A stretch of 64,000 nucleotides of DNA from contig JAFCMP010000549.1 in the NCBI GenBank assembly GCA_017506865.1, positions 1-64,000 of the forward strand, given 5' to 3'. This document shows positions 1 to 64,000 of the stretch, one piece after another (positions within the stretch are counted from its first letter, which is position 1; each line of letters begins with the position of its first letter). Source of the DNA: Tribonema minus (taxonomy: Eukaryota > Sar > Xanthophyceae > Tribonematales > Tribonemataceae). A program made the translations under genes and the position numbers. A model generated the notes under the pieces. The model saw only the letters and a list, made by a program, of their open reading frames with translations. It made no database searches and had not been told where the DNA came from.

Positions 1-514
1 GCGTACGCATCTACAGGGCATGCCAACGGCGGATATGTATGTACACCTCGAGGTGCGTGAGCTTCAACAAATCTTTGGGTGGGGTAGGAAAGTACACAGT
101 TCCGACATGCAGCGCAGCGCGGTTTTCCGTGAATATGATGACTGCAGACATGTCATAGACTGTGCAGCGCCGGATACCACTCATCTAGGGGTGAGTAGAA
201 TCACCAATCAGCACAGCTCGGGACCGTGATGCCAACCCGCATCAGCACCAACTTCTACTTGAAGACATTGGTGCCGTAGAGGGTGTACGCTATCCCTCAT
301 CAGTCAGCGACTCGGCGTACGTACGTCGCTTGGCGCTCTTGTAGTCATTAAAGGCAGGCCATAAAGGTGCGCCAGCAGCGCACCTACGATGCCGTCCGGC
401 CACTCTTAGTTGGCGCAACAGCGGGAACCGCTCGCTGTTGCGTCACGCGCAACTCCGCGTACGACCCGCTCCGACCGCACGCTCAATGACCCTGCGCAGC
501 ACCCCTTACAAGCG
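1..514. other. left-edge stretch with no recognised gene
   Basis: No exon could be supported here. The Ala-rich gene to the right ends in frame at 515, but its last exon also holds a possible GT donor near 593-600, so that gene may instead continue through this stretch and off the window. Confidence 0.3.
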
Positions 515-3500
515 TCACCAAGGGCGCTCGGCGTTGCCCCCAGGCACGCAGCAGCGGCGGCACGTCACCGCCCCCAAGTCTTCGGGTCCGCACCAACGAA
601 AACCGCGAGCGCGGCGCGCTGCACCTCCGCCTTCCTTCGCAGCTGCGCCGCGCGCCGCGCCGCCGCCGCACGCGCTGCCGCTGCCGCGCCCGCCGCCGCC
701 GCCGCCGCGCCGCCGCGCGCCGCCGTCAACGCGGCGCTGCGCGCCGCGCACGCGGCGGCGCGCGCGCTTCGCGGCCGTCCTGGCCTCGCCCCTGAGCGCT
801 GCTGCGGCGACATTGACGGCGGTGTGCGCCGGCGCCGCGGCGGCGCGCGCTGCGGCGTCGATTCTGGCGTGCGCCTCGCGTGCGGCGGCGGGGATGATGG
901 CGGTGTCTGCGACTGCCTTTGCCATGTCCGCTGCCTGCGGGTGACGGCACGAAGTGCGGGGTTGGCGTCCGCCCATGGTGAGGTGCGTGCGAAGAGATGA
1001 AGTGAGTATATGCTCGCGCAGGCGTGATTGTGGTTGTGCCATGGCACGGCACTACGTGATTGCAGCTGCTGCGGCCTGCAGTGACCTGCACCCGCAAAGA
1101 CCAGACACCTGCATGGATGTCAGGCACCCTCTCTGCGCTTCAAGTTTACATCTGAACGTAGTCGTGAGCTGTGCGATTGCTGCCCGGCAGCGCAAGAGCA
1201 CGCCCCGCTTTGCCTCAACACGCATGCTGGGCATATGCCCATACAGCATCTTCAATGGAGATCAATATGGCGCGTGCTTACGGCTATGACGGCGGCATGC
1301 GCGCCGCTGCCTGCGCGCAGCACCGCGCAACCGAGGCAGATGATGATCAAAGGGGGACAAGCCTCGAAAACTTGTCCTCTTGCAGACAGTGCAGGGGAAG
1401 AAAGCAGCACGTGGCATCCCTTCTCGACTGGCACCGTCCAGCAAGTGCAGGAACGTAGCTGCAGCAGAGGACTAACGGGAAGGCTAGCATAGAAGCAGCA
1501 GAGCACTAGCTGGTGGGCTAGCATAGGAAGCCCACCCGCCCTGCCCTTTGTGTTTGCATTGATGATCACGCACTCACTTTCATCACTCCGCTGGCAGCGC
1601 CGTCCTTGGCGGCCTGAGCTTTCCGTGCAACGGCAGCAGCGTCCAGCGCACCGCCGCCGGTGTCGCGCGCGCAGTCAACGGCATCGTCTGCGCTGCCGCC
1701 GCCGCTGTCGCCGCTGCTGCTGCTGCCGCTGCCGCCGCAGCTGCTCTCCTCATCACCGCCGCCGCCACTGCCGCTGACCATGCCGCTGCCGCTGCCGCCG
1801 CCACCATAGAGGCCTGCGCTATCGCTGCCTCCGCTCATGCTCGCGCTGGCGCTAGCGCCGCCGCCGCCGTCGCCGTCATCACCCCTGACGCCCTGGCCGC
1901 CGACGCTCGCTGCGGCGCTGCTGCCGCCGCTCCGTGCTCTCCTGCGCAGCCGCGCGCCCATGAGCTTCAGCGCCGCCATCTGCCGCATGCCGCCGCCGCC
2001 GCCGCCGTCGCCGCCGTCGCCGCCGCCGCCGCGCCGCGCTCTGAGCTTCGCCTCGTTGGCGCGCAGCAGCGCCGCCAGGGGCTTGGTCTTGTCGGCCTTG
2101 GCTTTTGCGCGCGCGGCGGCGCGGTTCGCGGCGCGCACGCCCCTGGCTGCAGCTCTTTCGCCTGCGCTTAGGGTTAGGGTTAGGGTCAGGGTTAGGGTTA
2201 GGCGCGGTTCGCGGCGCGCACGCCCTTGGCCGCGGCCCTCTCGCCTGCGCAGCGCGTCGCAGCGCGTCTCAGCGACAGCGGCTCGTGGCGATGCAGCATG
2301 TCTCAGCGACAGTGGCACATTGTGGGCGCGCATGCAGGAGCACTGCGGCTTACTTCGAGTATGAGGCACAGGGTGCACTGGCACGTGGTGGCTCAGCGCG
2401 TCTCAGCGACAGCGGCACGTGGTGGGCGCGCGCATGTGCAGGAGCACTGCTGCTTACTTCAAAGTTGAGGCGCGGTGAAGCGTCGCAGCACGTCTCAGCG
2501 ACAATGGCATGCGGTGACGTCTCAGCGACAGCGGCACGTGGTGCGCGCACGTGCGGGAGCACTGCTGCTGCCTTCGAAGTATGTGGCACAGCGAGCACTA
2601 CCGCAGTCCGAGGCACAGTGAGGCGTGATAGAGGGCGGTCGCAGCAGCGCTGTGGCCTGAGACGCGCAGGCTGCTGATGCACAATGCCCGTTGCGGCGTC
2701 AACAGGGGGTGGGGATTGCGCGGAGCGCTGTGGTGGTGATGCACTCTGATGCAGCTGCAGCAGCGCTCGCGTTCATTGCACATGGCCACGCATCTCGCGG
2801 CACACGAAGCCGCCACTGCGGGCTGCCGCCGAAGCCGACTACTCATGCGCAGGTGACAGTAGCTGGGGCACACACATGCAGGGGCTTTCGGTCCCCCACA
2901 CTACCAGGAACGCGACTGCCCGTCCGCTCAACAACGTCAAGTTCAACTCTCTGACTCTACCCTTAGCTAGCCCTGCATCGCCACTCCCTCACCCTAACCC
3001 TAACTAGCCCCGCATCGCGCCGCCGGTGAGAAATACTTCGCGCACCTTCCCCCATGGTGTCGAACGCGCGCCTGACGGCCAGGGTCGCCTCCGCCACCGT
3101 CACCGAAGCGGTGATCGCGGCCGGGGCGCCCGCGTGCAGCAGCGCTCAGCCGACACTGTCACCTAAGCGGGGCGCAACGAGATAAAGACAGTAGCTAGGG
3201 CACACACACACCAATGCGTGCACTTTTGGCCCTGCACGCCACGTACGCGACTGCCCGCCCGCGCCACAACTCCCACTCTCTCTAACCCTAACCCTAACTA
3301 GCCGCACATCGCCATTCCCTAACCCTAGCCCTAGCTAGCCCCGCATCGCGCTGCCGCTGATCAGTCACGCCGCGCCGCGCGCACCTTCCCCCATGGCGTC
3401 GAACGCGCGCCCCTTAACAGCCAGGATCGCCTCCGTCACCGTCACCGAAGCGGTGATCGCGGCGGGGCGGCCGCGTGCAGCAGCGCTCAGTATCGCGTCC

Positions 3501-6500
3501 ACCGCTGCGCGCTCGTCCGGCTGCGCGCGCCGCGCCGCCCTCAGTGCCTACGAGTGCCGGCGGCGGCGGCGCGGTTTCAGTTGGCAGACAGGGGGGCGCG
3601 GCAGTAGGTTAGGGTTGAGATGGAGTTAGGGTTAAAGTTGGTGGGGGGGGGGGGGGGGCACTCCGGCGCGCTGGTCCGGGGTGCGCGCGCCGCGCCGCCT
3701 TCAGCGTGTGCGGGCGGCGGCGGCGCGCTTCGAGTTAGCGGAATAGGGGCGCGGCAGTGGGTTAGGGTTAAATTAGGGCTAGGGTTAGGGGGGGGGGGGG
3801 GGGGGGCCACCGCCGCGCGCTCGTCCGGCTGCGCGCGCCGCGCCGCCTTTAGCGCCTGCGTATGTGCCGGCGGCGGCGGCGTAGTTTGAGTTGGCTGACG
3901 GGGGGAGGGGGGGGGGTAGGGGGGCGGCGGACACTGCTTGCGGGCGCGATGCGAGGGCGGCTGTGAATGTGTCATGTATACAAATATGCGTGTATACATA
4001 CATACCTGCGCGTCAGTATGCAGCTGCGCTGTCGACGCATTCACATCAGCAGATGGGCACGCAGTGACGGCGGGGGCACAGCAGACTGCGCTGCGACGAA
4101 TCGTTTCCTGCGTTTTTATTGTGTACTTCGAAGTCGTGACCTTCTTGCTGTTTTGCTCAGCTTGGCTTTATGCTGTGTCACGTCCGAGCATAAAGCACAA
4201 TCGAGCACTGCTAGTTTGACCCCCCCCCCCCCCCCCCCCCCCGATATCACCAGTGCTCAGCATCGAGTAGTGCGCGCGGCCTGCATCCGACACAAGAGAC
4301 TCTGGGAGCGGTTGACACATGCATACCCCAAGCCAGGGTTAGGTTTAGGGTTAGAGTTAGGGTTAGGAACCTCACCACGGGCGGCCATCGCACCTGGACA
4401 CCGTTCCTTCCTTTGAGGCAGCAGGTCGAGTGTTCGCCGCCACAGTACGCACGTACGATGCTCGCACATGACACCCCGCATTGCCTTACACAAGGTCCAT
4501 CTCATGCACCCCGAACTCATGCACCCCGAATGCAGCCAACCACCCCCCAATCTTCGCACTCGTTGCACTCAGCAGTGGTTCTTCGTCATCTAGCGGGGCT
4601 TCTGGTGATGCACTTGCACCAGCACCAGGCCGCGGCTCATCACCTACCTACCCTGACATCAGCCGTGACTTCAAGCTCCCACATGAGAGGAACTCGTACG
4701 CATGATGGTGCACCTTTTTCGCTTTGTCGCCGCGCGCCGCTCTGCACGTGCCGGCCAGCACCTCGCCCGCCGCCGCCACGAACCGCGCCGCCGCACTCAT
4801 TACACCGCGTTCAGCTGGTACATGCGAGGAACTTTTTCACAGGCGAACGCACCTTTTTCGCGCCGCGCGCCGCCCTGCACGCGCCGGCCAGCGCCTCGCT
4901 GCCCGCCGCCGCAAATCGCACTGCCTCCAAATGCAGCCCACAACCACAATTCCCGCACTCATTACGCCACTTTCAGCTCAAACACGAGATGGACTCTTAC
5001 GCATGCAAGCGCACCTTTTTCGCGCTGCGCGCTGCCCTGCACGCGCCCGCCAGCGCCTCGACCGCTGCCGCCGCCGCAAACCGCACGGCCTCCACATGTG
5101 GCCCACGACCGCAACACTCGCACTCAATTCGCTGCCTTCAGCTGGTACATGAGAGGAACTTTTTCGCAGGCGAACGCACCTTTTTCGCGCCGCGTGCCGC
5201 CCTGCACGCGCCCGCCAGCGCCTCGCCCGCCGCCGCCGCCGCCGCGAAGCGCGCTGCCTGCTTCGCCTCCGCGGCGGCGAGCAGCACGCCGCCCTCCGTG
5301 CCGCGCTTGTCAGCGTCGCAGCGGCAGTGCTCAGTGATCTCCTCGCACGCGCCGACGGCTGCCGCCGCAGCGCCCGCACCCGCCGCAGCCGCTGCTGCCG
5401 CTGCTGCGCCGGCCGTCGAGTCGTCGCTGCTCTGCGCGCTGCTGCCGCCGCCGCCGCCGCTGCTGCCGTGCACCGGAGCTGCGGCCGCGTCCTCGGCAGC
5501 GTCGCGACTCAGTGCGCGGCCGCCGCTGTCGTGCGGCGGAGCGCTGTCGAACGGCTGACCGCTGCCGTGTGAGGGCGCCGCCGCATCGCTGCACAGCGCG
5601 CTGCTGCTGCCGCCGCCGCCTCCGCCGCCGCCGCCTCCGCCGCCGCCGCCGCCGCCGCTGCTGCCGACGCTGCTGCCGTTGCGCAGCCGAGCGCTGCCGT
5701 GCAATGGCGCACGTGCATCACCGCACGGCGCACAGCTGCTGCTGCTGCTACTGCCACTGCTGCTGCAGCTGGCACTGCCGCCGCTGCTGCTGTCAAGCAA
5801 CCGAACGCTGCCGTGCGGTGGCGCACGTGCGTCAGCGCTCAGCGCACGGCTGCTGCTGCTGCTGCTGCTGGCGCTGCCGCCACCGCTGCCGCTGTCCAGC
5901 GGCTGAGCGCTGCCGTGCGATAGCGCACGCGCGTCAGCGCTCGTCGGCACTGCCGGCAGGGCAGCGCCGAAGGCTTCATGCACGAGCTTGGCAGTCGTGT
6001 GCGTGACGTCCCTTTCCTTTGCTTCACGGGCCTTGGCATGCACCTGGACAGAAGGAGTGTGTGTGTAGGGAGGGGTGGGGGGGGGGGGCGGGGGGTGGGC
6101 GAAAGGGGCGGGGGGGCTGTTGGTGCTATGCTGATGTGAAGCTGTGCCGATGTGGAGCTGCTGTCGTCGAAGTGCTGTAACGGGTGGCAGTGTTGCACAG
6201 TGTCGCCATGACCGTGGCCACACGGTGCGCGGAGGGCGTGGCGCCCAAATTCATGATCAAACTTGATTCATGAAAGATTTATAACTGCACGCTACGCAAT
6301 CCATTGTGAACAGTCACCCGTGCTCATGGCTGCACTGTCATGTAAAGAGGGCATGCTGGGGTGAATGCCGAAACATTTTGTGTCTGGCCAGCGCGCTTTT
6401 GTTGTGTGCCCGCTGCAAGGCGCAGCATGCCGCGGCGCAGCAGCGCTCTGCATGGCGCCGACCCAGTCGTGTTCTGCAGCGCCGCCTGCCACCGCGACGC

Positions 6501-8215
6501 TGTTCGGTTCTGCATGACAGCGAGCCGTGCTCCCGCCGCACTTCAACAAACACCGGCTGCCACATTTAAACCTGCAAGACTGTCTCAAGGAGGTGATACT
6601 TGGGGCCGTCAGCACCTCCCATGTCACGCAGAATGCGCTGAGCGCCGTCGGTAGCTGAGCAGCTGCCTCACGAGCGCAAGCCTGGTACTTCAACAAACCG
6701 CAAAGCTGAACTGCGAACACGGACCTTCTCGTGCATGACTTGCGCCGCGCCGCGCGCCGCCGCCGCCGCCGCGTCCACGCGCCCGTGCGCCGCGCTGCCG
6801 CCGCGCCGCAGCGCGCGCGCCGCCACGCCGTGCGCGCCGCGCGCCGCCGCCGCCACGCCCCCCGCCGCAGCCCCCTCCGCTCTGTCCACGGCGCCCTCCG
6901 CGCTGTCGGCGGCGGCGGCGGCGGCGCCGCACGTTGCGTCCGTAAGCTTGTGAGTGCAGCGCTCAGCGATGTCGACGGACGTGAGCGCTTGCTGCTTGAG
7001 GGCGGGGGCGGAGGACGCGGCGGCGGCGGCGGCGCGGCGCAGCGCGCGCGCCGCGGAGCCGTCCTGGGCGGGTGGCAGCGGCGGGGGCGGCGGAGGCGAG
7101 ATGGGTTGGAGGGTACGGCAGATGGTGCTCTGGCGTGTGAGAACTTGCTCGTGATGGCGAGAGCTGCGTGCATGGGTGTTGCACCAAGAACCACCACTCG
7201 TTTCCACGAGAACATTGTCAGGACGGTGGCAACAAGTGTAGTGGCAGCTGTTGGCGCTCCCCCCGAGATTCTGCTGCCTCTGGAAAGCCGCCACTTCATG
7301 CTCATGTGCCGAGACGCGCCAGCTCTCTGACCGCTTGTGTCCAACTCCAGAGAAGGGTTTGAACAGCCCTGCAGGTGTAGGGCTGCCATCTGCCTCAAGC
7401 GCGCATGTGTCGACTACCCGGCAGTGCAGCACAATGCAGCTGCTGGAGCGTGTGCATCATCAGCGTCATGGTTGTGTGGGCGGGGGGCACTTCTAACCTG
7501 TGTGATCGTCGTACTTGAGGTCGATGACTTGCGGCATTCGCACGGCTCTGTTAACAAAGTGCAGGGGTGCGAAACGCACATCACACACTGATAGACGCTG
7601 TCTGGATAGAAGAAACCATCCACGCAGCAGAGACTGCTGCACTGCTCCTACGCGATGCGACTGTGGTGTAACAGCAGCGCCACGATTTACAACGACGCAA
7701 CTAAATTGCCACAAATGACGATTGTAACACACAACTCGCCAAAACGTACCATGAGAGTGTTTTCGACTGACTAGGTGTGTCAAAGTTTGCCTTCAATGCA
7801 CCGGCGTCCCCTCCCTCCCCTTGCAGCGCCACAGCAGCAGCAGCGGCTGCATCAGCTCTCCGTTACCACCTCTCAGATGCTGCAAGGCCAGTACCTGAAC
7901 GTGATGGCATGCCAGTGCGCCTCTTTGCGGAGAGCGACGTGACGCGGCGTTTTTGCACGCACTCGCACGCACCGTGATGGAGTTATCAGCGGGTCTGTCG
8001 GGGTTCGCTCTCGACGCCGCCGCCAGCACCTCCCTCACGCTCTGCGCCATCGCCGCAGCAGTGCTCGCCAGCTCTGCCGCCACGTCCGCAATCCCGTCTG
8101 CCAGCTCACGCGCCTCCCCCTTTCTGTCGGCATCCCCTCTCTGGCTGTCGGTTATCGTGCCGTCTTGCGCGGCCGGCGCAGCGGCGCTTGATGTGCTGCG
8201 CATCGGAGCCTTCAT
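515..8215 (-). CDS. Ala/Gly/Ser-rich low-complexity protein, six exons
   Basis: Proposed exons on the minus strand are 8215-7973, 7063-6725, 6043-5180, 3547-3385, 2161-1578 and 934-515. All introns are GT-AG and the phases (0,0,0,1,0) join into one frame of about 870 aa. The start is the first in-frame ATG of the first exon. The protein is mostly Ala-rich, probably helical (for example ELADGIADVAAELASTAA and AADMAKAVADTA), with KAREAKERD-type charged stretches resembling late-embryogenesis-abundant or coiled-coil proteins. The third exon contains four diverged copies of a DARAPPHGSVRLLDS-like unit separated by Ser/Gly runs. No catalytic motif is visible and the function is unknown. The main doubts are the 3' end (the last exon turns Arg/Gly-rich and may be spliced) and which copy of the duplicated exon edges is used. 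Homology search would be hampered by low complexity. Confidence 0.5.
2204..2255 (-). repeat. copy of exon 5 start and its acceptor
   Basis: About 50 bp upstream (on the minus strand) of the exon 5 acceptor lies a second GCGCAG acceptor followed by near-identical exon-start sequence (AAGGGCGTGCGCGCCGCGAA-like). The two copies are separated by a CCCTAA telomere-type tract that directly precedes the real acceptor. Confidence 0.7.
2262..2590. repeat. tandem array of a TCTCAGCGACAG-containing unit
   Basis: The motif TCTCAGCGACAGNGGC recurs about five times, in larger units that also share a cgtggtgggcgcgc...aggagcactgc...cttact stretch. It lies in intron 4 of the Ala-rich gene, upstream of exon 5. 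Confidence 0.75.
3055..3170 (-). repeat. diverged copy of exon 4 end plus donor
   Basis: This matches the end of exon 4 (3385-3500), including the coding for ITASVTV and the ATGGGGGAAGGTGCGC exon/donor junction, about 330 bp further downstream on the minus strand. It is a decoy donor copy inside intron 4. Confidence 0.75.
3480..3920 (-). repeat. three tandem copies of exon 4 start plus acceptor
   Basis: Units of about 150 bp each carry the same exon-start coding (AARRAQPDERAAV), a GCCGCCGCCGCCGG tract and a TTAGGG/CCCTAA tract, and end in long G runs. The copy near 3860 keeps the cleanest CGCAG acceptor, so the transcript could enter the exon from more than one unit. Confidence 0.75.
4675..5190 (-). 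repeat. four tandem copies of exon 3 end plus donor
   Basis: The junction GCGAAAAAG|GTGCG occurs at 5180 (used in the model) and again at 5015, 4853 and 4714 on the minus strand, spaced 165, 162 and 139 bp. Each copy carries the preceding Ala/Arg-rich coding. Confidence 0.85.
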
Positions 8216-10322
8216 TGCGTCTTGCCCAGTACCTCGGTTGAGTGTTGTTGTTGGCAGCTGACTTCCGCTCCAGTCACCGGAGGAGGGCATTTGTCCTGGC
8301 CCGATGTACAGATTGAGGGTTGGCGTAAGGTGCAGCAGCTGCCACCGCCTTTGCGCTATGCAGCAGAGGTTGTGCAGCGCAATGAAGTGCCGTTTCAAGG
8401 TAGCTGCGTTGCAGCCGCATTGATGGCATTGTGGACAGATGAGAACATGTTTTTCAAAACGATGCGCCATCGTAGAGGAGCCCAACAACCATACAAAGTA
8501 ACACCAGATGCATCACTTGCAAAGGCAAGCACCACCATCACGCATTTTACAGCAGCATCTACGTGAGGAGCGGCTCAACTCTGCGGCAAAAAGATCTATC
8601 GCAGTAAATCGGTCCTCATGTGGTCGAAAACTTGCTGGTTCTTGAGGGATCATACAGACCATGACACCATGCCGTCTTTCCCTGTAAAGCCAGGGGACAA
8701 CATTTTTGTCGCTCGCCAGCAACGAGCATTCAACGCGCAGCAGAGCAGATTGGCTTACCTGCGATGTACATGCGTTGCTCAGCGAAAAGTTGTCTCACCT
8801 TGCGCGCTCAGACCAGCAAGCTATGCAGCTGCATCCGCCACGCACCCACCTGCGCGAACAAAAAGCAAAAAGTCGGAATTCTCGGGAAAGAAGAACGTGC
8901 GTTCCCGGAATGGTTCCCGGGGGACAACTGCCTGTACGATGACGTAAATCATCGTAATGCAAGATGGACATTGTGAAAGCGTTGGCTTCTATGTGCAGAG
9001 CACTTTGATACATGCTTGGCACACACACCATGCTCTGCCAGCTCTGTACGATGTTGAATTGATCACCGCAAGTGACGTTTCAAGCCTTCAGCATACACAC
9101 CATGACTGTTGCCTGCCATTTTCTTTTTCATCACCACCTCTAATGACCCAGCAAGGGTGCAGACAGGCGAGACAGCCTACTGTGGCGACTGCTTAAATCC
9201 ATGAAACAACCATGATTGTATGTCACAGCGCAAGTTTGGCCATGCAAAACATGAACGCCGCAGCTGCGTGCACAACTGCTGCATCACTACGCAAACAAAC
9301 CGTCACATTTGCAACGGAGCCAGTCAGACACACCACACAAGATTTGCAAAGACTCACACACAGCCAAAAAGAACATGACATACAAACAACATGACATAAA
9401 ATGTGTAGAATGTGTGGGGGGATGTAGTGACATGAAGTGTATCTATATTGCCGCCATGCCCGGCGCATTGTTACTGCACGCTTGTCCGCCCATGCAACCT
9501 CCGCCCGCCTCTCTAAGCGTTGCCAGTGCACACTCACGCTGGGGCAGCCAGCGAGCCGCGTGCGGGCCGAGAGAGTGTGCAAAATGCAACTAGACCACGA
9601 CTCACTTACGAGCGCATTAGTCAGCCCTGATTTCCCGCCAGTTCCACTGACTTGGACATCCCTCATATCTGTATTATTGCCCCCGCGCTACATTCTACGG
9701 TGGCAGTGCACCCCAACTGTCACCCACAGCCGCTGTCCGAAAAAGGAGAGAAGGCGCCCTCTCTTGGCGGACGGGGTAAGTGCCGCCGGTGGTGGCACCG
9801 ACACGAAATCCGTCTCTTGCGACGTGAGCCTAACGTGACATGTGACAAGTAGTACTACGGTAGTAGTATATGTAGGGAGGAGGAGGTAGGGAGAGGGGGC
9901 GTGACGTGCAGGTACAGTGTACAGCGTAAAGAGAGAGAGAGAGAAACCCAGACGAAACCCCCCCGAGAGACACCCCGGAGGCACGGGTGCGCGCGCGCCA
10001 CCACTCCGCTGTTGAGCGGTGATGACGTGCGGCAGTTCGTGCGTCTGATGCATCCCCCGAAAGCGCAGCGCGGGCGACCACCCCCCGCGCGCGCACGCGT
10101 GCGGCGATACCTTTTTCTTCCAGTAGAACCAATCAGAAGCAGCGAATCTGGAAACCTTGCGCGGGGCAGAGAGAAGACACGCAGAGGCGGCGCACCGAAA
10201 CCGCTGCAGCGGCGGCGCGTGCAGAGGGGAGTCCCCCCGCCCAATCGCGCCGCCGCCACCATGTCGATTGCGGCCTCGAAAGAGCCCCCCCCCGAGCTGA
10301 GCCGTAATGTGCAGCAGGGGGT
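8216..10322. other. intergenic, no gene recognised
   Basis: This separates two minus-strand genes. It holds a short AG repeat (about 9930-9947), a doubled GTTCCCGGAATG-like segment near 8900 and, near 9500-9560, a CAGCCAGCGAGCC stretch also found downstream of transporter copies C and D. No exon chain could be built. Confidence 0.5.
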
Positions 10323-13300
10323 TTACACGGCGGGGGCCATCTCTACGCCATTGTTGGGTGACGCGCCGCTGCTGCCGGCGACGTTGTCGGTAATGTCGCG
10401 CGGGCGAGCGGGGAGCTGTTCCTCGGGGGCAAGGCGCGCCTTCGTGGCGCGCGTCTTGAGGGGCAGCCTGCGGAAGCCCGAGACGACATTATCGATTTCC
10501 TGCAGGGGCAGAAATAGCAATCATGGGGGGGCGATGGTGAGGTGTCGTGATAATGATTGACCAGCGCCAGAGGTTGCCTTGTGATCACAATTACAGTAGC
10601 CATGCGACAGCCTGCGAAGCCGAGACGACGTTGCCGATCTCCTGCAGAGGCGATGTGGGGGGTGATGGTGATAATGATGATGGAACTCAGGAGGCGCAAT
10701 GGTCATGATTGCGTATGGTGAAAGGCCATTTGAGGCAGGTTGAGCGGTGTTGCAGAGGGGTTGTCAGCGCGAGGCGTTGATGTATTCGGCGCATGTGGTG
10801 GGGAAGGCATGCTGCTGACAGGGTTTCAGAAGCAGGCGGGCGTCGCCAGGTGTGCTTAGCTTTAGTGATACTGGACATAGCATATCAGTGGGCTGCGTAT
10901 GTACTGCGAGGTACGGATGAGAGTGAGCTGCCCATGCAAACTTACATACTCGCTGCAAGAACAAACCGCTCGTGTTTTGAACAACGTTTAACACCCCCAG
11001 GACAGGTATTGTATGAAGCATCGCATTCTAGGAGCTGGCATCCGAATGAAAAGAAAACTGTCAGCTAGCAGCGGGTCAAAGGCAATGCATGCGCGCTTGG
11101 CATCAAAAGATGCTGCTGTCAAAACACATATCAACAACTCTCATGATATTTGGTACTGAAGTAGTTGCATCAAGTTGAATTGAGTGATTATCTCTGTCGC
11201 CATGAATGCATGCATGACGTACCTCAAGTGCCACCAGGCGTGTCTCCGGCACGTAGAGCATGGTGAAGACGAACATGATGATGCACCAGGCCGCAAAGAA
11301 CAGGAACGTCCCCCACAGGTCTAGTCTATCCTGGCGCAGCAGCTCGGGGGTGACCTTGCCGATGATGAAGTTCCACAGCCAGTTGGCGGAGGTGGTCAGG
11401 GTCATGCCTGCAGGCGGTGATTGACATGATAGCAAAATGAATGAGCTGATGTGACCTCAAGTGGGCTGGTGAATGACAGTTGAGCTACAAGGTAATCAGA
11501 GCCCTGCCTGCAAAGACGCATTAAAGCAAAGCAGCGCAGCACTACGACATAATCCCCTGCTGCGGCAGCAGCAGCCGCTGCTGCAATGCCTGGTGCCACT
11601 TCTTCTATACATCAAAGCTGACAGACCAAAGGTGCTTTGCACACTGACCCGACGGCGGCGCTGGCGCAGCACAGCACAGACCCTCGTTAAACCGCTACAC
11701 AGAGGTTGTGAAGTTCAACTTCAGCTCACTCTTGCCATGCAGGCAGTGCAAAGCATGTGCTGCAAAAGCACAAGTCCGCGCTGCAGCATAGACCGGCAAG
11801 CCCAGCAGGCGCTGTTTACTACATTGTTCGCCACAGCCTAGCTTACTCCCTCAACTGAGGCACAAATAATGACACCAAACAGCATAGTGCACGCAGCAGA
11901 AGCTTAAACTTCAATTCACCCTGGCCGCGCAATGTAAACGGGGAAGATCTCAGCGGGCACAAGCAGGGCAGCGCAGAAGGCACACCAGGGGTTATTGACT
12001 TCAATTTTAAACTCACCCTTGCCACGCAGGTCGAGGGGGAAGATCTCAGCGGGCACAATCCAGCCGACGGGTCCCCAGGAGAAGGCAAAGTTGACCACAT
12101 AGAGGGCGCAGAAGAAGACAATGGTCCAGGAAATGGCGGCGTCGTTCTTGTAGTCAGCGAGGTCGCTGCTGAGCAGGCAGACGGCCAGTAGAGTCAGGGT
12201 CATGCCGACCGCGCCGTAGGCCAGGAGAGTGCGGCGGCCGTACTTGTCCACGCACGCAATGGTGATGAACGTGCTGCAAGGAGTACATTTTGAGGCAGGG
12301 ACAGGGGGGAGGTGATGTTAGTGAGAGTCTTGTGGTGCAGGCATCAAGAGTATGCATGTGCTTCAGCAAAGATTACAACAGGTGGCCATTCAAAACGAGC
12401 ACGCTACATTACAAATAATGCCAAAGGGCTCTAGCAATGCCTCAGTGCTCCGGCAATCGGCATATACAGTAAACAAGAACCTCTGATGCACAATGCAAAA
12501 AAATTCTGCGACCGTGCAAACTGACAAAACTGTGAGCATGCTCCACGAAGAACTGCATCAGTGGCTGCATCACAGTTGCGTGCCTGTGTAAAGCACAGGG
12601 CACCATTGCAGAACACGCCGTGCTGCAATGACCACTACAGGGTCCAGGCTTCTAGATTGCAGCATGCGACTTTTCACCTGACGAAGTTGAAAAAAACATT
12701 AGAATGAGGTACAGAGTCCAGGCGTCAAGATAGCACATCAAGATAGCAGCATGCGTCAAAGGCTCACCTGACAAAGTTGACAAACATGAGGATGAGGTTG
12801 GCAATGAGGGCCAGGCTGGTGCTGAGGAAGTCGCTGAAGATGACGGGGGCAAAGTACCTGCAACAAGAGTGAGAGAAAGTTGGTCAGAGGTACGTAGTAC
12901 CTCACATACATAGACATACACTAGACACAGCCACAAATGCAACGATACATAGTATACTTATGGCCTACTCTTAACGCCTGATGCATCATGGCTGCACACA
13001 AGCACATAGCACTCATATAACTTCACGCTGTCAAGCAGCAGCGGCTGGCTGCCTACGGCATCACGGATTGCACAATGCGGGCCACATAAAACGTGTGTGC
13101 GGAACTACAGCGCACGATGCTGGCATCAGATTATGCATTGCAAGTCCACATTTTGGTGGGTAAGCATTGCAGGCAGCAAAAGACACAGAGCTGGTGACTA
13201 TGAGCATCACAGCATCCTGAAATGAAGCAGTGGCGAGGGTCACACAACAAGCTGCTCTTACCTAACCCTAAGACAGTTTAAGGTGCTATAGCAATCACAA

Positions 13301-16115
13301 CCAACGGTACTCACATGATGGCGTTGATGCCTGTGAGCTGCTGGAAAGAGGTGATGGCAATGCCCACAAGGGTACGGTAGCGCATGTTGTTGGCGGCCTT
13401 GAAGAGATCGGACCAGTGGTGCTGCGCCGCCAGCTGAGCCTCCTTCTCTTGTTCCGCAATCAAGTCCATTTCGAGGTCAACTTCGTAGTCCTGGCGCACC
13501 TTGTGGAGCACTGCCCTGGCCTTGTCGACCTTGCCGACCTGTGCAGGGTCACGATAGGGGGGTTGGGCTTTTCAGCAGCAATAATTGCGAGCGCAAAGCT
13601 ACTCGTGTTAGTAGGGTTACAAACTACAAGTGCAAAAGGTCAAGTGCGCGGAGGCTGGGCCTCGCAACACGCGCGGCGCACCATCCACGAGAGTAAGAAT
13701 GCAACAACTGGCGTAGTTGCAGAAGGTCGCTCTGTATGCAAGTCTAGCAGCTGCACGCGGTCACATCTTGGCAAGCGCAGACAACCCACCTATAGCCAGT
13801 GCGGGGGCACCCATCAGGGCTACATTACAGCAGGTTGCGTAGATATACAAGTACGCAGCAAGGTCACTGTGCAAATTAGAGCAGGCGTAACTTGAGCCGA
13901 GGCAAAAGCCACATGATCGCTACATTGCATGCGAGGACACCTCCGCAGCAAGGCAGGCCACCGCGCTGCTACATGGCAGCAGGTACATGACAGCAGGTAG
14001 GTATACATAGACTTGCATGCATACCTTGTACAGCCAGCGCGGGGACTCGGGACAGAACATCATCAGAATGACGAGAGCGACGGACAGGAAACCGTTGCCG
14101 CAGTAGGAGAACCGCCACCCTTCGGACCACTCCTTGAGGCCCACGTTTGCCAGGGCCGCGAGGAAGATGCCAAAGGTGATGCTCAGCTGCACAAAGGTCA
14201 AATTCAGCACAGCAGCAGCGGAAATGACGACATGTCAGCAGGTTTTGTGGTGGGTGAACAGATGGAGAGGAATGTGCTGATGAAAGACAAAGCAAATACA
14301 TGACAATTTGAAGCTGCAAACAAGTCAAAGCAAGTGCATGGCACATTTCAAGCTGAAAGACAACACATACCAGAGATGTTGCGATACACATGATGGTGGA
14401 CAAGGTGCCACTGGTGAGCACTGCGATGATGGCGCAGTCTTTGCTTGCACACCACCTCACCTGCTGCAGAGCGACAAGAAGGCCACGAATGCTTTCCGGT
14501 GCAATCTCGGACTGGTAGCACGTGGAAGCCATGGACAGACCGCCGACGCCGATGCCGCCGATGAAACGCCCCGCGTAGAGCATGTGCACGCTGTTCGCGC
14601 AGCCCATGATGACCGCGGCGATGGTGAACACAACGGCGTAGAGGATAATGGAGAACTTGCGGCCAATCCTGTCGGTGAACCAGCCGCTAGGGATGGATCC
14701 CGCTACTGCGCCGAGCGCAAACAGGCTGGTGATCCAGCCAATTTCATCGGTTACAAAGCCGGGTTCCTCTCCGCCGTTGCTGGGGACAGGTGGCCAGCCC
14801 ATCTGGTTGCGGAAACCATCCATGGTAAAGGTGCCACCTGAATGGGGGAGGGGGTCAAGAATTGTGAGTAAGAAGGCAGGTTAGAGCTGCTAGATCTCTT
14901 GTAGGGCGCGCAAACCTGTCATGCACACGCCTGTGCGTTCACAAAAGGGCGTGTGCGTTCACAGTACATAGGGCAGCGATAGGGAGACGGATTGGCACGG
15001 TAGCCTAAGCTAAAAGAAAGATCTGACTTGCACCAAGGACATGCACACATCTGTAACATAGGCAACTGTGTTTTCCAGGTGAACTGTGCAGTCAAAGCTG
15101 CCGATGTAGCATGGTAAGTGTGGTTGCAGTGGCGCATTAGGAGCATCAAGGGCATTCACGGCGTATTCTGAAATGCCCGATGAAAGCCAAAACTGAGAAC
15201 ACCACACGCAAGACGCCCCTAAGGGGCGACCCGAGGGCGATCATGCAGCACTTCACACGAGGATGTGCCAGATGAACGTGTGCAAACAGAAGAGGCCCGG
15301 CCCACTGGCGTGCAAGGCAACCAATTGCTCTCTAGAACCAGGGGAGCTCTACATACACCACACTTCGACAGACAGCAAGCCACGCTCATACACAAGATAT
15401 CACGAGCTTGCGGAGGTCGACATGTGAGCGCATCTCTATGTTTGCGTCCAAAGCAGCACACTATCTATCGTGCACGTATACTGGCGAGGCGCGCGATGGG
15501 GTGGCGACCGTCTTTGTACTAGAGGACAGACATCAACCGCGTGTCTAGACTTCGCGCACGCGAACTACTGGCAGACCACGTAACAGGCAGCGAACGTAAT
15601 TCAACCAACGTAGGTTTACGTGCCAGATTGAATGGTGCTGTCTATGAGGTGTTGTGTCGCGAGCAATTCACGCTAGGTTGAAGATCCAAGAAATGCCGGA
15701 CACACACACCTGAACCACCAATGTCGTAGCTGCGCGTGGCCACGCCATGAGAAGAGAAGCACGTGTATCGAGGGAAAACGAGGTCGGTGTGAGTGGGAGG
15801 CACGAGACTGCGGGAGTGTGCACCATGCCCGTCGGGTAACATAAAAAAGTGCATGTTCTGACTGCAACACGACCATGGATCCGCGCGACAGAGCACAGCG
15901 TCGCCGCGGAGCGACTGCTGCTGCTGCCACGCATAGGAAGGATGCACGATCACCACACAGCTGTGCGAAGCTGCACGCACTCACCCGAAGATCAAACCTC
16001 CGATGGCAGCGACAGCAGCTGCAACACAGACCAATTTCTTCACTGGGGGCGCCTTGCCATCGGGCGCGAGGACCTGCTTGCGCGGAGCGGACGTCATAGC
16101 TCCACCTGCCACCAT
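10323..16115 (-). CDS. sugar/H+ symporter (major facilitator), copy A
   Basis: Nine exons: 16115-15985, 15729-15710, 14837-14461, 14186-14025, 13538-13315, 12857-12768, 12273-12017, 11407-11223 and 10499-10323. They total 1623 nt, 540 aa plus stop. Sugar-porter family hallmarks are all present: GGLIFGYDIGGSGG in the first helix, D(R)IGRK after helix 2, RFIGGIGVGG, PESPRWLYK after helix 6, QQLTGINAIMYFAP in helix 7, DKYGRR, PAEIFPLDLRGKG and a terminal PETR. The expected role is a 12-helix plasma-membrane proton-coupled monosaccharide importer; the sugar is not predictable. The ATG has a good context (accATGG). It diverges head to head from copy B. It differs from the others by WPPVPSNGGEEPG in the first loop and a distinct tail ending VEMAPAV. 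Confidence 0.93.
10590..10660 (-). repeat. copy of last-exon start of transporter A
   Basis: A second CTGCAG acceptor at 10642-10644 is followed by GAGATCGGCAACGTCGTCTC, matching the start of exon 9 at 10499. The offset is 142 bp. Confidence 0.85.
11916..11985 (-). repeat. copy of exon 7 end plus donor in transporter A
   Basis: GTGCCCGCTGAGATCTTCCC and a GG|GTGAATTGAAGTTT junction reappear 97 bp after the real exon 7 donor (12017). The intervening codons have decayed (VPAEIFPV followed by unrelated residues). Confidence 0.85.
12661..12715 (-). repeat. copy of exon 6 end plus donor in transporter A
   Basis: The exon 6 end (CTCATCCTCATG...AACTTTGTCAG|GTGAG) is repeated in diverged form 90 bp downstream, with a CAG|GTGAAAAG junction at 12678. 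The real donor is at 12768. Confidence 0.8.
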
Positions 16116-17472
16116 GGTTGCGAGGCCCCGTGGGTTTCGCTTGATGCACTGAGTGTGTGCCTGCAAACAGCAAAGCTTTCGCAGAGTGATTGAACTACAT
16201 TGAAGTAGGGGCTAGATTTTGAGCTTTAACCCGTTCTTCAGCCAATGACAGCTGGTGGACTTTCAAGTCAGAATGCTGGAATGCTGGGCGTTTTGAGCTA
16301 TTTCCGTGCGGGCTGGCAATGCGAGTGATGGCAGGCCTCGCCTTGTAGGCCCATGTGCGGCTGCTGCTGCACACTTCTACCTCGTGTGTCTTCATCTCAC
16401 AAATAATTTAAAGCTGCTCCGCAAAACTCATGCGGACCCATGACCATGCGAGAGGATCATAGCTATAGCTTTGGGATTGTGTGGTGGTTGGTGGGCACGC
16501 GGAGAGCGTGGTGTTGGATGAATCAGTCCATACATCATGTGTCAAACACAGGTCTGTGCCGTCGGTGATTAATTGCACTGTTGATTCTTTCAAAAAATGG
16601 AACTCGCTGCCCCATCATGAATGTCCTTCTCCCTCCAGGCCAGCACACACAGGCAACAACAAGACAGCACACGCAACACGACTCACCGCCCTTTGTTTTT
16701 CGTCGGATTGCAATCTTGATCGGATTCCTATTTCCTGACCAGGTAAAGATCTTAGTTCAACAGCGAAGCCTAACCTAACCTCTAACATGACCATTTGGAA
16801 CATCATTACATCATTACACCACACCTTCTCATTGTAGTCGCACATGTCCCCACTGGCATTGAAACAACTGCACTGATATATATATCTTGAACTCTTGGAC
16901 TTGCATGCATATGCTATGGCCCGGGCCTCGTACAGCACCATTGATGATGCCATGATGCGCACTGGCGTATGCATATCAAATCATAAGAAAATGTTGTCAG
17001 TGAGCGACAGTCAAATGTCACCTTCAAACGTCCGTAAAGTTTGTCATCAATACATGCAGTGCAGTCGACTGGAGTTTGTGATGTGCACCAGCTGCCGAGC
17101 GCTAGCTGAGCGCACTACATGCAGTATGGTCACCTGACTCATAAGCCGCTGCATATACTGTACACTATACATATCCACTTGTATCTTGTGTGACACACAA
17201 TTTGCCATGGTCACTTCAACTTGAACTCCGGCTCGTTCCCCCGAACTGGTGGGCTAGATCTAGACAAAAAAAGAGATGCCGCACGACGACGATGTGCCGA
17301 AGTCCCGCGCGACATCGATGGGCATCGTCGACGAGATGGCGGAGGATACCTGTAGATGTGACGACGCCGGCAATTGGCTGCCAAAGGGCTGCGAGCTTGC
17401 TGTCGTGGGCACTTGTTCACTCCCTCATACGCACCACGGGCCTGCAACCAAGATCTTCTGCGACCAAGCACC
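16116..17472. promoter_or_regulatory. shared intergenic region between divergent transporters A and B
   Basis: About 1.36 kb separates the two start codons. It must hold both promoters if transcription is divergent. I see ACTTCAACTTGAA near 17214-17226 and a CCTAACCTAACC stretch near 16770, but no defined TATA or operator element I would assign. Confidence 0.4.
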
Positions 17473-20400
17473 ATGGTGGCAGGTAGCGCCATGACCTCCG
17501 CTCCCCGCAAGCAGGCCCTCGCTCCCGATGGCCAGCAGCCTCCAGTCAAGGCCCTGGTTTGCGTTGCCGCCGCGGTTGCTGCCATCGGTGGCCTCATCTT
17601 TGGGTAAGCGCGGTGCACCTCGCGTCCCACATGTATCCAACCTGGCGTTCAAATACTTGATACTCTACTTCATGGAGAGGCATGGTGCAGCGCATTGGCC
17701 GCCCGCGTGCTTTGCTTTGGGTGCAATACATTACTGTGTTGTCGCTGCAACATTTTGGATCCATGCATATCCATAGCACTGCAATTGGCATGGCGAGGGT
17801 TGTCAGAGCCTGCCTGATGAACGCCACCTGCTTTTGGTGTTACTGTGTGCGCTGCCCACCTGTTCTTCATCGATGGTCACGCCCTGCACGCCAGTTATGA
17901 CATTGGCGGTTCAGGTGAGTGCGCACTATGCGGCATGTCTGTTCACCTTCAAGTGTGACCTAGGACGACGTGGCGGTGCGAACAACGGCGCTGAGCAGAG
18001 GGTCTGGGTTTGTGGATAGTACATGAGCTGAGCCCAGGGCCTCCGACTTGCTAGTTCTAGTTGCTGTAGTGAGCTGTACTACCTGGCGATTCTCATACAT
18101 CGCCTGTCACATCGCGCGTGTGTGTGTGTGTGCGTTTGTGTGTGTCAGTGCTGTGGAGTTCCAGCTCCTGCAGGCATAGCAGCTCAGATCTGCACCATCC
18201 ACTTGTGCAAGAATGCGTTTGTAACACTTTCAAATAGTTGGAGCATCGTTATTGTGAAATAATAGAACTGCAACCAAATGATTCTCAAGTTTGAGTATAC
18301 TGTAGCCACTGGCACTGTGGCACTGCAGTTTGTCATATGTGTATACAACAACTGCGATATCGTGCATGTACCGCGCCATGATGCGACACTGGCAGGAGAC
18401 CTAAGGGTTGTCACCTCTTGCCTCCCTCTCGCTGCAGGCGGCACCTTCACCATGGCCGGCTTCCGCAACCAGATGGACTGGCCACCTGTCCCCACCGACG
18501 GCGCAGAAGAGCCTGGCTTTGTAACCGACGAAATTGGCTGGATCACCAGCCTGTTTGCGCTCGGCGCAGTAGCGGGATCCATCCCTAGCGGCTGGTTCAC
18601 AGACAAGATTGGCCGCAAGTTCTCTATTATCCTCTACGCCGTCGTCTTCACCATCGCTGCGGTCATCATGGGCTGCGCAAACAGCGTGCACATGCTCTAC
18701 GCCGGGCGCTTCATCGGCGGCATCGGCGTCGGCGGTCTGTCCATGGCTTCCACGTGCTACCAGTCCGAGATTGCGCCGGAGAGCATCCGTGGTCTCCTTG
18801 TCGCACTGCAGCAGGTGAGGTAGTGTGCATGTTGTCAACTGAAGTTGCGCCGCTGTGTTTATCATCTTGACTACCATCATTGATCTCGCGACCGCTCCAG
18901 CATCTGGTTTTCTTTCAGCTTCACATAAGCAGTGTAGCTTGCTTTCGACTTCTTTGCGTGTGCTCCTGCGCGACACATGGAGCATACTGTGTGTTGATGC
19001 GTCGAGGTTTGGACTTGTCTTGCACAACTTAATCATGTTCACCCACCACAACGTCTGCTGACATGTCGTCATTTCCGCTGCTGCTGTGTTGAATTTGAAC
19101 TCTGTGCAGCTGAGCATCACCTTTGGCATCTTCCTCGCGGCTCTGGCCAACGTGGGCCTCAAGGAGTGGTCCGAGGGGTGGCGCTTCTCCTACTGCGGCA
19201 ACGGCTTCCTGTCCGTCGCTCTCGTCATCCTCATGATGTTCTGCCCCGAGTCCCCGCGTTGGCTCTACAAGGTGCGCGCTCAAATTTCGCTGCCATAGTG
19301 TACGTGTACATAGCCACAAGCAGCTACATAATTCGCTTTGCTATGCGCACATGACATTGCCGACATCAAATCTTTCCTCTGCGCATGTGAACTGCATGTC
19401 ATGTGCCACCACTGTACAAGGTATGTAGGTATGCAAATGTGTATATACGTACCTGCTGCCATATAGCGGTGTTCTGCCTGCGCTTCGCAAGGTGTGCATG
19501 CATGCAGCAAGTCATCATCTGGACTTCTGCTTTGGCACAAGTCCTCTTCTGCTGTAATGTAGCCGTGATCTTCGCTGTGCAAGGCGCGCATTTGCATGTC
19601 TACGTAACCTGCTGCAATGCAACCCTGATGGTGCCCCCCGCTTGATCCCCGCAGTGGCCTTGATAGGGGTTGTATGTGCTTGTCAAGATGCTGTCGCGTT
19701 TGTAGTCACTAGGTTATCAAACTGAGCGACCGTTCCAGCTATGTGCTCTGTCACTTTTGCATTCTGACTCTCATGGATGGCACGCTCCGCGTGCCGCATG
19801 CTTGGCCTCCGTGCACTTGAACTTCCGCTCTTCAATTTCCACACTTGAACTTCGTCTGCAAAGCACCAGTAGTAGCCCTTGCGCTCGCAGATGAATCGTT
19901 GCTAAAAGCCCAACCCCCCCTATCGTGACCCTGCGCAGGTCGGCAAGGTCGACAAGGCCAGGGCAGTGCTCCACAAGGTGCGCCAGGACTACGAGGTTGA
20001 CCTTGAAATGGACCTCATTGCGGAACAAGAGAAGGAGGCTCAGCTGGCGGCACAGCACCACTGGTCCGATCTCTTCAAGGCCGCCAACAACATGCGCTAC
20101 CGCACCCTTGTGGGCATTGCCATCACCTCCTTCCAGCAGCTCACCGGCATCAACGCCATCATGTGAGTACCGTTGGTTGTGAATGCTATAGCACCTCGAC
20201 TGCCCAAGGATTAGGGTTAGCGTAAGAGTCGCTTGGTTGTCTGACCCTTGACGCTGCTTCATTTCAGGATGTTGCAATTCTGATGCTCATCATCACCAGT
20301 TCTCTGCAGTTGTGATGCTCATCATCACCAGTTCTGTGTCTCTTGCTGCCTGCAATGCTTACCTACCAAAATGTGGTTTGCCATGTTTTGTTGATGATGC

Positions 20401-23400
20401 GTCATGCAGTGCAGTTCCACACGCACACTTTGTAGTGTGCCCGCATTTCGCAACTCTCAATGCCGTAGCTGACCTCTGCTGTTTAACTGACCCACCGTTG
20501 TTTCGTCTGATTTGAAGTGATATGAGTGCTATGTGCATGTGTGCGGCCATCAGGCGTTGAGAGTAGGCCGCATTGTGCACGCATCGTCGCATTTGTGGCT
20601 GTGTGTATGTGTCTACTGTACGTACATGTACGTGCGCTACTACACAGCTCTGACCAACTGATTCACTCTCTTTTCTTTCTCACTCCTGTTGCAGGTACTT
20701 TGCCCCCGTCATCTTCAGCGACTTCCTCAGCACCAGCCTGGCCCTCATCGCCAACCTCATCCTCATGTTTGTCAACTTCGTCAGGTGAGAACTTCACTGA
20801 GAAGTCGCATGCTGCAATCTCAAAGCCTGGACTCTGTAGTGGGCGTTTCAGTACGGCATGTTCTGCAATGGCGCCCTGTGCTTTACACAGGCACACAACT
20901 GTGATGCAGTCACTGATGCAGTTCTTTGTGGAGCATCCTCACTGTTTTGTCAGTTTGCACGGTCGCAGAGTTTTTCTCATTGTGCACGGGTGCAGGTTCC
21001 TGTTTGCTGTGTATTGCCAATCGCCGGAGCACCACGTTTGGCGTTGTTTGTACAGTCTGCTCTTTTTGAATGGTCACCTGTTGACCTCGTTGAAGCACAT
21101 GCATATTCCTGATGCATGCGCCACAATATTCTCGCTAACATCCCCCCCCGTCCCTATATCATTCTCCCCCTTGCAGCACCTTCATCACCATCGCGTGCGT
21201 TGACAAGTACGGCCGCCGCACTCTCCTGGCCTACGGCGCGGTCGGCATGACCCTGACTCTACTGGCCGTCTGCCTGCTCAGCAGCGACCTCGCTGACTAC
21301 AAGAACGACGCCGCCATTTCCTGGACCATTGTCTTCTTCTGCGCTCTTTACGTGGTCAACTTTGCCTTCTCCTGGGGACCTGTCGGCTGGATCGTGCCCG
21401 CTGAGATCTTCCCTCTGGATCTGCGTGGCAAGGGTGAGTTGAAGTTGAAGCTTTTGCTGACATGCCCTGCACTCTTTGGTGTTGTTTGCTGCGCCCCAGT
21501 CACGGAGGAATGTAGGCTATGGCGAACAATGCAGTAAACAGCACCTGTCAGTGCTGGGCTTGCCGGTCTATGCTGCAGCACAGGCTGGTGCTTCCGCAGC
21601 ACATGTTTTGCACCATCTGCGTGGCAAGAGTGAGCTGAAGTTGAAGGTCACAACCCCTGTGTGGCGTTTTAACGAGGGTTGAAGTTGAAGTTCACAACCC
21701 CTGTTTGGCGTTTTAACGAGGGTTTGTGCTGTGCTGTGCCAGCGCCGCCGTCAGGTCAGTGTGCAAGCACCTCTGGTCTGTGAGCTTTGACGCATGGCAG
21801 TAGTGGCACCAGGCATCGCAGCAGCGCCGACAGCAGCAACAGCAGTAGCAGTAGCGGCAGCAGCAGTAGTGGTAGCAGCAGCAGCAGTAGCAGCAACGGC
21901 AGCAGTAGTAGCAGCAGCAGCAGCAGCAGCAGCAGTAGCGGCAGCAGCGGTAGCAGCAGCGGCAGCAGCAGTAGCAGCAGCGGCAGCAGCAGCAGCAGTA
22001 GCAGCAGCAGTAGCTGCAGGGCATGACTGTCTGGTGCTGCGCTGCGTTGCTTTCACGCGTCTGTGTAGGCAGGGTTCCGATTACCTTATAAACTGTCATC
22101 CACTAGCCTATTTGAGGTTGCATCAACTCATTCATCGCTGTCTTGTCAATCGCCGCCTGCAGGCATGACCCTGACCACCTCTGCCAACTGGCTGTGGAAC
22201 TTCATCATCGGCAAGGTCACCCCCGAGCTGCTGCGCCAGGATAGACTGGACCTTTGGGGAACGTTCCTGTTCTTTGCAGCCTGGTGCATCATCATGTTCG
22301 TCTTCACCATGCTCTACGTGCCGGAGACACGCCTGGTGGCACTTGAGGTACGTCCAGTGTTCACGCTTCGCATGCGCAGAACTTCATGTTAGATACTTGG
22401 CGGAATACATAAAAAGTACCATTGTAGTTCACGTGTGGAGCTTGCTTGCTGATGGAATCGCTGGAAGGGTCGTCGTATCAGCGGCTGTATGCCAAAAACA
22501 GCGGCTGTATGCCAAAAATCGATATCCCTGATAAGCGTAGAGTTCTACGATCTTTTGATTCGTTTCTCACTGTGTCAGCTGCTTGATGTTGCGGCAGCTC
22601 TGCCTGTACATTGCCAGCAAAAGCCTTGGTGGTATGTATGCCTGGCACTTCAGAGAGCCGGTGAGTCATGCTGACTGGCACCAATTGTGGCTTACAGCTC
22701 AATCTCAATGGGGTAAACAGCAAAGGAATTGGGACATCAATCAGGATCAGAATTTCAAAAGTGGTCAGCAGCACAACTGTGTATGGCACACCTGCCAACT
22801 CGCACCTGTCAAACACTTGTCATTTTACTTGAGATATCTCAAATGTTCCCATGTTGCATTTGCCACTTGGCCGTTTCATTCTCATCTTGGCGCGACGTCC
22901 CTGAGAGTGTAACCTTACGAGTTGCGCGAAGCTTCCAGCTGCTGCGTGCTACGCTCACGAGTGCTGCAGTTCCAGTATCACACCACCTGGCAGCTGTACA
23001 TGTAGCAGCTAACTGTGGTTTGTAGTCGCCGCATATCACAGCCATGAAGCCAAGCACACGTGGCAGCATCCTGCAGCACCATTCCCACCACATGTTGCGC
23101 GTACATAATCGTCATGACACCTCACCATCACCCCCCAAATAGTGATGCGTGTGCCCCTGCAGGAGATTCGGGCTTCCGTAGACTCGCACTCAAGACGCGC
23201 GCCACCAAGGCACACGCAATGACCATCGTGACAGGTCTAGAAATTGCCTTCTGAGTACATCATCATCGTCATGACACCTCACCATCACCCCCCGCATCTT
23301 GCTACTTGCCTTGTCCCCTTGCAGGAGATTGACAACGTCGTCTCGGGCTTCCGCAGGCTGACGCTGACAGATCACAAGCTGCACTTCAGACTCTTGCCAT

Positions 23401-23767
23401 ACGCAATCATGACACATCACCATCACCCTCCATCATTGCTGCGTGTCCCCCATGCAGGAGATCGACAATGTTGTATCGGGCTGCCGCAGGCTGCCGCTCA
23501 CCAAACCACAAGCTGCACTTCAGACTCTTGCCATATGCAATCATGTCACACCTCACCATCACTCCCCACATCACTGCTGCATGTCCCCCCTCGCAGGAAA
23601 TCGACAACGTCGTCTCGGGCTTCCGCAGGCTGCCGCTCAAGACGCGTGCCACCAAGGCGCGCCTCGCCCCCGAGGACCAGCTCCCCGCACGCCCGCGTGA
23701 CATCACCGACAAGCTCGGCGACGCCTCCGAGTCTGCGCGCGGCGTCGAGATGCCGCCCGCCGTTTAA
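17473..23767 (+). CDS. sugar/H+ symporter (major facilitator), copy B
   Basis: Exons: 17473-17603, 17895-17914, 18438-18814, 19110-19271, 19939-20162, 20695-20784, 21177-21433, 22163-22347 and 23597-23767. They total 1617 nt, 538 aa plus stop. Exon lengths 1-8 (131, 20, 377, 162, 224, 90, 257, 185) are identical in all four transporter genes. Sugar-porter motifs are intact (GLIFGYDIGGSGG, PESPRWLYK, QQLTGINAIMYFAP, PAEIFPLDLRGKG, VPETR). Several introns still align with those of copy A (the introns after exons 5 and 7), so A and B are an inverted duplicate pair. The product should be a plasma-membrane monosaccharide importer. The tail ends GVEMPPAV. The last intron carries three decoy copies of the last-exon start. 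Confidence 0.94.
18118..18146. repeat. TG microsatellite in intron 2 of transporter B
   Basis: An imperfect GT dinucleotide run. Confidence 0.7.
20270..20340 (+). repeat. short tandem duplication in intron 5 of transporter B
   Basis: A GATGCTCATCATCACCAG unit occurs twice within about 35 bp. Copy A has one related unit in the equivalent intron. Confidence 0.7.
21605..21725 (+). repeat. copy of exon 7 end plus duplicated intron start in transporter B
   Basis: CTGCGTGGCAAGAGTGAGCT at about 21619 repeats the exon 7 end and donor (21421-21440), with the donor G mutated. It is followed by two tandem units of GTTGAAGTTCACAACCCCTG type, about 40 bp apart. Confidence 0.85.
21820..22016 (+). repeat. 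AGC/AGT trinucleotide tract in intron 7 of transporter B
   Basis: About 200 bp of imperfect (GCAGYA)n. It is preceded by TGGCACCAGGCATCGCAGCA, which has a counterpart beside a much shorter CAG tract in copy A (11555-11600). The tract therefore expanded after A and B separated. Confidence 0.85.
23150..23596 (+). repeat. three decoy copies of last-exon start in transporter B
   Basis: CAG|GAGATT(C)GAC-type junctions lie at 23163, 23325 and 23457, before the real one at 23597 (spacing 162, 132, 140 bp). Each unit carries the exon coding for EIDNVVSGFRRL in diverged form plus a shared TCATGACACCTCACCATCAC intron segment. Confidence 0.9.
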
Positions 23768-25310
23768 GGTGCACACCAGCGCCGTATACCTTATGGAAGG
23801 GGGGGGGGGGGGGGGCATGCTGTAAGAGGAGTCTCCCCCCTCCCGCCCGCCGCGCGCGTGTGCGCTTCTGGTTTTCGTGCTTTACCGTAGCCCCGTCAAT
23901 TGTCCGCCCCACCCGCGTGGTATCAGTAACCTTGAAGTGGGTATAGTATGTAGCGTGTTGCGTCCGATATGTATCTGAGAGAGGCGCCACTTTCCCTGCT
24001 GCACTCAGCGGCACTAGCGAGTGCCGGGGGTGGGGGGGAGGTAGGTAGGTAGAAGATCCCCCCCCTCTCTATGTCGGCCGTGATGGCGTGACCGTGGATG
24101 CGCCGTCACCGTAACTTACAGTAGGTATGTAGTGCAAGAGAAAAGGTCAGTGGGACTGGCAGTTTCCATGAGAAAAGAGAGACAGAGAAGGCGGCGGTGG
24201 TGTTGCTGTTGCTAATTGCACGCTTTTAACCTCACCGCACGACCCACTGGTCACTGCAGTGTGAGCTGGTCCGCCGCCCACGCTGAGAGAAGGGCGGCAA
24301 CTGCGCGGAAGACGCGCGCGCAGTTACAGTTACGCCGCGCCGGGCAGTCACTAATAGACGCACTATCGTTTCAACTTGAAGATGCTCCTCGGCGTGTGCT
24401 CTGTCTCTTGTGTGTGGCGCTGCGTGCATTACGTGTGTCGTGTGCTTGGCAGCTGTGGGAACGCGCATGTGGTCATGTGATCTGAGCGCTGCTGCCTGTG
24501 TCAGCGCGTGCTGTGTGCTTGTGGTACTTCCACTTGAACAGGGAGCAGGGCATTGCCTGTCACGCCAGTCTATTGTCTTCGGTATATATTCTTCGCATGT
24601 ACACCCCACTAGTACTCCTTGTTACAATTTGTGTATGTGGCATTGCAACAAGACGCAACGACACCACAACTTGGTGGAACGACGACACTGAAGTTAGTCG
24701 TCATGACATTGTGCCTTGTATTCTCGCTCTCTGGCATGCTTTTTGTCTGTACACGTGTCGAATGTATGCTATGCTGCTTCAGCTGCGTACAATAGCTGCA
24801 CTAAGATATATACTTCTATTTCACCTTCAAAACACGCATGTCAAGTTTGAGGGCTGGCGGCTACTAGTAAATCTCTGCCCTGGCACCAAAAGGATTGCGC
24901 CCTGCCAGTTGCGCCACTGGCATTATCATATGCACGCCGAACAACGAGCGTTTCGAGCCAGGGTGCAAGAGGCGCACGTTTGAGAACACATGGCAGTTAC
25001 GCACGTTGCGCCTTGGAGACTGGGTTTATCTTTAGCTTTAAGGTATGCCTGCAGGGGGGCTGAACACTTTGCGCTCAAACATTGGGGGTTATTTGCGGTA
25101 GGCACTGTGCATGTCACAGCATGCCGTGTGGCAGGGACGACGCTGTCGGTGCATTTCGGAGTACAATGTCCACCGACACGAAACTTGTCTGACAACAAAG
25201 CTTGCATGCGCCTGTTCAAATATGAGCTTTACCATAGGCACTTCTGCGTCGACGGATCCCCATGCAAGGCGTTGCACGTGCGCGCCTCGGGACTGTCAGT
25301 GAACGTGGTC

Positions 25311-25359
25311 TAACCCTAACCCTAACCCTAACCCTAACCCTAACCCTAAACCTAACCCT
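25311..25359. repeat. interstitial telomere-type tract (CCCTAA)n
   Basis: About eight consecutive CCCTAA units, one with an A insertion (CCTAAACC). This is the longest pure tract in the window. Both flanks continue as unique sequence, so it is interstitial rather than a chromosome end. Shorter tracts of the same unit occur near 2170, 2990, 3280, 3320, 3605, 3765, 4340, 48500, 51480, 53730 and 55505. Confidence 0.9.
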
Positions 25360-26477
25360 TTACCCACGTGGTTTACCCCTGGCAGGGGCTAAACATCATG
25401 ATGTCAACCGCCAATGAGGGGGTCGACGGTCGACAACCGATCACAACCGCGTCTGTTCGAATCGACGGCACACCGGAAAAAATAATGTTGAAGTTCGGGG
25501 AACGTATCGGACCATTTTTCCCAACGATTTTAGTTCAAGTCATGTGGTGGCGAGTCACCAGAAACGCTCTCCAATGCTTCACTACATTCAATTGCACAGG
25601 CACGTGAACTGAGGGGGCTGCAGGTCAAGTGGTATGCTGAACATGATGTGTGCAGGAGCGCAAGACACATCAGCCATTGAGTTGCAGTGTCACACTGCAC
25701 GGTCAACCCGTGTCGTCCGACATGAATCAAGAAGTGCAGCACTGATCCCAACCTCAAAGGCACCAATTGGCAACTACAAAACCACATGCAAGTATGCAAC
25801 CAAGCACAGTACATGTACAATGGCCCCCCTGCTGGTCATGCGCAGTTATCTTCGCATGCTTGTGGCGTTGTGAAGGCCACAGTGCACACCAGAAAGCAGT
25901 TACTGACATGAGCAAGGCACAACAACTTGAATATGGGAATAGATGACACACTACTCATCAGCAAGTGAACGCCAGGATGATCAAGGCACACCAACATGGG
26001 CAGACGTGTGCAGCGCCTGTCAGCAAGTGAACATTGTTGCCAGCCAAAGCATAACAAGGCAGCATAACAAGCCAGGCATGACGATACGGACATGGCGTGA
26101 TGCAAACCCGTAGGTGAACACCTGGTACAAGCCAAAGCACAGCAAAGCTCAGCTATGCAAGCCAAGGCATGGAACTATGGACTCAAGGGCGCACACCAAG
26201 CTTGTTGTTGTCTGTCACAAGGAGGGTATATATTTAATGCTGCCAGACACTGCCAAACAGCTTGGCGGACTGAAAACACTCGTCTTCCATATAATCTCCA
26301 CCCTTCCCTTAGCAGTTGCAGCGCACGCTCATGCTGGGGCAGCCAGCGAGCCTCGCGCAGAGGCTGGAGAGAGTGCGCAGTACATCACTTAATAGCGTCT
26401 TAAAAACCGCCAGTTCCCCACCCTTACTTACTACTGTACGGCAATGGAACGGTTGCACTCGCGCACGGGGGTTGCTA

Positions 26478-26525
26478 ATTTAAGGCAAAGGAACCCCCGC
26501 CCGGCGCTCGTTAGCGCCGCCAGGT
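26478..26525 (-). promoter_or_regulatory. conserved double hairpin in 3' flank of transporter C
   Basis: On the minus strand, GGCGCT-AACG-AGCGCC (6-bp stem, 4-nt loop) is followed by CGGGGGTT...AACCCCCG (8-bp stem). The same pair of hairpins occurs after copy D. Confidence 0.5.
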
Positions 26526-26863
26526 GTGGCAGTTGACGCCGCCTGTCCTGCGGACGTGTCCAACGCGGCACGCTACCGCACGGCGGGTAGGTCGGTATGC
26601 AGCTGGGAGCTGCTATGCAACTTCCATTGCATCTCACAGAGGACGAAACCGGGAAACATCATACTCTTGTCTGGGGGCATGGAAAGCGGGGCGCGCGTGT
26701 GCGAGCGGCGGCGAAATGAATTCCACCACCCAATGCACACGGCCCCGCTACGTGCATGTGCATGTAGCATGTCTGACTACTTCAATTTAGCTACTTCAAC
26801 TCTCAAAAGTACCTGCGCGTTGAAACCGCAAAGAAACCACAAAAGCTAGGTGGTGTATGCAGC

Positions 26864-29800
26864 TCATACGCCCGGCGCCATCTCGACGCTACCGGCGTTG
26901 TATGGAGAGGTGTCGCCGAGCTTGTCAGTGATGTCGCGGGGGCGGGAAGGCAGCTGGTCCTCGGGGGCCAGGCGCGCCTTGGTGGCACGCGTGCTAAGAG
27001 GGAGCCTGCGAAAGCCCGAGACGACATTGTCGATCTCCTGCAGGGGCAATAATTGTGGGGGGTGATGGTGAGTTGTCATGACGATGATGATGTACACACA
27101 TAAGGCAGCATTTGGGATGGCCACGATGGTCATGAGTGCGTAGGGCGAGAGGGTCTCTGAAGTGCAGCTTGTGGTTTGTTAGCTGTGCTTGCAAACTCGA
27201 GGATTTCGACAGGTAGTTGTAGCTATTACGCCACACTCTCAAAATGTCCGTGGCCTAACCCAACCTCTAAGAGACAGACAAATATAAGCTCATCTTATCT
27301 TAGAGCGGGTGCGAGGATGCTGCAAAAGCTGCACAACAGTATTCAGCTGCCACTGCCGTGGGCTGTCTGCAATGCAGCACGAGTGGCACAAATTTATGGG
27401 TGTTTGCGCATTGTGCCGTGAGGGCACTGCTAGTCAACCATGATTCTCCCTGTACAAACAAGAAAACTTCAAATTTGCAGCAAACCACAATGCTGCTGAG
27501 CACTGCATTTAGATACATGTACTAAAAGCACGTACCTCAAGTGCCACCAAGCGCGTCTCCGGCACGTAGAGCATGGTGAAGACGAACATGATGATGCACC
27601 AGGCCGCAAAGAACAGGAACGTTCCCCACAGGTCCAGTCTGTCCTGGCGCAGCAGCTCAGGGGTGACCTTGCCGATGATGAAGTTCCACAGCCAGTTGGC
27701 GGAGGTGGTCAGGGACATGCCTGCACGAGTAGGTATAGGTAAAGCAAACAAGTGAGTAACAAAACGCGTAGGTGGTAGACACCAGAGCTGACCTATGCTT
27801 GGGTCACAATCGTGCATGTAAAGCGTGTTGAAGCACAGCAGGGCAGCGCGCAAGGCACGGGGTTCTGAAATTCAGGTTTCAACTTCAACGCACTGAACTT
27901 CAACTTCAACTCACCCTTGCCACGCAGGTCCAGGGGGAAGATCTCGGCGGGCACGATCCAGCCAACGGGGCCCCATGAGAAGGCAAAGTTGACGACGTAG
28001 AGGGCGCAGAAACCGACAATGGTCCAGGAAACGGCGGCGTCGTTCTTGTAGTCAGCGAGGTCGCTGCTGAGCAGGCACACAACCAGTAGGGTGACGGTCA
28101 TGCCGGCAGCGCCGTAGGCCAGGAGGGAGCGGCGGCCGTACTTGTCCACACACGCGATGGTGATGAAGGTGCTGTTGAAGGGGCAAAGGGGGGTAGGGGG
28201 GTGGGGCATGAATTAGCTTAAAGGCCTATAGTGATTGCGACATGCAGGTTCAATGGAAGTGTGCCGCTGAAGGCCAGAACATGCATTCTTGCTGAGCGCT
28301 TCTGTCTTCCGCACGAGCAGTGCACCACCGAGGAATACAAACTCATGTTAGGAGGTACAGCACGTGTGCACCCTGTTGAACACTTCTGTAGTGCCGGCAT
28401 GCATACGCGCAACAACAGACCCATTAAGTGTGGGGTGTGGTTTATTTATATTACAGGCAGCATGCGGGTCAAGGCTCACCTGATGAAGTTGACAAACATG
28501 AGGATGAGGTTGGCAATGAGGGCCATGTCGGTGGAGAGGAAGTCGCTGAAGATGACGGGGGCAAAGTACCTGCAACAATATAGAGAGGAGAAAAGAGAGT
28601 AAAACAGTGGGTCAGAGCTATGTGGTCTAGTAGATATAGTTGCGCACGTGCACTAGACAAACACAGCCACAAATGCGAAGATATGTGCACAAAATGGCAT
28701 ACTCTCGGCGCCTGATGCAAGATGGCTGCACACTAGTCTAGCGCACAGCACTCGCATATTACTTCAAGCGAAGCTGCTGGCACTGAACATTAATGCTTGA
28801 AAGCACTCACATGATGGCGTTGATGCCGGTGAGCTGCTGGAAAGATGTGATGGCGATGCCCACGAGGGTGCGGTAGCGCATGTTGTTGGCGGCCTTGAAG
28901 AGGTCGGACCAGTGGTGCTGCGCCGCCAGCTGAGCCTCCTTCTCCTGTTCCGCAATCAGGTCCATCTCCATGTCCACTTCGTAGTCCTGGCGCACCTTGT
29001 GGAGCACTGCCCTGGCCTGCTCAACCTTGCCGACCTGTACAGGGTCACAATAGGGGGGTCGCGATAGGGGGATTGGGCATCAGCATCAAGAAGGGGTACA
29101 GGCTAGAAGTTGAAGCTGAGAAAACGTGGCGACTCACCGGAAATTGCAGTTCAACTGCTACTCAAACACGTGCTTAGATTCTAGTCAGCAAACAGCTGCT
29201 GCAGCAGTTCATACCACCTCTCATAACCCAAGGCGATGGCACATGCCTTGGAATTCACAAGCGAATTTTATGGTGTCAATTGTCACGCATGCAAAGCATA
29301 ACCTATCAGATGCTTGTGGCTATATGTACACTCTGGCAGCAAAAGCAACTTCTCAGCACAACGCACCTTGTAGAGCCAACGTGGGGACTCGGGGCAGAAC
29401 ATCATGAGGATAATCAGGGCGAAGGACAGGAAACCGTTGCCGCAGTAGGAGAAACGCCACCCCTCTGACCACGTCTTGAGGCCCACGTTGGCCAGAGCCG
29501 CGAGGAAGATGCCAAAGGTGATGCTCAGCTGCACAAGTTCAAATTCAACACAGCAGACGATGTCAGCGGCAGCTGTCAAGCTACAGGACTAGAGAAGTCA
29601 AGCAGCAAATGCATTGCAAAGCGCACAATGTGATGTTGCATTTTTCATGTGAAGAGCAGCCGCTAGGAGTGATCACACAACGTGATCACACAACTCGCAG
29701 ATGATGATAGACACTGTACTATCAGGTAAGAAACGCCATGCAGGTCATTAACGCTCTGCAATATGATAAGCACAATACGTTTAGGAGCAGTTATAATCCC

Positions 29801-30986
29801 ACCTGCTGCAGAGCGACAAGTAGACCGCGGATGCTCTCCGGTGCAATCTCGGACTGGTAGCACGTGGAAGCCATGGACAGACCGCCAACGCCGATGCCGC
29901 CGATGAAACGCCCCGCGTAGAGCATGTGCACGCTGTTCGCGCAGCCCATGATGACAGCGGCGATGGTGAAAACGACTGAGTAGAGGATGATGGAGTACTT
30001 GCGGCCAATCTTGTCGGTGAACCAGCCGCTTGGGATGGATCCTGCAACTGCGCCGAGCGCGAAGAGACTGGTGATCCAGCCAATTTCGTCAGTTACAAAG
30101 CCCGGTTCTTCTGCGCCGTCGGTGGGGACAGGGGGCCAGTCCATCTGCTCACGGAAGCCCTTCATGGTGAAGGTGCCGCCTGCAGTAGCAGAATGGAAGC
30201 AGCACGATAGAGCTGGTGGTAAGGCACACTGTGTGTGGAGTATATCATGAGTGGCACATGTGCAAGGGCTGCAAGACATAGTCGCCAAAACCATCACATG
30301 GGGGTCATGTTGAGGGGGAGACACAATGGTTGACATGCGCTGACTGCACATGTACTTCCATTGTCCAATGGTGCTGCTTGGCACAGCTGCATTTGACATT
30401 AAATCTTTTATGCTGCTATGATGCTTCAACCGAAATGATAAATCACAGCTACTGCATTGCTGGGTACCAGCATGTTGGATCGATGGCGGCAAGCGATCAT
30501 ATGTCTGCACATCCTGCCACATATGCAGGGAACATGCCGTCAAGTGCGCATGCACACGCACCTGAACCACCAATGTCGTAGCTGCGGGTGCCGATACATG
30601 GCGACGCAGAGGCAGCAGCAGAGGAGCAGCAGGGCAAGGGAGCGACAGAGAGAGACGGTGAGTCCTTGCACGAGGCACGGAACAAATGCCGCGTCGAGGC
30701 ATGCGCAAAGATACATGCGCTGGATCCAATATTACCTCGCTGCAACTTTCAGAGGCATGATAATTGGACACACAACAGCAGCAGCAGTAGCGCAAGGTCA
30801 AGCACAGACGCGATCCCACATGAGATTTTGTGCAGCTCGCAGTTGCCGCACTTACCCGAAGATGAGGCCACCAATGGCGGATACTGCGGCTGCGGCGCAG
30901 ACGAGGGCCTTGATTGGAGGATGCGTGCCATCGGGGGCGAGGGCCTGCTTGCGAGGAGCGGAGGTCATGACGCCACCTGCCACCAT
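26864..30986 (-). CDS. sugar/H+ symporter (major facilitator), copy C
   Basis: Exons: 30986-30856, 30581-30562, 30179-29803, 29528-29367, 29034-28811, 28569-28480, 28171-27915, 27720-27536 and 27037-26864. They total 1620 nt, 539 aa plus stop. Motifs are as in the other copies (GLIFGYDIGGSGG, PESPRWLYK, QQLTGINAIM, PAEIFPLDLRGKG, VPETR). It is almost identical to copy D, including introns, promoter side and 3' flank, so this is a very recent inverted duplication. C and D share features absent from A and B: MKGFREQMDW in the first loop, KYSIILYS in helix 3, FLSTDMALIAN in helix 8, and the tail TSPYNA(G/S)SVEMAPGV. The expected role is monosaccharide/proton import at the plasma membrane. Confidence 0.94.
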
Positions 30987-31002
30987 GGTGCCTGCTTACC
31001 CA

Positions 31003-31795
31003 AGGAGTAGTATCCGAGGTTTAGGCCTGGAGGCTGGGTGTTGTGTGAGAGAGTGAACCAAGCTGAGAAAGCTGGACATCCAGAGGAGCGCATCAACTTC
31101 TCGCAGGCAAAGCCCGTATGTCCACCGGAGCGGCCGCCATGGCAGGCTATGACCAGGCCTAATTGCCGGCACTTCAACAAGACGTCGCCGGGATTTGTCT
31201 CGAAAGGCGCTTAGTTCTCGGAATGCGCCGCGGATCCAAGTTCGAGCAGGTCCCAAGTCTAGCCGTGTGCATCCAGAACCTAGTCTGGCTTGCAAGCACA
31301 AGCACGCTGTAAATGCTTGCAAGTTCTCACTCAATCCTTGCTGGTGTCTCACACACCCAACCCATTTTGTCACCATCTCGCTCAAACCTTTCAGTTTTTT
31401 TGCCTTCAACTTGCAGCAAATCCTCAGCCTTCATCCTCAGCACCTGCGGGCAGCAGCATGAACAGACGCCGGCCAGAGCTGATATATCCAGAGCTGACAT
31501 CTTGCAGCGTTTGATCCTGCCCCCCTACAGCAAAGGACCTGGTGATTGAGGGTTAGTGTATTCTGGGTTGCCTGCAGATTTTAGGTTCCTGCGCTGTGTC
31601 TTGTGTCTTCCTGCTCAGACATAAACACGCACAGACGTACAAAGACCTGCATGCACACCAAACCTGCCTCTCAAAGACCTGCAACTCACAGCCCTGCAAC
31701 TCAACCAGCCTCGTCAACTCCAACCGTCAAGTTCAACCTGGCGCGAGAGGGTCACTAATCCTTGAAGTTACTTTGAGTGAACCTGCTTTGGGACC
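31003..31795. promoter_or_regulatory. divergent intergenic region between transporter C and methylthioribose kinase
   Basis: The first about 260 bp (to 31262) belong to the inverted-repeat arm and match the sequence upstream of transporter D, so they probably carry the transporter promoter. The remainder is unique and should hold the kinase promoter. No defined element is assigned. Confidence 0.45.
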
Positions 31796-34700
31796 ATGCC
31801 TCTAAGAGGTATCTTGCCGTTCCTGGCTATTATTCATCTGCCAGGAGCCGCTCCTTTTGCATCTGCGCTCGCAGTGCTACCTGCCACTGGCAGCAGACAT
31901 GCACTGAAAGGCACTACCCCAGGCACTGCTGCTGCAAGGTTTGATGGGCGCTCTGCGAGCCGTGCAGTGCCACGAGTCTTGTTATCCTCCGCAGCAACCG
32001 AAATGGACATCCCGTCAGGCTACTACCTGCTCACGGATGGGTTGGTGGCAGATTTCATATGTGGACTTCCCAAAGTTGCGCAGCTGATTGGTACCACCTC
32101 GCCCGACCAAGTGCAGCACTCAGAGATTGGCTATGATGGTGGTGGAAGGTCAGTTTCGATAACAGCGCGCCTGTCGTCACGCCCTCTTGGTGCTCGTCAT
32201 TGCTTCCTGAACACTCCAGACCTACCCAACTTGCTGCCACAGCGCCTTCTATGTAGCACTGATCTGTGGTGGTTGCAGAAGTTCATCTTGCATCGCCAAA
32301 CGGACAATGTTATGCCAGCTGTGATTCTGCTTGCCCTACTTGCGGGGCCCAATGTTTTCAGTCAGATCAAATTGCGAGGCACCCCGTCGTCTGCGTTTAG
32401 TGTTTGACGAATGACTGCCCACAACATGATCCGCCACCGGTGTGGACTGCAGTTGCTATGCTGTACGCTGTGGGGCTCACCATTGCGCAGTACACTGTAT
32501 TGTTCATCCAGGCGGTCAAATAGGCTAGTATCGTTGCTGCCTCCGTCGATCGCATCTGAAATGCATGACTTCGCTCCGAGTAGCAACTGTGAACTGGCTG
32601 CTGCTCCGTTGCCCTTGCCTCGCGCTCACTAACGGACACTGCTGGATGGTGCTTGGGGCGGTCATGCTGTGATGCTGCTGGATCCCGCTGCGCGCGTGGC
32701 GCCAGGATGAACCTGGTGTTCAGATGCACGTGAGTAAATGCAATGAAACCGGAAATGCAAATGCGAATGCAGCCTGTGCGCCGTACCTTTCGCTTTCCAG
32801 CAACGCTATTGGTGTTATAGCTGTTGCTAGTGTGCACCTCGTTTCATGTACATGTAGTATGCCCAAAGTGCTCGCTGTGCGCTGCCGTGCTCTTCCAAGA
32901 CTGTGACGCAGTCACAGCGAACATTTCGGCGGATTTATTTCCCATGCTTGGGAGCTACTGAGCAACGTGCCCTCCTGTTTGCAGGTGTTGACATGTGCGT
33001 GTCCCCATCAACTAGCTAAACAGCACCTTAGCCGACACCGTCATCGCAAGCTTGATGGATGCATGTACCAGCATTCCGGTAGCAGCAGTCACTTTCAGCC
33101 ACATGATGTGGGAAACCTCAATGCATGACGCACGGTAGGTATGTGCAAGTGTGACACTGATGCTGCGCCGTGCCGTCGCGTTCAAGCGGTGCACGCAAAG
33201 GTCCATGTGAATGCTGAACAGCGACGCGGCGGAGCAGCCCCTGGCAATGCCTTGTCCCCTGTGGTAGCGCCGCGTTGGCTGTCCTCTGCCACAAGCAAGC
33301 AAACAACAGTGACATCGCCCCACGCACGTGGCGCATCTTCTGATGACGGCGACTCCGCTTCATGCGTGCCTTGACGCCGTTTCACCGCCCCTCTTGCCCC
33401 CCCCCCCCCCCCCTGCCACCTTGCAACATCGCCAATTCACTGCCCCTCCTGCACCTCCCCCCTTTCCTCTCTGCATGATGACGCATCCTCTGACGAAGGC
33501 AACACCGTTGCATGCATGCCACATCGCCGATTCACCGCCCCTCTGCCCCCCCCCCCCTCCCCCCCTGCTTTCTCTGCACTTTGTGACATCGCCAATTCAC
33601 TGCCCCTCCTGACCCCCCCCCCCCCCCCCTCCCCCTCTCTCCATTATCTTTTGACTACTGTGGATATGGAGGCACTGCTTGACTCGTTGCCGATCGCCGC
33701 AGCAGCGGCGACCACGGGTATCAGTCGGAGGCATTCAATCTGACGGCTGAACACACTTTGTCACCTGGAGCTCTACAATCTCTTGATTCATTACCATGTG
33801 GCAGGGGCCCCACAGGGACGGTGGTGGTGAAGCAGGCGCTGCCGTACCTGCGCTGCGCGGAGGACTGGCCGCTCACGCTGGAGCGCGGCCGCTTTGAGTA
33901 CATGGGGCTGGTGGAGATGTCCGAGCACTGCCACGGCCTCGTGCCGGAGGTGAGATTTCGCTGCGCGCGCGCACCATACCGCAATCGACCCCCACATCGC
34001 TCGCTGTGTGCAAAAGCTTGCATCTTCACAAGGTGGAAACACGACAGACTTCAACCAGCACCCAGAAAGCGCACGACGCGTGCAATGGCAGCCTTTCGCT
34101 GCCGCGTGTGCTGCTAGGTGCGCTGGCTCCGTGCAAGCAGGAAACATGCTCTTACGAGAACACAGCAGGTTCAAGGCACAGGAACCGTATCACAACGGTA
34201 TCGTGTGGCGGGCAAATGCGCGAGCGCCACACTGGAGTGCTTGTTGCCGGTTTGAGCACACTGGGGGCTGGCTGAAATGGCTGCGCTCTGCCGCATGTTC
34301 ATGCGGCTGCCAGTACACTGTCGGCTGCGAGTACACTGCGAGTACACTGTACAGCCTACGGGAAAAACCAGACCCAAGTGTGTCACACGCATACGTGTGA
34401 CCTTGTTAAGCAGCCACGTGTGCTGCGAGTACAGTGCCGCAGAGCGTACTTCTAGTGAAGTAAGACTGCTCGTCGACAGCGTGCCACATGGTTCACTCCA
34501 GGCTGTCTGACAAACACGCAGCGGCAGCACACATACGTTGCACTGGTGGACGATGACTGAGCACTGCCACATCAGCAATGGCAGCTCTGAATCGCAAATT
34601 CACCTTCAACAAGGTCGCCACGAGGGCTTGGTGAAGGCGCCAATCCATCGGTCGCGCTGCTGCTTGTGTGCGTGGTTCCACAGTTTTGCAGGTGCACCAT

Positions 34701-37700
34701 GTCATCGTTTCACTTCCATGCATACATACTTCAAAAGTCTATCTGCATTGTCATATGTCTGCAAAAGTGTTTGCGCCAGCACGCAGTTGTGCTGGTCATG
34801 CTGAACAAAGCGAAGTCTTTGTCAAGCAGCCTCGAGCAACCTTAGCACAGTGTGTCTGCGCAGTGACGGTGACCATTGCTGACCATTGCTGAGCGGTGCA
34901 TACACATTGTGGCGTTTATAACGGGCCTGCGTTACATATGCCTTATTATTGATTGCAAGATGTGCTACACTGCCGCAGTTGCAAAGTCCATTGCCCGTGA
35001 CATGCGCTGAAACATTTTTCTTTGAACACCAGGCACTGTGGTCATGGAGCACGCCACTGTGCTCGCAGTGTGCCAGCCAGCCACAGCTGCCAGGGTACGT
35101 AGGTATGTGTACAGCGGGTGCTCAACGCGGTGCACACATGTCGTGCTATTTTCACAGCAGCATGTCTACGAGGCATCATATTTCACAGCACATCATGATA
35201 TTTACAACACATTGCTTGCTTGATACAGCGAGGTACTGCACACTGGCGGGAAGAACCGCCTCATCTGCCGTGTCCGCCCCCCGGGCGTTGTGCACGAGGG
35301 CCACATCATTCAGTGAGCAGCGAGAGCTGTGCTACTGGCGTGCACATCGCCAGCAACGCTCAACTGTTTGCCACAATGCTGTTATAACCCTGCATGCCCC
35401 CCCCCCCCCGCCCTCTCCATACACGCAGCCGTACCACTTTGACAGCTCAACCATTTGCCACAACGGTGTCGTTAACCCCCCCCCCCTCCTGTCTCCACGC
35501 ACGCAGCCGTATCACTTTGATGGCTCAACCATCTGCCACAACGCTGTTGTTAACCCGCACGCCCCTCCCCCCACCCCCACCCCCCTTTCCCCCCCCGTCT
35601 CCGCACCTGCAGCCGTGTCACTTTGACGCCTCAACCATTTGCCACAACGCTGTTATTAACCCCTCACCCCCTCCACCCCCCCTCCACACACGCAGCCGTA
35701 CCACTTTGACGAAGTTCTGGGCGCCCTGGTAATGGAATACATTCCGCCGACGCACACGGTCCTACGCTACAGTCTCATAGAGGGGCGCCGCTACTCGACG
35801 TTCGCGCGGCACCTGGGAACGTTCCTGGCGCGTTCCCTGTTCTTCACGAGCGGCATCCACCTCACGGGGCCGCAGCTGCGCGCGAAGGTCGCGTTCTGGA
35901 GCACCAACGCGGAGATGAACGACGTGCTGCTGCAGTGCATATTTGTGGAGCCGTGGGTGGAGACGCCGACAAATAGGTGAGCGCTGCTGCGGCTGAGCGT
36001 GGCCACAAACTTTGCAGACACATGGATGTTGTACGCTGAGTGTGGCCACAAACGGCTTTGCAGACACGTGGATTTCTTTTCTTCGCGAAAAGTTTTGGGG
36101 GGCTTGTGAAAGATTTCGAATATGATCCGTTGTGAATATTTATTGGATTAATCGTTTTTAGTTCATCCAGCCATGCACCTTTACTCATGAATCAATGTTG
36201 TAGGCCGTGGATAGAGCTGCCGACAAATAGGCGGGTGAGCGCTGATGCGGCCGAGCGTTGCTGCAGCAGCGCGCGCTTTCAACGAGGGCTGGAATTTCGA
36301 TGTCAGGGTTTATGGACAACAGTGCTCAACGCAGGCGGGCCGCAGGCTTGTGTGACGTGCGCCACATTGCGCATCGCCACACATCACATGTGAAGAGTGA
36401 GTCAGTGATCTGCCACGGGACGACGTGCTGTCTCGCAGCCTGCGTGACCCTGATGAGGCTCAGTTGAGGATGCGTGTAACCGCTGACTGACACGCCAAGG
36501 ACGTTGTTGTGGTTGCCTCATAGCTTGTCAGCGATAAGTTATCTCGTGCCAGAAGTGTCAAGTGAGGAGAACCAGCATCAGTCAGCCCGGTTGTGCATGC
36601 AACAACTCTCAGAGGAGGGCACACCCAGCCCCCGGACAGCGCCGTTACAAGGGTCACTAGGCAGGCGCTGGCCCTGCACATGCTTCTTTGAGACCAAATG
36701 CTCAGTCTCAGCCTGCATGCAGGAATGGCTTCAGTCCACCCCGTTCTCACGCCAGTGGACTCACATCAGCGGCACCATGAGTGAATTTATGATTTCACAA
36801 CGCATTCATTCTGGTGATGAGCAGGTGGACGTTGCCTCAGCTGGACGACGTGGCAGCGAGCATTAGAGGTGACGTGCCACTGCGCATCGCCGTCGCGGAG
36901 CTGCGCGAGAAGTTCATGAATAAACAATGAATTCACACTGAATGCGCTCTGGTGATGAGCAGGTGGACGTCGCCACAGCTGGATGACGTGGCAGCGAGCA
37001 TCAGAGGTGACGTGCCGCTGCGCATCGCCGTCGCGGAACTACGCGAGAAGTTCATGTGTGAAACGCAGGCGCTCATACACTCAGACTTCCACACCGGCGC
37101 CGCAATGGTGAGTCAAGTTGAAGTTGAAGTTGTCATGACGGCCACAAGTTCCACGTAAGCTGTTTTGGAGTGAGCGATGGATACACTACGACTTGCACAC
37201 CGGCGCGGCGATGGTGAGTTCAACTTGAAGTTGAAGTTGTCATCAGGCCACAAGTTCCACTGCGCCGTTTCGAGTGAGTGCTCGATACCCTCCAACTTCC
37301 ACACGGCGTGGCGACGGTCAAATCAAGTTGACACTGTCATCACGGCAACAGTTTGACATTGCGCTAGTTTGGAGAGTGCTAGGTCGGAGGGTCAGCGTGC
37401 TTCTTGCAAACCACATGCCTGTGTACGTGTACTTTGGAATATGGTACGGTACTGCTGATCGGCTGTGACATGGGCGCATGACATTGTCGAGTGCCGGTCT
37501 CAGCTTACTTAACGGGTCTCAGGGGGGGGGGGGGGGGGGCACTTTCTGTAGCCAGCATTTATTAGAGTGCGCTGTGCTGCACTCAGGGTGGGGACATGAC
37601 GTGACATTGGCACTGTGACACAAGGGTACCGGTGTGCCATGCGCTGATTGTCATCGCTGCTGCACATGCTTTGCGCAACGCGCTTCCTCAATGCATGTCT

Positions 37701-39742
37701 GTGCTCCAGCAACGACAGCGCAGCGCACCGCTGTCACGGCCCTCAACCGCAAGGGCTCGGGTGTACTTCAACTGTGTAACCGCCAACTGTAACTGCCAGC
37801 TTGAAGGTCCGGGAGTCAGACGCGCCCTACTCACATGGCAGTACTCATCAACCAACTCTAGTCTCAGTGTCGCCATTGACTGCAGCGCCCCCAGCCCACC
37901 TCACCATTCCGCCCGCGCAACCCAGTGCAGTTTTGCGCGCTGCCTGCGCTGTACCAGCGTCTGTCGCGCGTCGTCAGCTTTCCGCACTGACAGCGCACAG
38001 CTCAGCTCCTCGTGTTGAGGTTGAGCCCTGATGGGCACTGACGCGGCTGTTCATGTTCTGCCTCCTGGTTCTCAACGACCACTTGTTGCGACACACGCAC
38101 TAGCCGCGAGTGAGGTCTCGTGTCTGCTTGGGTCCCTCGGCTGTCCCTCTCTGGCACGGGTGGTGAGCCACTGCGGAATTCACAATGGAATGAGACCTTT
38201 TCATCGTGTTTCCATCGTGTTTTCCACTGTGTTTTTTACCGTGTTTTCTCGTTTCTGCTTTCCCACAAAGTCTCATTCATTGTGACATCCGTCTCACACG
38301 CAGTTGCTGGCTGCGATCGCGCGCGCGCGCAGGTATGCGAGGGCAGCACCTTCGTCATCGACCCCGAGTTCGCAGTGTACGGCCCCATGGGCTTCGAAGT
38401 CGGCGCCATCCTCGCAGGCCTCATCATCTCGTACTGCAGCCAGCGCGGCCACCGCAGCGCCGCAGAACTAGACGCGTACGGCGACTGGCTGCTGGCGCAA
38501 GTGGTGACGCTCCACGAGACGTTCGAGCGCGCGTTCCTCGCGCTGTGGTCTGACCCCGCGCTCGCGGCCGGCTGCACGTGGCCGCAGCGCCAGTTCGCGG
38601 GGGAGGGCGAGCTGAGGGCCGCGCAGGCGCACTTCATGCGGCGGCTGTGGCGCGACACCGTGGGGTTTGCGGGGGTGAAGGTGCGTGTGCGTCTCGGCAG
38701 TGCACTTGCATGCTGTTTGTATGCGGAGCGTCGCAGGGGTGAAGGTGCGGGTGTCTTGGCAGTGCGCTTGCGTGCTGTTGTGCACGGAGCACGCTGCTGC
38801 TTGCGTGCGACGTCGCCGCAGCTGCGCGCTTCTTGGTGTGCCTGTACGAGGGTGTGGCGGCAACGTGACTGGATGCACGGCTGGCACATGTGTGTGCAGG
38901 GCAGGTGTGCATTCGATTCTGGCTGATGGTGTAATTTATTATGTGATGGTGTAATTGAACATGACGCAGTACATGTGTGGTCCCTCTCGCTGCTGTTGGC
39001 CTCAAGGCAGGCCGTCTCCGCCAAAACCATTCGCCTCACATCTTGAGGTCACCCTGTATTCATTGCTTACCTTCATGCATTATAGCAGACGCCTGATGTG
39101 TGGATGTACAGTTTCGCACCCGGCGGGAGTCCCGAAGTGACCAAGTGAGCTTTCGCCAAAGAAACAGCTCTTGTAGCTTAGATCGGCACTACAGTACGAC
39201 GTTGACATAAACCAGTAGCTCCCACATTGCAACAGTCCAAATCCTCATGGTAATGAGCACCTACTGCTCAGTTTGGTCTTAGAGTGAGCCAGCATCATGA
39301 ATGCATGATGCTGTCGATATCACCATCACTCTGGCAAGTCTATTCCTCAACCCCACCACTTGTGAAAACGCTCCGCCATCCACCAAGTCACTCTGGAAAC
39401 GCCAATGGCAATCTCACGCATGCGGCAACGCCTCTCAATGAGCTCACGTATCATAGCGATACCCTTGTCACATTACTACTGTGCACCCAAAATCCGGCAG
39501 CGACAAAGGCTCTCTCACAGCACGACGCAACCCCCATGCATACCCCACCCGTCCCCGCCCCGCAGGTAATGCGACGAATCATCGGCAGGATCCACTTTGA
39601 CGATTTTGAGACCATTGTCGATGCGGACGTGCGCGCCGCGTGCGAGCGGCGAGCGCTGACGATAGGACGCACGTTGGTCAAAGAGCCAGACAGCGTCGCC
39701 AATGTACATGCATTAGTGGAGTTCATGCGTAATACACGTTGA
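31796..39742 (+). CDS. mtnK: 5-methylthioribose kinase, seven exons
   Basis: Exons: 31796-32148, 32706-32729, 33805-33949, 35696-35976, 36963-37107, 38333-38680 and 39566-39742. They total 1473 nt, 490 aa plus stop. The enzyme phosphorylates 5-methylthioribose in the methionine salvage pathway. Family motifs run in order: a 24-nt exon giving NLVFRC (glycine-loop end of the ATP site), VVVKQALPYLRC, WPLTLERGRFEY, VMEYIPPTHTVLR, LARSLFFTS, RWTSPQLDD, ALIHSDFHTG (catalytic Asp), VIDPEFAVYGPMGFEVGA (metal-binding DPE) and MRRIIGRIHFDDFE. The core is the usual length of about 420 aa. About 70 extra N-terminal residues start with a hydrophobic stretch and continue Ala/Ser/Arg-rich, possibly a targeting peptide. 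Introns are swollen by copies of exon edges. The gene lies inside the spacer of the C/D inverted repeat. Confidence 0.93.
33665..33790 (+). repeat. dispersed repeat, copy 1 (mtnK intron 2)
   Basis: It resembles 47349-47472 at roughly 75-80% by eye. Shared anchors include TTGACTCGTNGCC, GCAGCAGCGGCGACCAC and TTGTCACCTNGAGCTCTAC. Confidence 0.75.
35420..35695 (+). repeat. three decoy copies of mtnK exon 4 start
   Basis: CAG|CCGTACCACTTTGAC-like junctions occur at 35429, 35507 and 35613, before the used one at 35696. Between copies run C-rich pyrimidine tracts and a conserved TCAACCATTTGCCACAACGC segment. The first two decoys share a frame, and entry there would meet a stop at about 35624. Confidence 0.92.
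36203..36262 (+). repeat. copy of mtnK exon 4 end plus donor
   Basis: CCGTGGATAGAGCTGCCGAC...AAATAG followed by GTGAGCGCTG repeats the end of exon 4 (35951-35990), 254 bp downstream. A GCGG insertion separates the copied exon end from the GT. Confidence 0.85.
36813..36962 (+). repeat. upstream duplicate of mtnK exon 5 containing a stop
   Basis: A CAG acceptor at 36824 is followed by a near-copy of the first about 95 nt of exon 5 (WTLPQLDDVAASIRGDVPLR). It then diverges, with an in-frame TGA at 36928-36930. The offset to the true acceptor is 138 nt, a multiple of three. Confidence 0.92.
37084..37330 (+). repeat. three tandem units of mtnK exon 5 end plus donor
   Basis: The coding for DFHTGAAM and its GTGAGT donor (exon end 37107) recurs from 37190 with intact GATG|GTGAGT. 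It recurs again from 37294 in decayed form (GACG|GTCAAA). The period is about 105 bp and includes TTGAAGTTGAAGTTGTCAT. Confidence 0.92.
38665..38800 (+). repeat. copy of mtnK exon 6 end plus donor
   Basis: GGGGTGAAG|GTGCGTGTG (donor after 38680) is repeated as GGGGTGAAG|GTGCGGGTG after 38744. A shared TTGGCAGTGC...CTTGCNTGCTGTT segment follows. Confidence 0.85.
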
Positions 39743-40621
39743 TTGTACTGACAGCACGTTGGACGAGTTTGCGTCTGCGGCTGGCTTCTGTTATGCATGC
39801 GTGCTGTTTTGTTGACGTGCCTTCAGTGTGTGTCTGCATGTCTGGAATGGTAGACGACAGTTGCTTTTGTGCCAGAAAGCTGTTGAGGCTTAAGGGCTGT
39901 CTATTTTTGGTGTACAACAGTCAATTTGCACTTCACGTCGCTTGAAGCCATTGCATCATCTGTAGTCAACGTCAAACCATATGTATGCGTGTGTGCTGTA
40001 GTTGCTGATACGCCGGGCGTTCAAGCGGCGCGGCACATCGCATGCCCTGACTCTGAAATCCATGGCTTCAACTCGGCGATTCGTTGGCAGCAGAAGCCAG
40101 CGAGCTAGGTGCAATCAACGAGGGGCCGGCGTCTCTCTGGCGTCAAATCCGCTGCTGGATGTAAACCAAAGGCGCTTGCTGTACAGTCCTCGTGTTGAAG
40201 GTGAAGATATGCCAGATTACCCGGAACGCTGGGAACAACAGCACCTGATTGCAAGGCGCTGGCTGACAAGCAGTGTCACGAGCTCGACAACGTGATGGCG
40301 CACACGGCTATTGCCATCCTGGCGTTTGTTGCGATGCCCGGCTGGACTTGGGACCTGCTCGAGCCTCGAAATGGATCCGCGGCGCATTCCGAGAACTAAG
40401 CGCCTTTCGAGGCAAATCCCGGACGTCTTGTTGAAGTGCCGGCAATTAGGCCTGGTCATAGCCTGCCATGGCGGCCGCTCCGGTGGACATACGGGCTTTG
40501 CCTGCGAGGAGTTGATGCGCTCCTCTGTCCAGCTTCCTGTTTCCTCAGCTTGGTTCACTCTCTCACACACCGTGCCTTCAGGCCTAAAACCTCGGATACT
40601 CTCCTTGGACAAGCAGGCACC

Positions 40622-43600
40622 ATGGTGGCTGGTGGCGTCATGACCTCCGCTCCTCGCAAGCAGGCCATCGCCCCCGATGGCACGCATCCTCCGATCAAGG
40701 CCCTCGTCTGCGCCGCAGCCGCGGTATCTGCCATTGGTGGCCTCATCTTCGGGTAAGTGCGCCAACGATACTTCGAGCTGTACACATCTCATGCGGGATC
40801 GCGTGTCTGTGCTTGAGCGTGCGCTACTGCTGCTGCTGTTGTGTTCATGAGCATGCCTTTGAAGGTTGCAGCGAGGTATTATTGGATCCTGCGCATGTAT
40901 CTTTGCGCTCGCATCATTCATCGCGGGCATTTGTTTCTGCCTTTGCTGGAACTCACCGTCTCTGGCTGTCGATCCCTGTTGCTGCTCCTCTGCTGCTGCC
41001 TCTGCCTCGCCATGCACCGGCACGTGCAGCTACGACATTGGTGGCTCAGGTACGTGTGCATGCGCACTTAACGGCATGTTCTCTGCATATGTGGCAGGAT
41101 GTGCAGACATATGATATCGCTAACCGCCACCGATGTTCACATGCCGGTACCCAGCAACAGTGTAGCTGTAATGTATTACCTGAGCGGAAGCACTATAGCA
41201 GCATGCAAGTATCATCTGCAGAGCAGCAGCATCGGAAGATGCACACACTTCTGTATCCAGCACATGTAACTTAATGTGGTTACCCCCCAACATGGCCTCC
41301 ATGTGATGGTTTTTTGGCGTCCATGCCCAGCAGCTCCTGCACTTGTGCCACTCACCAATGTCATGTGACCTTGAAACCCGTTACTAAAAGCTCGATAATA
41401 GTGTGCCTCACCACCAGCTCTATCGTGCTGCTTTCATTCTGCTGCTCTGCAGGCGGCACCTTCACCATGAAAGGCTTCCGTGAACAGATGGACTGGCCCC
41501 CCGTCCCCACCGACGGCGCAGAAGAACCGGGCTTTGTGACTGACGAAATTGGCTGGATCACCAGCCTGTTTGCGCTCGGCGCAGTAGCGGGATCCATCCC
41601 TAGCGGCTGGTTCACCGACAAGATTGGCCGCAAGTACTCCATCATCCTCTACTCTATCGTATTCACCATCGCCGCTGTCATCATGGGTTGCGCGAACAGT
41701 GTGCACATGCTGTATGCGGGGCGATTCATCGGCGGCATCGGCGTTGGCGGTCTGTCCATGGCTTCCACGTGCTACCAGTCCGAGATTGCGCCGGAGAGTA
41801 TCCGTGGTCTACTTGTCGCTCTGCAGCAGGTGAGATTATAACTGCTCCTAAACGTATTGTGCTTATCATAGTGCAGAACGTCAATGACCTGCATGGCCTT
41901 TTTATCTGATAGTACAGTGTGTATCATCATCCTGTGAGTTGTTTGATTGTCGACGGTGGCTGCTCTTCAAATCGAAGAATGCAACATCACATTGTGCGCT
42001 TCGCCATGCATTTGCTGCTTGACTTCTGTTGTCCTTCACTTGATGTCTTGTAGTTTAACAGCTGCTGCTGACACGACTGCTGCTGTGTTGAACTTGAACT
42101 CTGCAGCTGAGCATCACCTTTGGCATCTTCCTCGCGGCTCTGGCCAACGTAGGCCTCAAGACGTGGTCTGAGGGATGGCGCTTATCCTACTGCGGCAACG
42201 GTTTCCTGTCCTTCGCCCTCATTATCCTCATGATGTTCTGTCCCGAGTCCCCACGTTGGCTTTACAAGGTGTGTTGCGTTTGTAAATATTTTTTTGCTGT
42301 CAGAATGTACTTGGTAGCCACAAGCATGTGATAGGTCATGCTTTGCCTGCGTGACAATTGACATTATACAATCCGCTTGTGAATTCCGAGGCATGTGCCA
42401 TCGCCTTGGGTTATGAGAGGTGGTATGAACTGCTGCAGCAGCTGTTTGCTGACTAGAATCTAAGCACGTGTTTGAGTAGCAGTTGAACTGCAATTTCCGG
42501 TGAGTCGCCACGTTTTCTCAGCTTCAACTTCTATCCTGTACCCCTTCTTGATGCTGATGCCCAATCCCCCTATCGCGACCCCCCTATTGTGACCCTGTAC
42601 AGGTCGGCAAGGTTGAGCAGGCCAGGGCAGTGCTCCACAAGGTGCGCCAGGACTACGAAGTGGACATGGAGATGGATCTGATTGCGGAACAAGAGAAGGA
42701 GGCTCAGCTGGCGGCGCAGCACCACTGGTCCGATCTCTTTAAGGCCGCCAACAACATGCGCTACCGCACCCTCGTGGGCATCGCCATCACCTCCTTCCAG
42801 CAGCTCACTGGCATCAACGCCATCATGTGAGTTCTTTGCAAGCATTAGTGCTCAGTGCCAGCAGCTTCGCTTGAAGTAATATGTGAGTGCTGTGCGCTAG
42901 ACTAGAGTGTGCAGCCATCTTGCATCAGCGTCGAGAGTATGCCATTTTGTGCACGTATCGTCGCATTTGTGGCTGTGTGTGTATGTCTAGTGCACGCGCG
43001 CGGCTACATCTACTACTTAGCTCTGACTGACTGATTCACTCTCTTTTCTTTCTCACTTTTGTTCCATACAGGTACTTTGCCCCTGTCATCTTCAGCGACT
43101 TCCTCAGCACCGACATGGCCCTCATTGCCAACCTCATCCTCATGTTTGTCAACTTCATCAGGTGAGCCTTGACCTGCATGCTGCCTGTAATATAAAAAAA
43201 CCACACCCCACATTTAATGGGTCTGATAAAAAACCACACCCCACATTTAATGGGTCTGTTGTTGCGCGTATGCATGCCGGCACTACAGAAGTGTTCAACA
43301 GGGTGTACACGTGCTGTACCTCCTAACATGAGTTTGTATTCCTCAGTTGAAGCTAATTCATGCAACCCCCCCCCCTTCCCCCTTTCCCACTACCCCCCCA
43401 TAGCACCTTCATCACCATCGCATGCGTGGACAAGTACGGCCGCCGCTCTCTCCTGGCCTACGGCGCTGCCGGCATGACCATCACCCTACTGGTTGTGTGC
43501 CTGCTCAGCAGCGACCTCGCTGACTACAAGAACGACGCCGCCGTTTCCTGGACCATTGTCGGTTTCTGCGCTCTCTACGTGGTCAACTTTGCCTTCTCAT

Positions 43601-44737
43601 GGGGCCCCGTCGGCTGGATCGTGCCCGCTGAGATCTTCCCCCTGGACCTGCGTGGCAAGGGTGAGTTGAAGTTGAATGTGAAGTTCAGTGAGTTGAAGTT
43701 GAACTTGAAGTTCAGAGCCCTGTGCCGTGTGCGCTGCCCTGGTTGTTTGCGTCACGCGCTTGACACTCACTATTGCGAACTAAGCATAGTTCAGCTCTGG
43801 TGTCTGCCGCCTACTGTACTCATGTCACTCACCTTTTTGCTTTATCTATACCTACTCGTGCAGGCATGTCCCTGACCACCTCCGCCAACTGGCTGTGGAA
43901 CTTCATCATCGGAAAGGTCACCCCCGAGCTGCTGCGCCAGGACAGACTGGACCTGTGGGGAACTTTCCTGTTCTTTGCGGCCTGGTGCATCATCATGTTC
44001 GTCTTCACCATGCTCTACGTGCCGGAGACGCGCCTGGTGGCACTTGAGGTACGTGCTGATAATAAATATCTTGAACTGCAGTGCTCAGCAGCTATGTAGT
44101 TTGCTGCAACTGGAAAACCGCCTGCCTCACTTGTTCAGGGAGAATCCTGGTAGAGCACCAGTGGCCTTTACGGCACAAAGCGCAAACACCCGTCGATTTG
44201 TGCCACTCGTGCTGCATTGCACACACAGCTTACCGCAGCGGCTGCTCATTGCTCTTGTGCAATCCTTGCAGCATCTTTGCACCCCCTTCAAGATACGGTG
44301 GTGTGTCTCTGCTAAAGCTAGGGTTAGGTCATGATAGTTTTGGGAGTGTCCTCTGTGTGCAACCAATGCTACTTGCCATATGCAGTCATGACCATCTTGA
44401 CAATCCCAGAGAATTGCCTGCTAACTACATCATTGCCACCCCACATCTTAGACTCTCACCATATGCAATCATGATTATCGTGACCATCCTAAATCTTGCC
44501 TTATGGTTACATCATTATTATCATGACACCTCACTATCACCCCCCACATCACTGCCCCTGCAGGAGATCGACAACGTCGTCTCGGGCTTCCGCAGGCTCC
44601 CTCTTAGCACGCGTGCGACCAAGGCGCGCCTTGCCCCCGAGGACCAGCTGCCTTCCCGCCCCCGTGACATCACTGACAAGCTCGGCGACACCTCTCCATA
44701 CAACGCCAGTAGCGTCGAGATGGCGCCGGGCGTATGA
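40622..44737 (+). CDS. sugar/H+ symporter (major facilitator), copy D
   Basis: Exons: 40622-40752, 41030-41049, 41453-41829, 42107-42268, 42603-42826, 43072-43161, 43404-43660, 43864-44048 and 44564-44737. They total 1620 nt, 539 aa plus stop. All sugar-porter motifs are intact. Differences from copy C are few: KYSIILYSIVF instead of KYSIILYSVVF, RLSYCGNG instead of RFSYCGNG just before helix 5 (C keeps the Phe seen in all other copies), and NASS instead of NAGS in the tail. Function is expected to be the same as C. It reads away from methylthioribose kinase, whose stop lies 880 bp upstream on the same strand. Confidence 0.94.
43194..43256 (+). repeat. tandem duplication in intron 6 of transporter D
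   Basis: Two units containing CCACACCCCACATTTAATGG, about 33 bp apart. Copy C has a single unit (28418-28445), so the duplication postdates the C/D split. Confidence 0.88.
43655..43715 (+). repeat. repeated intron start after exon 7 of transporter D
   Basis: GTGAGTTGAAGTTGAA at the donor is followed within 30 bp by AGTGAGTTGAAGTTGAAC. The reverse-strand equivalent in copy C (27885-27914) is similar. Confidence 0.8.
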
Positions 44738-46335
44738 GCTGCACACACCACCCAGCTTTTGTGGTTTCTTTGCGGTTTCTATGCGCGCAGCAATCCGTAC
44801 TTTTGAGAGTTGAAGTAGCCAAGTTGAAGTAGTCATATATGCTACATGCACGTGGCGGGGCCGTGTGCGTTGGGTGGCGGAATTCATTTCGCCGCCGCTC
44901 GCACACGCGCGACCCGCTCTTCATGCCCCCAGACAAGAAGCGTATAATGTTTCCCGGTTTCGTCCTCTGTGAGATGCAATCGAAGTTGCATAGCAGCTCC
45001 CAGCTGCATACCAACCTACCCCCCGTGTGGTAGCGTGCCGCGTTGGACACGTCCGCAAGACAGGCGGCGTCAACTGCCACACCTGGCGGCGCTAACGAGC
45101 GCCGGGCGGGGGTTCCTTTGCCTTAAATTAGCAACCCCCGTGCGCAAGTGCACCCGTACCATTGTCGTACAGTATGTAGGAAGGGCGGGGGTGAGAGAGC
45201 CAAGTCAGCGCGACTGGCGGTTTTCAACGACGCTATTTAGTGATGTAACTGCGCACTCTCTCCAGCCTCTGCGCGAGGCTCGCTGGCTGCTCCAGCGTGA
45301 GCGTGCGTTTCGTACTGCATGCAAGATGAGTGTGTAGTACGCAAAGCTGTTGGGTTCTGGCAGCGTTGAGTACACCTCAATACGAACAGCTTTTTGAGTG
45401 CTCACATGGTTTGAGTTTCTCTTGTCCTCTGTCTGCACCTGCTCAGCTCTTTCTTCCATACTGCTACATGAGATGGTTCAATCCATCTTGTTCTTGGAAT
45501 GTGTACTCTCTCATAGCAGAGTGTTTTTCCCCGCAGTCTACCCCTGTTCTGCTTGTTCATCCACGATGCTGCATCACGAATCATGAGATGGTTTAATTCA
45601 TCTTGGAGATCTATTGTCTGTAGCATGTGCAGCTTTGTGTGTACAAATATGATGTGCCTGGGCCATTTGCTTCTTCCTGCCACAGATGTATGGATGCATG
45701 CTTCAGGGCCTTGTCCATCTGAACGAAAAGGCAGCACACAGTTTCATGATTGCTTTAAAACCTCCATGCGTCGCCTAGATGATTGCGCCGGTGTTGTGGT
45801 TCGCTTTCTTAAAGTAAACTGCAGTCTACATGCTTGAGCGCAGCTTTGGATGTGTCACTACAGTGCCTGCCCTGACACTGGTGGCAATGAGCCCACCTGC
45901 ACTGCATACCACAACCAATTGATTACAGGCAGGTGCGTAGTTTGTTCTGGCCGCATCCACGCTGATGAATGTTGTGTGCTTGCATGAAGGCACTCTCATA
46001 GACAGGGTGCTGCAGCAATGACCTGCAGTCGATGAGCGCAATGAAAACACAGTCACCCTGCCATGCCACCCGTCTCCAAGGTTGTCCCTGGGACTCCCTT
46101 CTTGCATATCCCTCCAGGGTTAGTGAAATGTTAGTTGAACTTGAGAAACAAGATAAACCCAGCCATCGATCACGCCCAGGATGATCCTGGATGTTGTTTA
46201 TATTCCAACGCTTGAAGCTGAGAGCCTCACCCATATGCCAGCAATGATCACTCGCACCATTTGAAGTTGAAGTTGATATTGAAGTTTTACTTTTTAAAAA
46301 GATGTACTCTGAGGAACCCTGTAGCTCAGCTAGCC
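44738..46335. other. intergenic, no gene recognised
   Basis: The first about 570 bp are the 3' flank shared with transporter C. The rest shows no exon chain. TTGAAGTTGAAG occurs near 46262. Confidence 0.5.
45085..45142 (+). promoter_or_regulatory. conserved double hairpin in 3' flank of transporter D
   Basis: GGCGCT-AACG-AGCGCC (45088-45103) is followed by CGGGGGTT (45107-45114) pairing with AACCCCCG (45133-45140). It is identical to the copy after transporter C. It may act in 3'-end formation or mRNA stability; that is inference. Confidence 0.5.
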
Positions 46336-49300
46336 ATGGACGACGGGCCCTCGCATAGGACTGGAAAGGGAAAAGGGAAGGGCAAGGGAAAGGGCCCTGG
46401 AGGAGGTGGTGGTGGTGGTGGCGGCCCCAAAAGTAAAGGTGAACACAGAAAGCCATCGAATCTGCTTAGCGTGCTGTAGTGAGCTTGCGGCCGTACATGG
46501 TGTCGCAGCCCACAAGCAACAGTGGGTCGATGAATAATCCATTCACAAAAGGGATTGTGGTAGCGTATATGTTCAGCGTGTCTTGATATGTCGGCAGTAC
46601 ACTTTTTTGCCAGCTTTCTTCAGTACTGTTGTTCGCAAAAAAAACACTCACCTTAGTTGGGGTATTGTGCTTAGCTGAGGTGCTGATGTAGCACTTTATG
46701 AACCTTGTGAGCCAATGACGGAGACTGCACAGCAACTCTGGTGCATAAAAAATGACAGCACGACCGGGGCTTTGCGTTGGGAGTGGGCAATCACAGCAGA
46801 ATTGATCAACCCATCCTTGCGAACCCGAACAAGACATGAGTACTTGGCTGGTGGATATGGTGCGTGTGCTGCTTTCATCAGCACAACAGCTGAATTATCA
46901 ATCTTGCACTCGCGGGCCTTCGCGTCTTTTTGAGGTGCGCGTCGTTGCATGCCATGCCAACAGTAGGAGCCAGTACTGCGCACGCCATGACGCAGCATGC
47001 CAGCACTGACAGCTCATGCGAAAGCCAAGCAGGGCATTGCAAACTCTGGCGGCCAAAATGCAAAGGCAACAAGCACATACTTCCCCAGATGCGGAGGCCT
47101 TCAACACGCACAGAGAACCGTAGAACAGCTAAACAACCTGGAGCCTTCCATGTCGCCGCATGGATTGGTTCAAAACCCGCGTCATCACCTTCTACACTAC
47201 GCGCATTTACGAGCGCTGTCACTAGCTGCTGAACCTCTGTGTTGGGCTGCCGGCTGGAGCTGGCCTACAACACGTGAGACCTTTCCAATACTGAACACCC
47301 ATGCCTCGAACGCTAAAAGCTTGCACACAGAAGTCTTTTTGACTGGTGGGTACGGTGGTACTGTTTGACTCGTGGCCAATTGCTGCAGCAGCGGCGACCA
47401 CAATTATTGGTGGAAGGCACTTGCGGCTAACCATCCCTTGTCACCTAGAGCTCTACCATCTTTTGATTCGTATTCATACAAACTGGGTGTACGTCCCCGC
47501 CCATCGCTACCCTAGCTACAGGTTGAAGGGCCACTGCTTGGCAGTGGGGCAGCGTAGAGCCCCCTTCCCTGTTCTGGCAGGCAGTCTTGCGCGATCTGGC
47601 CTCTCGTCTGCGTGGACAAGTCATGCGCACTTGACCTGCACATCAACCTCAACTGTGAACTTTTGCCAAGTAGGCAAGAGGACTCTCACCATGACCGACG
47701 CGCGGCTCGAGAGACGTGACAGGGGGAGTATGTGCAACACAGGTGTCCTCGAGAGCTTAGAGCCGGCCGCCGTATATATATATACGGTATGGACGCAAGG
47801 GGGGGGGGGGTATACAGGTATGCAACAGGGGGGGGGGGGGGGGTATGCAACGGGGGGAGGCGCTCGATAGTATGAATGCAACGGGGGGGGGGGGGGGGAT
47901 ACAGGTATGCAAAGGGGGGGGCGCTCAATACCCGCAGTGACGGCCACCATCGCCGGCAGCCTCATCTCAAATGTGCACACCTGTGCTGAGCGCTGCCCCC
48001 TACTTAAACACAGGCAAGAGGAGGCGTCGCCTCAATGTGAACCTGGTGCCTGAGCGCAAAGCCAGCCACCATCCCCGCAGACTTGTTACAAAATTGCACA
48101 CCAGTGCTGAGCGCTGCCCCCTACTTCAATACAGGCAAGAGGAGCGTTCCCTCACTGTGCACTTGTGCCCGAGCGCAGAGCAGGCCACCACTCCAGCAGA
48201 CCCCATCTCCATGTGCGCACCAGTGCTCCCAACTTCAACACCAGTCTGAGCGCTGCCCCCAACTTCAACACAGGCAAGAGGAGCGTCGCCACGCGCAGTG
48301 GCGGCCACCATGCCGGCTACTTTTCCGGGGGGCGCGCGGCGGAGACGGCAGATGAGCAGGAGGGTGCAGCCGCGGCCGCCGCTAAGGGCCTCGGCGTGCG
48401 GCTGCGCATGTGGGACTTTGAGCAGTGCGACCCCAAGCGCTGCACCGGGCGCAGGCTGTGCCGGCTAGGTGGGTTGCCGCGTTCAAGTGCATTAGGTTTA
48501 GCGTTAGGGTTAGGGTCAGGGGGTGGCGACTGTGCGTGCGCGCGCGCTTGGGTGGCTGCTGATTGTTGATTGTTGAGCGTTGCTGAGTGCTGGATTGTGA
48601 GCAGTGCGGTCCCAAGCGCTGCAGCCTAGCCCTACAAGCTGGCGAAGACGTGCGCACGGGTTGAGCGTTGCTGCGATGCGGACGATGATAGGACTGTGCC
48701 GCCTCACCGCAAACAAGTAGTGTGAGTGATCGTAACTGGCATGTTACCCGCCTGCCATGACGCCTCGGTGCCCCCTTCCATTGGCGTTCGCCAATCAATT
48801 AATTGAAAATAGGTATTGAAAAACAGGTGAAATACTCCCACTTCTTTTTTGATAATGCTCAGGCTTTATCAAGGAGATGGACATTGGTGCCCCCTTTCAT
48901 TCTCATTCATTAACCGATCATTGAAGTTCACATTCACAGGTTGTTTTCATGGAAAAATGTGAAAGACTCCCCCCCACTTGTTGTCTTGATGGTGCTCAGG
49001 GTTCATCAAGGAGATGGATCTGGGAGCCCCCTTTCATTTTTGTTCATTCACCAATCATTCAATTCACAAATTGATGGGAAAAAACAGATGAATGACTCGC
49101 ACATATTGTTACGATGATGCTCAGGCTTCATTAAGGAGATGGACCTCGGAGCCCCCTTCCAAGGGCTTGTGCTTAGCCCAAACGGCGAGAAAACGGTTTC
49201 GCCAGAGGACCGTGAGATCGTGGACACCCTGGGCATATCGGTCATCGACTGCTCCTGGGCGCGACTGGACGACGTGAGTGCGTGTATCCAACTTCAAATT

Positions 49301-52220
49301 TGAAGTAGAAGATGGCAACTATAGTGAGGTGTTGTGCAGTGCCTGCATGGTGTGAGTGCGCGCGTGCTTGCAGCGCTCCTGTGCAGTCGACAGCGGCTCC
49401 GCATGTATGCAAATTCAAATTTGAAGTAGCAGATGTGGCAGAGGTTTGAGTGAGGTGTTGCAGTGCTGCACAGTGTGAGTGTGCACATGCTGGACGCAAC
49501 TTCAAAATTGAATTAGCAGGGGTGGCAGATTGTTGGTGAGGTGCTGCAATGCCGCATGGTGTGATTTTGAGCGCTGCTGTGCTCGTCGGCAGCGGCTCCG
49601 CGTCGACATGCATGCAACTTCAAATTGGCGCATGCAAAAAAGGGTGACACTTGTTGCTGAGGTTGCAGTGCTGCACGGTGTGATTGTGCGCATGCTGGCA
49701 GCGCTCCTGTGCCGTCAGCAGCAGAAGTGAAGTAGCAATGGTGGCACATCATTGGTGAGGTGTTGCGGTGCTGCAAGGTGTGAGCGTGCACACGCTGGCA
49801 GCGCTGCTGTGCCTTCGGCAGCAGCTCCACGTCGACATGCCAACTTCAATCGGAGTACTGTCTGCAGATGCGGCATCTACTTTTTGAGGGGTTGCCATGC
49901 TGCATATTTTGATTTCTGCGCATGCTAGCAGCACTTTTGTGCCTACGGCAGCGGCCCGGCCGCGTCGAAAACATGCATCTTCAATGGAAACATGCAGAGG
50001 CGATCTACTTTTTACTCATAGTATTGCAGTGCTGCATGGCGTGATTGTGCGTGTGCTCGCAGTGCGCATGTGCCTACGGCAGCGGCTCCGCGTCGCTACT
50101 GTGGAGCGCTGTCACGTCGAAGGCGAGCCGCACTGTCCTCTGGTTTCACGTCCCCTTCCACTGGAAGCAGCGCGGCCCACCGCCGCCTGCTGCGCTTCAA
50201 GTCCGAGTCATCACTCAGAGTCTCATTCAATGACTCCGCTGACTACTGCTGCCCGCTGACCCGCCGCAGGTCCCCTCTTCCACCAGAATAGGCGGGGTCA
50301 TCACCGGCTGCTGCGCTTTGAGTCCGAATCACGACTCAAAGTCTCATTCAATGACTCAGCTGATCGCTGCTGCCCGCCTGCCCGCCCACCCACCCCAGGT
50401 CCCCTTTCACCAGACGCGGCACAGCGCTTTGAGTCTCAGTCATGACTCAGAGTCTGACTCAATGACTCAGCCGATCGCTGCTGCCCGCCCACCCCTCCTC
50501 AGGCCCCCTGCCACCACATGCAGCGGGGTCATCACCGGCTGCTCTTGAGTCGGAATCACGAGTCAGGCTCTCATTTGATGACTCAGCTGATCGCTGCCCG
50601 CTCACCCGCCGCAGTCCCCTTCCACCACATGTAGTGGGGTCATCACCGGCTGCTCCTGAGTCGGAATCACAAGTCAGGCTCTCATTTAATGACTCAGCTG
50701 ATCGCTGCTGCCCGCTCACCCGCCGCAGTCCCCTTCCACCAGATGCGGCGGGGGCATCACCGGCTGCCGCGCTTTGAGTCTGTACCAGTTAATTCGGGTC
50801 TCTTCGAAAACGATTGCCACCTTCTTTGTTTATCAGGCAAATTCCAAATCCTGAAATCTGGTTCAATCACGTTTGTTTCACCTCAGGTCCCCTTCCACCA
50901 GATGCGGCGGGGCCACCACCGGCTGCTGCCATTTCTCGTCGCCGCTAACCCCGTCAACTACGGCAAGCCCTTCAAGCTGACGTGCGCAGAAGCGCTGGCA
51001 GCAACGCTCGTCATTGTCGGTCTGCGAGAGCAGGGTGCGCTCGTGATGGACCAGTTTGGCTGGGGTCCTGAATTTCTAAAGGTGAGGGGCACTGTTTCAT
51101 GGATAAACTTCATGTCTGTATTGAAGTACAAATTGGACGCGCGGGCAGCAACGCTCGCCATTGTCGGTCTGCGAGAGCAGGGCGGGCTTGTAAAGACCAG
51201 TTCGGGTGGGGTCCTGAGTTCTTTGAGGTGTGCAGCAGTATGGTGTGGAGCGGGTGCCGCATGATGCATTGCTTGACCTACTGAGTATATGCACTAGGAG
51301 GTCAAGTTGTATCCTGTGTCGGTGTCGCAGTGCTTGGCATCCTGACATTTTTTTTTTTTTTTACCGTCATGTCGAAGCACCTTTTCACGACGAGATCGTC
51401 ATTTGTATGACGAGATCTTCATTTCAATGTTTGCGTGAGGGTCCAGCTTTTCAGTCAAGCAGCCGGGTGCTGGAGCGCTAACCCTAACTCTAACCCTATG
51501 AAGCAGTGGCGGCCCACTCAATCAAGGGACATCATCCCGTGCGCACTGCTGCCGTGTTAATGCAGCTCACAAGCTCCGCCGTGCCCCAATTGAGGAGTGC
51601 TCACATCATGCTGGCAAAGTTAACCATTTGTGTTTGAGTTGGCTGTGCAGTTTGCGTAGCTGCCAAGGTGAAATCAGAAAGGCTGCCCAGAGTGCGCTTC
51701 AGCTTCGGGCCTCGATCCCCCATATTGGTGAGCATTGAGTCGCACCGGTCGGCTGCTGTTGCCACCCGCTGCCTGCCGACCCCCATGCTCTGCCATCAAA
51801 ACAGTGGAACACATCTGACGCATACGTCAGCGGTGGCGAGACACAAACCTGGACCGGGGGCACCGCGTGACATGAGCACTGTCACCGGCTGCCCAGTTCC
51901 TGACCATTGCGTGTTGCCGACCCCCATGCCGACAGCAGCAGCGCCACCACTTCCAGTCGACATCATGCGTGAGGTAAAGCTGCAGACGCTCTACACCTCT
52001 CGCGTAGCTACTCTCCTTACACCTCATGTTCCACTGCACACTTTTTGTCTGGTATGCGGTGCACACTATGCCCCCCGCCCCCCCCCCTTTACACGCACAC
52101 ACACACACACACATACACACATACACACACACCCCCTCAGCAGATAAATGCGGACGTTCTGGAGCGCTACGCAGCCTGCGGCAGTGGCGCCGAAGTCATC
52201 ACGGCTCAGGCGGCATACTA

Positions 52221-52252
<32 letters not shown>

Positions 52253-52684
52253 TCCCCTGCAAACTGTCTCACTAATTCTCAGCACACTCTGCACACACAC
52301 CCGCGCTCCCCGCAGATCAATGCGGACGTCCTGGATCGCTACGCAGCCTGCAGCAGCGGCGCTGAAGTCATCACTGCTCAGGCGGCCTACCTCGCGCAAT
52401 GCGAAGCGGAGGCGGCGGCGCGGCGGCGCCCGGATGACATGCTTCCCCCCGCATATGATTCCAGCGACGAGGGTGAAAGTGAAGGGGAAGGGGGGGCAGG
52501 GGGGGTACGATTAGGGTGCGGGCTGCCGGAAGACATGCGTCCGCCATCGTATTCAGATGACGATGGCGATGATACTGGTGGAGGGAGCTGTGGGGAGGAT
52601 GGTAGTGTAGATGGTAGTAGTATGGCTGCTGCGGTAGAGTGCATTGCGCTAGACGGACACGGCGACGCAACAGCGCTCACATGA
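46336..52684 (+). CDS. TSR3: 18S rRNA aminocarboxypropyltransferase TSR3, five exons
   Basis: Exons: 46336-46438, 48274-48468, 49125-49273, 50887-51081 and 52316-52684. They total 1011 nt, 336 aa plus stop. TSR3 transfers the 3-amino-3-carboxypropyl group of S-adenosylmethionine to a hypermodified uridine of 18S rRNA late in small-subunit maturation, releasing methylthioadenosine. Motifs in order: RLRMWDFEQCDPKRCTGRRL, GLVLSPNGEKTVSPEDREIV, ISVIDCSWARLDD, RRGHHRLLPFLVAANPVNYG, KLTCAEALAATLVIVG and FGWGPEFLKINADVLDRYA. A Gly/Lys-rich N-terminus and an acidic Ser/Asp tail frame the core, as is common in the family. The first exon is the least certain: it was chosen because its ATG, GTGAAC donor and phase fit the GCAAGAGG acceptor exactly. 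Four of its exons have neighbouring decoy copies. Confidence 0.9.
47349..47472 (+). repeat. dispersed repeat, copy 2 (TSR3 intron 1)
   Basis: Counterpart of 33665-33790, located in an unrelated gene's intron. Confidence 0.75.
47670..48273 (+). repeat. decoy copies of TSR3 exon 2 start
   Basis: AG|GCAAGAGGA junctions at 47674, 48014 and 48135 precede the used one at 48274. The last three units share CTGAGCGCTGCCCCCTACTT before the acceptor. G-runs interrupt the array near 47800-47920. Confidence 0.88.
48595..48650 (+). repeat. copy of TSR3 exon 2 end
   Basis: GAGCAGTGCGGTCCCAAGCG repeats the exon coding EQCDPKR (48420-48440), 179 bp downstream. The donor is lost. Confidence 0.8.
48855..49124 (+). 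repeat. two decoy copies of TSR3 exon 3 start
   Basis: CTCAG|GCTTTATCAAGGAGATGG at 48863 and CTCAG|GGTTCATCAAGGAGAT at 49000 precede the used acceptor at 49125. Spacing is 137 and 125 bp. Copied coding runs about 30 nt (FIKEMDLGAPF) before diverging. Confidence 0.93.
49274..50085 (+). repeat. array of intron-start units in TSR3 intron 3
   Basis: About seven units of 100-130 bp repeat a GTGAGTGCGCGCNTGCTNGC-like intron start, GCAGCGGCTCCGCGTCGACATG and ACTTCAAATTTGAAGTAGCA palindrome-like blocks. The first unit begins at the exon 3 donor. Confidence 0.85.
50140..50886 (+). repeat. six decoy copies of TSR3 exon 4 start
   Basis: Exon-start coding for VPFHQMRRGHHRL recurs at 50150, 50270, 50399, 50503, 50615 and 50729, before the used acceptor at 50887. 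Spacing is 104-158 bp. Intervening units share CTCATTCAATGACTCAGCTG and a pyrimidine tract. Some copies keep CAG|GTCCCC; others lost the G or the AG. Confidence 0.95.
50995..51240 (+). repeat. tandem copy of TSR3 exon 4 end plus donor
   Basis: GCAGCAACGCTCGCCATTGT and about 80 further nt of coding are repeated 146-149 bp downstream, ending at a GAG|GTGTGC junction (51227). The real end is AAG|GTGAGG at 51081. Confidence 0.93.
52080..52132. repeat. AC microsatellite in TSR3 intron 4
   Basis: An imperfect CA run in front of the first copy of exon 5. A C-homopolymer of about 30 nt lies at about 52218-52250. Confidence 0.85.
52141..52230 (+). repeat. decoy copy of TSR3 exon 5 start
   Basis: CAG|ATAAATGCGGACGTTCTGG (52144) copies about 80 nt of exon 5 (INADVLERYAACGSGAEVITAQAAY), then runs into the C-homopolymer. 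The used copy begins at 52316. Confidence 0.93.
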
Positions 52685-52886
52685 CACAAATAGTGATGTT
52701 CTGTAGTTGTTGGCAAGCATTCATGGCGTGTGTGGAAGACCGCTTGCTCCCGTCAATATGCCATGCAGTCAACATGCACGCACGCTTTGATGGAATCATC
52801 TGCACAGAAAATGCACGCAGCTACCGTTTTGAACTTGATTTCAGCGTGGCTGCTACGTAGCGCTACTGTACGACTGCTTCGGCGAG

Positions 52887-52892
52887 AATAAA
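52887..52892 (+). promoter_or_regulatory. AATAAA, possible polyadenylation signal of TSR3
   Basis: AATAAA lies 203 bp after the TSR3 stop and only 40 bp before the next gene's ATG. Whether this lineage uses AATAAA is unknown. Confidence 0.25.
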
Positions 52893-52931
52893 TGCTTGAA
52901 GTTTAAGTTTGGTCGAATCTTTTGAAGTTTG

Positions 52932-55377
52932 ATGACTGACCGAGCCGGCATGGACGCTGAAGGAGCAAGAGTGTCCGTGCTGGTGACGGGAGGCAGTGGA
53001 TACCTGGGACAGCACACCCTACGACACTTCGGCAGCTTGCCATGGGTTGCCTCTCTGTCGTACACGTATCGAACAGCGCCTCTGGCAGCAAATGCACAAG
53101 TCGTCGGCCATCAAGTCGACTTTAGTACGGCCACAGTTGACGATATCAGAGTGGTCCTTCGAGCAGCGCGGCCTGATGTAGTGATACACACAGCAGCGTT
53201 GTCAGGGCTCGGTCAATGCGAGAAGGATCCGGAGGCTGCGCTAAGGGTGAACTCGGTGAGTGAATCACGCATTGCAACAGCTTCCTCCGTATCAATTTTC
53301 TTTTTCATTCATGGCTGCTTGCGTGGTAGCTTGCTGTAAGTAATCAGATGGTCACATGTTGTCAGCGGCACCGCCCGACATTCTTGAAGGCACCAGGTGC
53401 GGGTACCATCGAGTTGAGACCCTTCCGAGTAGCATCACAGCTTGCTGTGCACAGAAAGCGCTTTGCAACGCTTCATGCTGGAAAACGAGAATAACTTGTG
53501 TGAACTGCCTGTCACGTAGCAATTGTCTTGTGTCAATTACCCATGAAGCGCCACCCTGTTCTGTGCACCCCATTCATAGTGCAAGCCTGCACCAGCCTGT
53601 CCCCGTCTGCGGCGCACTGCTTGCAGGCAGCAAGTCTGCGTGCATAATCATGATGTCTGGGAGTTGACCTCTTGAACCTGGCGCTTCCAGGTGGTCGTTG
53701 GCTGCAGAAGTCCGCTGTGTGCCTTGCGCAAGCCTAACCCTAGCCATAACCCTCCTTCCTCTGCCTCACCCAGCCAGGCGCGTTGTTAGAGGCGCTGGCG
53801 CTGGAGGCGCCTGATGCACTGGTCGTGTACATCTCAACAGATCAGGTAAGTAGGTATCGTTGCTCACGGAACCTATTACACCCAGAACAGTGGTACGTAT
53901 CTGCCATAGCCACAAAAGCCGACACCGGGTGCTGATTCGGCCCCGGCATGAGCAGGCGATGAAACTTCTCAGAACACATTCCCAATGCTGCTGGCTTCTC
54001 TGCATTCAGCTTGACAACCTGCACTGGCATGGAGTAATCAGCGAGTTGCTGGTTGCGCCATCGATGGCCACTTGTGTTTTCCGCGCTGCCTTGCGGAGCC
54101 TTACTGTCACGTGCAGAAACAGGATGTAAGGCTTCGCCCACTGTTAAGTTGCTGACGCAATGCGCCTCCCTAACAGGTCAGTCTGCTCAATGAGCCCACG
54201 CGCAAGATTCAGCGCCTGAGCCCATCATCAGTGCTTGCGCACGCGCAGGCACCCGAAATGCTGGCAACAAGAGAGACCGAAGGGGGAGCAAGCAGAGCCA
54301 TCACCTGAAGTTGGTGACTTGAAGTTCATTGGCGCAGGCCAACAACACGAGATATGCACCTGCAGCAACGCCCAGGCTGGCAGCCATTAATAGATATATC
54401 TCCCTTTGTTTTGTGTGTTGCGCCCAGGTCTACGGCCAGCACGCGCGCGAACTCACCGCCCTTCGCCAACGCGCACGCGTGCGCACCAATTCAGATTGAG
54501 TGCTTGCATGTCGTTGCATTGCGCCCAGGTGTACGGCCAGCACGCGCGCGCGAATTCGCCGCCCTTCACCGAGGCGCACGCGCGCGCGCCGCTCAACGCC
54601 TACGGCGCCACCAAGCTCGCGTTTGAGACGGCGCTCGAGGAGCACGCGACCGCGTGCGCGCCGCGCTTCCGCTACGTGACGCTCCGCTCCAGCAACATCA
54701 TCGGCGCGCGTGCGCCGTACACGCGCGCCGGCAAGTTCCTGCAGTGGCTGCAGGGCGCGCTGTGCGCCGCGTCCGCCGCCGCCGCAGCTGCCGATGGCGA
54801 CGGCGGCTGCGGAGGCGGCAGCGGCGGAGACGGCGGCAGCGGCGAAGGCGGAGGCGGCGGTGGTGGCAGCGGCGGCGGCAGCGGCGGCGGCAGTGGCGGC
54901 GGCGGCAGCAGCGACAGCGGCAGTGGCGGCAGCGGCAGCGGCGGTGGCAGCAGCGGCGGTGGCGGCGGCGGCGGCAGCGGCGGCGCCAACGAGCTGGCGC
55001 TCTTCAGCGACGAGCTGCGCAACTTTATCGACGTGGACGACATCGCGCGCGTGCTCGCGACGCTCGCCGCCGCCGCCGCCGCGCCGCCGCCGCCGCCGCT
55101 GCCGCTGAACCGCGCGTACAACATGGGCGGCGCGGCCGCGCTCAGCCGCGCGCAGCTCGGCGCGCTGTGCGCGGCAGCGCTCGGCGCGGCGGCGGCGCGC
55201 GCTCGCATCGTTGCCGCGCCGCGCGGCGCCGCCATGCCGCACCCCTCGCCGCTCGACCTGAGCATGGACAGCGGAGCGCTGTGGGGCGCGCTGAAGGCGG
55301 CGCCGGCGGCGGCGGCGGACGCGGTGCGGCGCGGCGTCGCGGCGCCGCTGCCGCAGGAGGGGGGCGCGCGGCCGTAG
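52932..55377 (+). CDS. RmlD/MAT2B-like NAD(P)-binding protein (extended SDR)
   Basis: Exons: 52932-53255, 53774-53845 and 54529-55377. They total 1245 nt, 414 aa plus stop. The N-terminus carries a Rossmann signature (VLVTGGSGYLGQHTLRHF), then RPDVVIHTAAL, VVYISTDQ, the catalytic-type NAYGATK (YxxxK), RYVTLRSSNIIGAR, ELRNFIDVDDIARVL and RAYNMGG. This order fits dTDP-4-dehydrorhamnose reductase-like extended short-chain dehydrogenases, which include the regulatory beta subunit of methionine adenosyltransferase; I cannot choose between them. A Gly/Ser-rich stretch of roughly 70 residues (54780-54990) is inserted before ELRNFIDVDD and looks like an expanded GGC repeat. It follows TSR3 on the same strand with 247 bp between. 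Confidence 0.85.
54425..54500 (+). repeat. decoy copy of exon 3 start of the RmlD-like gene
   Basis: GCGCCCAG|GTCTACGGCCAGCACGCG at 54428 duplicates the used junction at 54529, 101 bp upstream. The copied coding extends about 70 nt. Confidence 0.93.
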
Positions 55378-58300
55378 CGGCGGGCGGGGGGGCGGGGTAC
55401 CGGCGCTGCGTACCGCGGCGGCAGTGGCGGCGGCAGCGAGGGTGCTGGTGGTGTCATGCGGTGCCTCGCAGCTTGGACGCAGGCGGCAGAGTGCATGCAA
55501 GAGGTTAGGGTTAGGGTTAGGGCCAGTGCTGCTGCGCGCCGGCCGCCCTGTGGGCGCTGGCGCAGCGGCAGCAGCAGCAGCAGCAGCGCCGCACGGCGCC
55601 GGCGGCGTACGGCAGCGCGCGTACGCTGTGCCGCATTTCTCGGCCTCAGGTGATGGCGCCTGCAGCGTAGACCGCTAATATGGCAGAGCAGGCTCTTTTT
55701 CGCCCGCCACACCATCAGCATCCGTCGTACAACGTGCAGTGGCGGAATTGATGACGGTGGTGCAGCTGCCATGGCTGGCCATGACAGCAATGTCACAGCG
55801 GTGGCAGCGCTCGCAATCTGTCACTGTTGTTGTCACCCAGGGGGTAGAGCGGGAGGGGGTTGCTGTACAGACGTGGCGGTGCGAGGGTGGCAGCAGAGGC
55901 CGTGCTGGACTGACTTCAAGTTGAAGTAGGAGCAGCCTCCCAGCAGCGGCAGCAGCAGCGCCGCTGGCCGCTGCTGAAGTTACCGTCGTTGGCACACCAG
56001 GTGAAGGCTGCAGCGCAACAGACACAGCCGCAACAGCTGTGCTGCTGGCGCACGGTGACTGCCATGGTGGCCATTGTCACGCTCGATCGTAGCCTAACCC
56101 TAACCCAAAGTGTCCAGCACACTACTGGCGCGATTGAGGCGCCCGAACACGCGCTCGCTGTGAAGTTATGAGGCGGCATAGACGGAAGAGCACGCTCGCG
56201 CGTGTTTGTGGGTGCCATTTAAGGCTATTAGCGCATCTGGCCGGCTCGGGGTTGTTTTCGAATTTATTGAAATACATGAGGTCAGATCAGGCGTCGACCC
56301 AGGCGGCAGCTCAACGCCATGCTCATATATGTGCATGGCAGCGTCATGTCAATGGCAGGTGATGGCTGCACTAGCACTGTGTCATGATTGATCTGACACT
56401 GCGCTGTGTTTGTGGCCAGGTCTGGCGCTGAATACTGAATGCGGGCGACAGCGGACAGTGTGTACACGCACCGCTGTCATGCATCCTATTTCAAAAGCTG
56501 CATGCTAGCCGCGCGGAGGCAAATGCAAACAAAATGCATGGCTCAACTACTCTGCTGGCACCTCACCTTGTGTACGTCGCGCGCTTGCTGCACTGTTGTT
56601 TTGTGGCACAATAGCGGGCAAGGACTGAGGTACAGCGCTGCATGCATGGGCCCTGAGGCGCGCAATTATACTGCACTGATTTGCTACATCTTGGCCTGCA
56701 GAACTGTCGCCGTCAGCGACGCTCACTGCCACTAGCAAACTCATGTGACGCTCACCGCCACTAGCAAACTCATGTGTGTGGCGCTTCGAGGGTCATGGCA
56801 TCCACAATGAACTCACCCGTGTACTGGTGCGCAATGCTTGCCCGTATGCTATGCTAAGGGGACAAAACAGATTGAACGGCCATTCGAAATTGAATGCAAG
56901 GCGCCTGTGCATGCTGTGAAACGGCTGATACCTTGCACTCATGGCGGGGCAGCGAGGCTGCGTCTCACCTGGTTTTTCAACGTAGGATCCCTGGTTTGCA
57001 GTGGTGCTCTCCCTAAAACACCACACACAGCCCTGATCGCACATGAAATGCATTGTCTGGACAATTGAGCTGCTGCCAATGGCTGGCATTTGCTGACCAG
57101 AGGACTGACCATGATGCAAAGCAGATTGCGTACCAGGTGTTGCCACAAGCGAGCAATTGCCGGCAAGCAGAGCAACGATGACACAGGACACACGACAGAC
57201 TTTCGTGGCAAACTGTTGTATTTCAGAAGTGCTGACACACTCGTACAGTCGTTTGCTGCACATTCCGGAAACCGTGAAGCAATAGGAAAGGGAGTCTCGC
57301 CACTTTGGGCAAGCGAGGGGGGAAGCATGCGGACCTGCTGCTGCCTGAGAACGGGGAGTGCATGTATGTTCCCGCACAACGAGGGGGATCAAGAAACATC
57401 CGCATGCGGGTGCGGGGAGGAGCCCCGTGCGCCATGTATAATAGTCACGCATGGAACAACAACGTCGTGTGGGGGGCGTTTGTACAGTCTTCACAGGCTT
57501 CGGGGCCAGAAGGAGCTGCCTCCGCTGATGATGTGCTGGAAGTCACTGCTTGGCGCCCTTAGAATTTCTGGAATAACTTTGCCAGACACCTCTGGCGCCG
57601 CTGTCTGTGCCGTTCGTCGTCTGCCTCCGAGCCCTCCCGTCAGCCTCACCACCACCCTGAACATCGCTCCCCGCTCCGGCCTGGAAGTCCGACGGCCTGT
57701 TGCGCACCTGTAGACCACGGCGTCGTCGGATCGGAGGAAAGCGGGACGCTCACTCAGCTCTGGCTCCTGCCCTGCGAGATGACTGCTGATTTGCATCGTC
57801 CGAATGTTTTTCTCTTGCTGTTCTTGCCTCCGCTTCTGTCAAGTGGTTGTGTGTGTGTGCGGTGGTGTTCTGGACTCTCTCCTCTCTCCGTTTGCTAGAG
57901 CACGCTGACATTGTGTAGCCTCTACGCTACTACATAGGACGGCCATCATCGTGTCGCAGCCAAGCGGCTCTGGGTCACAGTGCTCTCGCACCAAGCGGCT
58001 CTGGGGTCACAAATCTTTCGTTTTGACAGTTTCTTTCTAATGGCTTTCTGGCTCAACCGCCTGTCGAAGGCTGATCTGGTTTTCTATGACATCGGCACTT
58101 CAAGCAGAATCAACTGCACACACATACTAGCCGGTAGGGTGATCCATGCAGCGCACGTAGGTCACCGCAATACAGAACACTGCAAGCAAGCGAACAGCAA
58201 TTGCTGAGACAGGCACCGGAACGCTGCGGCGCAACGGCAGCCCCCGCACATCGTGTTTCTAGTGTTTTCTAGAAAACGAACCTTGAACGCATTTGAATTT

Positions 58301-59946
58301 GTCAACAGCAACATGTGAGCCGGGTCGTGGCACTGTGTAATCAGCCGCTTGCAGCACTGTCACTCTCCTCTACATCGATGTACCCCGGGGGGACATAGTT
58401 TCTTCTGTTCGCCGCTGCTTGTGCACGCACTCTGCGGAAACAGGTCCATACCAGTTCTATGTTTGAGTGTCAGCAGGTCAGCATGCACGTTGATTCTGAG
58501 TGCTTTGTCCACAGGCTTGAGGTATCAATAATTTGGAGACCCTCAACAGCGAAACAGCCTGCTGGTGGTGTTCAGATACTCCTTAGCACTCAATGCTGGA
58601 TGATGCGGAGGTGCCACCTCCTCAGGGGTGGTGGTCCTGCTTCTGAGAGCTGAGAGACCATGAGCTGATGCCCAGTTGAGGGTAGCCATCTGACTCAGAT
58701 CAGAGTTCATTCATGAACATGATTCACAGTCAAAACTTAACCGGGCATGTGTCATATATGGTCAATCTAATGCCATGTGAACTACCTATATGGTTGCTTC
58801 TGCGCCGTTCTTGCCGACAATACTCAACATACGGAAAGACTGGGGTTGGCAAGGGGCATGCTGAACCCTGCGGCTCCTGACAGAAACAACATGTGCTTGA
58901 CTTTAAATTGAAGTTTTAAGTTCAAAGTACCATGCAGAGGAGTCGCACGTGTGCTATGAAATCAGTATTATTCAAAAATCACAGTGAGCCCCAAGAAGCC
59001 GTGAATCGGAAGTTGCCGAGATTTTACTCATGCCGATCACGTTCCAGTTAAGTGGCACTCGTCATGCTCGTTTTAGAGCTCGAAAAATCCATCAGCTTGC
59101 GCATCACAGGCACCAGGCAAGCAGCATGGTGCAACACCGATTGCAGGTGCCTGACCTGCTGCCGTGCTTTGCAAGATCGCAGATGGGGTGCCATGATTAA
59201 CTTGAGGTGGTGCAGGTACGAATAGCAACCTACCCCACAACACATGCAGGCATCGCATGTGGGGGTAGGCATGCATGTCATTATCGCAGTCATAAGTGAC
59301 TGATACCACTGCGTAGTAGCTGCACATGGTGATGCTGGTGAATGAGGACCGATGTCGGTGCCAGGGAGGGGTCCACCGCGCACGAGAGCATCCTCTAATG
59401 CTTGCATTGCAGCACATCGCCCCCCTACACAGGCATGGACAAACAAGACAGCAAAGAGACGACGCGCTGTGCGCGCATCACGGTCGGCAGCAGGGACACC
59501 AGTTGTGCATTCATCAACATCACGTGCGGGCAGCGCTAGCGCGGCAGAGCGCGCGCTGCGCCGCGGCCTGATCCGAAAGAGGGCCAACGGGGAGAAACCC
59601 AAACCCACAGGCGCCCGCGGCTTCCGGGGGCGGCCTTTGGTCGTGTAGATGAGAGAACAGATGATAAAGAGACGAAATAGTGGGGCCAGCGCCGCAGCAG
59701 CGCACGTGTGCACTGCCGCGGCGCCGCCCCGCCTGTTGTGATTGCGGCGCGGCGGCGTCATGGCAGGAGGGTACCGGGGCACTGTCGATCCCTGCGGGCG
59801 GCGCGTGTGTGTCTGTGTGCTCGAAGGGGGGGGGGGGGGTGTGGGTACGCACAGGTGCGTGTAGGTGCAGGGTGGCAGGGGCGGGGCGGGGGTGTGGAGG
59901 GCGGGGGTGGGGGGGGGGGGGTGTTGGGGGGGGAGGGGGGGGTAAA
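55378..59946. other. long stretch with no recognised gene
   Basis: I could not build an exon chain on either strand. It contains short TTAGGG tracts (about 55505-55523), a CCCTAA tract near 56095, TTCAAGTTGAAGTA near 55916, TTGAAGTTTTAAGTTCAA near 58909, and a G-rich run with many homopolymers at 59826-59942. Open frames here look like chance frames in GC-rich DNA. Confidence 0.45.
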
Positions 59947-61805
59947 CTAGCATGTGTTGACCTTGCGTCGTGCGGAGCGCACCAAGTCGCGCTCCTTCTG
60001 CGTGAGCCCCCAAACCGGCTCCGACTGAATCTCCAGACGGTTCAGGAGCTGCACGCATGGCGGGAGGAGCACACGTTGAGTGTCACCAGGCCTGTGTGAA
60101 AAAGACCAGCTGCTTTTGTGCATGCGCTGATGTGGAAAACTGATGGTTGTGCTCGGTGCATGCTTGTTGTGCCAGCAGAGCGCAGTCGTGCAGGTGGAGC
60201 AGACCTTGACCGTGAAGTCGGACCACAGACACGTAGTGCGGCTGCACCTACTGTACACAAACAAATGCATAAAGAAATGCAGATGATGACAACCCCAACT
60301 CTTGTGGTCACGACGGTTGCTTTCTCTCGAAAGTAAGAAAATCAAGCCAGGAACAGTATGTGACGTGAGCAAATGCCTGCCGCCCCTGCGCGTGCCTCTG
60401 AGTCACAGCTGCACTTGTGACATGGCTGCCAAGCCCTGTTGACTCGAATCAAATGACAACTCGCAATCTACAGCAACATCTTTGCAACAACACAGACTGC
60501 AGAGCACTGACGCGTGGCGCACCTCCATCATGGCGGGCGAAGACAGCGTCTTCTTCAGGTTGCCCTTGATCTCTATCGTCCGCGCGTTGAGCGAGTTGGC
60601 CTTGGCGAGCTCCGACTCCATGCCCATCACGTCCTCCATGACCGCCTTCAGCCGCTCAATGTCCTCCTGGCTCGCCACCGCCTCCGGGCGGTGGTGCAGG
60701 CTGCGGCGCGCACATGAAAACGCGCAGAGAAACGGTGAGAACTTTGCTGACAAGGGTGTGGCTATTTGTGGAAGTGGTGATTGCCAGCGAGTTAGCGAAT
60801 GCCCTCCTGACTCGCCACCGCCTCCGAAAGTGGTGCAGGCTGCGGCACGCATGAAAACGCGTGCACAGATGGTGAGAACTTCACTGAATATTGATGGGTT
60901 GAGTGAAGTGATGGTTGTCAACGAGTTGGCGGTGCAAGATGCTGTCGCTGCTGCTGCGATTTTCTCTGCACCTCATTGACAGGATTCGCTGGCACAGTCC
61001 GCAATGATTTTCAATGCATGAGAGCAACTGCGAAACTGGCAATATCCTTTGAAGTACACGAAGTTCTAGAGCGAGTTAATAGTGCAACCACAGCTACCTA
61101 GGTGTACAGACATTGCACAATGCGTTGTTGGAAGCCTGTAAGGCAAGGCCAACATTTGAAGTGACAATCAAGCTGAACCGGCCGGAAATTGGCTGTTGTG
61201 AGCACATGGCGCTAACAAATGTTAACAAATGTGGGCACATCCATGGGAGTCCCAGAGGTGCTTCTTAATCACGTCCGTTGCTATGGCCCACATTAACAGC
61301 AGGTTCGAGGACTTCGAGACTGAGCACAGGCCAAAGATTTTCTGTATACACAGAACCAAGACAGGCATGTCGGTTTGAGTCATGGATGTAGCAATGTCCA
61401 CTTCGCATGAAACTGTGGTGCAGTCAAGTTGCTGTTTTCTCCAGCTCTGCGACTCACTTGGGGGCGGCCTTGGAGCGAGCGCCTGACGACACGAGCAAGT
61501 GACAAACGACACAACCAGCATCAGGGTAAGACTTCCAGCTTGCTTTGCTTTTGAGGTGGTGCACCACCGCCACTGCGAGTGACGTGCATATGAGAATCAA
61601 GCAAAAGCACATGCAGAGCAATCAGCTGCACGCCAGAGAGTGGCGAGGACGTACCTCCGCTGCCGTAGAAACCACCCTGAGTTCCCTCCTGGCCGCCGGA
61701 ATATGTTACATTGTCGCCAGAGTACGAGCTCAGGGTGCGCCACTGGCAAGTTGCACTTCTCCTGAAAGCTGTGCTAGCAGCATAGGCGGCCCTGCGAGCG
61801 AGCAT
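59947..61805 (-). CDS. unrecognised 151-aa protein, coiled-coil-like middle, possible mitochondrial presequence
   Basis: Exons: 61805-61655, 61482-61458 (25 nt), 60700-60523 and 60048-59947. They total 456 nt, 151 aa plus stop; phases 1, 2 and 0 fit exactly. The N-terminus (MLARRAAYAASTAFRRSA) is Arg/Ala/Ser-rich without acids, like a mitochondrial presequence. Next comes YSGGQEGTQGGFYGSGGARS (Gly-rich). A charged helical region follows (SQEDIERLKAVMEDVMGMES, then ELAKANSLNARTIEIKGNLK). The C-terminal part is LLNRLEIQSEPVWGLTQKER and RDLVRSARRKVNTC. I do not recognise the family; the Gly-rich-then-helical layout recalls small mitochondrial regulators such as the ATPase inhibitor, but no diagnostic motif supports that. 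Confidence 0.75.
60805..60850 (-). repeat. decoy copy of exon 3 start of the 151-aa protein gene
   Basis: GCCGCAG|CCTGCACCAC at 60839 duplicates the used acceptor at 60700, 139 bp upstream on the minus strand. The copied coding covers GGCGGTGGCGAGTCAGGAGG. Confidence 0.9.
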
Positions 61806-62114
61806 AGTGACTAACTCGGCGCCGCTCGAGAACAGCAGTCACTCGTTCGCTCGCACTCAGGAGCTTCAGGGCAGCGCAGGGCAGCTATATCTCTGGGCAG
61901 ATGAGTTGCACCAAGGTAGGTATGTATCCAGGGGTAACCGAAAGAAACTGAAGTGGGTGGTGTGGTGGGTGGGTGGGTGTGTTTATGGTGTTGTTGGTTA
62001 CATACAGTACAGGCACGAGAATGAGTATGCAAAGGGGATTTGTATCGCGGGGTCATGACACAAGCCGCTCAAGATCCATGAGAAGTGCAACAGGCAGGCA
62101 GAAGAATCGATTGC

Positions 62115-62147
62115 CTGAGCACTGCCCCCCCCCCCCCCCCCCCCCCC
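62115..62147. repeat. C-homopolymer
   Basis: About 21 consecutive C between the 151-aa protein gene and the thioredoxin gene. Similar runs lie near 3640, 3790, 4218, 23797, 33397, 37520, 52218 and 63252. Confidence 0.9.
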
Positions 62148-62262
62148 AAGACTTCAAGGCGTGTTCCTCGCGTGTTCCTCAGGCGAGCGTAATATAGGGC
62201 GCAAAGCACTCTGAGACCGGCTGTGGTATGAGACATGTCTATGTACATGGTGCGTCCCTCTG

Positions 62263-64000
62263 TCATTCAGCCTTGGTGGGTTTTGCTGCAGCATTGATTG
62301 CTGGCGCGCCGCAGTGCTCTTTCACCAGCTGCTCCAGTTGCTGAGGCTTGGCCCCTACCATCTTTGCGATGCGCTTGCCGTCACGGAAAACCTGTGCCAG
62401 GAGGTGCAGCAAACAGAGGCAGTGTCGTCGTCAGGCATTGTGTACAACGTCATGCACCGGATGCCTTGAAGGCCAGCGCTTTCTTTTGCAAACAGTCAAG
62501 TCCTACATTTCAAGTCTTCAGCCCTGCTTCTGCTCTGGTGCATGCGCTGCAATACGGGGTGCTGTGCTGCTGAAGGATGACGCAGCGCGCGCTACACTGC
62601 CATGTCCTTCACTTGGTCGCGGGCACAAAGCAGCCTGTGAGAATTGCAAACTGCACTGCACGACAGTGCCGGGCGCCGGCAAGGGCATGTACCAGATGAT
62701 GAGCGGATTTGCACCACGCGCGCACTGCAACAGCCTGCACAAGTGCGAGCATGTTCACAACTGGTCGTGGTACACGGCCCAAGTACTCAACTGACAGCTA
62801 CTCGTGGTGCACTACTCCAGTACTCACGCGCTGCGACCGCCAAAAGCATGGTGCACTTGTGAACAAACGAAACTTCGTTCCAGTCATCATCATCATCATT
62901 CGCCCCCCCCCATTTGCTTCGCCAGCACCCAACAAAAACGCCATGGCGCCCGACACCAGTGCGCAGCGCTCAACACTACGCTCATCACCAACTTACGTGA
63001 AACTGCGGCACCGCCGCTACGTCGCACTCGTCCGCCACCGCCGCCGCTGCGTCTATGTCGACCTTGACGAATGCCGCGCCGGGTCCGCTGTGAGCGCGCG
63101 CGAGACCCGCAAACACGGGCGCCACGCGCTTGCATGGACCGCACCACGTGGCCGTAAACTGCACGACCAGGGTCCCTGGGGCGCTGCGCGGCAGTTGAAG
63201 TGCAATAAGCAAGTGCAAACGAGCAGCAGGAGCGGCGCGTGAGAAGGAGGAGGGGGGGGGGGGGGGGAGTGCTCTTCAAGGTGCCGGTGGTTGTGAGTAA
63301 GTAAATGCGATTAAAATTCAAAATTGCTCGTCACACGAGGATGTGCTATCGCGGAATTTCAACTTGGACGTGAACCAAGTCGATTGTTCTTATCGTTTGA
63401 AGCGCGACACCGGGCGCGGTGAGAGCACTTGTGCTCATGTTGAGTGTCATCTATGTACGCGACTACTGCTCTCCACACGCTTCTGGTACAAAGTCTTGCA
63501 GAACAACGCTGCAGGTGCTGTCGATACAGGCAAGGCTCCAAACGCCAACAGATGGCAACTTCTGGCCTGCAGCAAGCTGCACCAGCCATCCATCTGCTCA
63601 GCGTTGGTGAGATCCATCACAACAAAGTAGTCGTGTGACCCGCTTGCCAACTTCAATGATCCCTGTTCAACATGACCGGGAATCGTGATTTCACTGGAGC
63701 ACTTGCGCCTGCTTGCATGCTCACTTGTTTGGTTGTGCCTAGCTGCCATTCATTTTCAGGTGCCAGTGGCAATGAACACCGCGCCTACTTTAAGGTCGTG
63801 ATCATTCATACGCGCAGCGCTGCACAAATTCATTCGCCAAATGTATACACATATATGCATCTACATACCTGCGTAGCTCCTCCCACTGCTCCTCCGATTT
63901 CACAACCACAATGGGACTGTCGGCTGGCTCCTCCTCTGGCACCGGCACCGGCAGCGGCGGAAGAATTTTTCCCAAGCGCGTCTTCAGCAGCAAGTTGTAC
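62263..64000 (-). CDS. thioredoxin-domain protein, N-terminus beyond right edge
   Basis: Exons: from the window edge to 63869, 63183-62997 and 62391-62263. Phases (2, then 0) join SPIVVVKSEEQWEELR to SAPGTLVVQFTATWCGPCKR and on to DVAAVPQFH|VFRDGKRIAK. The CGPC active site within a WCGPC motif and the cis-proline (VPQF) are present, so it should be a redox-active dithiol reductase. The fold is complete from 63930 to the stop. Upstream residues (LLLKTRLGKILPPLPVPVPE) are an extra N-terminal segment continuing off the window, so the full protein is larger than a minimal thioredoxin. The C-terminal tail is Ala/Lys-rich. Compartment cannot be told without the start. Confidence 0.9.

Follow-up and report, generated by a model that had tools for sequence, protein, structure and literature searches.

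The window, the whole stretch of DNA that was analysed, comprises bases 1–64,000 of one contig of the 158-Mb, 554-contig genome of Tribonema minus, a yellow-green alga (Xanthophyceae). One 91-residue exon of the window shows 100% identity with an annotated T. minus protein. On the + strand of the window lies a methylthioribose-kinase-like gene, mtnK (33666..40399), placed by spliced alignment of the annotated T. minus protein P0001 and with structure relatives 2PYW and 2OLC. The gene has seven core exons and one annotated exon that is a copy. Ahead of the exon starting at 35696 lies an array of copies of acceptor plus exon start (35350..35695, +), with first exon-type bases at 35429, 35507 and 35613; because the exon part of these three copies is short and the junction gave only p = 0.028 in the exon-edge test described below, they were left out of the counts. 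A copy of the end of exon 3 with its donor occupies 36199..36258 (+), its junction equivalent (36231) being 255 bp from the junction at 35976. For the exon at 36963, the acceptor and the initial 94 bp are copied at 36789..36918 (+) in a 138-bp unit, and one intron carries both the donor-type copy at 36231 and this acceptor-type copy at 36825. Two further copies of an exon end with its donor (37170..37330, +; junction equivalents 37213 and 37316) follow the junction at 37107, and a 27-bp exon-end copy lies at 34584 (+). In the public annotation bases 36825–36911 are an exon, P0001 having taken the copy as such, and the annotated mtnK protein thus has a tandem repeat of 29 aa. The two repeats align to one and the same stretch of 2PYW, and the copied exon would therefore be either an error of prediction or an instance of exon birth.

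Similar copies were found at other loci of the window. The TSR3 gene (Pfam PF04034) has three exon-start copies (48743, 48862 and 48999; 48743..49124, +) before the predicted junction at 49124, and six more (50149, 50271, 50398, 50502, 50613 and 50727; 50146..50886, +) before that predicted at 50886. An epimerase/RmlD-like exon is preceded by a copy of acceptor and exon start at 54427 (54417..54528, +; predicted junction 54528). In the thioredoxin-domain gene (the 151-aa gene; 60658..60931, −), a unit of ~140 bp with acceptor and exon start is repeated upstream of the exon near 60700; its neighbouring exon is too short to be counted. An Ala-rich predicted gene (3640..4852, −), the model of which lacks homology support, carries exon-end copies at 4719 and 3662 for its junctions at 4852 and 3810, respectively. 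An Rfam scan of the window returned no family at the Rfam cut-offs.

A family of transporter genes, A to D, was placed by spliced alignment of the annotated protein P0002 and has its intron positions in common; for A and B, the first two exons were taken from the gene finder and the rest from the alignment. In their exons, A and B show 93.6% identity. Transporter A carries a copy of exon end and donor in intron 6 (at 12679, 88 bp; 12652..12767, −), inside a 78-bp insertion that B lacks, and another in intron 7 (at 11920, 96 bp; 11910..12016, −), in an insertion that B likewise lacks; the extra 96–97 bp at the intron 7 donor are a repeat of exon end, donor and intron start. The last intron of A has a copy of acceptor and exon start at 10641 (142 bp; 10500..10651, −), and that of B has tandem copies of this type at 23324 and 23457 (23104..23596, +; junction 23596), with a 139-bp unit extra relative to A. 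Each of the three A/B insertions (donor-side, 96 and 78 bp; acceptor-side, 139 bp) matched its own flank at p = 0.005, the minimum attainable with 200 shuffles. Fifteen indels of at least 30 bp were found in the A/B and C/D pairs, seven of which match adjacent sequence: 6 of 7 where introns align at an identity of at least 0.74, 1 of 4 in A/B intron 8 (0.60), and 0 of 4 where alignment is poor. In two indels the flank match is partial (34 of 78 bp and 89 of 174 bp). The A/B differences would represent intron growth by junction-spanning tandem duplication, a reading supported by the sister-gene alignments. An earlier note on this DNA had described exon-edge copies in the Ala-rich gene, mtnK, TSR3, the RmlD-like gene, the 151-aa gene and transporters A, B and D. 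They were recovered in mtnK, transporters A and B, TSR3, the RmlD-like gene and the 151-aa gene, and for the Ala-rich locus in a predicted gene only, but in transporter D no copy of an exon edge passed the threshold (the best match was weak, p = 0.008), and only intronic repeats were found.

For the counts, the material came from three sources: the window, ten 20-kb blocks taken at random (the first ten from a draw of 100, with positions confined to 20 contigs) and eleven mitochondrial-carrier loci, for which matches to the mitochondrial-carrier domain were the sole selection criterion; loci L001–L008 were omitted because they overlap the window. In all, 330,811 bp (~0.33 Mb) went into the gene finder. 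ORF lists and whole-frame Pfam scans had yielded few usable gene models, so a spliced aligner (protein to DNA) and a self-trained gene finder were written, and the models are partly our own predictions. The gene finder reproduced the mtnK and transporter structures from spliced alignment and predicted further genes. Introns shorter than 100 or longer than 2,500 bp, introns flanked by an exon shorter than 40 bp and genes below 30 bits were excluded before counting. The exon-edge test then took the 40-bp exon edge and sought a near-copy in the adjoining intron at one threshold throughout, with introns permuted among loci (200 permutations) and mid-exon segments as controls.

Among 115 introns, near-copies were found for 33 donor edges and 20 acceptor edges. 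Permuted introns gave means of 0.86 and 0.78 per 115, respectively, with a maximum of 4 in 200 permutations, and mid-exon segments had copies in 3/76 and 0/78 cases. At least one exon-edge copy was present in 44 of the 115 introns (38%), spread over 16 of 22 sampled genes; the other 71 introns had none. By source, introns with copies numbered 24/57 in random blocks, 8/14 at the carrier loci and 12/44 in the window, the distribution being uneven, with two genes (B015 and B027) supplying 14 of 19 donor and 7 of 12 acceptor matches in the random blocks. In the six genes whose structure was set by protein homology, the copies are intronic, and at p ≤ 0.002 they were detected at 10/40 donors and 6/40 acceptors, relative to 1/29 and 0/33 mid-exon segments. 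At the scale of this sample, exon-edge copies exceed the permuted controls and extend beyond the window, in support of the wide occurrence that the earlier note had proposed. Its further claim of decoy arrays in most genes holds for the sampled genes but not for most introns.

Between one and six copies were detected per exon edge, and the nearest lay at most 160 bp away at 27 of 49 copy-bearing junctions (median 124 bp). Introns with copies were longer than those without (median 892.5 vs 498 bp, p = 1.8e-6), although longer introns also raise the chance of detection. Decay of the copies with distance, which had also been proposed, was not general (Spearman −0.07, p = 0.52): the nearest copy was the better one in 12 of 18 arrays and the farthest in 5, with one tie. 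Two apparent regularities were given up. An excess of donor over acceptor copies (31 vs 12 of 110, with copies called at p ≤ 0.005) vanished within 160 bp (17 vs 18 of 119), and a limit on the reach of units into exons (KS p = 4e-7) was rejected, as the gene finder takes long exon copies as exons and homology-placed genes hold copies with 86–124 exon bp. The GAAGTTGAA motif near donors was also counted.

A direct-copy test compared local direct copies of 40-mers with inverted and reversed controls. Local direct copies were present for 44/115 donor exon edges (5 inverted, 8 reversed), 29/114 acceptor exon edges (8 and 8), 204/999 segments of intron interior (17 and 15), 63/343 of exon interior (42 and 40), 12/125 upstream (0 and 4), 14/140 downstream (4 and 5) and 64/1942 intergenic (27 and 6). 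In intron interiors the direct copies far outnumber both controls, which supports a marked proneness of genes to short, local tandem duplication; the earlier note had proposed a strong bias of this kind for the genome. These figures bear on whether splice sites are places where duplication is favoured, with the nascent transcript or spliceosome-linked damage as possible causes. Exon edges exceed intron interiors in copies, introns are richer in them than intergenic DNA, and three of the seven tandem insertions between sister genes cross a junction, as such targeting would have it. However, exon templates remain recognisable for a longer time than those in introns, so that exon-edge counts are inflated, and the higher rate at exon edges can be due to this conservation. 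Donors and acceptors, moreover, behave alike within 160 bp. Random placement of the seven insertions would by rough arithmetic alone give about two that span a junction, and local copies abound in intron interiors too; targeting is therefore not needed, and we consider it improbable.

The copies carry flanking intron sequence together with the matching splice site of their own junction. In well-aligned copies (at least 20 bp into the intron) GT was intact in 18/19 and AG in 15/17, in agreement with the earlier observation that some copies keep these dinucleotides; the expected numbers are 13.6 and 12.1 (the square of the mean identity, which leaves constraint on the original site out of account). 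Decoy splice sites in the copies are not purged, and the presence of decoys, as proposed in the earlier note, is supported. Of the copies that extend to the junction, scores above the lower quartile of true sites were reached by 60% of 47 donors and 56% of 32 acceptors. Scores were the best of seven offsets, which favours the copies, and random intron positions scored in the same way were far lower. Taking the six intron positions of the donor consensus together, 117/128 matched (~91%, hand sum), close to the level of the exon part. A special retention of the donor consensus was rejected, as the initial figure of 104/106 had used five chosen positions and a rounded exon figure. In several copies the match is almost confined to the exon part, with 0–10 bp of matching intron.

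One of the random blocks contains gene B015, which matches P0015, an annotated protein of T. minus; relatives were found in Ectocarpus, Phaeothamnion, Vaucheria and Chrysoparadoxa. Of the six introns of B015, the first five bear exon-edge copies, two of them with the edge identical at 40/40 positions (score 80). Alignment of P0015 revealed that several gene-finder exons of B015 are intronic copies, all of which P0015 skips; spliced alignments of the distant relatives were noisy, small pieces landing on copies, and that of P0015 alone was clean. Similarly, DRC4 of known structure has a single copy at the point where the gene finder's T. minus model shows two in tandem. A functional role of the copies, as alternative exons or splice sites under selection, would fit the intact dinucleotides, the scores of the decoys and the use of one copy by P0001, but P0015 uses none, spacing often breaks the frame (d mod 3 = 27, 27 and 25 of 79), the donor consensus stands near the match level of the exon part, and the choice among offsets favours the copies. 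We regard selection for such a role as very unlikely. The spliced sites would instead be the outer ends of the copy arrays, as protein homology suggests.

The earlier note had proposed intron growth or birth. Growth is supported by the junction-spanning A/B insertions. For birth, the model of Rogers, in which a duplicated exonic AGGT segment makes whole introns out of pieces of exon, predicts that an intron start resembles the downstream exon start and an intron end the upstream exon end. Tandem duplication is frequent in this genome, and the mtnK annotation would imply a new intron within a duplicated exon start. Against this, both signatures together occurred in 0/119 introns and single signatures in 3/119 and 1/119 (~0.6 expected), and the copies bring with them intron sequence and the splice site of the same junction; birth of this kind therefore appears very doubtful as the source of the pattern. 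False tandem copies, a known hazard since tandem repeats are error-prone in assembly, are hardly credible here: the copies diverge by 3–26% from each other, differ between sister genes and are present in every kind of sampled contig.

What is established is that the copies exist and outnumber the controls, that in six genes protein homology puts them within introns, and that sister genes differ by junction-spanning insertions. For this we consider the following explanation likely. The T. minus genome would often make short local tandem duplications (~30 to 200 bp), most abundantly in genes. A unit that chanced to span a splice junction would duplicate the exon edge plus the donor or acceptor. 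As long as the outermost sites (the 5′-most donor and the 3′-most acceptor) were still used, the mRNA would be unchanged and the extra copy would become intron, and the longer intron would then harbour an exon-edge copy with a decoy site, repeated events giving rise to arrays. Under this scheme duplications are presumed random with respect to junctions, the outermost sites are presumed to be the spliced ones, and the copies would be mostly neutral. Several observations sit less easily with growth of this kind. P0001 includes one copy as an exon. The excess of copies at exon edges over intron interiors could mean targeting, though exon conservation can explain it. Copies that match almost only in the exon part are not predicted by one-step duplication for the youngest copies. 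The partial flank matches, the introns without copies and the concentration of matches in some genes belong here as well.

A further possibility, which we hold to be unlikely, is that copied sites persist through use, as competent donor and acceptor arrays spliced by an outermost-site rule or by nested or recursive splicing, and go on supplying new exons and introns, for which the mtnK annotation would be an indication. If this were true, the genome would be one in which tandem duplication is at present lengthening introns and giving rise to new exons.

Among known systems, one of the closest parallels is the potato RdRp gene, in which a tandem duplication crossing an intron-exon boundary made a new intron (Ma et al. 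2016, PMC4974935). As there, a tandem copy of a junction-crossing segment, with intron end, acceptor and exon start, is found in T. minus. The potato case, however, concerns one gene and a new intron, whereas in T. minus many genes are affected, donors are copied too, arrays form and existing introns would grow. The mtnK annotation, if real, would be of the potato type; judged from proteins only, P0001 includes a copied exon and P0015 none. That introns can originate by tandem duplication is well documented (PMC3443670, PMC2891723). As in Rogers-type gain, short local tandem duplication in genes furnishes splice sites in T. minus, but that model builds introns out of exon sequence, and its signatures are absent here, no intron of 119 having both. 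Introners resemble the present case in affecting many introns of one genome. Unlike introners, which are mobile families common to different genes, T. minus copies match their own junction, and exon edges had no related sequence in the introns of unrelated genes beyond the permutation means of 0.86 and 0.78 of 115. A term search of the main text of an introner survey (PMC9860276) gave no mention of Tribonema.

Intronic minisatellites are arrays of diverged tandem units in introns. The T. minus introns likewise hold arrays of diverged tandem units, but here the units straddle a splice junction and duplicate coding sequence along with splice sites, with one to six copies detected per exon edge. 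The mechanism is already known from single cases; in the literature searched, with subscription journals largely outside its coverage, no report was found of the pattern genome-wide or in Tribonema.

Gene prediction in T. minus is at risk from these copies, as the gene finder called exon copies exons and the public mtnK model holds one. Intron lengthening and the origin of exons and introns are usually inferred from isolated cases. With copies of graded age in 44 of 115 introns and single-event differences between sister genes, the rate, size, position and splicing outcome of such duplications become measurable in this alga, and near-identical sites within one intron offer natural competition tests of splice-site choice.

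The public protein of the methylthioribose-kinase-like gene mtnK (33666..40399, forward strand), P0001, carries a 29-amino acid tandem repeat, which arises because the copied exon start at bases 36825-36911 has been annotated as exon. The repeated stretch is present as a single copy in the solved relative (2PYW), to one same part of which both P0001 repeats align.

Four closely related sugar-transporter-like genes (transporters A-D) lie near one another at 10323-44737, on both strands, and have intron positions in common. An array rich in CAG was observed at 21818-22019, inside an intron of transporter B, and sequences similar to it were found on many further contigs. A TTAGGG-type hexamer is repeated in short interior stretches at 2168-2202, 4335-4367, and 25310-25359.

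Among 119 sampled introns, the GAAGTTGAA motif occurred seven times in the first 100 bp and was not found in the last 100 bp. Across the sample (the window, ten random 20-kb blocks, and eleven mitochondrial-carrier loci), local tandem copies, i.e. nearby near-copies of a 40-mer in direct orientation, fell in frequency from intron interiors (∼20%) through the 500-bp gene flanks (∼10%) to intergenic DNA (3.3%). This gradient hints at a tie to transcription or open chromatin.
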